DNA of 64,000 nucleotides from Henricia sp. BOLD:AAB3569 (taxonomy: Eukaryota > Echinodermata > Asteroidea > Spinulosida > Echinasteridae), in contig JBBELK010001456.1 of NCBI GenBank assembly GCA_037783545.1, forward strand, positions 1 to 64,000, given 5' to 3'. This document shows, piece after piece, positions 1 to 64,000 of the stretch. Made by a program: the position numbers and the translations under genes. The stretch's first letter is position 1. Each line of letters opens with the position of its first letter. The notes beneath the pieces were generated by a model. That model did no database searches, had not been told where the DNA came from, and worked only from the letters and a program-made list of their open reading frames with translations.

Positions 1-2856
1 TGGTCCAAACGTCGGCAAATTTGGAGGTCGAAAAATGTTCCGACGAACTTCAAATTTTGCATGCCCTAAACTCTCTATATTGCGCACTTGTCATAAAAAT
101 TGACAGACTTTCGCCGGAAATGGCAGAGAAATTTCAAAGTTTAGAAAAAACTGGTTGAGGCTTCCTGACTGCTCTCACGCAAACCGTGGCTGTCTGTACA
201 CACCTCTTTGGGGTACTCCTGAGTTGTGCGCATGCTCAGTCATTCGGACTGTCGTTAACGCACCGCAGTTTGGCTCGGCAATTTGGTGAAAGTGTGGTCC
301 AAACGTCGGCAAATTTGGAGGTCGAAAATGTTCCGACGAACTTCAAATTTTGCATGCCCTAAACTCTCTATATTGCGCACTTGTCATAAAAAAATGGACA
401 GACTTTCGCCGGGAAATGGCAGAGAAATTCAAGTTTAGAAAAAACTGGTTGAGGCTTCCTGACTGCTCTCACGCAAACCGTGGCTGTCTGTACACACCTC
501 TTTGGGGTACTCCTGAGTTGTGCGCATGCTCAGTCATTCGGACTGTCGTTAACGCACCGCAGTTTGGCTCGGCAATTTGGTCAAAGTGTGGTCCAAACGT
601 CGGCAAATTTGGAGGTCGAAAAATGTTCCGACGAACTTCAAATTTTGCATGCCCTAAACTCTCTATATTGCGCACTTGTCATAAAAAATTGACAGACTTT
701 CGCCGGGAAATGGCAGAGAAATTTCAAAGTTTAGAAAAAACTGGGTTGAGGCTTCCTGACTGCTCTCACGCAAACCGTGGCTGTCTGTACACACCTCTTT
801 GGGGTACTCCTGAGTTGTGCGCATGCTCAGTCATTCGGACTGTCGTTAACGCACCGCAGTTTGGCTCGGCAATTTGGTCAAAGTGTGGTCCAAACGTCGG
901 CAAATTTGGAGGTCGAAAAATGTTCCGACGAACTTCAAATTGTGCATGCCCTAAACTCTCTATATTGCGCACTTGTCATAAAAAGTTGACAGACTTTCGC
1001 CGGGAAATGGCAGAGAAATTTCAAAGTTTAGAAAAAACTGGGTTGAGGCTTCCTGACTGCTCTCACGCAAACCGTGGCTGTCTGTACACACCTCTTTGGG
1101 GTACTCCTGAGTTGTGCGCATGCTCAGTCATTCGGACTGTCGTTAACGCACCGCAGTTTGGCTCGGCAATTTGGTCAAAGTGTGGTCCAAACGTCGGCAA
1201 ATTTGGAGGTCGAAAAATGTTCCGACGAACTTCAAATTTTGCATGCCCTAAACTCTCTATATTGCGCACTTGTCATAAAAAATTGACAGACTTTCGCCGG
1301 GAAATGGCAGAGAAATTTCAAAGTTTAGAAAAAACTGGGTTGAGGCTTCCTGACTGCTCTCACGCAAACCGTGGCTGTCTGTACACACCTCTTTGGGGTA
1401 CTCCTGAGTTGTGCGCATGCTCAGTCATTCGGACTGTCGTTAACGCACCGCAGTTTGGCTCGGCAATTTGGTCAAAGTGTGGTCCAAACGTCGGCAAATT
1501 TGGAGGTCGAAAAATGTTCCGACGAACTTCAAATTTTGCATGCCCTAAACTCTCTATATTGCGCACTTGTCATAAAAAATTGACAGACTTTCGCCGGGAA
1601 ATGGCAGAGAAATTTCAAAGTTTAGAAAAAACTGGGTTGAGGCTTCCTGACTGCTCTCACGCAAACCGTGGCTGTCTGTACACACCTCTTTGGGGTACTC
1701 CTGAGTTGTGCGCATGCTCAGTCATTCGGACTGTCGTTAACGCACCGCAGTTTGGCTCGGCAATTTGGTCAAAGTGTGGTCCAAACGTCGGCAAATTTGG
1801 AGGTCGAAAAATGTTCCGACGAACTTCAAATTTTGCATGCCCTAAACTCTCTATATTGCGCACTTGTCATAAAAAAATGGACAGACTTTCGCCGGGAAAT
1901 GGCAGAGAAATTTCAAAGTTTAGAAAAAACTGGGTTGAGGCTTCCTGACTGCTCTCACGCAAACCGTGGCTGTCTGTACACACCTCTGTGGGGTACTCCT
2001 GAGTTGTGCGCATGCTCAGTCATTCGGACTGTCGTTAACGCACCGCAGTTTGGCTCGGCAATTTGGTCAAAGTGTGGTCCAAACGTCGGCAAATTTGGAG
2101 GTCGAAAAATGTTCCGACGAACTTCAAATTTTGCATGCCCTAAACTCTCTATATTGCGCACTTGTCATAAAAAATTGACAGACTTTCGCCGGGAAATGGC
2201 AGAGAAATTTCAAAGTTTAGAAAAAACTGGGTTGAGGCTTCCTGACTGCTCTCACGCAAACCGTGGCTGTCTGTACACACCTCTTTGGGGTACTCCTGAG
2301 TTGTGCGCATGCTCAGTCATTCGGACTGTCGTTAACGCACCGCAGTTTGGCTCGGCAATTTGGTCAAAGTGTGGTCCAAACGTCGGCAAATTTGGAGGTC
2401 GAAAAATGTTCCGACGAACTTCAAATTTTGCATGCCCTAAACTCTCTATATTGCGCACTTGTCATAAAAAATTGACAGACTTTCGCCGGGAAATGGCAGA
2501 GAAATTTCAAAGTTTAGAAAAAAACTGGGTTGAGGCTTCCTGACTGCTCTCACGCAAACCGTGGCTGTCTGTACACACCTCTTTGGGGTACTCCTGAGTT
2601 GTGCGCATGCTCAGTCATTCGGACTGTCGTTAACGCACCGCAGTTTGGCTCGGCAATTTGGTGAAAGTGTGGTCCAAACGTCGGCAAATTTGGAGGTCGA
2701 AAATGTTCCGACGAACTTCAAATTTTGCATGCCCTAAACTCTCTATATTGCGCACTTGTCATAAAAAAATGGACAGACTTTCGCCGGGAAATGGCAGAGA
2801 AATTTCAAGTTTAGAAAAAACTGGGTTGAGGCTTCCTGACTGCTCTCACGCAAACC
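1..2856 (+). repeat. Family A, leftmost block with irregular order of variant units
   Basis: About ten units carrying the same variant types as the rest of A, but not in the regular order. TGGTGA-marker units sit near 183 and 2560, eight units apart instead of the usual six. A unit with the AATTGTGCATG variant (777) is followed directly by AAAAGTTGAC, a junction form that elsewhere follows the TGCATTTCC variant unit, so this copy looks like a recombinant. Two units in this block differ by one base in the A-run before ACTGG. It reads as an unequal-exchange product of the 12-mer to its right. Confidence 0.7.
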
Positions 2857-5800
2857 GTGGCTGTCTGTACACACCTCTTTGGGGTACTCCTGAGTTGTGC
2901 GCATGCTCAGTCATTCGGACTGTCGTTAACGCACCGCAGTTTGGCTCGGCAATTTGGTCAAAGTGTGGTCCAAACGTCGGCAAATTTGGAGGTCGAAAAA
3001 TGTTCCGACGAACTTCAAATTTTGCATGCCCTAAACTCTCTATATTGCGCACTTGTCATAAAAAAATGACAGACTTTCGCCGGGAAATGGCAGAGAAATT
3101 TCAAAGTTTAGAAAAAACTGGGTTGAGGCTTCCTGACTGCTCTCACGCAAACCGTGGCTGTCTGTACACACCTCTTTGGGGTACTCCTGAGTTGTGCGCA
3201 TGCTCAGTCATTCGGACTGTCGTTAACGCACCGCAGTTTGGCTCGGCAATTTGGTCAAAGTGTGGTCCAAACGTCGGCAAATTTGGATTTCGAAAAATGT
3301 TCCGACGAACTTCAAATTGTGCATGCCCTAAACTCTCTATATTGCGCACTTGTCATAAAAAATTGACAGACTTTCGCCGGGAAATGGCAGAGAAATTTCA
3401 AAGTTTAGAAAAAACTGGGTTGAGGCTTCCTGACTGCTCTCACGCAAACCGTGGCTGTCTGTACACACCTCTTTGGGGTACTCCTGAGTTGTGCGCATAC
3501 TCAGTCATTCGGACTGTCGTTAACGCACCGCAGTTTGGCTCGGCAATTTGGTCAAAGTGTGGTCCAAACGTCGGCAAATTTGGAGGTCGAAAAATGTTCC
3601 GACGAACTTCAAATTTTGCATTTCCTAAACTCTCTATATTGCGCACTTGTCATAAAAAGTTGACAGACTTTCGCCGGGAAATGGCAGAGAAATTTCAAAG
3701 TTTAGAAAAAACTGGGTTGAGGCTTCCTGACTGCTCTCACGCAAACCGTGGCTGTCTGTACACACCTCTTTGGGGTACTCCTGAGTTGTGCGCATGCTCA
3801 GTCATTCGGACTTTCGTTAACGCACCGCAGTTTGGCTCGGCAATTTGGTCAAAGTGTGGTCCAAACGTCGGCAAATTTGGAGGTCGAAAAATGTTCCGAC
3901 GAACTTCAAATTTTGCATGCCCTAAACTCTCTATATTGCGCACTTGTCATAAAAAATTGACAGACTTTCGCCGGGAAATGGCAGAGAAATTTCAAAGTTT
4001 AGAAAAAACTGGGTTGAGGCTTCCTGACTGCTCTCACGCAAACCGTGGCTGTCTGTACACACCTCTGTGGGGTACTCCTGAGTTGTGCGCATGCTCAGTC
4101 ATTCGGACTGTCGTTAACGCACCGCAGTTTGGCTCGGCAATTTGGTCAAAGTGTGGTCCAAACGTCGGCAAATTTGGAGGTCGAAAAATGTTCCGACGAA
4201 CTTCAAATTTTGCATGCCCTAAACTCTCTATATTGCGCACTTGTCATAAAAAATTGACAGACTTTCGCCGGGAAATGGCAGAGAAATTTCAAAGTTTAGA
4301 AAAAACTGGGTTGAGGCTTCCTGACTGCTCTCACGCAAACCGTGGCTGTCTGTACACACCTCTTTGGGGTACTCCTGAGTTGTGCGCATGCTCAGTCATT
4401 CGGACTGTCGTTAACGCACCGCAGTTTGGCTCGGCAATTTGGTGAAAGTGTGGTCCAAACGTCGGCAAATTTGGAGGTCGAAAAATGTTCCGACGAACTT
4501 CAAATTTTGCATGCCCTAAACTCTCTATATTGCGCACTTGTCATAAAAAATGGACAGACTTTCGCCGGGAAATGGCAGAGAAATTTCAAAGTTTAGAAAA
4601 AACTGGGTTGAGGCTTCCTGACTGCTCTCACGCAAACCGTGGCTGTCTGTACACACCTCTGTGGGGTACTCCTGAGTTGTGCGCATGCGTCATTCGGACT
4701 GTCGTTAACGCACCGCAGTTTGGCTCGGCAATTTGGTCAAAGTGTGGTCCAAACGTCGGCAAATTTGGAGTTCGAAAAATGTTCCGACGAACTTCAAATT
4801 TTGCATGCCCTAAACTCTCTATATTGCGCACTTGTCATAAAAAATTGACAGACTTTCGCCGGGAAATGGCAGAGAAATTTCAAAGTTTAGAAAAAACTGG
4901 GTTGAGGCTTCCTGACTGCTCTCACGCAAACCGTGGCTGTCTGTACAACACCTCTTTGGGGTACTCCTGAGTTGTGCGCATGCTCAGTCATTCGGACTGT
5001 CGTTAACGCACCGCAGTTTGGCTCGGCAATTTGGTCAAAGTGTGGTCCAAACGTCGGCAAATTTGGAGGTCGAAAAATGTTCCGACGAACTTCAAATTTT
5101 GCATGCCCTAAACTCTCTATATTGCGCACTTGTCATAAAAAATTGACAGACTTTCGCCGGGAAATGGCAGAGAAATTTCAAAGTTTAGAAAAAAACTGGG
5201 TTGAGGCTTCCTGACTGCTCTCACGCAAACCGTGGCTGTCTGTACACACCTCTTTGGGGTACTCCTGAGTTGTGCGCATGCTCAGTCATTCGGACTGTCG
5301 TTAACGCACCGCAGTTTGGCTCGGCAATTTGGTCAAAGTGTGGTCCAAACGTCGGCAAATTTGGAGGTCGAAAAATGTTCCGACGAACTTCAAATTTTGC
5401 ATGCCCTAAACTCTCTATATTGCGCACTTGTCATAAAAAATTGACAGACTTTCGCCGGGAAATGGCAGAGAAATTTCAAAGTTTAGAAAAAACTGGGTTG
5501 AGGCTTCCTGACTGCTCTCACGCAAACCGTGGCTGTCTGTACACACCTCTTTGGGGTACTCCTGAGTTGTGCGCATGCTCAGTCATTCGGACTGTCGTTA
5601 ACGCACCGCAGTTTGGCTCGGCAATTTGGTCAAAGTGTGGTCCAAACGTCGGCAAATTTGGAGGTCGAAAAATGTTCCGACGAACTTCAAATTTTGCATG
5701 CCCTAAACTCTCTATATTGCGCACTTGTCATACAAAAATTGACAGACTTTCGCCGGGAAATGGCAGAGAAATTTCAAAGTTTAGAAAAAACTGGGTTGAG

Positions 5801-6421
5801 GCTTCCTGACTGCTCTCACGCAAACCGTGGCTGTCTGTACACACCTCTTTGGGGTACTCCTGAGTTGTGCGCATGCTCAGTCATTCGGACTGTCGTTAAC
5901 GCACCGCAGTTTGGCTCGGCAATTTGGTCAAAGTGTGGTCCAAACGTCGGCAAATTTGGAGGTCGAAAAATGTTCCGACGAACTTCAAATTTTGCATGCC
6001 CTAAACTCTCTATATTGCGCACTTGTCATAAAAAATTGACAGACTTTCGCCGGGAAATGGCAGAGAAATTTCAAAGTTTAGAAAAAACTGGGTTGAGGCT
6101 TCCTGACTGCTCTCACGCAAACCGTGGCTGTCTGTACACACCTCTTTGGGGTACTCCTGAGTTGTGCGCATGCTCAGTCATTCGGACTGTCGTTAACGCA
6201 CCGCAGTTTGGCTCGGCAATTTGGTGAAAGTGTGGTCCAAACGTCGGCAAATTTGGAGGTCGAAAAATGTTCCGACGAACTTCAAATTTTGCATGCCCTA
6301 AACTCTCTATATTGCGCACTTGTCATAAAAAAATGGACAGACTTTCACCGGGAAATGGCAGAGAAATTTCAAAGTTTAGAAAAAACTGGGTTGAGGCTTC
6401 CTGACTGCTCTCACGCAAACC
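2857..6421 (+). repeat. Family A 12-mer higher-order repeat, copy 1 (about 3565 bp)
   Basis: Twelve consecutive units whose variants recur in the same order in the next 3.57 kb. Order by unit start: 2857 plain; 3154 AATTGTGCATG; 3451 TGCATTTCC followed by AAAAGTTGAC; 3748 near-plain; 4045 CTCTGTGGGG; 4342 TGGTGA; 4639 CTCTGTGGGG plus GGAGTTCG; 4933 plain; 5232 plain, preceded by one extra A; 5529 followed by TACAAAAATTG; 5827 plain; 6124 TGGTGA. The two TGGTGA units split it into two unlike 6-mers. Private to this copy are a 3-bp loss after GCGCATGC in the 4639 unit, one extra base in the 4933 unit, and GGATTTCG in the 3154 unit. Confidence 0.85.
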
Positions 6422-9400
6422 GTGGCTGTCTGTACACACCTCTTTGGGGTACTCCTGAGTTGTGCGCATGCTCAGTCATTCGGACTGTCGTTAACGCACC
6501 GCAGTTTGGCTCGGCAATTTGGTCAAAGTGTGGTCCAAACGTCGGCAAATTTGGAGGTCGAAAAATGTTCCGACGAACTTCAAATTTTGCATGCCCTAAA
6601 CTCTCTATATTGCGCACTTGTCATAAAAAATTGACAGACTTTCGCCGGGAAATGGCAGAGAAATTTCAAAGTTTAGAAAAAACTGGGTTGAGGCTTCCTG
6701 ACTGCTCTCACGCAAACCGTGGCTGTCTGTACACACCTCTTTGGGGTACTCCTGAGTTGTGCGCATGCTCAGTCATTCGGACTGTCGTTAACGCACCGCA
6801 GTTTGGCTCGGCAATTTGGTCAAAGTGTGGTCCAAACGTCGGCAAATTTGGAGGTCGAAAAATGTTCCGACGAACTTCAAATTGTGCATGCCCTAAACTC
6901 TCTATATTGCGCACTTGTCATACAAAATTGACAGACTTTCGCCGGGAAATGGCAGAGAAATTTCAAAGTTTAGAAAAAACTGGGTTGAGGCTTCCTGACT
7001 GCTCTCACGCAAACCGTGGCTGTCTGTACACACCTCTTTGGGGTACTCCTGAGTTGTGCGCATGCTCAGTCATTCGGACTGTCGTTAACGCACCGCAGTT
7101 TGGCTCGGCAATTTGGTCAAAGTGTGGTCCAAACGTCGGCAAATTTGGAGGTCGAAAAATGTTCCGACGAACTTCAAATTTTGCATTTCCTAAACTCTCT
7201 ATATTGCGCACTTGTCATAAAAAGTTGACAGACTTTCGCCGGGAAATGGCAGAGAAATTTCAAAGTTTAGAAAAAACTGGGTTGAGGCTTCCTGACTGCT
7301 CTCACGCAAACCGTGGCTGTCTGTACACACCTCTTTGGGGTACTCCTGAGTTGTGCGCATGCTCAGTCATTCGGACTGTCGTTAACGCACCGCAGTTTGG
7401 CTCGGCAATTTGGTCAAAGTGTGGTCCAAACGTCGGCAAATTTGGAGGTCGAAAAATGTTCCGACGAACTTCAAATTTTGCATGCCCTAAACTCTCTATA
7501 TTGCGCACTTGTCATAAAAAATTGACAGACTTTCGCCGGGAAATGGCAGAGAAATTTCAAAGTTTAGAAAAAACTGGGTTGAGGCTTCCTGACTGCTCTC
7601 ACGCAAACCGTGGCTGTCTGTACACACCTCTGTGGGGTACTCCTGAGTTGTGCGCATGCTCAGTCATTCGGACTGTCGTTAACGCACCGCAGTTTGGCTC
7701 GGCAATTTGGTCAAAGTGTGGTCCAAACGTCGGCAAATTTGGAGGTCGAAAAATGTTCCGACGAACTTCAAATTTTGCATGCCCTAAACTCTCTATATTG
7801 CGCACTTGTCATAAAAAATTGACAGACTTTCGCCGGGAAATGGCAGAGAAATTTCAAAGTTTAGAAAAAACTGGGTTGAGGCTTCCTGACTGCTCTCACG
7901 CAAACCGTGGCTGTCTGTACACACCTCTTTGGGGTACTCCTGAGTTGTGCGCATGCTCAGTCATTCGGACTGTCGTTAACGCACCGCAGTTTGGCTCGGT
8001 AATTTGGTGAAAGTGTGGTCCAAACGTCGGCAAATTTGGAGGTCGAAAAATGTTCCGACGAACTTCAAATTTTGCATGCCCTAAACTCTCTATATTGCGC
8101 ACTTGTCATAAAAAAATGGACAGACTTTCGCCGGGAAATGGCAGAGAAATTTCAAAGTTTAGAAAAAACTGGGTTGAGGCTTCCTGACTGCTCTCACGCA
8201 AACCGTGGCTGTCTGTACACACCTCTGTGGGGTACTCCTGAGTTGTGCGCATGCTCAGTCATTCGGACTGTCGTTAACGCACCGCAGTTTGGCTCGGCAA
8301 TTTGGTCAAAGTGTGGTCCAAACGTCGGCAAATTTGGAGTTCGAAAAATGTTCCGACGAACTTCAAATTTTGCATGCCCTAAACTCTCTATATTGCGCAC
8401 TTGTCATAAAAAATTGACAGACTTTCGCCGGGAAATGGCAGAGAAATTTCAAAGTTTAGAAAAAACTGGGTTGAGGCTTCCTGACTGCTCTCACGCAAAC
8501 CGTGGCTGTCTGTACACACCTCTTTGGGGTACTCCTGAGTTGTGCGCATGCTCAGTCATTCGGACTGTCGTTAACGCACCGCAGTTTGGCTCGGCAATTT
8601 GGTCAAAGTGTGGTCCAAACGTCGGCAAATTTGGAGGTCGAAAAATGTTCCGACGAACTTCAAATTTTGCATGCCCTAAACTCTCTATATTGCGCACTTG
8701 TCATAAAAAATTGACAGACTTTCGCCGGGAAATGGCAGAGAAATTTCAAAGTTTAGAAAAAAACTGGGTTGAGGCTTCCTGACTGCTCTCACGCAAACCG
8801 TGGCTGTCTGTACATACCTCTTTGGGGTACTCCTGAGTTGTGCGCATGCTCAGTCATTCGGACTGTCGTTAACGCACCGCAGTTTGGCTCGGCAATTTGG
8901 TCAAAGTGTGGTCCAAACGTCGGCAAATTTGGAGGTCGAAAAATGTTCCGACGAACTTCAAATTTTGCATGCCCTAAACTCTCTATATTGCGCACTTGTC
9001 ATAAAAAATTGACAGACTTTCGCCGGGAAATGGCAGAGAAATTTCAAAGTTTAGAAAAAACTGGGTTGAGGCTTCCTGACTGCTCTCACGCAAACCGTGG
9101 CTGTCTGTACACACCTCTTTGGGGTACTCCTGAGTTGTGCGCATGCTCAGTCATTCGGACTGTCGTTAACGCACCGCAGTTTGGCTCGGCAATTTGGTCA
9201 AAGTGTGGTCCAAACGTCGGCAAATTTGGAGGTCGAAAAATGTTCCGACGAACTTCAAATTTTGCATGCCCTAAACTCTCTATATTGCGCACTTGTCATA
9301 CAAAAATTGACAGACTTTCGCCGGGAAATGGCAGAGAAATTTCAAAGTTTAGAAAAAACTGGGTTGAGGCTTCCTGACTGCTCTCACGCAAACCGTGGCT

Positions 9401-9989
9401 GTCTGTACACACCTCTTTGGGGTACTCCTGAGTTGTGCGCATGCTCAGTCATTCGGACTGTCGTTAACGCACCGCAGTTTGGCTCGGCAATTTGGTCAAA
9501 GTGTGGTCCAAACGTCGGCAAATTTGGAGGTCGAAAAATGTTCCGACGAACTTCAAATTTTGCATGCCCTAAACTCTCTATATTGCGCACTTGTCATAAA
9601 AAATTGACAGACTTTCGCCGGGAAATGGCAGAGAAATTTCAAAGTTTAGAAAAAACTGGGTTGAGGCTTCCTGACTGCTCTCACGCAAACCGTGGCTGTC
9701 TGTACACACCTCTTTGGGGTACTCCTGAGTTGTGCGCATGCTCAGTCATTCGGACTGTCGTTAACGCACCGCAGTTTGGCTCGGCAATTTGGTGAAAGTG
9801 TGGTCCAAACGTCGGCAAATTTGGAGGTCGAAAAATGTTCCGACGAACTTCAAATTTTGCATGCCCTAAACTCTCTATATTGCGCACTTGTCATAAAAAA
9901 ATGGACAGACTTTCGCCGGGAAATGGCAGAGAAATTTCAAAGTTTAGAAAAAACTGGGTTGAGGCTTCCTGACTGCTCTCACGCAAACC
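6422..9989 (+). repeat. Family A 12-mer higher-order repeat, copy 2 (about 3568 bp)
   Basis: Repeats the variant order of the preceding block at an offset of 3565-3568 bp. Matching landmarks: AATTGTGCATG units at 3154 and 6719, TGCATTTCC units at 3451 and 7016, GGAGTTCG units at 4639 and 8205, and TACAAAAATTG at 5731 and 9299. TGGTGA units at 7907 and 9692 keep the six-unit spacing. A private TACATACC variant (unit 8800) and a TACAAAATTG form after unit 6719 show that the copies have begun to diverge. Confidence 0.85.
7225..7521 (+). repeat. Reference copy of the family A monomer
   Basis: A clean 297-bp unit, phased to begin at TTGACAG, the phase best suited to comparison with B. In order it holds: a block shared with B (TTGACAG, GGGAAATG, GAGAAATTTCA); a diverged middle with GTGGCTGT, GTGCGCATGC and GTTAAC; then a second shared block (GGTCAAAGTGTG, GGCAAATTTGGA, ACTTCAAATTTTGCATGC, CGCACTTGTCAT) ending in a run of six A. 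The second half of the unit is the part best conserved between families. Confidence 0.95.
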
Positions 9990-12525
9990 GTGGCTGTCTG
10001 TACACACCTCTTTGGGGTACTCCTGAGTTGTGCGCATGCTCAGTCATTCGGACTGTCGTTAACGCACCGCAGTTTGGCTCGGAAATTTGGTCAAAGTGTG
10101 GTCCAAACGTCGGCAAATTTGGAGGTCGAAAAATGTTCCGACGAACTTCAAATTTTGCATGCCCTAAACTCTCTATATTGCGCACTTGTCATAAAAAATT
10201 GACAGACTTTCGCCGGGAAATGGCAGAGAAATTTCAAAGTTTAGAAAAAACTGGGTTGAGGCTTCCTGACTGCTCTCACGCAAACCGTGGCTGTCTGTAC
10301 ACACCTCTTTGGGGTACTCCTGAGTTGTGCGCATGCTCAGTCATTCGGACTGTCGTTAACGCACCGCAGTTTGGCTCGGCAATTTGGTCAAAGGGTGGTC
10401 CAAACGTCGGCAAATTTGGAGGTCGAAAAATGTTCCGACGAACTTCAAATTGTGCATGCCCTAAACTCTCTATATTGCGCACTTGTCATAAAAAATTGAC
10501 AGACTTTCGCCGGGAAATGGCAGAGAAATTTCAAAGTTTAGAAAAAACTGGGTTGAGGCTTCCTGACTGCTCTCACGCAAACCGTGGCTGTCTGTACACA
10601 CCTCTTTGGGGTACTCCTGAGTTGTGCGCATACTCAGTCATTCGGACTGTCGTTTGGTGAAAGTGTGGTCCAAACGTCGGCAAATTTGGAGGTCGAAAAA
10701 TGTTCCGACGAACTTCAAATTTTGCATGCCCTAAACTCTCTATATTGCGCACTTGTCATAAAAAAATTGACAGACTTTCGCCGGGAAATGGCAGAGAAAT
10801 TTCAAAGTTTAGAAAAAACTGGGTTGAGGCTTCCTGACTGCTCTCACGCAAACCGTGGCTGTCTGTACACACCTCTTTGGGGTACTCCTGAGTTGTGCGC
10901 ATGCTCAGTCATTCGGACTGTCGTTAACGCACCGCAGTTTGGCTCGGCAATTTGGTCAAAGTGTGGTCCAAACGTCGGCAAATTTGGAGGTCGAAAAATG
11001 TTCCGACGAACTTCAAATTTTGCATGCCCTAAACTCTCTATATTGCGCACTTGTCATAAAAAATTGACAGACTTTCGCCGGGAAATGGCAGAGAAATTTC
11101 AAAGTTTAGAAAAAACTGGGTTGAGGCTTCCTGACTGCTCTCACGCAAACCGTGGCTGTCTGTACACACCTCTTTGGGGTACTCCTGAGTTGTGCGCATG
11201 CTCAGTCATTCGGACTGTCGTTAACGCACCGCAGTTTGGCTCGGCAATTTGGTCAAAGTGTGGTCCAAACGTCGGCAAATTTGGAGGTCGAAAAATGTTC
11301 CGACGAACTTCAAATTGTGCATGCCCTAAACTCTCTATATTGCGCACTTGTCATAAAAAATTGACAGACTTTCGCCGGGAAATGGCAGAGAAATTTCAAA
11401 GTTTAGAAAAAACTGGGTTGAGGCTTCCTGACTGCTCTCACGCAAACCGTGGCTGTCTGTACACACCTCTTTGGGGTACTCCTGAGTTGTGCGCATACTC
11501 AGTCATTCGGACTGTCGTTAACGCACCGCAGTTTGGCTCGGCAATTTGGTCAAAGTGTGGTCCAAACGTCGGCAAATTTGGAGGTCGAAAAATGTTCCGA
11601 CGAACTTCAAATTTTGCATTTCCTAAACTCTCTATATTGCGCACTTGTCATAAAAAGTTGACAGACTTTCGCCGGGAAATGGCAGAGAAATTTCAAAGTT
11701 TAGAAAAAACTGGGTTGAGGCTTCCTGACTGCTCTCACGCAAACCGTGGCTGTCTGTACACACCTCTTTGGGGTACTACTGAGTTGTGCGCATGCTCAGT
11801 CATTCGGACTGTCGTTAACGCACCGCAGTTTGGCTCGGCAATTTGGTCAAAGTGTGGTCCAAACGTCGGCAAATTTGGAGGTCGAAAAATGTTCGGACGA
11901 ACTTCAAATTTTGCATGCCCTAAACTCTCTATATTGCGCACTTGTCATAAAAAATTGACAGACTTTCGCCGGGAAATGGCAGAGAAATTTCAAAGTTTAG
12001 AAAAAACTGGGTTGAGGCTTCCTGACTGCTCTCACGCAAACCGTGGCTGTCTGTACACACCTCTGTGGGGTACTCCTGAGTTGTGCGCATGCTCAGTCAT
12101 TCGGACTGTCGTTAACGCACCGCAGTTTGGCTCGGCAATTTGGTCAAAGTGTGGTCCAAACGTCGGCAAATTTGGAGTTCGAAAAATGTTCGGACGAACT
12201 TCAAATTTTGCATGCCCTAAACTCTCTATATTGCGCACTTGTCATAAAAAATTGACAGACTTTCGCCGGGAAATGGCAGAGAAATTTCAAAGTTTAGAAA
12301 AAACTGGGTTGAGGCTTCCTGACTGCTCTCACGCAAACCGTGGCTGTCTGTACACACCTCTTTGGGGTACTCCTGAGTTGTGCGCATGCTCAGTCATTCG
12401 GACTGTCGTTAACGCACCGCAGTTTGGCTCGGCAATTTGGTCAAAGTGTGGTCCAAACGTCGGCAAATTTGGAGGTCGAAAAATGTTCCGACGAACTTCA
12501 AATTTTGCATGCCCTAAACTCTCTA
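9990..12525 (+). repeat. Family A large duplication, copy 1 (offset 2944 bp)
   Basis: This block recurs nearly unchanged 2944 bp to the right. Shared rare variants in the same order are CTCGGAAATTTGG (10081 and 13025), AATTGTGCATG (units 10287 and 13231), a 27-bp deletion unit (10584 and 13528), TACTACTGAG (units 11746 and 14690) and TTCGGACG (two units in each copy). The offset equals ten 297-bp units, minus 27, plus one base. Edges are approximate: flanking units at about 9.9 and 12.6 kb do not match those at about 12.85 and 15.55 kb. Only a few differences were seen inside, for example AAGGGTGG in the first copy and the base after one A-run. Confidence 0.88.
10584..10854 (+). repeat. Fused family A unit, 271 bp, 27-bp internal deletion
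   Basis: The left part carries the CGCATACTCAG marker, normally followed by a TGCATTTCC unit. The right part carries the TGGTGA marker. The 27 bp from AACGCACC to GGCAATT are absent, leaving CTGTCGTTTGGTGAAAG. The bases TT occur at both ends of the lost segment, so microhomology of about 2-3 bp is possible. Because left and right halves belong to different variant classes, this is a junction between units, not a plain internal deletion. Confidence 0.9.
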
Positions 12526-12933
12526 TATTGCACACTTGTCATAAAAAAATGACAGACTTTCGCCGGGAAATGGCAGAGAAATTTCAAAGTTTAGAAAAAA
12601 CTGGGTTGAGGCTTCCTGACTGCTCTCACGCAAACCGTGGCTGTCTGTACACACCTCTTTGGGGTACTCCTGAGTTGTGCGCATGCTCAGTCATTCGGAC
12701 TGTCGTTAACGCACCGCAGTTTGGCTCGGCAATTTGGTCAAAGTGTGGTCCAAACGTCGGCAAATTTGGATTTCGAAAAATGTTCCGACGAACTTCAAAT
12801 TGTGCATGCCCTAAACTCTCTATATTGCGCACTTGTCATAAAAAATTGACAGACTTTCGCCGGGAAATGGCAGAGAAATTTCAAAGTTTAGAAAAAACTG
12901 GGTTGAGGCTTCCTGACTGCTCTCACGCAAACC

Positions 12934-15469
12934 GTGGCTGTCTGTACACACCTCTTTGGGGTACTCCTGAGTTGTGCGCATGCTCAGTCATTCGGACTGT
13001 CGTTAACGCACCGCAGTTTGGCTCGGAAATTTGGTCAAAGTGTGGTCCAAACGTCGGCAAATTTGGAGGTCGAAAAATGTTCCGACGAACTTCAAATTTT
13101 GCATGCCCTAAACTCTCTATATTGCGCACTTGTCATAAAAAATTGACAGACTTTCGCCGGGAAATGGCAGAGAAATTTCAAAGTTTAGAAAAAACTGGGT
13201 TGAGGCTTCCTGACTGCTCTCACGCAAACCGTGGCTGTCTGTACACACCTCTTTGGGGTACTCCTGAGTTGTGCGCATGCTCAGTCATTCGGACTGTCGT
13301 TAACGCACCGCAGTTTGGCTCGGCAATTTGGTCAAAGTGTGGTCCAAACGTCGGCAAATTTGGAGGTCGAAAAATGTTCCGACGAACTTCAAATTGTGCA
13401 TGCCCTAAACTCTCTATATTGCGCACTTGTCATAAAAAATTGACAGACTTTCGCCGGGAAATGGCAGAGAAATTTCAAAGTTTAGAAAAAACTGGGTTGA
13501 GGCTTCCTGACTGCTCTCACGCAAACCGTGGCTGTCTGTACACACCTCTTTGGGGTACTCCTGAGTTGTGCGCATACTCAGTCATTCGGACTGTCGTTTG
13601 GTGAAAGTGTGGTCCAAACGTCGGCAAATTTGGAGGTCGAAAAATGTTCCGACGAACTTCAAATTTTGCATGCCCTAAACTCTCTATATTGCGCACTTGT
13701 CATAAAAAAATGGACAGACTTTCGCCGGGAAATGGCAGAGAAATTTCAAAGTTTAGAAAAAACTGGGTTGAGGCTTCCTGACTGCTCTCACGCAAACCGT
13801 GGCTGTCTGTACACACCTCTTTGGGGTACTCCTGAGTTGTGCGCATGCTCAGTCATTCGGACTGTCGTTAACGCACCGCAGTTTGGCTCGGCAATTTGGT
13901 CAAAGTGTGGTCCAAACGTCGGCAAATTTGGAGGTCGAAAAATGTTCCGACGAACTTCAAATTTTGCATGCCCTAAACTCTCTATATTGCGCACTTGTCA
14001 TAAAAAATTGACAGACTTTCGCCGGGAAATGGCAGAGAAATTTCAAAGTTTAGAAAAAACTGGGTTGAGGCTTCCTGACTGCTCTCACGCAAACCGTGGC
14101 TGTCTGTACACACCTCTTTGGGGTACTCCTGAGTTGTGCGCATGCTCAGTCATTCGGACTGTCGTTAACGCACCGCAGTTTGGCTCGGCAATTTGGTCAA
14201 AGTGTGGTCCAAACGTCGGCAAATTTGGAGGTCGAAAAATGTTCCGACGAACTTCAAATTGTGCATGCCCTAAACTCTCTATATTGCGCACTTGTCATAA
14301 AAAATTGACAGACTTTCGCCGGGAAATGGCAGAGAAATTTCAAAGTTTAGAAAAAACTGGGTTGAGGCTTCCTGACTGCTCTCACGCAAACCGTGGCTGT
14401 CTGTACACACCTCTTTGGGGTACTCCTGAGTTGTGCGCATACTCAGTCATTCGGACTGTCGTTAACGCACCGCAGTTTGGCTCGGCAATTTGGTCAAAGT
14501 GTGGTCCAAACGTCGGCAAATTTGGAGGTCGAAAAATGTTCCGACGAACTTCAAATTTTGCATTTCCTAAACTCTCTATATTGCGCACTTGTCATAAAAA
14601 GTTGACAGACTTTCGCCGGGAAATGGCAGAGAAATTTCAAAGTTTAGAAAAAACTGGGTTGAGGCTTCCTGACTGCTCTCACGCAAACCGTGGCTGTCTG
14701 TACACACCTCTTTGGGGTACTACTGAGTTGTGCGCATGCTCAGTCATTCGGACTGTCGTTAACGCACCGCAGTTTGGCTCGGCAATTTGGTCAAAGTGTG
14801 GTCCAAACGTCGGCAAATTTGGAGGTCGAAAAATGTTCGGACGAACTTCAAATTTTGCATGCCCTAAACTCTCTATATTGCGCACTTGTCATAAAAAATT
14901 GACAGACTTTCGCCGGGAAATGGCAGAGAAATTTCAAAGTTTAGAAAAAACTGGGTTGAGGCTTCCTGACTGCTCTCACGCAAACCGTGGCTGTCTGTAC
15001 ACACCTCTGTGGGGTACTCCTGAGTTGTGCGCATGCTCAGTCATTCGGACTGTCGTTAACGCACCGCAGTTTGGCTCGGCAATTTGGTCAAAGTGTGGTC
15101 CAAACGTCGGCAAATTTGGAGTTCGAAAAATGTTCGGACGAACTTCAAATTTTGCATGCCCTAAACTCTCTATATTGCGCACTTGTCATAAAAAATTGAC
15201 AGACTTTCGCCGGGAAATGGCAGAGAAATTTCAAAGTTTAGAAAAAACTGGGTTGAGGCTTCCTGACTGCTCTCACGCAAACCGTGGCTGTCTGTACACA
15301 CCTCTTTGGGGTACTCCTTAGTTGTGCGCATGCTCAGTCATTCGGACTGTCGTTAACGCACCGCAGTTTGGCTCGGCAATTTGGTCAAAGTGTGGTCCAA
15401 ACGTCGGCAAATTTGGAGGTCGAAAAATGTTCCGACGAACTTCAAATTTTGCATGCCCTAAACTCTCTA
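12934..15469 (+). repeat. Family A large duplication, copy 2 (offset 2944 bp)
   Basis: Second copy of the 9990-12525 block, with the same rare variants in the same order. It ends within the unit at 15284, which has a private TCCTTAG in place of TCCTGAG. The very high similarity points to a recent event. Confidence 0.88.
13528..13798 (+). repeat. Fused family A unit, second copy of the 27-bp deletion
   Basis: Identical breakpoint to the unit at 10584, 2944 bp away, so it was copied by the block duplication and did not arise twice. The two copies differ by T versus G just after the following A-run. Confidence 0.9.
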
Positions 15470-18400
15470 TATTGCGCACTTGTCATAAAAAATTGACAGA
15501 CTTTCGCCGGGAAATGGCAGAGAAATTTCAAAGTTTAGAAAAAAATGGGTTGAGGCTTCCTGACTGCTCTCACGCAAACCGTGGCTGTCTGTACACACCT
15601 CTTTGGGGTACTCCTGAGTTGTGCGCATGCTCAGTCATTCGGACTGTCGTTAACGCACCGCAGTTTGGCTCGGCAATTTGGTGAAAGTGTGGTCCAAACG
15701 TCGGCAAATTTGGAGGTCGAAAAATGTTCCGACGAACTTCAAATTTTGCATGCCCTAAACTCTCTATATTGCGCACTTGTCATAAAAAAATGGACAGACT
15801 TTCGCCGGGAAATGGCAGAGAAATTTCAAAGTTTAGAAAAAACTGGGTTGAGGCTTCCTGACTGCTCTCACGCAAACCGTGGCTGTCTGTACACACCTCT
15901 TTGGGGTACTCCTGAGTTGTGCGCATGCTCAGTCATTCGGACTGTCGTTAACGCACCGCAGTTTGGCTCGGCAATTTGGTCAAAGTGTGGTCCAAACGTC
16001 GGCAAATTTGGAGGTCGAAAAATGTTCCGACGAACTTCAGATTGTGCATGCCCTAAACTCTCTATATTGCGCACTTGTCATAAAAAATTGACAGACTTTC
16101 GCCGGGAAATGGCAGAGAAATTTCAAAGTTTAGAAAAAACTGGGTTGAGGCTTCCTGACTGCTCTCACGCAAACCGTGGCTGTCTGTACACACCTCTTTG
16201 GGGTACTCCTGAGTTGTGCGCATACTCAGTCATTCGGACTGTCGTTAACGCACCGCAGTTTGACTCGGCAATTTGGTCAAAGTGTGGTCCAAACGTCGGC
16301 AAATTTGGAGGTCGAAAAATGTTCCGACGAACTTCAAATTTTGCATTTCCTAAACTCTCTATATTGCGCACTTGTCATAAAAAGTTGACAGACTTTCGCC
16401 AAGAAATGGCAGAGAAATTTCAAAGTTTAGAAAAAACTGGGTTGAGGCTTCCTGACTGCTCTCACGCAAACCGTGGCTGTCTGTACACACCTCTTTGGGG
16501 TACTACTGAGTTGTGCGCATGCTCAGTCATTCGGACTGTCGTTAACGCACCGCAGTTTGGCTCGGCAATTTGGTCAAAGTGTGGTCCAAACGTCGGCAAA
16601 TTTGGAGGTCGAAAAATGTTCCGACGAACTTCAAATTTTGCATGCCCTAAACTCTCTATATTGCGCACTTGTCATAAAAAATTGACAGACTTTCGCCGGG
16701 AAATGGCAGAGAAATTTCAAAGTTTAGAAAAAACTGGGTTGAGGCTTCCTGACTGCTCTCACGCAAACCGTGGCTGTCTGTACACACCTCTGTGGGGTAC
16801 TCCTGAGTTGTGCGCATGCTCAGTCATTCGGACTGTCGTTAACGCACCGCAGTTTGGCTCGGCAATTTGGTCAAAGTGTGGTCCAAACGTCGGCAAATTT
16901 GGAGTTCGAAAAATGTTCCGACGAACTTCAAATTTTGCATGCCCTAAACTCTCTATATTGCGCACTTGTCATAAAAAAATGACAGACTTTCGCCGGGAAA
17001 TGGCAGAGAAATTTCAAAGTTTAGAAAAAACTGGGTTGAGGCTTCCTGACTGCTCTCACGCAAACCGTGGCTGTCTGTACACACCTCTTTGGGGTACTCC
17101 TGAGTTGTGCGCATGCTCAGTCATTCGGACTGTCGTTAACGCACCGCAGTTTGGCTCGGCAATTTGGTCAAAGTGTGGTCCAAACGTCGGCAAATTTGGA
17201 GGTCGAAAAATGTTCCGACGAACTTCAAATTTTGCATGCCCTAAACTCTCTATATTGCGCACTTGTCATAAAAAATTGACAGACTTTCGCCGGGAAATGG
17301 CAGAGAAATTTCAAAGTTTAGAAAAAAATGGGTTGAGGCTTCCTGACTGCTCTCACGCAAACCGTGGCTGTCTGTACACACCTCTTTGGGGTACTCCTGA
17401 GTTGTGCGCATGCTCAGTCATTCGGACTGTCGTTAACGCACCGCAGTTTGGCTCGGCAATTTGGTGAAAGTGTGGTCCAAACGTCGGCAAATTTGGAGGT
17501 CGAAAAATGTTCCGACGAACTTCAAATTTTGCATGCCCTAAACTCTCTATATTGCGCACTTGTCATAAAAAAATGGACAGACTTTCGCCGGGAAATGGCA
17601 GAGAAATTTCAAAGTTTAGAAAAAACTGGGTTGAGGCTTCCTGACTGCTCTCACGCAAACCGTGGCTGTCTGTACACACCTCTTTGGGGTACTCCTGAGT
17701 TGTGCGCATGCTCAGTCATTCGGACTGTCGTTAACGCACCGCAGTTTGGCTCGGCAATTTGGTGAAAGTGTGGTCCAAACGTCGGCAAATTTGGAGGTCG
17801 AAAAATGTTCCGACGAACTTCAAATTTTGCATGCCCTAAACTCTCTATATTGCGCACTTGTCATAAAAAATTGACAGACTTTCGCCGGGAAATGGCAGAG
17901 AAATTTCAAAGTTTAGAAAAAACTGGGTTGAGGCTTCCTGACTGCTCTCACGCAAACCGTGGCTGTCTGTACACACCTCTTTGGGGTACTCCTGAGTTGT
18001 GCGCATGCTCAGTCATTCGGACTGTCGTTAACGCACCGCAGTTTGGCTCGGCAATTTGGTCAAAGTGTGGTCCAAACGTCGGCAAATTTGGAGGTCGAAA
18101 AATGTTCCGACGAACTTCAAATTGTGCATGCCCTAAACTCTCTATATTGCGCACTTGTCATAAAAAATTGACAGACTTTCGCCGGGAAATGGCAGAGAAA
18201 TTTCAAAGTTTAGAAAAAACTGGGTTGAGGCTTCCTGACTGCTCTCACGCAAACCGTGGCTGTCTGTACACACCTCTTTGGGGTACTCCTGAGTTGTGCG
18301 CATACTCAGTCATTCGGACTGTCGTTAACGCACCGCAGTTTGGCTCGGCAATTTGGTCAAAGTGTGGTCCAAACGTCGGCAAATTTGGAGGTCGAAAAAT

Positions 18401-19382
18401 GTTCCGACGAACTTCAAATTTTGCATGCCCTAAACTCTCTATATTGCGCACTTGTCATAAAAAGTTGACAGACTTTCGCCGGGAAATGGCAGAGAAATTT
18501 CAAAGTTTAGAAAAAACTGGGTTGAGGCTTCCTGACTGCTCTCACGCAAACCGTGGCTGTCTGTACACACCTCTTTGGGGTACTCCTGAGTTGTGCGCAT
18601 GCTCAGTCATTCGGACTGTCGTTAACGCACCGCAGTTTGGCTCGGCAATTTGGTCAAAGTGTGGTCCAAACGTCGGCAAATTTGGAGGTCGAAAAATGTT
18701 CCGACGAACTTCAAATTTTGCATGCCCTAAACTCTCTATATTGCGCACTTGTCATAAAAAATTGACAGACTTTCGCCGGGAAATGGCAGAGAAATTTCAA
18801 AGTTTAGAAAAAACTGGGTTGAGGCTTCCTGACTGCTCTCACGCAAACCGTGGCTGTCTGTACACACCTCTGTGGTGTACTCCTGAGTTGTGCGCATGCT
18901 CAGTCATTCGGACTGTCGTTAACGCACCGCAGTTTGGCTCGGCAATTTGGTCAAAGTGTGGTCCAAACGTCGGCAAATTTGGAGGTCGAAAAATGTTCCG
19001 ACGAACTTCAAATTTTGCATGCCCTAAACTCTCTATATTGCGCACTTGTCATAAAAAATTGACAGACTTTCGCCGGGAAATGGCAGAGAAATTTCAAAGT
19101 TTAGAAAAAACTGGGTTGAGGCTTCCTGACTGCTCTCACGCAAACCGTGGCTGTCTGTACACACCTCTTTGGGGTACTCCTGAGTTGTGCGCATGCTCAG
19201 TCATTCGGACTGTCGTTAACGCACCGCAGTTTGGCTCGGCAATTTGGTGAAAGTGTGGTCCAAACGTCGGCAAATTTGGAGGTCGAAAAATGTTCCGACG
19301 AACTTCAAATTTTGCATGCCCTAAACTCTCTATATTGCGCACTTGTCATAAAAAATTGACAGACTTTCGCCGGGAAATGGCA
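15470..19382 (+). repeat. Family A terminal block next to the junction
   Basis: TGGTGA units at 15581 and 17364 keep the six-unit spacing (1783 bp). A further TGGTGA unit at 17662 follows immediately, a local single-unit duplication. The series AATTGTGCATG, CGCATACTCAG, plain or TACTACTGAG, CTCTGTGGGG, TGGTGA then runs again to 19147. Private changes are few (TTTGACTCGG in unit 16176, TGTGGTGTAC in unit 18850). The last units show no sign of the decay usually seen at an array edge. The final unit stops after 27 bp (19356-19382). Confidence 0.82.
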
Positions 19383-19460
19383 CGGTTAGGGGTATAACCA
19401 CGTAGCCGAGCTCCGCTTTCCCTAAACTCTGAAATTTCTCGGTCATTTCCTAGCGAAAAT
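19356..19460. other. Inverted junction between satellite families A and B
   Basis: Family A ends inside a unit at GGGAAATGGCA, and the next bases, CGGTTAGGGGTATAACC, are the plus-strand form of a B unit. The two bases CA at 19381-19382 fit either family, so the breakpoint has at most about 2 bp of microhomology. Since B is in reverse orientation relative to A, homologous sequence leaves the junction on both sides as an imperfect inverted repeat. A stops at position 27 of the unit, and B runs backwards from about position 82, leaving a non-paired centre of about 55 nt. The first B unit has a private CTCGGTCATTTCC. An assembly misjoin is the main alternative to a real inversion or end-joining event. 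Confidence 0.9.
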
Positions 19461-22400
19461 CTGTCAATTTTGCATGACAAGTGCGGAATATATACAGTTT
19501 GGAGCATGCAAAATTTGAAGTTGGTTGGAAAATTCCTTGATTTCCAAATTTGCCGGCATTTGGGACACACTTTGACCTAATTCCCGTCACAATCTGGGGT
19601 GAGTCAACGGCCGTACAAATGTACACCAGCGCAGCGCAGGGTGTCCCAACAGCCACGGTTAGGGGAATAACCACGTAGCCGAGCTCCGCTTTCCCTAAAC
19701 TCTGAAATTTCTCCGTCATTTCCCAGCGAAAATCTGTCAATTTTGCATGACAAGTGCGGAATATATACAGTTTGGAGCATGCGAAATTTAAAGTTGGTTG
19801 GAAAATTCCTTGATTTCCAAATTTGCCGGCATTTGGGACACACTTTGACCTAATTCCCGTCACAATCTGGGGTGAGTCAACGGCCGTACAAATGTACACC
19901 AGCGCAGGGCAGGGTGTCCCAACAGCCACGGTTAGGGGAATAACCACGTAGCCGAGCTCCGCTTTCCCTAAACTCTGAAATTTCTCCGTCATTTCCCAGC
20001 GAAAATCTGTCAATTTTGCATGACAAGTGCGGAATATATACAGTTTGGAGCATGCACAATTTGAAGTTGGTTGGAAAATTCCTTGATTTCCAAATTTGCC
20101 GGCATTTGGGACACACTTTGACCTAATTCCCGTCACAATCTGGGGTGAGTCAACGGCCGTACAAATGTACACAAGCGCAGCGCAGGGTGTCCCAACAGCC
20201 ACGGTTAGGGGAATAACCACGTAGCCGAGCTCTGCTTTCCCTAAACTCTGAAATTTCTCCGTCATTTCCCAGCGAAAATCTGTCAATTTTGCATGACAAG
20301 TGCGGAATATATACAGTTTGGAGCATGCAAAATTTGAAGTTGGTTGGAAAATTCCTTGATTTCCAAATTTGCCGGCATTTGGGACACACTTTGACCTAAT
20401 TCCCGTCACAATCTGGGGTGAGTCAACGGCCGTACAAATGTACACCAGCGCATGCGCAGCGCAGGGTGTCCCAACAGCCACGGTTAGGGGAATAACCACG
20501 TAGCCGAGCTCCGCTTTCCCTAAACTCTGAAATTTCTCCGTCATTTCCCAGCGAAAATCTGTCAATTTTGCATGACAAGTGCGGAATATATACAGTTTGG
20601 AGCATGCAAAATTTGAAGTTAGTTGGAAAATTCCTTGATTTCCAAATTTGCCGGCATTTGGGACACACTTTGACCTAATTCCCGTCACAATCTGGGGTGA
20701 GTCAACGGCCGTACAAATGTACACAAGCGCAGCGCAGGGTGTCCCAACAGCCACGGTTAGGGGTATAACCACGTAGCCGAGCTCCGCTTTCCCTAAACTC
20801 TGAAATTTCTCCGTCATTTCCTAGCGAAAATCTGTCAATTTTGCATGACAAGTGCGGAATATATACAGTTTGGAGCATGCAAAATTTGAAGTTGATTGGA
20901 AAATTCCTTGATTTCCAAATTTGCCGGCATTTGGGACACACTTTGACCTAATTCCCGTCACAATCTGGGGTGAGTCAACGGCCGTACAAATGTACACCAG
21001 CGCAGCGCAGGGTGTCCCAACAGCCACGGTTAGGGGAATAACCACGTAGCCGAGCTCCGCTTTCCCTAAACTCTGAAATGTCTCCGTCATTTCCCAGCGA
21101 AAATCTGTCAATTTTGCATGACAAGTGCGGAATATATACAGTTTGGAGCATGCAAAATTTGAAGTTGGTTGGAAAATTCCTTGATTTCCAAATTTGCCGG
21201 CATTTGGGACACACTTTGACCTAATTCCCGTCACAATCTGGGGTGAGTCAACGGCCGTACAAATGTACACCAGCGCAGCGCAGGGTGTCCCAACAGCCAC
21301 GGTTAGGGGAATAACCACGTAGCCGAGCTCCGCTTTCCCTAAACTCTGAAATTTCTCCGTCATTTCCCAGCGAAAATCTGTCAATTTTGCATGACAAGTG
21401 CGGAATATATACAGTTTGGAGCATGCGAAATTTAAAGTTGGTTGGAAAATTCCTTGATTTCCAAATTTGCCGGCATTTGGGACACACTTTGACCTAATTC
21501 CCGTCACAATCTGGGGTGAGTCAACGGCCGTACAAATGTACACCAGCGCAGCGCAGGGTGTCCCAACAGCCACGGTTAGGGGAATAACCACGTAGCCGAT
21601 CTCCGCTTTCCCTAAACTCTGAAATTTCTCCGTCATTTCCCAGCGAAAATCTGTCAATTTTGCATGACAAGTGCGGAATATATACAGTTTGGAGCATGCA
21701 AAATTTGAAGTTGGTTGGAAAATTCCTTGATTTCCAAATTTGCCGGCATTTGGGACACACTTTGACCTAATTCCCGTCACAATCTGGGGTGAGTCAACGG
21801 CCGTACAAATGTACACAAGCGCAGCGCAGGGTGTCCCAACAGCCACGGTTAGGGGTATAACCACGTAGCCGAGCTCCGCTTTCCCTAAACTCTGAAATTT
21901 CTCCGTCATTTCCTAGCGAAAATCTGTCAATTTTGCATGACAAGTGCGGAATATATACAGTTTGGAGCATGCAAAATTTAAAGTTGGTTGGAAAATTCCT
22001 TGATTTCCAAATTTGCCGGCATTTGGGACACACTTTGACCTAATTCCCGTCACAATCTGGGGTGAGTCAACGGCCGTACAAATGTACACCAGCGCAGCGC
22101 AGGGTGTCCCAACAGCCACGGTTAGGGGAATAACCACGTAGCCGAGCTCCGCTTTCCCTAAACTCTGAAATTTCTCCGTCATTTCCCAGCGAAAATCAGT
22201 CAATTTTGCATGACAAGTGCGGAATATATATAGTTTGGAGCATGCAAAATTTGAAGTTGGTTGGAAAATTCCTTGATTTCCAAATTTGCCGGCATTTGGG
22301 ACACACTTTGACCTAATTCCCGTCACAATCTGGGGTGAGTCAACGGCCGTACAAATGTACACCAGCGCAGCGCAGGGTGTCCCAACAGCCACGGTTAGGG

Positions 22401-23160
22401 GAATAACCACGTAGCCGAGCTCCGCTTTCCCTAAACTCTGAAATTTCTCCGTCATTTCCTATCGAAAATCTGTCAATTTTGCATGACAAGTGCGGAATAT
22501 ATACAGTTTGGAGCATGCAAAATTTGAAGTTGGTTGAAAAATTCCTTGATTTCCAAATTTGCCGGCATTTGGGACACACTTTGACCTAATTCCCGTCACA
22601 ATCTGGGGTGAGTCAACGGCCGTACAAATGTACACCAGCGCAGCGCAGGGTGTCCCAACAGCCACGGTTAGGGGAATAACCACGTAGCCGAGCTCCGCTT
22701 TCCCTAAACTCTGAAATTTCTCCGTCATTTCCCAGCGAAAATCTGTCAATTTTGCATGACAAGTGCGGAATATATACAGTTTGGAGCATGCCAAATTTAA
22801 AGTTGGTTGGAAAATTCCTTGATTTCCAAATTTGCCGGCATTTGGGACACACTTTGACCTAATTCCCGTCACAATCTGGGGTGAGTCAACGGCCGTACAA
22901 ATGTACACCAGCGCATGCGCAGCGCAGGGTGTCCCAACAGCCACGGTTAGGGGAATAACCACGTAGCCGAGCTCCGCTTTCCCTAAACTCTGAAATTTCT
23001 CCGTCATTTCCCAGCGAAAATCTGTCAATTTTGCATGACAAGTGCGGAATATATACAGTTTGGAACATGCAAAATTTGAAGTTGGTTGGAAAATTCCTTG
23101 ATTTCCAAATTTGCCGGCATTTGGGACACACTTTGACCTAATTCCCGTCACAATCTAGGG
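19383..23160 (-). repeat. Family B block next to the junction
   Basis: Units carrying GGTATAACC together with TTTCCTAGCG occur near 19391, 20761 and 21854, about five and then four units apart. Six-base-longer (279-bp) units occur at 20452 and 22915. GCATGCGAAATTTAAAG appears near 19790 and 21427. One GCATGCACAATTTG unit lies near 20053. I found no single-base length changes here, unlike the centre of the array. Confidence 0.75.
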
Positions 23161-26000
23161 TGAGTCAACGGCCGTACAAATGTACACCAGCGCAGCGCAG
23201 GGTGTCCCAACAGCCACGGTTAGGGGAATAACCACGTAGCCGAGCTCCGCTTTCACTAAACTCTGAAATTTCTCCGTCATTTCCCAGCGAAAATCTGTCA
23301 ATTTTGCATGACAAGTGCGGAATATATACAGTTTGGAACATGCAAAATTTGAAGTTGGTTGGAAAATTCCTTGATTTCCAAATTTGCCGGCATTTGGGAC
23401 ACACTTTGACCTAATTCCCGTCACAATCTGGGGTGAGTCAACGGCCGTACAAATGTACACCAGCGCAGCGCAGGGTGTCCCAACAGCCACGGTTAGGGGA
23501 ATAACCACGTAGCCGAGCTCCGCTTTCCCTAAACTCTGAAATTTCTCCGTCATTTCCCAGCGAAAATCTGTCAATTTTGCATGACAAGTGCGGAATATAT
23601 ACAGTTTGGAGCATGCAAAATTTAAAGTTGGTTGGAAAATTCCTTGATTTCCAAATTTGCCGGCATTTGGGACACACTTTGACCTAATTCCCGTCACAAT
23701 CTGGGGTGAGTCAACGGCCGTACAAATGTACACCAGCGCAGCCCAGGGTGTCCCAACAGCCACGGTTAGGGGAATAACCACGTAGCCGAGCTCCGCTTTC
23801 CCTAAACTCTGAAATTTCTCCGTCATTTCCCAGCGAAAATCTGTCAATTTTGCATGACAAGTGCGGAATATATACAGTTTGGAGCATGCAAAATTTGAAG
23901 TTGTTTGGAAAATTCCTTGATTTCCAAATTTGCCGGCATTTGGGACACACTTTGACCTAATTCCCGTCACAATCTGGGGTGAGTCAACGGCCGTACAAAT
24001 GTACACAAGCGCAGCGCAGGGTGTCCCAACAGCCACGGTTAGGGGAATAACCACGTAGCCGAGCTCCGCTTTCCCTAAACTCTGAAATTTCTCCGTCATT
24101 TCCCAGCGAAAATCTGTCAATTTTGCATGACAAGTGCGAAATATATACAGTTTGGAGCATGCAAAATTTGAAGTTGGTTGGAAAATTCCTTGATTTCCAA
24201 ATTTGCCGGCATTTGGGACACACTTTGACCTAATTCCCGTCACAATCTGGGGTGAGTCAGCGGCCGTACAAATGTACACCAGCGCAGCGCAGGGTGTCCC
24301 AACAGCCACGGTTAGGGGAATAACCACGTAGCCGAGCTCCGCTTTCCCTAAACTCTGAAATTTCTCCGTCATTTCCTAGCGAAAATCTGTCAATTTTGCA
24401 TGACAAGTGCGGAATATATACAGTTTGGAGCATGCAAAATTTGAAGTTGGTTGGAAAATTCCTTGATTTCCAAATTTGCCGGCATTTGGGAAACACTTTG
24501 ACCTAATTCTCGTCACAATCTGGGGTGAGTCAACGGCCGTACAAATGTACACAAGCGCAGCGCAGGGTGTCCCAACAGCCACGGTTAGGGGAATAACCAC
24601 GTAGCCGAGCTCCGCTTTCCCTAAACTCTGAAATTTCTCCGTCATTTCCCAGCGAAAATCTGTCAATTTTGCATGACAAGTGCGGAATATATACAGTTTG
24701 GAGCATGCAAAATTTGAAGTTGGTTGGAAAATTCCTTGATTTCCAAATTTGCCGGCATTTGGGACACACTTTGACCTAATTCCCGTCACAATCTGGGGTG
24801 AGTCAACGGCCGTACAAATGTACACCAGCGCAGCGCAGGGTGTCCCAACAGCCACGGTTAGGGGAATAACCACGTAGCCGAGCTCCGCTTTCCCTAAACT
24901 CTGAAATTTCTCCGTCATTTCCCAGCGAAAATCTGTCAATTTTGCATGACAAGTGCGGAATATATACAGTTTGGAGCATGCAAAATTTAAAGTTGGTTGG
25001 AAAATTCCTTGATTTCCAAATTTGCCGGCATTTGGGACACACTTTGACCTAATTCCCGTCACAATCTGGGGTGAGTCAACGGCCGTACAAATGTACACCA
25101 GCGCAGCGCAGGGTGTCCCAACAGCCACGGTTAGGGGAATAACCACGTAGCCGAGCTCCGCTTTCCCTAAACTCTGACATTTCTCCATCATTTCCTAGCG
25201 AAAATCTGTCAATTTTGCATGACAAGTGCGGAATATATACAGTTCGGAGCATGCAAAATTTGAAGTTGGTTGGAAAATTCCTTGATTTCCAAATTTGCCG
25301 GCATTTGGGACACACTTTGACCTAATTCCCGTCACAATCTGGGGTGAGTCAACGGCCGTACAAATGTACACAAGCGCAGCGCAGGGTGTCCCAACAGCCA
25401 CGGTTAGGGGAATAACCACGTAGCCGAGCTCCGCTTTCCCTAAACTCTGAAATTTCTCCGTCATTTCCCAGCGAAAATCTGTCAATTTTGCATGACAAGT
25501 GCGAAATATATACAGTTTGGAGCATGCAAAATTTGAAGTTGGTTGGAAAATTCCTTGATTTCCAAATTTGCCGGCATTTGGGACACACTTTGACCTAATT
25601 CCCGTCACAATCTGGGGTGAGTCAGCGGCCGTACAAATGTACACCAGCGCAGCGCAGGGTGTCCCAACAGCCACGGTTAGGGGAATAACCACGTAGCCGA
25701 GCTCCGCTTTCCCTAAACTCTGAAATTTCTCCGTCATTTCCTAGCGAAAATCTGTCAATTTTGCATGACAAGTGCGGAATATATACAGTTTGGAGCATGC
25801 AAAATTTGAAGTTGGTTGGAAAATTCCTTGATTTCCAAATTTGCCGGCATTTGGGAAACACTTTGACCTAATTCTCGTCACAATCTGGGGTGAGTCAACG
25901 GCCGTACAAATGTACACAAGCGCAGCGCAGGGTGTCCCAACAGCCACGGTTAGGGGAATAACCACGTAGCCGAGCTCCGCTTTCCCTAAACTCTGAAATT
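23160..26000 (-). repeat. Family B duplication at offset 4094 bp, copy 1
   Basis: Rare variants TTTCACTAAAC (23251), GCAGCCCAGGG (about 23741), GTTGTTTGG, GCGAAATAT, GTCAGCGG (24256 and 25621) and GGGAAACAC with TTCTCGTC recur in the same order 4094 bp downstream (fifteen units minus one base). Edges are approximate, set where flanking variants stop matching. Confidence 0.82.
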
Positions 26001-27253
26001 TCTCCGTCATTTCCCAGCGAAAATCTGTCAATTTTGCATGACAAGTGCGGAATATATACAGTTTGGAGCATGCAAAATTTGAAGTTGGTTGGAAAATTCC
26101 TTGATTTCCAAATTTGCCGGCATTTGGGAAACACTTTGACCTAATTCTCGTCACAATCTGGGGTGAGTCAACGGCCGTACAAATGTACACCAGCGCAGCG
26201 CAGGGTGTCCAACAGCCACGGTTAGGGGAATAACCACGTAGCCGAGCTCCGCTTTCCCTAAACTCTGACATTTCTCCATCATTTCCTAGCGAAAATCTGT
26301 CAATTTTGCATGACAAGTGCGGAATATATACAGTTCGGAGCATGCAAAATTTGAAGTTGGTTGGAAAATTCCTTGATTTCCAAATTTGCCGGCATTTGGG
26401 ACACACTTTGACCTAATTCCCGTCACAATCTGGGGTGAGTCAACGGCCGTACAAATGTACACAAGCGCAGCGCAGGGTGTCCCAACAGCCACGGTTAGGG
26501 GAATAACCACGTAGCCGAGCTCCGCTTTCCCTAAACTCTGAAATTTCTCCGTCATTTCCCAGCGAAAATCTGTCAATTTTGCATGACAAGTGCGAAATAT
26601 ATACAGTTTGGAGCATGCAAAATTTGAAGTTGGTTGGAAAATTCCTTGATTTCCAAATTTGCCGGCATTTGGGACACACTTTGACCTAATTCCCGTCACA
26701 ATCTGGGGTGAGTCAGCGGCCGTACAAATGTACACCAGCGCAGCGCAGGGTGTCCCAACAGCCACGGTTAGGGGAATAACCACGTAGCCGAGCTCCGCTT
26801 TCCCTAAACTCTGAAATTTCTCCGTCATTTCCTAGCGAAAATCTGTCAATTTTGCATGACAAGTGCGGAATATATACAGTTTGGAGCATGCAAAATTTGA
26901 AGTTGGTTGGAAAATTCCTTGATTTCCAAATTTGCCGGCATTTGGGAAACACTTTGACCTAATTCTCGTCACAATCTGGGGTGAGTCAACGGCCGTACAA
27001 ATGTACACAAGCGCAGCGCAGGGTGTCCCAACAGCCACGGTTAGGGGAATAACCACGTAGCCGAGCTCCGCTTTCCCTAAACTCTGAAATTTCTCCGTCA
27101 TTTCCCAGCGAAAATCTGTCAATTTTGCATGACAAGTGCGGAATATATACAGTTTGGAGCATGCAAAATTTGAAGTTGGTTGGAAAATTCCTTGATTTCC
27201 AAATTTGCCGGCATTTGGGACACACTTTGACCTAATTCCCGTCACAATCTGGG

Positions 27254-30095
27254 GTGAGTCAACGGCCGTACAAATGTACACCAGCGCAGCGCAGGGTGTC
27301 CCAACAGCCACGGTTAGGGGAATAACCACGTAGCCGAGCTCCGCTTTCACTAAACTCTGAAATTTCTCCGTCATTTCCCAGCGAAAATCTGTCAATTTTG
27401 CATGACAAGTGCGGAATATATACAGTTTGGAACATGCAAAATTTGAAGTTGGTTGGAAAATTCCTTGATTTCCAAATTTGCCGGCATTTGGGACACACTT
27501 TGACCTAATTCCCGTCACAATCTGGGGTGAGTCAACGGCCGTACAAATGTACACCAGCGCAGCGCAGGGTGTCCCAACAGCCACGGTTAGGGGAATAACC
27601 ACGTAGCCGAGCTCCGCTTTCCCTAAACTCTGAAATTTCTCCGTCATTTCCCAGCGAAAATCTGTCAATTTTGCATGACAAGTGCGGAATATATACAGTT
27701 TGGAGCATGCAAAATTTAAAGTTGGTTGGAAAATTCCTTGATTTCCAAATTTGCCGGCATTTGGGACACACTTTGACCTAATTCCCGTCACAATCTGGGG
27801 TGAGTCAACGGCCGTACAAATGTACACCAGCGCAGCCCAGGGTGTCCCAACAGCCACGGTTAGGGGAATAACCACGTAGCCGAGCTCCGCTTTCCCTAAA
27901 CTCTGAAATTTCTCCGTCATTTCCCAGCGAAAATCTGTCAATTTTGCATGACAAGTGCGGAATATATACAGTTTGGAGCATGCAAAATTTGAAGTTGTTT
28001 GGAAAATTCCTTGATTTCCAAATTTGCCGGCATTTGGGACACACTTTGACCTAATTCCCGTCACAATCTGGGGTGAGTCAACGGCCGTACAAATGTACAC
28101 AAGCGCAGCGCAGGGTGTCCCAACAGCCACGGTTAGGGGAATAACCACGTAGCCGAGCTCCGCTTTCCCTAAACTCTGAAATTTCTCCGTCATTTCCCAG
28201 CGAAAATCTGTCAATTTTGCATGACAAGTGCGAAATATATACAGTTTGGAGCATGCAAAATTTGAAGTTGGTTGGAAAATTCCTTGATTTCCAAATTTGC
28301 CGGCATTTGGGACACACTTTGACCTAATTCCCGTCACAATCTGGGGTGAGTCAGCGGCCGTACAAATGTACACCAGCGCAGCGCAGGGTGTCCCAACAGC
28401 CACGGTTAGGGGAATAACCACGTAGCCGAGCTCCGCTTTCCCTAAACTCTGAAATTTCTCCGTCATTTCCTAGCGAAAATCTGTCAATTTTGCATGACAA
28501 GTGCGGAATATATACAGTTTGGAGCATGCAAAATTTGAAGTTGGTTGGAAAATTCCTTGATTTCCAAATTTGCCGGCATTTGGGAAACACTTTGACCTAA
28601 TTCTCGTCACAATCTGGGGTGAGTCAACGGCCGTACAAATGTACACAAGCGCAGCGCAGGGTGTCCCAACAGCCACGGTTAGGGGAATAACCACGTAGCC
28701 GAGCTCCGCTTTCCCTAAACTCTGAAATTTCTCCGTCATTTCCCAGCGAAAATCTGTCAATTTTGCATGACAAGTGCGGAATATATACAGTTTGGAGCAT
28801 GCAAAATTTGAAGTTGGTTGGAAAATTCCTTGATTTCCAAATTTGCCGGCATTTGGGACACACTTTGACCTAATTCCCGTCACAATCTGGGGTGAGTCAA
28901 CGGCCGTACAAATGTACACCAGCGCAGCGCAGGGTGTCCCAACAGCCACGGTTAGGGGAATAACCACGTAGCCGAGCTCCGCTTTCCCTAAACTCTGAAA
29001 TTTCTCCGTCATTTCCCAGCGAAAATCTGTCAATTTTGCATGACAAGTGCGGAATATATACAGTTTGGAGCATGCAAAATTTAAAGTTGGTTGGAAAATT
29101 CCTTGATTTCCAAATTTGCCGGCATTTGGGACACACTTTGACCTAATTCCCGTCACAATCTGGGGTGAGTCAACGGCCGTACAAATGTACACCAGCGCAG
29201 CGCAGGGTGTCCCAACAGCCACGGTTAGGGGAATAACCACGTAGCCGAGCTCCGCTTTCCCTAAACTCTGAAATTTCTCCATCATTTCCTAGCGAAAATC
29301 TGTCAATTTTGCATGACAAGTGCGGAATATATACAGTTCGGAGCATGCAAAATTTGAAGTTGGTTGGAAAATTCCTTGATTTCCAAATTTGCCGGCATTT
29401 GGGACACACTTTGACCTAATTCCCGTCACAATCTGGGGTGAGTCAACGGCCGTACAAATGTACACAAGCGCAGCGCAGGGTGTCCCAACAGCCACGGTTA
29501 GGGGAATAACCACGTAGCCGAGCTCCGCTTTCCCTAAACTCTGAAATTTCTCCGTCATTTCCCAGCGAAAATCTGTCAATTTTGCATGACAAGTGCGAAA
29601 TATATACAGTTTGGAGCATGCAAAATTTGAAGTTGGTTGGAAAATTCCTTGATTTCCAAATTTGCCGGCATTTGGGACACACTTTGACCTAATTCCCGTC
29701 ACAATCTGGGGTGAGTCAGCGGCCGTACAAAATGTACACCAGCGCAGCGCAGGGTGTCCCAACAGCCACGGTTAGGGAATAACCACGTAGCCGAGCTCCG
29801 CTTTCCCTAAACTCTGAAATTTCTCCGTCATTTCCTAGCGAAAATCTGTCAATTTTGCATGACAAGTGCGGAATATATACAGTTTGGAGCATGCAAAATT
29901 TGAAGTTGGTTGGAAAATTCCTTGATTTCCAAATTTGCCGGCATTTGGGAAACACTTTGACCTAATTCTCGTCACAATCTGGGGTGAGTCAACGGCCGTA
30001 CAAATGTACACAAGCGCAGCGCAGGGTGTCCCAACAGCCACGGTTAGGGGAATAACCACGTAGCCGAGCTCCGCTTTCCCTAAACTCTGAAATTT
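27254..30095 (-). repeat. Family B duplication at offset 4094 bp, copy 2
   Basis: Matches 23160-26000: TTTCACTAAAC at 27345, CAGCCCAGG near 27835, GTCAGCGG at 28350 and 29715. Between the copies, GTCAGCGG at 26712 shows a further partial repeat about 1091 bp after 25621. Copy 2 has a one-base gain near 29730 and a one-base loss near 29771. Confidence 0.82.
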
Positions 30096-30799
30096 CTCCG
30101 TCATTTCCCAGCGAAAATCTGTCAATTTTGCATGACAAGTGCGGAATATATACAGTTTGGAGCATGCAAAATTTGAAGTTGGTTGGAAAATTCCTTGATT
30201 TCCAAATTTGCCGGCATTTGGGACACACTTTGACCTAATTCCCGTCACAATCTGGGGTGAGTCAACGGCCGTACAAATGTACACCAGCGCAGCGCAGGGT
30301 GTCCCAACAGCCACGGTTAGGGGAATAACCACGTAGCCGAGCTCCGCTTTCCCTAAACTCTGAAATTTCTCCGTCATTTCCCAGCGAAAATCTGTCAATT
30401 TTGCATGACAAGTGCGGAATATATACAGTTTGGAGCATGCAAAATTTAAAGTTGGTTGGAAAATTCCTTGATTTCCAAATTTGCCGGCATTTGGGACACA
30501 CTTTGACCTAATTCCCGTCACAATCTGGGGTGAGTCAACGGCCGTACAAATGTACACCAGCGCAGCGCAGGGTGTCCCAACAGCCACGGTTAGGGGAATA
30601 ACCACGTAGCCGAGCTCCGCTTTCCCTAAACTCTGAAATTTCTCCGTCATTTCCTAGCGAAAATCTGTCAATTTTGCATGACAAGTGCGGAATATATACA
30701 GTTCGGAGCATGCAAAATTTGAAGTTGGTTGGAAAATTCCTTGATTTCCAAATTTGCCGGCATTTGGGACACACTTTGACCTAATTCCCGTCACAATCT

Positions 30800-33700
30800 G
30801 GGGTGAGTCAACGGCCGTACAAATGTACACCAGCGCAGCGCAGGGGTGTCCCAACAGCCACGGTTAGGGGAATAACCACGTAGCCGAGCTCCGCTTTCCC
30901 TAAACTCTGAAATTTCTCCGTCATTTCCCAGCGAAAATCTGTCAATTTTGCATGACAAGTGCGGAATATATACAGTTTGGAGCATGCCAAATTTAAAGTT
31001 GGTTGGAAAATTCCTTGATTTCCAAATTTGCCGGCATTTGGGACACACTTTGACCTAATTCCCGTCACAATCTGGGGTGAGTCAACGGCCGTACAAATGT
31101 ACACCAGCGCATGCGCAGCGCAGGGTGTCCCAACAGCCACGGTTAGGGGAATAACCACGTAGCCGAGCTCCGCTTTCCCTAAACTCTGAAATTTCTCCGT
31201 CATTTCCCAGCGAAAATCTGTCAATTTTGCATGACAAGTGCGGAATATATACAGTTTGGAGCATGCAAAATTTGAAGTTGGTTGGAAAATTCCTTGATTT
31301 CCAAATTTGCCGGCATTTGGGACACACTTTGACCTAATTCCCGTCACAATCTAGGGTGAGTCAACGGCCGTACAAATGTACACCAGCGCAGCGCAGGGTG
31401 TCCCAACAGCCACGGTTAGGGGAATAACCACGTAGCCGAGCTCCGCTTTCACTAAACTCTGAAATTTCTCCGTCATTTCCCAGCGAAAATCTGTCAATTT
31501 TGCATGACAAGTGCGGAATATATACAGTTTGGAGCATGCAAAATTTGAAGTTGGTTGGAAAATTCCTTGATTTCCAAATTTGCCGGCATTTGGGACACAC
31601 TTTGACCTAATTCCCGTCACAATCTGGGGTGAGTCAACGGCCGTACAAATGTACACCAGCGCAGCGCAGGGTGTCCCAACAGCCACGGTTAGGGGAATAA
31701 CCACGTAGCCGAGCTCCGCTTTCCCTAAACTCTGACATTTCTCCGTCATTTCCCAGCGAAAATCTGTCAATTTTGCATGACAAGTGCGGAATATATACAG
31801 TTTGGAGTATGCAAAATTTGAAGTTGGTTGGAAAATTCCTTGATTTCCAAATTTGCCGGCATTTGGGACACACTTTGACCTAATTCCCGTCACAATCTGG
31901 GGTGAGTCAACGGCCGTACAAATGTACACAAGCGCAGCGCAGGGTGTCCCAACAGCCACGGTTAGGGGAATAACCACGTAGCCGAGCTCCGCTTTCCCTA
32001 AACTCTGAAATTTCTCCGTCATTTCCCAGCGAAAATCTGTCAATTTTGCATGACAAGTGCGGAATATATACAGTTTGGAGTATGCAAAATTTGAAGTTGG
32101 TTGGAAAATTCCTTGATTTCCAAATTTGCCGGCATTTGGGACACACTTTGACCTAATTCCCGTCACAATCTGGGGTGAGTCAACGGCCGTACAAATGTAC
32201 ACCAGCGCAGCGCAGGGTTGTCCCAACAGCCACGGTTAGGGGAATAACCACGTAGCCGAGCTACGCTTTCCCTAAACTCTGAAATTTCTCCGTCATTTCC
32301 CAGCGAAAATCTGTCAATTTTGCATGACAAGTGCGAAATATATACAGTTTGGAGCATGCAAAATTTGAAGTTGGTTGGAAAATTCCTTGATTTCCAAATT
32401 TGCCGGCATTTGGGACACACTTTGACCTAATTCCCGTCACAATCTGGGGTGAGTCAGCGGCCGTACAAATGTACACCAGCGCAGCGCAGGGTGTCCCAAC
32501 AGCCACGGTTAGGGGAATAACCACGTAGCCGAGCTCCGCTTTCCCTAAACTCTGAAATTTCTACTTCATTTCCCAACGAAAATCTGTCAATTTTGCATGA
32601 CAAGTGCGGAATATATACAGTTTGGAGCATGCAAAATTTAAAGTTGGTTGGAAAATTCCTTGATTTCCAAATTTGCCGGCATTTGGGACACACTTTGACC
32701 TAATTCCCGTCACAATCTGGGGTGAGTCAACGGCCGTACAAATGTACACCAGCGCAGCGCAGGGTGTCCCAACAGCCACGGTTAGGGGAATAACCACGTA
32801 GCCGAGCTCCGCTTTCACTAAACTCTGAAATTTCTCCGTCATTTCCCAGCGAAAATCTGTCAATTTTGCATGACAAGTGCGGAATATATACAGTTTGGAG
32901 CATGCAAAATTTGAAGTTGGTTGGAAAATTCCTTGATTTCCAAATTTGCCGGCATTTGGGACACACTTTGACCTAATTCCCGTCACAATCTAGGGTGAGT
33001 CAACGGCCGTACAAATGTACACCAGCGCAGCGCAGGGTGTCCCAACAGCCACGGTTAGGGGAATAACCACGTAGCCGAGCTCCGCTTTCACTAAACTCTG
33101 AAATTTCTCCGTCATTTCCCAGCGAAAATCTGTCAATTTTGCATGACAAGTGCGGAATATATACAGTTTGGAGCATGCAAAATTGAAGTTGGTTGGAAAA
33201 TTCCTTGATTTCCAATTTGCCGGCATTTGGGAAACACTTTGACCTAATTCTCGTCACAATCTGGGGTGAGTCAACGGCCGTACAAATGTACACAAGCGCA
33301 GCGCAGGGTGTCCCAACAGCCACGGTTAGGGGAATAACCACGTAGCGGAATATATACAGTTTGGAGCATGCACAATTTGAAGTTGGTTGGAAAATTCCTT
33401 GATTTCCAAATTTGCCGGCATTTGGGACACACTTTGACCTAATTCCCGTCACAATCTGGGGTGAGTCAACGGCCGTACAAATGTACACCAGCGCAGCGCA
33501 GGGTGTCCCAACAGCCACGGTTAGGGGAATAACCACGTAGCCGAGCTCCGCTTTCCCTAAACTCTGAAATTTCTCCGTCATTTCCCAGCGAAAATCTGTC
33601 AATTTTGCATGACAAGTGCGGAATATATACAGTTTGGAGCATGCAAAATTTAAAGTTGGTTGGAAAATTCCTTGATTTCCAAATTTGCCGGCATTTGGGA

Positions 33701-34270
33701 CACACTTTGACCTAATTCCCGTCACAATCTGGGGTGAGTCAACGGCCGTACAAATGTACACCAGCGCAGCGCAGGGTGTCACAACAGCCACGGTTAGGGG
33801 AATAACCACGTAGCCGAGCTCCGCTTTCCCAAAACTCTGAAATTTCTCCGTCATTTCTAGCGAAAATCTGTCAATTTTGCATGACAAGTGCGGAATATAT
33901 ACAGTTTGGAGCATGCAAAATTTGAAGTTGGTTGGAAAATTCCTTGATTTCCAATTTGCCGGCATTTGGGACACACTTTGACCTAATTCCCGTCACAATC
34001 TAGGGTGAGTCAACGGCCGTACAAATGTACACCAGCGCAGCGCAGGGTGTCCCAACAGCCACGGTTAGGGGAATAACCACGTAGCCGAGCTCCGCTTTCC
34101 CTAAACTCTGAAATTTCTCCGTCATTTCCCAGCGAAAATCTGTCAATTTTGCATGACAAGTGCGGAATATATACAGTTTGGAGCATGCAAAATTTAAAGT
34201 TGGTTGGAAAATTCCTTGATTTCCAAATTTGCCGGCATTTGGGACACACTTTGACCTAATTCCCGTCACA
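30800..34270 (-). repeat. Family B 13-unit higher-order repeat of about 3474 bp, copy 1
   Basis: Directly followed by a second copy. Shared landmarks at offset 3474 are GCATGCCAAATTTA (30983 and 34457), the 6-bp-longer unit (31111 and 34585), a 78-bp deletion unit (33346 and 36820) and GTCACAACAG (33778 and 37252). GTCAGCGG (32453) and CTACTTCATTTCCCAACG (32561) recur at offset 3470. Copy 1 has several private single-base losses near 33183, 33215, 33856 and 33952. Confidence 0.85.
33322..33516 (-). repeat. Shortened B unit, 195 bp, 78-bp deletion (copy 1)
   Basis: The sequence runs CACGTAGCGGAATATATAC. Seventy-eight bases between CACGTAGC and GGAATAT are missing, with GC at both ends of the lost stretch. 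The loss removes the conserved TTTCCCAGCG to TTTTGCATGAC part, including one arm of the 11-bp inverted repeat. The remaining arm is also altered (CATGCACAATT). Confidence 0.92.
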
Positions 34271-34274
34271 ATCT

Positions 34275-37200
34275 GGGGTGAGTCAACGGCCGTACAAATG
34301 TACACCAGCGCAGCGCAGGGTGTCCCAACAGCCACGGTTAGGGGAATAACCACGTAGCCGAGCTCCGCTTTCCCTAAACTCTGAAATTTCTCCGTCATTT
34401 CCCAGCGAAAATCTGTCAATTTTGCATGACAAGTGCGGAATATATACAGTTTGGAGCATGCCAAATTTAAAGTTGGTTGGAAAATTCCTTGATTTCCAAA
34501 TTTGCCGGCATTTGGGACACACTTTGACCTAATTCCCGTCACAATCTGGGGTGAGTCAACGGCCGTACAAATGTACACCAGCGCATGCGCAGCGCAGGGT
34601 GTCCCAACAGCCACGGTTAGGGGAATAACCACGTAGCCGAGCTCCGCTTTCCCTAAACTCTGAAATTTCTCCGTCATTTCCCAGCGAAAATCTGTCAATT
34701 TTGCATGACAAGTGCGGAATATATACAGTTTGGAGCATGCAAAATTTGAAGTTGGTTGGAAAATTCCTTGATTTCCAAATTTGCCGGCATTTGGGACACA
34801 CTTTGACCTAATTCCCGTCACAATCTAGGGTGAGTCAACGGCCGTACAAATGTACACCAGCGCAGCGCAGGGTGTCCCAACAGCCACGGTTAGGGGAATA
34901 ACCACGTAGCCGAGCTCCGCTTTCACTAAACTCTGAAATTTCTCCGTCATTTCCCAGCGAAAATCTGTCAATTTTGCATGACAAGTGCGGAATATAGTTT
35001 GGAGCATGCAAAATTTGAAGTTGGTTGGAAAATTCCTTGATTTCCAAATTTGCCGGCATTTGGGACACACTTTGACCTAATTCCCGTCACAATCTGGGGT
35101 GAGTCAACGGCCGTACAAATGTACACCAGCGCAGCGCAGGGTGTCCCAACAGCCACGGTTAGGGGAATAACCACGTAGCCGAGCTCCGCTTTCCCTAAAC
35201 TCTGAAATTTCTCCGTCATTTCCCAGCGAAAATCTGTCAATTTTGCATGACAAGTGCGGAATATATACAGTTTGGAGTATGCAAAATTTGAAGTTGGTTG
35301 GAAAATTCCTTGATTTCCAAATTTGCCGGCATTTGGGACACACTTTGACCTAATTCCCGTCACAATCTGGGGTGAGTCAACGGCCGTACAAATGTACACA
35401 AGCGCAGCGCAGGGTGTCCCAACAGCCACGGTTAGGGGAATAACCACGTAGCCGAGCTCCGCTTTCCCTAAACTCTGAAATTTCTCCGTCATTTCCCAGC
35501 GAAAATCTGTCAATTTTGCATGACAAGTGCGGAATATATACAGTTTGGAGTATGCAAAATTTGAAGTTGGTTGGAAAATTCCTTGATTTCCAAATTTGCC
35601 GGCATTTGGGACACACTTTGACCTAATTCCCGTCACAATCTGGGGTGAGTCAACGGCCGTACAAATGTACACCAGCGCAGCGCAGGGTGTCCCAACAGCC
35701 ACGGTTAGGGGAATAACCACGTAGCCGAGCTACGCTTTCCCTAAACTCTGAAATTTCTCCGTCATTTCCCAGCGAAAATCTGTCAATTTTGCATGACAAG
35801 TGCGAAATATATACAGTTTGGAGCATGCAAAATTTGAAGTTGGTTGGAAAATTCCTTGATTTCCAAATTTGCCGGCATTTGGGGACACACTTTGACCTAA
35901 TTCCCGTCACAATCTGGGGTGAGTCAGCGGCCGTACAAATGTACACCAGCGCAGCGCAGGGTGTCCCAACAGCCACGGTTAGGGGAATAACCACGTAGCC
36001 GAGCTCCGCTTTCCCTAAACTCTGAAATTTCTACTTCATTTCCCAACGAAAATCTGTCAATTTTGCATGACAAGTGCGGAATATATACAGTTTGGAGCAT
36101 GCAAAATTTAAAGTTGGTTGGAAAATTCCTTGATTTCCAAATTTGCCGGCATTTGGGAACACACTTTGACCTAATTCCCGTCACAATCTGGGGTGAGTCA
36201 ACGGCCGTACAAATGTACACCAGCGCAGCGCAGGGGTGTCCCAACAGCCACGGTTAGGGGAATAACCACGTAGCCGAGCTCCGCTTTCACTAAACTCTGA
36301 AATTTCTCCGTCATTTCCCAGCGAAAATCTGTCAATTTTGCATGACAAGTGCGGAATATATACAGTTTGGAGCATGCAAAATTTGAAGTTGGTTGGAAAA
36401 TTCCTTGATTTCCAAATTTGCCGGCATTTGGGACACACTTTGACCTAATTCCCGTCACAATCTAGGGTGAGTCAACGGCCGTACAAATGTACACCAGCGC
36501 AGCGCAGGGTGTCCCAACAGCCACGGTTAGGGGAATAACCACGTAGCCGAGCTCCGCTTTCACTAAACTCTGAAATTTCTCCGTCATTTCCCAGCGAAAA
36601 TCTGTCAATTTTGCATGACAAGTGCGGAATATATACAGTTTGGAGCATGCAAAATTTGAAGTTGGTTGGAAAATTCCTTGATTTCCAAATTTGCCGGCAT
36701 TTGGGAAACACTTTGACCTAATTCTCGTCACAATCTGGGGTGAGTCAACGGCCGTACAAATGTACACAAGCGCAGCGCAGGGTGTCCCAACAGCCACGGT
36801 TAGGGGAATAACCACGTAGCGGAATATATACAGTTTGGAGCATGCACAATTTGAAGTTGGTTGGAAAATTCCTTGATTTCCAAATTTGCCGGCATTTGGG
36901 ACACACTTTGACCTAATTCCCGTCACAATCTGGGGTGAGTCAACGGCCGTACAAATGTACACCAGCGCAGCGCAGGGTGTCCCAACAGCCACGGTTAGGG
37001 GAATAACCACGTAGCCGAGCTCCGCTTTCCCTAAACTCTGAAATTTCTCCGTCATTTCCCAGCGAAAATCTGTCAATTTTGCATGACAAGTGCGGAATAT
37101 ATACAGTTTGGAGCATGCAAAATTTAAAGTTGGTTGGAAAATTCCTTGATTTCCAAATTTGCCGGCATTTGGGACACACTTTGACCTAATTCCCGTCACA

Positions 37201-37745
37201 ATCTGGGGTGAGTCAACGGCCGTACAAATGTACACCAGCGCAGCGCAGGGTGTCACAACAGCCACGGTTAGGGGAATAACCACGTAGCCGAGCTCCGCTT
37301 TCCCTAAACTCTGAAATTTCTCCGTCATTTCCTAGCGAAAATCTGTCAATTTTGCATGACAAGTGCGGAATATATACAGTTTGGAGCATGCAAAATTTGA
37401 AGTTGGTTGGAAAATTCCTTGATTTCCAAATTTGCCGGCATTTGGGACACACTTTGACCTAATTCCCGTCACAATCTAGGGTGAGTCAACGGCCGTACAA
37501 ATGTACACCAGCGCAGCGCAGGGTGTCCCAACAGCCACGGTTAGGGGAATAACCACGTAGCCGAGCTCCGCTTTCCCTAAACTCTGAAATTTCTCCGTCA
37601 TTTCCAGCGAAAATCTGTCAATTTTGCATGACAAGTGCGGAATATATACAGTTTGGAGCATGCAAAATTTAAAGTTGGTTGGAAAATTCCTTGATTTTCA
37701 AATTTGCCGGCATTTGGGACACACTTTGACCTAATTCCCGTCACA
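34275..37745 (-). repeat. Family B 13-unit higher-order repeat of about 3474 bp, copy 2
   Basis: Second tandem copy of the block to its left. A private 4-bp loss near 34994 removes part of GGAATATATACAG, and single-base gains occur near 35881, 36156 and 36234. Its right part is the beginning of the next, larger repeat. Confidence 0.85.
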
Positions 37746-40700
37746 ATCTGGGGTGAGTCAACGGCCGTACAAATGTACACCAGCGCAGCGCAGGGTGTCC
37801 CAACAGCCACGGTTAGGGGAATAACCACGTAGCCGAGCTCCGCTTTCCCTAAACTCTGAAATTTCTCCGTCATTTCCTAGCGAAAATCTGTCAATTTTGC
37901 ATGACAAGTGCGGAATATATACAGTTTGGAGCATGCAAAATTTGAAGTTGGTTGGAAAATTCCTTGATTTCCAAATTTGCCGGCATTTGGGAAACACTTT
38001 GACCCTAATTCTCGTCACAATCTGGGGTGAGTCAACGGCCGTACAAATGTACACAAGCGCAGCGCAGGGTGTCCCAACAGCCACGGTTAGGGGAATAACC
38101 ACGTAGCCGAGCTCCGCTTTCCCTAAACTCTGAAATTTCTCCGTCATTTCCCAGCGAAAATCTGTCAATTTTGCATGACAAGTGCGGAATATATACAGTT
38201 TGGAGCATGCAAAATTTGAAGTTGGTTGGAAAATTCCTTGATTTCCAAATTTGCCGGCATTTGGGACACACTTTGACCTAATTCCCGTCACAATCTGGGG
38301 TGAGTCAACGGCCGTACAAATGTACACCAGCGCAGCGCAGGGGTGTCCCAACAGCCACGGTTAGGGGAATAACCACGTAGCCGAGCTCCGCTTTCCTTAA
38401 ACTCTGAAATTTCTCCGTCATTTCCCAGCGAAAATCTGTCAATTTTGCATGACAAGTGCGAAATATATACAGTTTGGAGCATGCAAAATTTGAAGTTGGT
38501 TGGAAAATTCCTTGATTTCCAAATTTGCCGGCATTTGGGACACACTTTGACCTAATTCCCGTCACAATCTGGGGTGAGTCAACGGCCGTACAAATGTACA
38601 CCAGCGCAGCGCAGGGTGTCCCAACAGCCACGGTTAGGGGAATAACCACGTAGCCGAGCTCCGCTTTCCCTAAACTCTGAAATTTCTCCGTCATTTCCTA
38701 GCGAAAATCTGTCAATTTTGCATGACAAGTGCGGAATATATACAGTTTGGAGCATGCAAAATTTGAAGTTGGTTGGAAAATTCCTTGATTTCCAAATTTG
38801 CCGGCATTTGGGACACACTTTGACCTAATTCCCGTCACAATCTGGGGTGAGTCAACGGCCGTACAAATGTACACCAGCGCAGCGCAGGGTGTCCCAACAG
38901 CCACGGTTAGGGGAATAACCACGTAGCCGAGCTCCGCTTTCCCTAAACTCTGAAATTTCTCCGTCATTTCCCAGCGAAAATCTGTCAATTTTGCATGACA
39001 AGTGCGGAATATATACAGTTTGGAGCATGCAAAATTTAAAGTTGGTTGGAAAATTCCTTGATTTCCAAATTTGCCGGCATTTGGGACACACTTTGACCTA
39101 ATTCCCGTCACAATCTGGGGTGAGTCAACGGCCGTACAAATGTACACCAGCGCAGCCCAGGGTGTCCCAACAGCCACGGTTAGGGGAATAACCACGTAGC
39201 CGAGCTCCGCTTTCCCTAAACTCTGAAATTTCTCCGTCATTTCCCAGCGAAAATCTGTCAATTTTGCATGACAAGTGCGGAATATATACAGTTTGGAGCA
39301 TGCAAAATTTGAAGTTGTTTGGAAAATTCCTTGATTTCCAAATTTGCCGGCATTTGGGACACACTTTGACCTAATTCCCGTCACAATCTGGGGTGAGTCA
39401 ACGGCCGTACAAATGTACACAAGCGCAGCGCAGGGTGTCCCAACAGCCACGGTTAGGGGAATAACCACGTAGCCGAGCTCCGCTTTCCCTAAACTCTGAA
39501 ATTTCTCCGTCATTTCCCAGCGAAAATCTGTCAATTTTGCATGACAAGTGCGGAATATATACAGTTTGGAGCATGCAAAATTTGAAGTTGGTTGGAAAAT
39601 TCCTTGATTTCCAAATTTTCCGGCATTTGGGACACACTTTGACCTAATTCCCGTCACAATCTGGGGTGAGTCAACGGCCGTACAAATGTACACCAGCGCA
39701 GCGCAGGGTGTCCCAACAGCCACGGTTAGGGGAATAACCACGTAGCCGAGCTCCGCTTTCCCTAAACTCTGAAATTTCTCCGTCATTTCCCAGCGAAAAT
39801 CTGTCAATTTTGCATGACAAGTGCGAAATATATACAGTTTGGAGCATGCAAAATTTGAAGTTGGTTGGAAAATTCCTTGATTTCCAAATTTGCCGGCATT
39901 TGGGACACACTTTGACCTAATTCCCGTCACAATCTGGGGTGAGTCAACGGCCGTACAAATGTACACCAGCGCAGCGCAGGGTGTCCCAACAGCCACGGTT
40001 AGGGGAATAACCACGTAGCCGAGCTCCGCTTTCCCTAAACTATGAAATTTCCCCGTCATTTCCTAGCGAAAATCTGTCAATTTTGCATGACAAGTGCGGA
40101 ATATATACAGTTTGGAGCATGCAAAATTTGAAGTTGGTTGGAAAATTCCTTGATTTCCAAATTTGCCGGCATTTGGGAAACACTTTGACCTAATTCTCGT
40201 CACAATCTGGGGTGAGTCAACGGCCGTACAAATGTACACAAGCGCAGCGCAGGGTGTCCCAACAGCCACGGTTAGGGGAATAACCACGTAGCCGAGCTGC
40301 GCTTTCCCTAAACTCTGAAATTTCTCCGTCATTTCCCAGCGAAAATCTGTCAATTTTGCATGACAAGTGCGGAATATATACAGTTTGGAGCATGCAAAAT
40401 TTGAAGTTGGTTGGAAAATTCCTTGATTTCCAAATTTGCCGGCATTTGGGACACACTTTGACCTAATTCCCGTCACAATCTGGGGTGAGTCAACGGCCGT
40501 ACAAATGTACACCAGCGCAGCGCAGGGTGTCCCAACAGCCACGGTTAGGGGAATAACCACGTAGCCGAGCTCCGCTTTCCCTAAACTCTGAAATTTCTCC
40601 GTCATTTCCCAGCGAAAATCTGTCAATTTTGCATGACAAGTGCGGAATATATACAGTTTGGAGCATGCAAAATTTGAAGTTGTTTGGAAAATTCCTTGAT

Positions 40701-40790
40701 TTCCAAATTTGCCGGCATTTGGGACACACTTTGACCTAATTCCCGTCACAATCTGGGGTGAGTCAACGGCCGTACAAATGTACACAAGCG
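35950..40790 (-). repeat. Family B 18-unit higher-order repeat of about 4836 bp, copy 1
   Basis: CTACTTCATTTCCCAACG (36031 and 40870), TCTAGGGTG (36461 and 41297), the 78-bp deletion unit (36820 and 41656), TATGAAATTTCCCC (40041 and 44879) and GTTGTTTGG (about 40680 and 45518) recur at offset 4836-4839. This equals eighteen 273-bp units less 78 bp plus small changes. The block overlaps the previous repeat by about 1.8 kb, so the duplications are nested. Confidence 0.85.
36796..36990 (-). repeat. Shortened B unit, 195 bp, 78-bp deletion (copy 2)
   Basis: Same breakpoint and same altered arm as the unit at 33322, at offset 3474. It was carried by the 13-unit duplication. Confidence 0.92.
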
Positions 40791-43700
40791 CAGCGCAGGG
40801 TGTCCCAACAGCCACGGTTAGGGGAATAACCACGTAGCCGAGCTCCGCTTTCCCTAAACTCTGAAATTTCTACTTCATTTCCCAACGAAAATCTGTCAAT
40901 TTTGCATGACAAGTGCGGAATATATACAGTTTGGAGCATGCAAAATTTAAAGTTGGTTGGAAAATTCCTTGATTTCCAATTTGCCGGCATTTGGGACACA
41001 CTTTGACCTAATTCCCGTCACAATCTGGGGTGAGTCAACGGCCGTACAAATGTACACCAGCGCAGCGCAGGGTGTCCCAACAGCCACGGTTAGGGGAATA
41101 ACCACGTAGCCGAGCTCCGCTTTCACTAAACTCTGAAATTTCTCCGTCATTTCCCAGCGAAAATCTGTCAATTTTGCATGACAAGTGCGGAATATATACA
41201 GTTTGGAGCATGCAAAATTTGAAGTTGGTTGGAAAATTCCTTGATTTCCAAATTTGCCGGCATTTGGGACACACTTTGACCTAATTCCCGTCACAATCTA
41301 GGGTGAGTCAACGGCCGTACAAATGTACACCAGCGCAGCGCAGGGTGTCCCAACAGCCACGGTTAGGGGAATAACCACGTAGCCGAGCTCCGCTTTCACT
41401 AAACTCTGAAATTTCTCCGTCATTTCCCAGCGAAAATCTGTCAATTTTGCATGACAAGTGCGGAATATATACAGTTTGGAGCATGCAAAATTTGAAGTTG
41501 GTTGGAAAATTCCTTGATTTCCAAATTTGCCGGCATTTGGGAAACACTTTGACCTAATTCTCGTCACAATCTGGGGTGAGTCAACGGCCGTACAAATGTA
41601 CACAAGCGCAGCGCAGGGTGTCCCAACAGCCACGGTTAGGGGAATAACCACGTAGCGGAATATATACAGTTTGGAGCATGCACAATTTGAAGTTGGTTGG
41701 AAAATTCCTTGATTTCCAAATTTGCCGGCATTTGGGACACACTTTGACCTAATTCCCGTCACAATCTGGGGTGAGTCAACGGCCGTACAAATGTACACCA
41801 GCGCAGCGCAGGGTGTCCCAACAGCCACGGTTAGGGGAATAACCACGTAGCCGAGCTCCGCTTTCCCTAAACTCTGAAATTTCTCCGTCATTTCCCAGCG
41901 AAAATCTGTCAATTTTGCATGACAAGTGCGGAATATATACAGTTTGGAGCATGCAAAATTTAAAGTTGGTTGGAAAATTCCTTGATTTCCAAATTTGCCG
42001 GCATTTGGGACACACTTTGACCTAATTCCCGTCACAATCTGGGGTGAGTCAACGGCCGTACAAATGTACACCAGCGCAGCGCAGGGTGTCACAACAGCCA
42101 CGGTTAGGGGAATAACCACGTAGCCGAGCTCCGCTTTCCCTAAACTCTGAAATTTCTCCGTCATTTCCTAGCGAAAATCTGTCAATTTTGCATGACAAGT
42201 GCGGAATATATACAGTTTGGAGCATGCAAAATTTGAAGTTGGTTGGAAAATTCCTTGATTTCCAAATTTGCCGGCATTTGGGACACACTTTGACCTAATT
42301 CCCGTCACAATCTAGGGTGAGTCAACGGCCGTACAAATGTACACCAGCGCAGCGCAGGGTGTCCCAACAGCCACGGTTAGGGGAATAACCACGTAGCCGA
42401 GCTCCGCTTTCCCTAAACTCTGAAATTTCTCCGTCATTTCCCAGCGAAAATCTGTCAATTTTGCATGACAAGTGCGGAATATATACAGTTTGGAGCATGC
42501 AAAATTTAAAGTTGGTTGGAAAATTCCTTGATTTTCAAATTTGCCGGCATTTGGGACACACTTTGACCTAATTCCCGTCACAATCTGGGGTGAGTCAACG
42601 GCCGTACAAATGTACACCAGCGCAGCGCAGGGTGTCCCAACAGCCACGGTTAGGGGAATAACCACGTAGCCGAGCTCCGCTTTCCCTAAACTCTGAAATT
42701 TCTCCGTCATTTCCTAGCGAAAATCTGTCAATTTTGCATGACAAGTGCGGAATATATACAGTTTGGAGCATGCAAAATTTGAAGTTGGTTGGAAAATTCC
42801 TTGATTTCCAAATTTGCCGGCATTTGGGAAACACTTTGACCTAATTCTCGTCACAATCTGGGGTGAGTCAACGGCCGTACAAATGTACACAAGCGCAGCG
42901 CAGGGTGTCCCAACAGCCACGGTTAGGGGAATAAACCACGTAGCCGAGCTCCGCTTTCCCTAAACTCTGAAATTTCTCCGTCATTTCCCAGCGAAAATCT
43001 GTCAATTTTGCATGACAAGTGCGGAATATATACAGTTTGGAGCATGCAAAATTTGAAGTTGGTTGGAAAATTCCTTGATTTCCAAATTTGCCGGCATTTG
43101 GGACACACTTTGACCTAATTCCCGTCACAATCTGGGGTGAGTCAACGGCCGTACAAATGTACACCAGCGCAGCGCAGGGTGTCCCAACAGCCACGGTTAG
43201 GGGAATAACCACGTAGCCGAGCTCCGCTTTCCTTAAACTCTGAAATTTCTCCGTCATTTCCCAGCGAAAATCTGTCAATTTTGCATGACAAGTGCGAAAT
43301 ATATACAGTTTGGAGCATGCAAAATTTGAAGTTGGTTGGAAAATTCCTTGATTTCCAAATTTGCCGGCATTTGGGACACACTTTGACCTAATTCCCGTCA
43401 CAATCTGGGGTGAGTCAACGGCCGTACAAATGTACACCAGCGCAGCGCAGGGTGTCCCAACAGCCACGGTTAGGGGAATAACCACGTAGCCGAGCTCCGC
43501 TTTCCCTAAACTCTGAAATTTCTCCGTCATTTCCTAGCGAAAATCTGTCAATTTTGCATGACAAGTGCGGAATATATACAGTTTGGAGCATGCAAAATTT
43601 GAAGTTGGTTGGAAAATTCCTTGATTTCCAAATTTGCCGGCATTTGGGACACACTTTGACCTAATTCCCGTCACAATCTGGGGTGAGTCAACGGCCGTAC

Positions 43701-45600
43701 AAATGTACACCAGCGCAGCGCAGGGTGTCCCAACAGCCACGGTTAGGGGAATAACCACGTAGCCGAGCTCCGCTTTCCCTAAACTCTGAAATTTCTCCGT
43801 CATTTCCCAGCGAAAATCTGTCAATTTTGCATGACAAGTGCGGAATATATACAGTTTTGGAGCATGCAAAATTTAAAGTTGGTTGGAAAATTCCTTGATT
43901 TCCAAATTTGCCGGCATTTGGGACACACTTTGACCTAATTCCCGTCACAATCTGGGGTGAGTCAACGGCCGTACAAATGTACACCAGCGCAGCCCAGGGT
44001 GTCCCAACAGCCACGGTTAGGGGAATAACCACGTAGCCGAGCTCCGCTTTCCCTAAACTCTGAAATTTCTCCGTCATTTCCCAGCGAAAATCTGTCAATT
44101 TTGCATGACAAGTGCGGAATATATACAGTTTGGAGCATGCAAAATTTGAAGTTGTTTGGAAAATTCCTTGATTTCCAAATTTGCCGGCATTTGGGACACA
44201 CTTTGACCTAATTCCCGTCACAATCTGGGGTGAGTCAACGGCCGTACAAATGTACACAAGCGCAGCGCAGGGTGTCCCAACAGCCACGGTTAGGGGAATA
44301 ACCACGTAGCCGAGCTCCGCTTTCCCTAAACTCTGAAATTTCTCCGTCATTTCCCAGCGAAAATCTGTCAATTTTGCATGACAAGTGCGGAATATATACA
44401 GTTTGGAGCATGCAAAATTTGAAGTTGGTTGGAAAATTTCCTTGATTTCCAAATTTTCCGGCATTTGGGACACACTTTGACCTAATTCCCGTCACAATCT
44501 GGGGTGAGTCAACGGCCGTACAAATGTACACCAGCGCAGCGCAGGGTGTCCCAACAGCCACGGTTAGGGGAATAACCACGTAGCCGAGCTCCGCTTTCCC
44601 TAAACTCTGAAATTTCTCCGTCATTTCCCAGCGAAAATCTGTCAATTTTGCATGACAAGTGCGAAATATATACAGTTTGGAGCATGCAAAATTTGAAGTT
44701 GGTTGGAAAATTCCTTGATTTCCAAATTTGCCGGCATTTGGGACACACTTTGACCTAATTCCCGTCACAATCTGGGGTGAGTCAACGGCCGTACAAATGT
44801 ACACCAGCGCAGCGCAGGGTGTCCCAACAGCCACGGTTAGGGGAATAACCACGTAGCCGAGCTCCGCTTTCCCTAAACTATGAAATTTCCCCGTCATTTC
44901 CTAGCGAAAATCTGTCAATTTTGCATGACAAGTGCGGAATATATACAGTTTGGAGCATGCAAAATTTGAAGTTGGTTGGAAAATTCCTTGATTTCCAAAT
45001 TTGCCGGCATTTGGGAAACACTTTGACCTAATTCTCGTCACAATCTGGGGTGAGTCAACGGCCGTACAAATGTACACAAGCGCAGCGCAGGGTGTCCCAA
45101 CAGCCACGGTTAGGGGAATAACCACGTAGCCGAGCTGCGCTTTCCCTAAACTCTGAAATTTCTCCGTCATTTCCCAGCGAAAATCTGTCAATTTTGCATG
45201 ACAAGTGCGGAATATATACAGTTTGGAGCATGCAAAATTTGAAGTTGGTTGGAAAATTCCTTGATTTCCCAAATTTGCCGGCATTTGGGACACACTTTGA
45301 CCTAATTCCCGTCACAATCTGGGGTGAGTCAACGGCCGTACAAATGTACACCAGCGCAGCGCAGGGTGTCCCAACAGCCACGGTTAGGGGAATAACCACG
45401 TAGCCGAGCTCCGCTTTCCCTAAACTCTGAAATTTCTCCGTCATTTCCCAGCGAAAATCTGTCAATTTTGCATGACAAGTGCGGAATATATACAGTTTGG
45501 AGCATGCAAAATTTGAAGTTGTTTGGAAAATTCCTTGATTTCCAAATTTGCCGGCATTTGGGACACACTTTGACCTAATTCCCGTCACAATCTGGGGTGA
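40790..45600 (-). repeat. Family B 18-unit higher-order repeat of about 4836 bp, copy 2
   Basis: Second tandem copy of 35950-40790. It has private single-base changes in homopolymer runs near 40978, 42934, 43855, 44439 and 45269. At about 45.7 kb the pattern departs from copy 1, with a CCCTGAAC unit in place of the CTACTTC unit. Confidence 0.85.
41632..41826 (-). repeat. Shortened B unit, 195 bp, 78-bp deletion (copy 3)
   Basis: Same breakpoint again, 4836 bp after the second copy. It was carried by the 18-unit duplication. Confidence 0.92.
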
Positions 45601-46850
45601 GTCAACGGCCGTACAAATGTACACAAGCGCAGCGCAGGGTGTCCCAACAGCCACGGTTAGGGGAATAACCACGTAGCCGAGCTCCGCTTTCCCTGAACTC
45701 TGAAATTTCTCCGTCATTTCCCAGCGAAAATCTGTCAATTTTGCATGACAAGTGCGGAATATATACAGTTTGGAGCATGCAAAATTTGAAGTTGGTTGGA
45801 AAATTCCTTGATTTCCAAATTTGCCGGCATTTGGGACACACTTTGACCTAATTCCCGTCACAATCTGGGGTGAGTCAATGGCCGTACAAATGTACACCAG
45901 CGCAGCGCAGGGTGTCCCAACAGCCACGGTTAGGGGAATAACCACGTAGCCGAGCTCCGCTTTCCCTAAACTCTGAAATTTCTCCGTCATTTCCCAGCGA
46001 AAATCTGTCAATTTTGCATGACAAGTGCGGAATATATACAGTTTGGAGCATGCAAAATTTGAAGTTGGTTGGAAAATTCCTTGATTTCCAAATTTGCCGG
46101 CATTTGGGACACACTTTGACCTAATTCCCGTCACAATCTGGGGTGAGTCAACGGCCGTACAAATGTACACCAGCGCATGCGCAGCGCAGGGTGTCCCAAC
46201 AGCCACGGTTAGGGGAATAACCACGTAGCCGAGCTCCGCTTTCCTTAAACTCTGAAATTTCTCCGTCATTTCCCAGCGAAAATCTGTCAATTTTGCATGA
46301 CAAGTGCGGAATATATACAGTTTGGAGCATGCAAAATTTGAAGTTGGTTGGAAAATTCCTTGATTTCCAAATTTGCCGGCATTTGGGACACACTTTGACC
46401 TAATTCCCGTCACAATCTGGGGTGAGTCAACGGCCGTACAAATGTACGCAAGCGCAGCGCAGGGTGTCCCAACAGCCACGGTTAGGGGTATAACCACGTA
46501 GCCGAGCTCCGCTTTCCCTAAACTCTGAAATTTCTCCGTCATTTCCTAGCGAAAATCTGTCAATTTTGCATGACAAGTGCGGAATATATACAGTTTGGAG
46601 CATGCAAAATTTGAAGTTGGTTGGAAAATTCCTTGATTTCCAAATTTGCCGGCATTTGGGACACACTTTGACCTAATTCCCGTCACAATCTGGGGTGAGT
46701 CAACGGCCGTACAAATGTACACCAGCGCAGCGCAGGGTGTCCCAACAGCCACGGTTAGGGGAATAACCACGTAGCCGAGCTCCGCTTTCCCTAAACTCTG
46801 ACATTTCTCCGTCATTTCCCAGCGAAAATCTGTCAATTTTGCATGACAAG
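44500..46850 (-). repeat. Family B duplication at offset about 3555 bp, copy 1
   Basis: The series GCGAAATAT, TATGAAATTTCCCC, GTTGTTTGG, CCCTGAAC, GTCAATGG (45874), 6-bp-longer unit with TTCCTTAAAC, GGTATAACC with TTTCCTAGCG, and CTGACATTT (46800) recurs at offset 3555-3556 (thirteen units plus 6 bp). Edges are approximate. Confidence 0.8.
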
Positions 46851-48055
46851 TGCGGAATATATACAGTTCGGAGCATGCAAAATTTAAAGTTGGTTGGAAA
46901 ATTCCTTGATTTCCAAATTTGCCGGCATTTGGGACACACTTTGACCTAATTCCCGTCACAATCTGGGGTGAGTCAACGGCCGTACAAATGTACACCAGCG
47001 CAGCGCAGGGTGTCCCAACAGCCACGGTTAGGGGAATAACCACGTAGCCGAGCTCCGCTTTCCCTAAACTCTGAAATTTCTCCGTCATTTCCCAGCGAAA
47101 ATCTGTCAATTTTGCATGACAAGTGCGGAATATATACAGTTTGGAGCATGCAAAATTTAAAGTTGGTTGGAAAATTCCTTGATTTCCAAATTTGCCGGCA
47201 TTTGGGACACACTTTGACCTAATTCCCGTCACAATCTGGGGTGAGTCAACGGCCGTACAAATGTACACCAGCGCAGCCCAGGGTGTCCCAACAGCCACGG
47301 TTAGGGGAATAACCACGTAGCCGAGCTCCGCTTTCCCTAAACTCTGAAATTTCTCCGTCATTTCCCAGCGAAAATCTGTCAATTTTGCATGACAAGTGCG
47401 GAATATATACAGTTTGGAGCATGCAAAATTTGAAGTTGGTTGGAAAATTCCTTGATTTCCAAATTTTCCGGCATTTGGGACACACTTTGACCTAATTCCC
47501 GTCACAATCTGGGGTGAGTCAACGGCCGTACAAATGTACACCAGCGCAGCGCAGGGTGTCCCAACAGCCACGGTTAGGGGAATAACCACGTAGCCGAGCT
47601 CCGCTTTCCCTAAACTCTGAAATTTCTCCGTCATTTCCCAGCGAAAATCTGTCAATTTTGCATGACAAGTGCGGAATATATACAGTTTGGAGCATGCAAA
47701 ATTTGAAGTTGGTTGGAAAATTCCTTGATTTCCAAATTTGCCGGCATTTGGGACACACTTTGACCTAATTCCCGTCACAATCTAGGGTGAGTCAACGGCC
47801 GTACAAATGTACACCAGCGCAGCGCAGGGTGTCCCAACAGCCACGGTTAGGGGAATAACCACGTAGCCGAGCTCCGCTTTCACTAAACTCTGAAATTTCT
47901 CCGTCATTTCCCAGCGAAAATCTGTCAATTTTGCATGACAAGTGCGGAATATATACAGTTTGGAGCATGCAAAATTTGAAGTTGGTTGGAAAATTCCTTG
48001 ATTTCCAAATTTGCCGGCATTTGGGACACACTTTTACCTAATTCCCGTCACAATC

Positions 48056-50405
48056 TGGGGTGAGTCAACGGCCGTACAAATGTACACCAGCGCAGCGCAG
48101 GGTGTCCCAACAGCCACGGTTAGGGGAATAACCACGTAGCCGAGCTCCGCTTTCCCTAAACTCTGAAATTTCTCCGTCATTTCCCAGCGAAAATCTGTCA
48201 ATTTTGCATGACAAGTGCGAAATATATACAGTTTGGAGCATGCAAAATTTGAAGTTGGTTGGAAAATTCCTTGATTTCCAAATTTGCCGGCATTTGGGAC
48301 ACACTTTGACCTAATTCCCGTCACAATCTGGGGTGAGTCAACGGCCGTACAAATGTACACCAGCGCAGCGCAGGGTGTCCCAACAGCCACGGTTAGGGGA
48401 ATAACCACGTAGCCGAGCTCCGCTTTCCCTAAACTATGAAATTTCCCCGTCATTTCCTAGCGAAAATCTGTCAATTTTGCATGACAAGTGCGGAATATAT
48501 ACAGTTTGGAGCATGCACAATTTGAAGTTGGTTGGAAAATTCCTTGATTTCCAAATTTGCCGGCATTTGGGAAACACTTTGACCTAATTCTCGTCACAAT
48601 CTGGGGTGAGTCAACGGCCGTACAAATGTACACAAGCGCAGCGCAGGGTGTCCCAACAGCAACGGTTAGGGGAATAACCACGTAGCCGAGCTGCGCTTTC
48701 CCTAAACTCTGAAATTTCTCCGTCATTTCACAGCGAAAATCTGTCAATTTTGCATGACAAGTGCGGAATATATACAGTTTGGAGCATGCAAAATTTGAAG
48801 TTGGTTGGAAAATTCCTTGATTTCCAAATTTGCCGGCATTTGGGACACACTTTGACCTAATTCCCGTCACAATCTGGGGTGAGTCAACGGCCGTACAAAT
48901 GTACACCAGCGCAGCGCAGGGTGTCCCAACAGCCACGGTTAGGGGAATAACCACGTAGCCGAGCTCCGCTTTCCCTAAACTCTGAAATTTCTCCGTCATT
49001 TCCCAGCGAAAATCTGTCAATTTTGCATGACAAGTGCGGAATATATACAGTTTGGAGCATGCAAAATTTGAAGTTGTTTGGAAAATTCCTTGATTTCCAA
49101 ATTTGCCGGCATTTGGGACACACTTTGACCTAATTTCCGTCACAATCTGGGGTGAGTCAACGGCCGTACAAATGTACACAAGCGCAGCGCAGGGTGTCCC
49201 AACAGCCACGGTTAGGGGAATAACCACGTAGCCGAGCTCCGCTTTCCCTGAACTCTGAAATTTCTCCGTCATTTCCCAGCGAAAATCTGTCAATTTTGCA
49301 TGACAAGTGCGGAATATATACAGTTTGGAGCATGCAAAATTTGAAGTTGGTTGGAAAATTCCTTGATTTCCAAATTTGCCGGCATTTGGGACACACTTTG
49401 ACCTAATTCCCGTCACAATCTGGGGTGAGTCAATGGCCGTACAAATGTACACCAGCGCAGCGCAGGGTGTCCCAACAGCCACGGTTAGGGGAATAACCAC
49501 GTAGCCGAGCTCCGCTTTCCCTAAACTCTGAAATTTCTCCGTCATTTCCCAGCGAAAATCTGTCAATTTTGCATGACAAGTGCGGAATATATACAGTTTG
49601 GAGCATGCAAAATTTGAAGTTGGTTGGAAAATTCCTTGATTTCCAAATTTGCCGGCATTTGGGACACACTTTGACCTAATTCCCGTCACAATCTGGGGTG
49701 AGTCAACGGCCGTACAAATGTACACCAGCGCATGCGCAGCGCAGGGTGTCCCAACAGCCACGGTTAGGGGAATAACCACGTAGCCGAGCTCCGCTTTCCT
49801 TAAACTCTGAAATTTCTCCGTCATTTCCCAGCGAAAATCTGTCAATTTTGCATGACAAGTGCGGAATATATACAGTTTGGAGCATGCAAAATTTGAAGTT
49901 GGTTGGAAAATTCCTTGATTTCCAAATTTGCCGGCATTTGGGACACACTTTGACCTAATTCCCGTCACAATCTGGGGTGAGTCAACGGCCGTACAAATGT
50001 ACACAAGCGCAGCGCAGGGTGTCCCAACAGCCACGGTTAGGGGTATAACCACGTAGCCGAGCTCCGCTTTCCCTAAACTCTGAAATTTCTCCGTCATTTC
50101 CTAGCGAAAATCTGTCAATTTTGCATGACAAGTGCGGAATATATACAGTTTGGAGCATGCAAAATTTGAAGTTGGTTGGAAAATTCCTTGATTTCCAAAT
50201 TTGCCGGCATTTGGGACACACTTTGACCTAATTCCCGTCACAATCTGGGGTGAGTCAACGGCCGTACAAATGTACACCAGCGCAGCGCAGGGTGTCCCAA
50301 CAGCCACGGTTAGGGGAATAACCACGTAGCCGAGCTCCGCTTTCCCTAAACTCTGACATTTCTCCGTCATTTCCCAGCGAAAATCTGTCAATTTTGCATG
50401 ACAAG
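48056..50405 (-). repeat. Family B duplication at offset about 3555 bp, copy 2
   Basis: Matches 44500-46850 with TATGAAATTTCCCC at 48435, GTCAATGG at 49429 and CTGACATTT near 50355. Private changes include CAGCAACGG near 48660 and TTTCACAGCG near 48730. Confidence 0.8.
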
Positions 50406-53400
50406 TGCGGAATATATACAGTTTGGAGCATGCAAAATTTAAAGTTAGTTGGAAAATTCCTTGATTTCCAAATTTGCCGGCATTTGGGACACACTTTGAC
50501 CTAATTCCCGTCACAATCTGGGGTGAGTCAACGGCCTTACAAATGTACACCAGCGCAGCGCAGGGTGTCCCAACAGCCACGGTTAGGGGAATAACCACGT
50601 AGCCGAGCTCCGCTTTCCCTAAACTCTGAAATTTCTCCGTCATTTCCCAGCGAAAATCTGTCAATTTTGCATGACAAGTGCGGAATATATACAGTTTGGA
50701 GCATGCCAAATTTAAAGTTGGTTGGAAAATTCCTTGATTTCCAAATTTGCCGGCATTTGGGACACACTTTGACCTAATTCCCGTCACAATCTGGGGTGAG
50801 TCAACGGCCGTACAAATGTACACCAGCGCATGCGCAGCGCAGGGTGTCCCAACAGCCACGGTTAGGGGAATAACCACGTAGCCGAGCTCCGCTTTCCCTA
50901 AACTCTGAAATTTCTCCGTCATTTCCCAGCGAAAATCTGTCAATTTTGCATGACAAGTGCGGAATATATACAGTTTGGAGCATGCAAAATTTGAAGTTGG
51001 TTGGAAAATTCCTTGATTTCCAAATTTGCCGGCATTTGGGACACACTTTGACCTAATTCCCGTCACAATCTAGGGTGAGTCAACGGCCGTACAAATGTAC
51101 ACCAGCGCAGCGCAGGGTGTCCCAACAGCCACGGTTAGGGGAATAACCACGTAGCCGAGCTCCGCTTTCACTAAACTCTGAAATTTCTCCGTCATTTCCC
51201 AGCGAAAATCTGTCAATTTTGCATGACAAGTGCGGAATATATACAGTTTGGAGCATGCAAAATTTGAAGTTGGTTGGAAAATTCCTTGATTTCCAAATTT
51301 GCCGGCATTTGGGACACACTTTTACCTAATTCCCGTCACAATCTGGGGTGAGTCAACGGCCGTACAAATGTACACCAGCGCAGCGCAGGGTGTCCCAACA
51401 GCCACGGTTAGGGGAATAACCACGTAGCCGAGCTCCGCTTTCCCTAAACTCTGAAATTTCTCCGTCATTTCCCAGCGAAAATCTGTCAATTTTGCATGAC
51501 AAGTGCGGAATATATACAGTTTGGAGCATGCAAAATTTAAAGTTGGTTGGAAAATTCCTTGATTTCCAAATTTGCCGGCATTTGGGACACACTTTGACCT
51601 AATTCCCGTCACAATCTGGGGTGAGTCAACGGCCGTACAAATGTACACCAGCGCAGCCCAGGGTGTCCCAACAGCCACGGTTAGGGGAATAACCACGTAG
51701 CCGAGCTCCGCTTTCCCTAAACTCTGAAATTTCTCCGTCATTTCCCAGCGAAAATCTGTCAATTGTGCATGACAAGTGCGGAATATATACAGTTTGGAGC
51801 ATGCAAAATTTGAAGTTGTTTGGAAAATTCCTTGATTTCCAAATTTGCCGGCATTTGGGACACACTTTGACCTAATTCCCGTCACAATCTGGGGTGAGTC
51901 AACGGCCGTACAAATGTACACAAGCGCAGCGCAGGGTGTCCCAACAGCCACGGTTAGGGGGAATAACCACGTAGCCGAGCTCCGCTTTCCCTAAACTCTG
52001 AAATTTCTCCGTCATTTCCCAGCGAAAATCTGTCAATTTTGCATGACAAGTGCGGAATATATACAGTTTGGAGCATGCAAAATTTGAAGTTGGTTGGAAA
52101 ATTCCTTGATTTCCAAATTTTCCGGCATTTGGGACACACTTTGACCTAATTCCCGTCACAATCTGGGGTGAGTCAACGGCCGTACAAATGTACACCAGCG
52201 CAGCGCAGGGTGTCCCAACAGCCACGGTTAGGGGAATAACCACGTAGCCGAGCTCCGCTCTCCCTAAACTCTGAAATTTCTCCGTCATTTCCCAGCGAAA
52301 ATCTGTCAATTTTGCATGACAAGTGCGAAATATATACAGTTTGGAGCATGCAAAATTTGAAGTTGGTTGGAAAATTCCTTGATTTCCAAATTTGCCGGCA
52401 TTTGGGACACACTTTGACCTAATTCCCGTCACAATCTGGGGTGAGTCAACGGCCGTACAAATGTACACCAGCGCAGCGCAGGGTGTCCCAACAGCCACGG
52501 TTAGGGGAATAACCACGTAGCCGAGCTCCGCTTTCCCTAAACTATGAAATTTCCCCGTCATTTCCTAGCGAAAATCTGTCAATTTTGCATGACAAGTGCG
52601 GAATATATACAGTTTGGAGCATGCAAAATTTGAAGTTGGTTGGAAAATTCCTTGATTTCCAAATTTGCCGGCATTTGGGAAACACTTTGACCTAATTCTC
52701 GTCACAATCTGGGGTGAGTCAACGGCCGTACAAATGTACACAAGCGCAGCGCAGGGTGTCCCAACAGCCACGGTTAGGGGAATAACCACGTAGCCGAGCT
52801 CCGCTTTCCCTAAACTCTGAAATTTCTCCGTCATTTCCCAGCGAAAATCTGTCAATTTTGCATGACAAGTGCGGAATATATACAGTTTGGAGCATGCAAA
52901 ATTTGAAGTTGGTTGGAAAATTCCTTGATTTCCAAATTTGCCGGCATTTGGGACACACTTTGACCTAATTCCCGTCACAATCTGGGGTGAGTCAACGGCC
53001 GTACAAATGTACACAAGCGCAGCGCAGGGTGTCCCAACAGCCACGGTTAGGGGAATAACCACGTAGCCGAGCTCCGCTTTCCCTGAACTCTGAAATTTCT
53101 CCGTCATTTCCCAGCGAAAATCTGTCAATTTTGCATGACAAGTGCGGAATATATACAGTTTGGAACATGCAAAATTTGAAGTTGGTTGGAAAATTCCTTG
53201 ATTTCCAAATTTGCCGGCATTTGGGACACACTTTGACCTAATTACCGTCACAATCTGGGGTGAGTCAATGGCCGTACAAATGTACACCAGCGCAGCGCAG
53301 GGTGTCCCAACAGCCACGGTTAGGGGAATAACCACGTAGCCGAGCTCCGCTTTCCCTAAACTCTGAAATTTCTCCGTCATTTCCCAGCGAAAATCTGTCA

Positions 53401-54400
53401 ATTTTGCATGACAAGTGCGGAATATATACAGTTTGGAGCATGCAAAATTTGAAGTTGGTTGGAAAATTCCTTGATTTCCAAATTTGCCGGCATTTGGGAC
53501 ACACTTTGACCTAATTCCCGTCACAATCTGGGGTGAGTCAACGGCCGTACAAATGTACACCAGCGCATGCGCAGCGCAGGGTGTCCCAACAGCCACGGTT
53601 AGGGGAATAACCACGTAGCCGAGCTCCGCTTTCCTTAAACTCTGAAATTTCTCCGTCATTTCCCAGCGAAAATCTGTCAATTTTGCATGACAAGTGCGGA
53701 ATATATACAGTTTGGAGCATGCAAAATTTGAAGTTGGTTGGAAAATTCCTTGATTTCCAAATTTGCCGGCATTTGGGACACACTTTGACCTAATTCCCGT
53801 CACAATCTGGGGTGAGTCAACGGCCGTACAAATGTACACAAGCGCAGCGCAGGGTGTCCCAACAGCCACGGTTAGGGGTATAACCACGTAGCCGAGCTCC
53901 GCTTTCCCTAAACTCTGAAATGTCTCCGTCATTTCCTAGCGAAAATCTGTCAATTTTGCATGACAAGTGCGGAATATATACAGTTTGGAGCATGCAAAAT
54001 TTGAAGTTGGTTGGAAAATTCCTTGATTTCCAAATTTGCCGGCATTTGGGACACACTTTGACCTAATTCCCGTCACAATCTGGGGTGAGTCAACGGCCGT
54101 ACAAATGTACACCAGCGCAGCGCAGGGTGTCCCAACAGCCACGGTTAGGGGAATAACCACGTAGCCGAGCTCCGCTTTCCCTAAACTCTGACATTTCTCC
54201 GTCATTTCCCAGCGAAAATCTGTCAATTTTGCATGACAAGTGCGGAATATATACAGTTTGGAGCATGCAAAATTTAAAGTTGGTTGGAAAATTCCTTGAT
54301 TTCCAAATTTGCCGGCATTTGGGACACACTTTGACCTAATTCCCGTCACAATCTGGGGTGAGTCAACGGCCGTACAAATGTACACCAGCGCAGCGCAGGG
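50000..54400 (-). repeat. Family B large duplication at offset 7117 bp, copy 1
   Basis: Several rare single changes recur exactly 7117 bp downstream: CTTTTACC (51319 and 58436), AATTGTGCATGAC (51761 and 58878), a five-G run in TTAGGGGGAA (51954 and 59071), CGCTCTCCC (about 52257 and 59374), TATGAAATTTCCCC (52543 and 59660), ATTACCGTC and GTCAATGG (53264 and 60381). Left of about 50.8 kb the offset becomes 7396, so copy 1 has one extra 279-bp unit. Confidence 0.9.
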
Positions 54401-57399
54401 TGTCCCAACAGCCACGGTTAGGGGAATAACCACGTAGCCGAGCTCCGCTTTCCCTAAACTCTGAAATTTCTCCGTCATTTCCTAGCGAAAATCTGTCAAT
54501 TTTGCATGACAAGTGCGGAATATATACAGTTCGGAGCATGCAAAATTTGAAGTTGGTTGGAAAATTCCTTGATTTCCAAATTTGCCGGCATTTGGGACAC
54601 ACTTTGACCTAATTCCCGTCACAATCTGGGGTGAGTCAACGGCCGTACAAATGTACACAAGCGCAGCGCAGGGTGTCCCAACAGCCACGGTTAGGGGAAT
54701 AACCACGTAGCCGAGCTCCGCTTTCCCTGAACTCTGAAATTTCTCCGTCATTTCCCAGCGAAAATCTGTCAATTTTGCATGACAAGTGCGGAATATATAC
54801 AGTTTGGAGCATGCCAAATTTGAAGTTGGTTGGAAAATTCCTTGATTTCCAAATTTGCCGGCATTTGGGACACACTTTGACCTAATTCCCGTCACAATCT
54901 GGGGTGAGTCAATGGCCGTACAAATGTACACCAGCGCAGCGCAGGGTGTCCCAACAGCCACGGTTAGGGGAATAACCACGTAGCCGAGCTCCGCTTTCCC
55001 TAAACTCTGAAATTTCTCCGTCATTTCCCAGCGAAAATCTGTCAATTTTGCATGACAAGTGCGGAATATATACAGTTTGGAGCATGCAAAATTTGAAGTT
55101 GGTTGGAAAATTCCTTGATTTCCAAATTTGCCGGCATTTGGGACACACTTTGACCTAATTCCCGTCACAATCTGGGGTGAGTCAACGGCCGTACAAATGT
55201 ACACCAGCGCATGCGCAGCGCAGGGTGTCCCAACAGCCACGGTTAGGGGAATAACCACGTAGCCGAGCTCCGCTTTCCTTAAACTCTGAAATTTCTCCGT
55301 CATTTCCCAGCGAAAATCTGTCAATTTTGCATGACAAGTGCGGAATATATACAGTTTGGAGCATGCAAAATTTGAAGTTGGTTGGAAAATTCCTTGATTT
55401 CCAAATTTGCCGGCATTTGGGACACACTTTGACCTAATTCCCGTCACAATCTGGGGTGAGTCAACGGCCGTACAAATGTACACAAGCGCAGCGCAGGGTG
55501 TCCCAACAGCCACGGTTAGGGGTATAACCACGTAGCCGAGCTCCGCTTTCCCTAAACTCTGAAATTTCTCCGTCATTTCCTAGCGAAAATCTGTCAATTT
55601 TGCATGACAAGTGCGGAATATATACAGTTTGGAGCATGCAAAATTTGAAGTTGGTTGGAAAATTCCTTGATTTCCAAATTTGCCGGCATTTGGGACACAC
55701 TTTGACCTAATTCCCGTCACAATCTGGGGTGAGTCAACGGCCGTACAAATGTACACCAGCGCAGCGCAGGGTGTCCCAACAGCCACGGTTAGGGGAATAA
55801 CCACGTAGCCGAGCTCCGCTTTCCCTAAACTCTGACATTTATCCGTCATTTCCCAGCGAAAATCTGTCAATTTTGCATGACAAGTGCGGAATATATACAG
55901 TTTGGAGCATGCAAAATTTAAAGTTGGTTGGAAAATTCCTTGATTTCCAAATTTGCCGGCATTTGGGACACACTTTGACCTAATTCCCGTCACAATCTGG
56001 GGTGAGTCAACGGCCGTACAAATGTACACCAGCGCAGCGCAGGGTGTCCCAACAGCCACGGTTAGGGGAATAACCACGTAGCCGAGCTCCGCTTTCCCTA
56101 AACTCTGAAATTTCTCCGTCATTTCCCAGCGAAAATCTGTCAATTTTGCATGACAAGTGCGGAATATATACAGTTTGGAGCATGCAAAATTTGAAGTTGG
56201 TTGGAAAATTCCTTGATTTCCAAATTTGCCGGCATTTGGGACACACTTTGACCTAATTCCCGTCACAATCTGGGGTGAGTCAACGGCCGTACAAATGTAC
56301 ACAAGCGCAGCGCAGGGTGTCCCAACAGCCACGGTTAGGGGAATAACCACGTAGCCGAGCTCCGCTTTCCCTAAACTCTGAAATTTCTCCGTCATTTCCC
56401 AGCGAAAATCTGTCAATTTTGCATGACAAGTGCGGAATATATACAGTTTGGAGCATGCAAAATTTGAAGTTGGTTGGAAAATTCCTTGATTTCCAAATTT
56501 GCCGGCATTTGGGACACACTTTGACCTAATTCGCGTCACAATCTGGGGTGAGTCAACGGCCGTACAAATGTACACCAGCGCAGCGCAGGGTGTCCCAACA
56601 GCCACGGTTAGGGGAATAACCACGTAGCCGAGCTCCGCTTTCCCTAAACTCTGAAATTTCTCCGTCATTTCCTAGCGAAAATCTGTCAATTTTGCATGAC
56701 AAGTGCGGAATATATACAGTTTGGAGCATGCAAAATTTGAAGTTGGTTGGAAAATTCCTTGATTTCCAAATTTGCCGGCATTTGGGACACACTTTGACCT
56801 AATTCCCGTCACAATCTGGGGTGAGTCAACGGCCGTACAAATGTACACCAGCGCAGCGCAGGGTGTCCCAACAGCCACGGTTAGGGGAATAACCACGTAG
56901 CCGAGCTCCGCTTTCCCTAAACTCTGACATTTCTCCGTCATTTCCCAGCTAAAATCTGTCAATTTTGCATGACAAATGCGGAATATATACAGTTTGGAGC
57001 ATGCAAAATTTGAAGTTGGTTGGAAAATTCCTTGATTTCCAAATTTGCCGGCATTTGGGACACACTTTGACCTAATTCCCGTCACAATCTGGGGTGAGTC
57101 AACGGCCGTACAAATGTACACCAGCGCATGCGCAGCGCAGGGTGTCCCAACAGCCACGGTTAGGGGAATAACCACGTAGCCGAGCTCCGCTTTCCCTAAA
57201 CTCTGAAATTTCTCCGTCATTTCCCAGCGAAAATCTGTCAATTTTGCATGACAAGTGCGGAATATATACAGTTTGGAGCATGCAAAATTTGAAGTTGGTT
57301 GGAAAATTCCTTGATTTCCAAATTTGCCGGCATTTGGGACACACTTTGACCTAATTCCCGTCACAATCTGGGGTGAGTCAACGGCCGTACAAATGTACA

Positions 57400-60300
57400 C
57401 AAGCGCAGCGCAGGGTGTCCCAACAGCCACGGTTAGGGGTATAACCACGTAGCCGAGCTCCGCTTTCCCTAAACTCTGAAATTTCTCCGTCATTTCCTAG
57501 CGAAAATCTGTCAATTTTGCATGACAAGTGCGGAATATATACAGTTTGGAGCATGCAAAATTTGAAGTTGGTTGGAAAATTCCTTGATTTCCAAATTTGC
57601 CGGCATTTGGGACACACTTTGACCTAATTCCCGTCACAATCTGGGGTGAGTCAACGGCCGTACAAATGTACACCAGCGCAGCGCAGGGTGTCCCAACAGC
57701 CACGGTTAGGGGAATAACCACGTAGCCGAGCTCCGCTTTCCCTAAACTCTGACATTTCTCCGTCATTTCCCAGCGAAAATCTGTCAATTTTGCATGACAA
57801 GTGCGGAATATATACAGTTTGGAGCATGCAAAATTTAAAGTTAGTTGGAAAATTCCTTGGTTTCCAAATTTGCCGGCATTTGGGACACACTTTGACCTAA
57901 TTCCCGTCACAATCTGGGGTGAGTCAACGGCCGTACAAATGTACACCAGCGCAGCGCAGGGTGTCCCAACAGCCACGGTTAGGGGAATAACCACGTAGCC
58001 GAGCTCCGCTTTCCCTAAACTCTGAAATTTCTCCGTCATTTCCCAGCGAAAATCTGTCAATTTTGCATGACAAGTGCGGAATATATACAGTTTGGAGCAT
58101 GCAAAATTTGAAGTTGGTTGGAAAATTCCTTGATTTCCAAATTTGCCGGCATTTGGGACACACTTTGACCTAATTCCCGTCACAATCTAGGGTGAGTCAA
58201 CGGCCGTACAAATGTACACCAGCGCAGCGCAGGGTGTCCCAACAGCCACGGTTAGGGGAATAACCACGTAGCCGAGCTCCGCTTTCACTAAACTCTGAAA
58301 TTTCTCCGTCATTTCCCAGCGAAAATCTGTCAATTTTGCATGACAAGTGCGGAATATATACAGTTTGGAGCATGCAAAATTTGAAGTTGGTTAGAAAATT
58401 ACTTGATTTCCAAATTTGCCGGCATTTGGGACACACTTTTACCTAATTCCCGTCACAATCTGGGGTGAGTCAACGGCCGTACAAATGTACACCAGCGCAG
58501 CGCAGGGTGTCCCAACAGCCACGGTTAGGGGAATAACCACGTAGCCGAGCTCCGCTTTCCCTAAACTCTGAAATTTCTCCGTCATTTCCCAGCGAAAATC
58601 AGTCAATTTTGCATGACAAGTGCGGAATATATACAGTTTGGAGCATGCAAAATTTAAAGTTGGTTGGAAAATTCCTTGATTTCCAAATTTGCCGGCATTT
58701 GGGACACACTTTGACCTAATTCCCGTCACAATCTGGGGTGAGTCAACGGCCGTACAAATGTACACCAGCGCAGCCCAGGGTGTCCCAACAGCCACGGTTA
58801 GGGGAATAACCACGTAGCCGAGCTCCGCTTTCCCTAAACTCTGAAATTTCTCCGTCATTTCCCAGCGAAAATCTGTCAATTGTGCATGACAAGTGCGGAA
58901 TATATACAGTTTGGAGCATGCAAAATTTGAAGTTGTTTGGAAAATTCCTTGATTTCCAAATTTGCCGGCATTTGGGACACACTTTGACCTAATTCCCGTC
59001 ACAATCTGGGGTGAGTCAACGGCCGTACAAATGTACACAAGCGCAGCGCAGGGTGTCCCAACAGCCACGGTTAGGGGGAATAACCACGTAGCCGAGCTCC
59101 GCTTTCCCTAAACTCTGAAATTTCTCCGTCATTTCCCAGCGAAAATCTGTCAATTTTGCATGACAAGTGCGGAATATATACAGTTTGGAGCATGCAAAAT
59201 TTGAAGTTGGTTGGAAAATTCCTTGATTTCCAAATTTTCCGGCATTTGGGACACACTTTGACCTAATTCCCGTCACAATCTGGGGTGAGTCAACGGCCGT
59301 ACAAATGTACACCAGCGCAGCGCAGGGTGTCCCAACAGCCACGGTTAGGGGAATAACCACGTAGCCGAGCTCCGCTCTCCCTAAACTCTGAAATTTCTCC
59401 GTCATTTCCCAGCGAAAATCTGTCAATTTTGCATGACAAGTGCGAAATATATACAGTTTGGAGCATGCAAAATTTGAAGTTGGTTGGAAAATTCCTTGAT
59501 TTCCAAATTTGCCGGCATTTGGGACACACTTTGACCTAATTCCCGTCACAATCTGGGGTGAGTCAACGGCCGTACAAATGTACACCAGCGCAGCGCAGGG
59601 TGTCCCAACAGCCACGGTTAGGGGAATAACCACGTAGCCGAGCTCCGCTTTCCCTAAACTATGAAATTTCCCCGTCATTTCCTAGCGAAAATCTGTCAAT
59701 TTTGCATGACAAGTGCGGAATATATACAGTTTGGAGCATGCAAAATTTGAAGTTGGTTGGAAAATTCCTTGATTTCCAAATTTGCCGGCATTTGGGAAAC
59801 ACTTTGACCTAATTCTCGTCACAATCTGGGGTGAGTCAACGGCCGTACAAATGTACACAAGCGCAGCGCAGGGTGTCCCAACAGCCACGGTTAGGGGAAT
59901 AACCACGTAGCCGAGCTCCGCTTTCCCTAAACTCTGAAATTTATCCGTCATTTCCCAGCGAAAATCTGTCAATTTTGCATGACAAGTGCGGAATATATAC
60001 AGTTTGGAGCATGCAAAATTTGAAGTTGGTTGGAAAATTCCTTGATTTCCAATTTTGCCGGCATTTGGGACACACTTTGACCTAATTCCCGTCACAATCT
60101 GGGGTGAGTCAACGGCCGTACAAATGTACACAAGCGCAGCGCAGGGTGTCCCAACAGCCACGGTTAGGGGAATAACCACGTAGCCGAGCTCCGCTTTCCC
60201 TGAACTCTGAAATTTCTCCGTCATTTCCCAGCGAAAATCTGTCAATTTTGCATGACAAGTGCGGAATATATACAGTTTGGAGCATGCAAAATTTGAAGTT

Positions 60301-61520
60301 GGTTGGAAAATTCCTTGATTTCCAAATTTGCCGGCATTTGGGACACACTTTGACCTAATTACCGTCACAATCTGGGGTGAGTCAATGGCCGTACAAATGT
60401 ACACCAGCGCAGCGCAGGGTGTCCCAACAGCCACGGTTAGGGGAATAACCACGTAGCCGAGCTCCGCTTTCCCTAAACTCTGAAATTTCTCCGTCATTTC
60501 CCAGCGAAAATCTGTCAATTTTGCATGACAAGTGCGGAATATATACAGTTTGGAGCATGCAAAATTTGAAGTTGGTTGGAAAATTCCTTGATTTCCAAAT
60601 TTGCCGGCATTTGGGACACACTTTGACCTAATTCCCGTCACAATCTGGGGTGAGTCAACGGCCGTACAAATGTACACCAGCGCATGCGCAGCGCAGGGTG
60701 TCCCAACAGCCACGGTTAGGGGAATAACCACGTAGCCGAGCTCCGCTTTCTTTAAACTCTGAAATTTCTCCGTCATTTCCCAGCGAAAATCTGTCAATTT
60801 TGCATGACAAGTGCGGAATATATACAGTTTGGAGCATGCAAAATTTGAAGTTGGTTGGAAAATTCCTTGATTTCCAAATTTGCCGGCATTTGGGACACAC
60901 TTTGACCTAATTCCCGTCACAATCTGGGGTGAGTCAACGGCCGTACAAATGTACACAAGCGCAGCGCAGGGTGTCCCAACAGCCACGGTTAGGGGTATAT
61001 AACCACGTAGCCGAGCTCCGCTTTCCCTAAACTCTGAAATGTCTCCGTCATTTCCTAGCGAAAATCTGTCAATTTTGCATGACAAGTGCGGAATATATAC
61101 AGTTTGGAGCATGCAAAATTTGAAGTTGGTTGGAAAATTCCTTGATTTCCAAATTTGCCGGCATTTGGGACACACTTTGACCTAATTCCCGTCACAATCT
61201 GGGGTGAGTCAACGGCCGTACAAATGTACACCAGCGCAGCGCAGGGTGTCCCAACAGCCACGGTTAGGGGAATAACCACGTAGCCGAGCTCCGCTTTCCC
61301 TAAACTCTGACATTTCTCCGTCATTTCCCAGCGAAAATCTGTCAATTTTGCATGACAAGTGCGGAATATATACAGTTTGGAGCATGCAAAATTTAAAGTT
61401 GGTTGGAAAATTCCTTGATTTCCAAATTTGCCGGCATTTGGGACACACTTTGACCTAATTCCCGTCACAATCTGGGGTGAGTCAACGGCCGTACAAATGT
61501 ACACCAGCGCAGCGCAGGGT
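57400..61520 (-). repeat. Family B large duplication at offset 7117 bp, copy 2
   Basis: Matches 50000-54400 but lacks one 279-bp unit near its left side, as expected of a one-unit unequal exchange. A 2-bp gain (GGTATATAACC, near 61000) is private to this copy. Shared rare changes outnumber private ones. Confidence 0.9.
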
Positions 61521-63178
61521 GTCCCAACAGCCACGGTTAGGGGAATAACCACGTAGCCGAGCTCCGCTTTCCCTAAACTCTGAAATTTCTCCGTCATTTC
61601 CCAGCGAAAATCTGTCAATTTTGCATGACAAGTGCGGAATATATACAGTTTGGAGCATGCAAAATTTGAAGTTGTTTGGAAAATTCCTTGATTTCCAAAT
61701 TTGCCGGCATTTGGGACACACTTTGACCTAATTCCCGTCACAATCTGGGGTGAGTCAACGGCCGTACAAATGTACACAAGCGCAGCGCAGGGTGTCCCAA
61801 CAGCCACGGTTAGGGGAATAACCACGTAGCCGAGCTCCGCTTTCCCTGAACTCTGAAATTTCTCCGTCATTTCCCAGCGAAAATCTGTCAATTTTGCATG
61901 ACAAGTGCGGAATATATACAGTTTGGAGCATGCAAAATTTGAAGTTGGTTGGAAAATTCCTTGATTTCCAAATTTGCCGGCATTTGGGACACACTTTGAC
62001 CTAATTCCCGTCACAATCTGGGGTGAGTCAATGGCCGTACAAATGTACACCAGCGCAGCGCAGGGTGTCCCAACAGCCACGGTTAGGGGAATAACCACGT
62101 AGCCGAGCTCCGCTTTCCCTAAACTCTGAAATTTCTCCGTCATTTCCCAGCGAAAATCTGTCAATTTTGCATGACAAGTGCGGAATATATACAGTTTGGA
62201 GCATGCAAAATTTGAAGTTGGTTGGAAAATTCCTTGATTTCCAAATTTGCCGGCATTTGGGACACACTTTGACCTAATTCCCGTCACAATCTGGGGTGAG
62301 TCAACGGCCGTACAAATGTACACCAGCGCATGCGCAGCGCAGGGTGTCCCAACAGCCACGGTTAGGGGAATAACCACGTAGCCGAGCTCCGCTTTCCTTA
62401 AACTCTGAAATTTCTCCGTCATTTCCCAGCGAAAATCTGTCAATTTTGCATGACAAGTGCGGAATATATACAGTTTGGAGCATGCAAAATTTGAAGTTGG
62501 TTGGAAAATTCCTTGATTTCCAAATTTGCCGGCATTTGGGACACACTTTGACCTAATTCCCGTCACAATCTGGGGTGAGTCAACGGCCGTACAAATGTAC
62601 ACAAGCGCAGCGCAGGGTGTCCCAACAGCCACGGTTAGGGGTATAACCACGTAGCCGAGCTCCGCTTTCCCTAAACTCTGAAATTTCTCCGTCATTTCCT
62701 AGCGAAAATCTGTCAATTTTGCATGACAAGTGCGGAATATATACAGTTTGGAGCATGCAAAATTTGAAGTTGGTTGGAAAATTCCTTGATTTCCAAATTT
62801 GCCGGCATTTGGGACACACTTTGACCTAATTCCCGTCACAATCTGGGGTGAGTCAACGGCCGTACAAATGTACACCAGCGCAGCGCAGGGTGTCCCAACA
62901 GCCACGGTTAGGGGAATAACCACGTAGCCGAGCTCCGCTTTCCCTAAACTCTGACATTTCTCCGTCATTTCCCAGCGAAAATCTGTCAATTTTGCATGAC
63001 AAGTGCGGAATATATACAGTTTGGAGCATGCAAAATTTAAAGTTGGTTGGAAAATTCCTTGATTTCCAAATTTGCCGGCATTTGGGACACACTTTGACCT
63101 AATTCCCGTCACAATCTGGGGTGAGTCAACGGCCGTACAAATGTACACCAGCGCAGCGCAGGGTGTCCCAACAGCCAC

Positions 63179-63194
63179 GGTTAGGGGAATAACC
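63179..63194. repeat. Short inverted repeat GGTTA-N6-TAACC in each B unit (example copy)
   Basis: GGTTA at 63179-63183 and TAACC at 63190-63194 flank GGGGAA. Some units carry GGGGTA in the spacer with the arms kept. The element is absent from A, which retains only AACCGTGG at the homologous place. The arms are short, so the meaning is uncertain. Confidence 0.6.
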
Positions 63195-63260
63195 ACGTAG
63201 CCGAGCTCCGCTTTCCCTAAACTCTGAAATTTCTCCGTCATTTCCCAGCGAAAATCTGTC

Positions 63261-63310
63261 AATTTTGCATGACAAGTGCGGAATATATACAGTTTGGAGC
63301 ATGCAAAATT
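63261..63310. repeat. Perfect 11-bp inverted repeat in each B unit (example copy)
   Basis: AATTTTGCATG at 63261-63271 and CATGCAAAATT at 63300-63310 are exact reverse complements around a 28-nt loop that contains GGAATATATACAG. The stem lengthens to about 13-14 bp if one unpaired A is allowed. The arrangement is present in most of the roughly 163 B units, and variants usually alter only one arm. In A the matching site reads CATAAAAAATT in place of CATGCAAAATT, so its stem is interrupted. A cruciform, a protein-binding dyad or a hairpin in a transcript are all possible. Confidence 0.85.
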
Positions 63311-64000
63311 TGAAGTTGGTTGGAAAATTCCTTGATTTCCAAATTTGCCGGCATTTGGGACACACTTTGACCTAATTCCCGTCACAATCTGGGGTGAGTC
63401 AACGGCCGTACAAATGTACACAAGCGCAGCGCAGGGTGTCCCAACAGCCACGGTTAGGGGAATAACCACGTAGCCGAGCTCCGCTTTCCCTAAACTCTGA
63501 AATTTCTCCGTCATTTCACAGCGAAAATCTGTCAATTTTGCATGACAAGTGCGGAATATATACAGTTTGGAGCATGCAAAATTTGAAGTTGGTTGGAAAA
63601 TTCCTTGATTTCCAAATTTGCCGGCATTTGGGACACACTTTGACCTAATTCGCGTCACAATCTGGGGTGAGTCAACGGCCGTACAAATGTACACCAGCGC
63701 AGCGCAGGGTGTCCCAACAGCCACGGTTAGGGGAATAACCACGTAGCCGAGCTCCGCTTTCCCTAAACTCTGAAATTTCTCCGTCATTTCCCAGCGAAAA
63801 TCTGTCAATTTTGCATGACAAGTGCGGAATATATACAGTTTGGAGCATGCAAAATTTGAAGTTGGTTGGAAAATTCCTTGATTTCCAAATTTGCCGGCAT
63901 TTGGGACACACTTTGACCTAATTCCCGTCACAATCTGGGGTGAGTCAACGGCCGTACAAATGTACACAAGCGCAGCGCAGGGTGTCCCAACAGCCACGGT

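Follow-up and report, generated by a model that had tools for sequence, protein, structure and literature searches.

What kind of sequence fills this 64,000-nucleotide stretch of DNA (the window), and how might the two repeat families within it, related yet inverted relative to each other, have arisen? The window is non-coding satellite DNA, a clear-cut representative of a familiar type of sequence, and it consists of two related, long-separated families in opposite orientation. The evidence for their homology, their internal homogeneity and the absence of coding constraint is set out below, together with the explanations that compete for their origin and arrangement.

Array architecture and the inverted junction

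Analysis with TRF reported positions 1-64000 as tandem repeat throughout, with 297-bp repeats and two 271-bp variants up to 19382 and 273-bp repeats thereafter. Segmentation was performed by wrap-around alignment to two consensus units, designated A and B, and delineated the following features.

1..19382, + strand: array A, a 297-bp satellite unit in 66 segments, partial ones counted
19381..64000, - strand: array B, a 273-bp satellite unit in 165 segments, partial ones counted; homologous to A on the - strand
19381..19382, no strand: A/B inverted junction, with a 2-bp overlap (CA); the sequence reads A to GGCA and on into B from CACGG

Both A and B form long head-to-tail arrays of one unit, as is characteristic of satellite DNA. 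The wrap-around segmentation assigned a length of 297 bp to 48 of the 66 A segments and 298 bp to a further 10, and a length of 273 bp to 127 of the 165 B segments, with 279 bp and 274 bp each being represented by 12. Across the whole window, the longest run of bases outside any unit was 2, and nothing besides A and B is present; neither B monomers nor inverted A monomers were found within array A (1..19382). The AT content of the units is about 53.5%, and CpG depletion is slight at most (observed/expected ratios of 1.00 in A and 0.87 in B).

Eight 16-mers are shared in the window between A and the reverse complement of B (rcB), and no common 16-mer was detected for A and B on the same strand, for A and its own reverse complement (rcA) or for B and rcB. 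It is, therefore, apparent that the window contains a single orientation change, which is located at the same place as the change of family. At this point, A ends after position 240 of its 297-bp unit and B enters at position 14-15 of 273 (the CACGG site), unit positions which are not equivalent in the A/rcB alignment. The truncated monomers that flank the junction are ordinary, A066 having one difference and B001 three differences from consensus, and a real junction would thus be young or kept by exchange.

Homology between the families and homogeneity within them

The consensus units, when doubled, gave a local alignment score of 398 for A and rcB, compared to 18.4 on average and at most 26 for 500 dinucleotide shuffles and to a score of merely 22 for A and B on the same strand. 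Global alignment of consensus A with rcB placed 215 identical and 57 mismatched positions opposite each other, in addition to 26 gap columns. The common core, corresponding to A60-272, spans 213 ungapped positions with 43 differences between A and rcB (79.8% identity), and is exemplified by the following copy.

535..747, + strand: 213-bp core in monomer A003 (unit start 476, unit positions 60-272), identical to the consensus

These values bear out the original prediction in several respects: it had claimed that A and rcB are homologous with an identity of approximately 80%, based on a hand count of 33 differences over about 170 nt (which agrees with 43 of 213), had assigned the families to inverse orientations and had named a global alignment no better than shuffled sequence as grounds for refutation, and the local A/rcB score does indeed lie far above the shuffles. 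Its further statement, that one ancestral unit split in two, is sustained in part. Outside the core, the spacers measure 84 bp in A and 60 bp in B and have in common a 12-bp box, AACCGTGGCTGT, which occurs in the same order in both units. The spacer alignment that includes the AACCGTGGCTGT box exceeded shuffles (global p=0.001, local p=0.003), and neither the spacer to the left of the box (global p=0.07, local p=0.68) nor that to its right (global p=0.19, local p=0.42) aligned above them. As the sequences beside the box align no better than shuffles, a shared ancestor of A and B is shown for the 213-bp core and the 12-bp box only, the remaining spacer being not demonstrably common.

Mismatches within the core were not clumped (p 0.39-0.43), and the longest identical run, of 19 positions, was as expected (p=0.43), with no conserved boxes being evident. 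A/B mismatches were somewhat rarer in A/T runs of at least 4 bases (15%, versus 23% elsewhere), a difference to which no significance is attached.

Within each array, the full-length copies are highly homogeneous, with an identity to their own consensus of 99.0% in A (64 of 66 segments) and 98.9% in B (160 of 165), and a pairwise identity of 98.2% and 98.1%, respectively. The earlier claims that copies within an array differ by few changes and that each family was homogenized separately are both confirmed by these data, given a pairwise identity of approximately 98% and a divergence of approximately 20% between the families (in the core) versus approximately 2% within them. Substitutions totaled 108 in A (31 distinct) and 368 in B (73 distinct), counts which include a few misalignments beside gaps, for example in A001 and A002; because few distinct changes account for many substitutions, variants recur across distant copies. 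Homogeneity within arrays, coupled with the spread of variants between copies, is typical of a satellite.

Monomers of B were most alike at lags of 13, 26 and 18 (family-wise p of 0/1000, 0/1000 and 0.011, respectively, relative to permuted orders at lags 1-40), and neighboring B monomers were no more alike than random pairs (4.76 differences at lag 1, against a grand mean of 4.47). Blocks such as B015-B024 recur, in this case as B030-B039, with no monomer showing more than one difference. No lag passed the permutation test in array A (best family-wise p=0.30), in which one 8-monomer block with a 271-bp variant recurs at lag 10. Length variants of both arrays include the following.

10580..10850, + strand: A variant of 271 bp, aligned with a 27-bp deletion and one inserted base; second copy at 13524-13794, the block being repeated at a lag of 10 monomers
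33308..33502, - strand: B variant of 195 bp, with a 78-bp deletion; seen again at 36782 and at 41618, with lags of 13 and 18 monomers
20187..20465, - strand: B variant of 279 bp, first of 12 copies; 6-bp insertion, GCGCAT on the + strand

The picture is that of exchange in many-monomer blocks without a regular higher-order repeat.

Individual variants are also associated with one another. All three B copies with the 78-bp deletion (33308, 36782 and 41618) carry the B counterpart of the T-to-G change at A position 170. In A itself, 10 monomers have this T-to-G change, and each of the five carriers of a C-to-T change at unit position 177 directly follows one of them, the pairs being A012/A013, A024/A025, A039/A040, A049/A050 and A055/A056 (window 3150-16468). 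Despite the absence of an A lag that passes the permutation test, this 170/177 pairing is regarded as the remnant of an old multi-monomer unit. At the start of the array, A001 and A002 (1-475) contain several one-base indels in homopolymers; A002 has five changes in common with A010 (2557-2852), which indicates that these early indels are at least partly inherited and are not attributable to sequence error alone.

The data give no firm indication that A and B exchange sequence. At diagnostic sites, 1 of 7 distinct mutations in A and 4 of 19 in B were toward the base of the other family, with no drift either way. Unfiltered, 8 variants were common to A and B versus 3.0 expected (p=0.006); following a filter that drops positions within four columns of a gap, sites at which the consensus units differ and the core beyond A259, 3 were common versus 1.6 expected (p=0.21). 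Exchange between the families was thus rejected as a candidate, the unfiltered p value having lost significance only after filtering.

Coding potential, motifs and folding

Both units harbor a shared open reading frame, which was not mentioned in the original finding and which shows no coding constraint. The lengths of both units are multiples of three (99 codons in A and 91 in B), frame 0 of the + strand of A and frame 1 of rcB are stop-free and represent the same frame over the core, and each of the 67 stop-to-stop ORFs with a length of at least 110 aa (17 on the + strand in A and 50 on the - strand in B) is located on the homologous strand, the longest extending to 1015 aa. These properties, along with length variants of +6, -78 and -3 which are in frame and a pN/pS ratio below 1 (0.67 for the open frame), would suit a repetitive protein gene encoded by the A/B units. 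Such a gene is nevertheless extremely improbable: A/B differences are evenly distributed by codon position (13/14/15 in 210 positions of the core), and pN/pS ratios of 0.65 to 1.16 were obtained for the five closed core frames, meaning that the value of 0.67 is not distinctive. The changes within arrays, moreover, match the neutral expectation, with distinct synonymous/replacement/stop changes of 6/23/2 in A (6.7/22.6/1.7 expected) and 18/48/7 in B (19.0/50.0/4.1 expected), stops in B being above expectation. One-base indels are common (23 in A and 22 in B), shuffled units had an open frame by chance in 12% of cases for A and 14% for B (5000 shuffles each), and none of the Pfam families reached the cutoff in a scan of the two consensus translations (best DUF371, E=0.072, 13.5 bits against a cutoff of 25). 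Purifying selection on the reading frame, as a tandem-repeat protein would display, was not apparent, and the absence of coding constraint is that of a satellite. A coding repeat was consequently rejected on the strength of the even codon positions, neutral change counts, indels, chance openness and lack of a Pfam family, and we regard the open frame as coincidental and passed on to both families via the shared core. Automatic annotation could call false genes from the open frames at window positions 290-19250 (+) and 19450-62698 (-).

No sequence-specific function is supported for either A or B. No Rfam family or tRNA was matched in positions 17000-23000 (6001 of 64000 bases, which include both units many times over), and a known RNA gene or tRNA-derived satellite was dismissed on this basis. 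The CENP-B box gave 150 matches at 2 mismatches, versus 168 expected from shuffles, and none that were closer; with the box not above chance, an alpha-satellite-like centromeric satellite carrying it was likewise set aside. Ten-bp periodicity of AA/TT was not seen in A (p=0.23 for the unit and 0.15 for the core) and was weak in B (p=0.026 for the unit and 0.015 for the core); the p values are uncorrected, and no claim is made.

The junction region (19085-19680), when folded as RNA, reached -281.6 versus -167.7 kcal/mol (z -17, 100 shuffles), a strong fold that is a trivial consequence of inverted homologous arrays. Folded singly as DNA, one copy of A (z -0.56) and one of B (z 0.35) did not surpass shuffles, whereby a hairpin at the level of the unit was discounted. 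It is conceivable, albeit improbable, that the inverted architecture is itself functional, i.e., that the arrays constitute a macro-dyad which pairs as a hairpin, cruciform or double-stranded RNA and so helps to organize heterochromatin. The junction RNA fold is compatible with such a role, as are the homologous inverted satellite arrays described in a report on Tribolium (PMC13081366); the triviality of that fold given the inverted homology, the shuffle-level folding of the single copies, the lack of clumping in core conservation (p 0.39-0.43) and the presence of one junction only all argue against it. Scarcely less doubtful is the idea that the genome keeps two diverged subfamilies as adjacent arrays in fixed opposite orientation, with inversion and divergence blocking exchange and preserving a long imperfect dyad. 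If true, this heterologous macro-dyad would mean that paired arrays of different families, perhaps in another lineage, can also follow the Tribolium pattern.

Origin of the arrays and comparison with known systems

The window displays a common 213-bp core, homogeneity within arrays, variants that recur in distant copies, duplication in B of blocks of many monomers and a single sharp inverted junction, at which the phases of the two units are not equivalent. We consider it very probable that A and B represent two sister subfamilies of a non-coding satellite DNA that is presumably of eukaryotic origin, an assessment which applies to the sister-satellite reading and from which the reality of the junction is judged apart. 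It is proposed that one ancestral unit would have given rise to two lineages with changed spacer and length. Unequal exchange or conversion, acting among copies of one orientation, would subsequently have homogenized each lineage, and an illegitimate (microhomology-type) inverted rearrangement may then have put A and B side by side. Inverse orientation, coupled with a divergence of approximately 20%, would now prevent exchange between them. From general knowledge of satellites, a heterochromatic role of the arrays is presumed, and their setting is likely to be pericentromeric or subtelomeric heterochromatin.

Several observations weigh against this reading, and two alternatives were considered. 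The spacers are not demonstrably homologous, and the units may be separate amplifications of related dispersed-element copies; the unfiltered excess of shared A/B variants (p=0.006) and the lack of any A lag passing the permutation test (p=0.30) also count against the sister reading. In its explicit form, the first alternative holds that different segments of one dispersed element, such as a transposon containing the core, were independently amplified, rather than a tandem unit having split. The homologous core flanked by spacers no better than shuffles except for the 12-bp box, as well as the differing unit lengths of A and B, would be accommodated by this explanation, which is rendered unlikely by the AACCGTGGCTGT box, carried by both spacers in a matching order, and by the lack of a Pfam match in the scanned translations of the open frame. 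The second alternative, to which we assign a similarly low probability, concerns the junction, which would be an assembly or library chimera between A and B arrays that are real but not neighbors. Array edges often decay, and the fact that the flanking monomers are as near consensus as internal ones is counted toward a chimera, as are the occurrence of only one junction and its 2-bp overlap. Overlap assemblers, on the other hand, would not join sequences on a 2-bp overlap, and inverted joins at non-equivalent phases are also a product of real rearrangements. The original claim that the families face each other holds for the sequence of the window, with their chromosomal adjacency resting on a single assembled junction.

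On the sister-satellite reading, the window provides a clean snapshot of one satellite dividing into two lineages that cease exchanging, with measured divergence between and within families and an exact junction. A and B constitute a satellite subfamily pair of a known kind for which no existing name was found. Exact matches were absent from viral contigs (6 patterns) and genome contigs (2 patterns), and blastn searches with one A and one B query (E 1e-5) returned none in phages or plasmids; these collections are mostly prokaryotic or viral, and the absence of matches has little bearing on eukaryotes. Neither unit was found in the literature by sequence fragments: one fragment out of six occurs in each of 13 papers with unrelated titles, and no paper contains two out of six further fragments. 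Likewise, no description pairing lengths of 297 and 273 bp with satellite terms was encountered, although one may exist among papers that give a single length.

The comparisons that follow rest on published descriptions. A and B differ from primate alpha satellite, the unit of which is 171 bp, in their unit lengths, their irregular B blocks and the lack of a CENP-B box above chance. They resemble it in comprising sequence-distinguished monomer classes of one satellite, and inversions inside arrays are found there also, being polymorphic in the alpha-satellite arrays of macaque centromeres, according to PMC11062924. BoR300 of Bactrocera oleae is similarly a tandem repeat, with a 298-bp unit, yet PMC3828357 gives an AT content of 60.4% (versus about 53.5% here) and copies that are 88-97% alike (versus about 98% here).

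The closest published architecture among those compared is that of the TmSat1/TmSat2 macro-dyads of Tribolium madens, as described in PMC13081366, in which one element of approximately 110 bp gave rise to two satellites with inverted subarrays and recurrent, conserved inversion sites. Like TmSat1 and TmSat2, A and B would be two satellites from one progenitor, arranged as adjacent arrays of kilobases to tens of kilobases with a switch in orientation, and the window does contain adjacent inverted arrays of homologous satellites (one junction, cores approximately 80% identical). The Tribolium switches, which occur thousands of times, lie inside arrays of one and the same satellite and involve diverged subunits at the inversion sites (10.7% and 23.5%), on the account given in PMC13081366. 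Here, in contrast, the switch coincides with a change of family and is seen once, inverted subarrays of the same satellite are absent (no 16-mer being common to A and rcA or to B and rcB in the window), and the flanking units are not degenerate (one difference in A066 and three in B001). Satellite macro-dyads have, according to the authors of PMC13081366, so far been documented only in Tribolium. Should the A/B junction recur in the genome, it would test orientation as an isolator of satellite subfamilies and inverted architecture beyond Tribolium.
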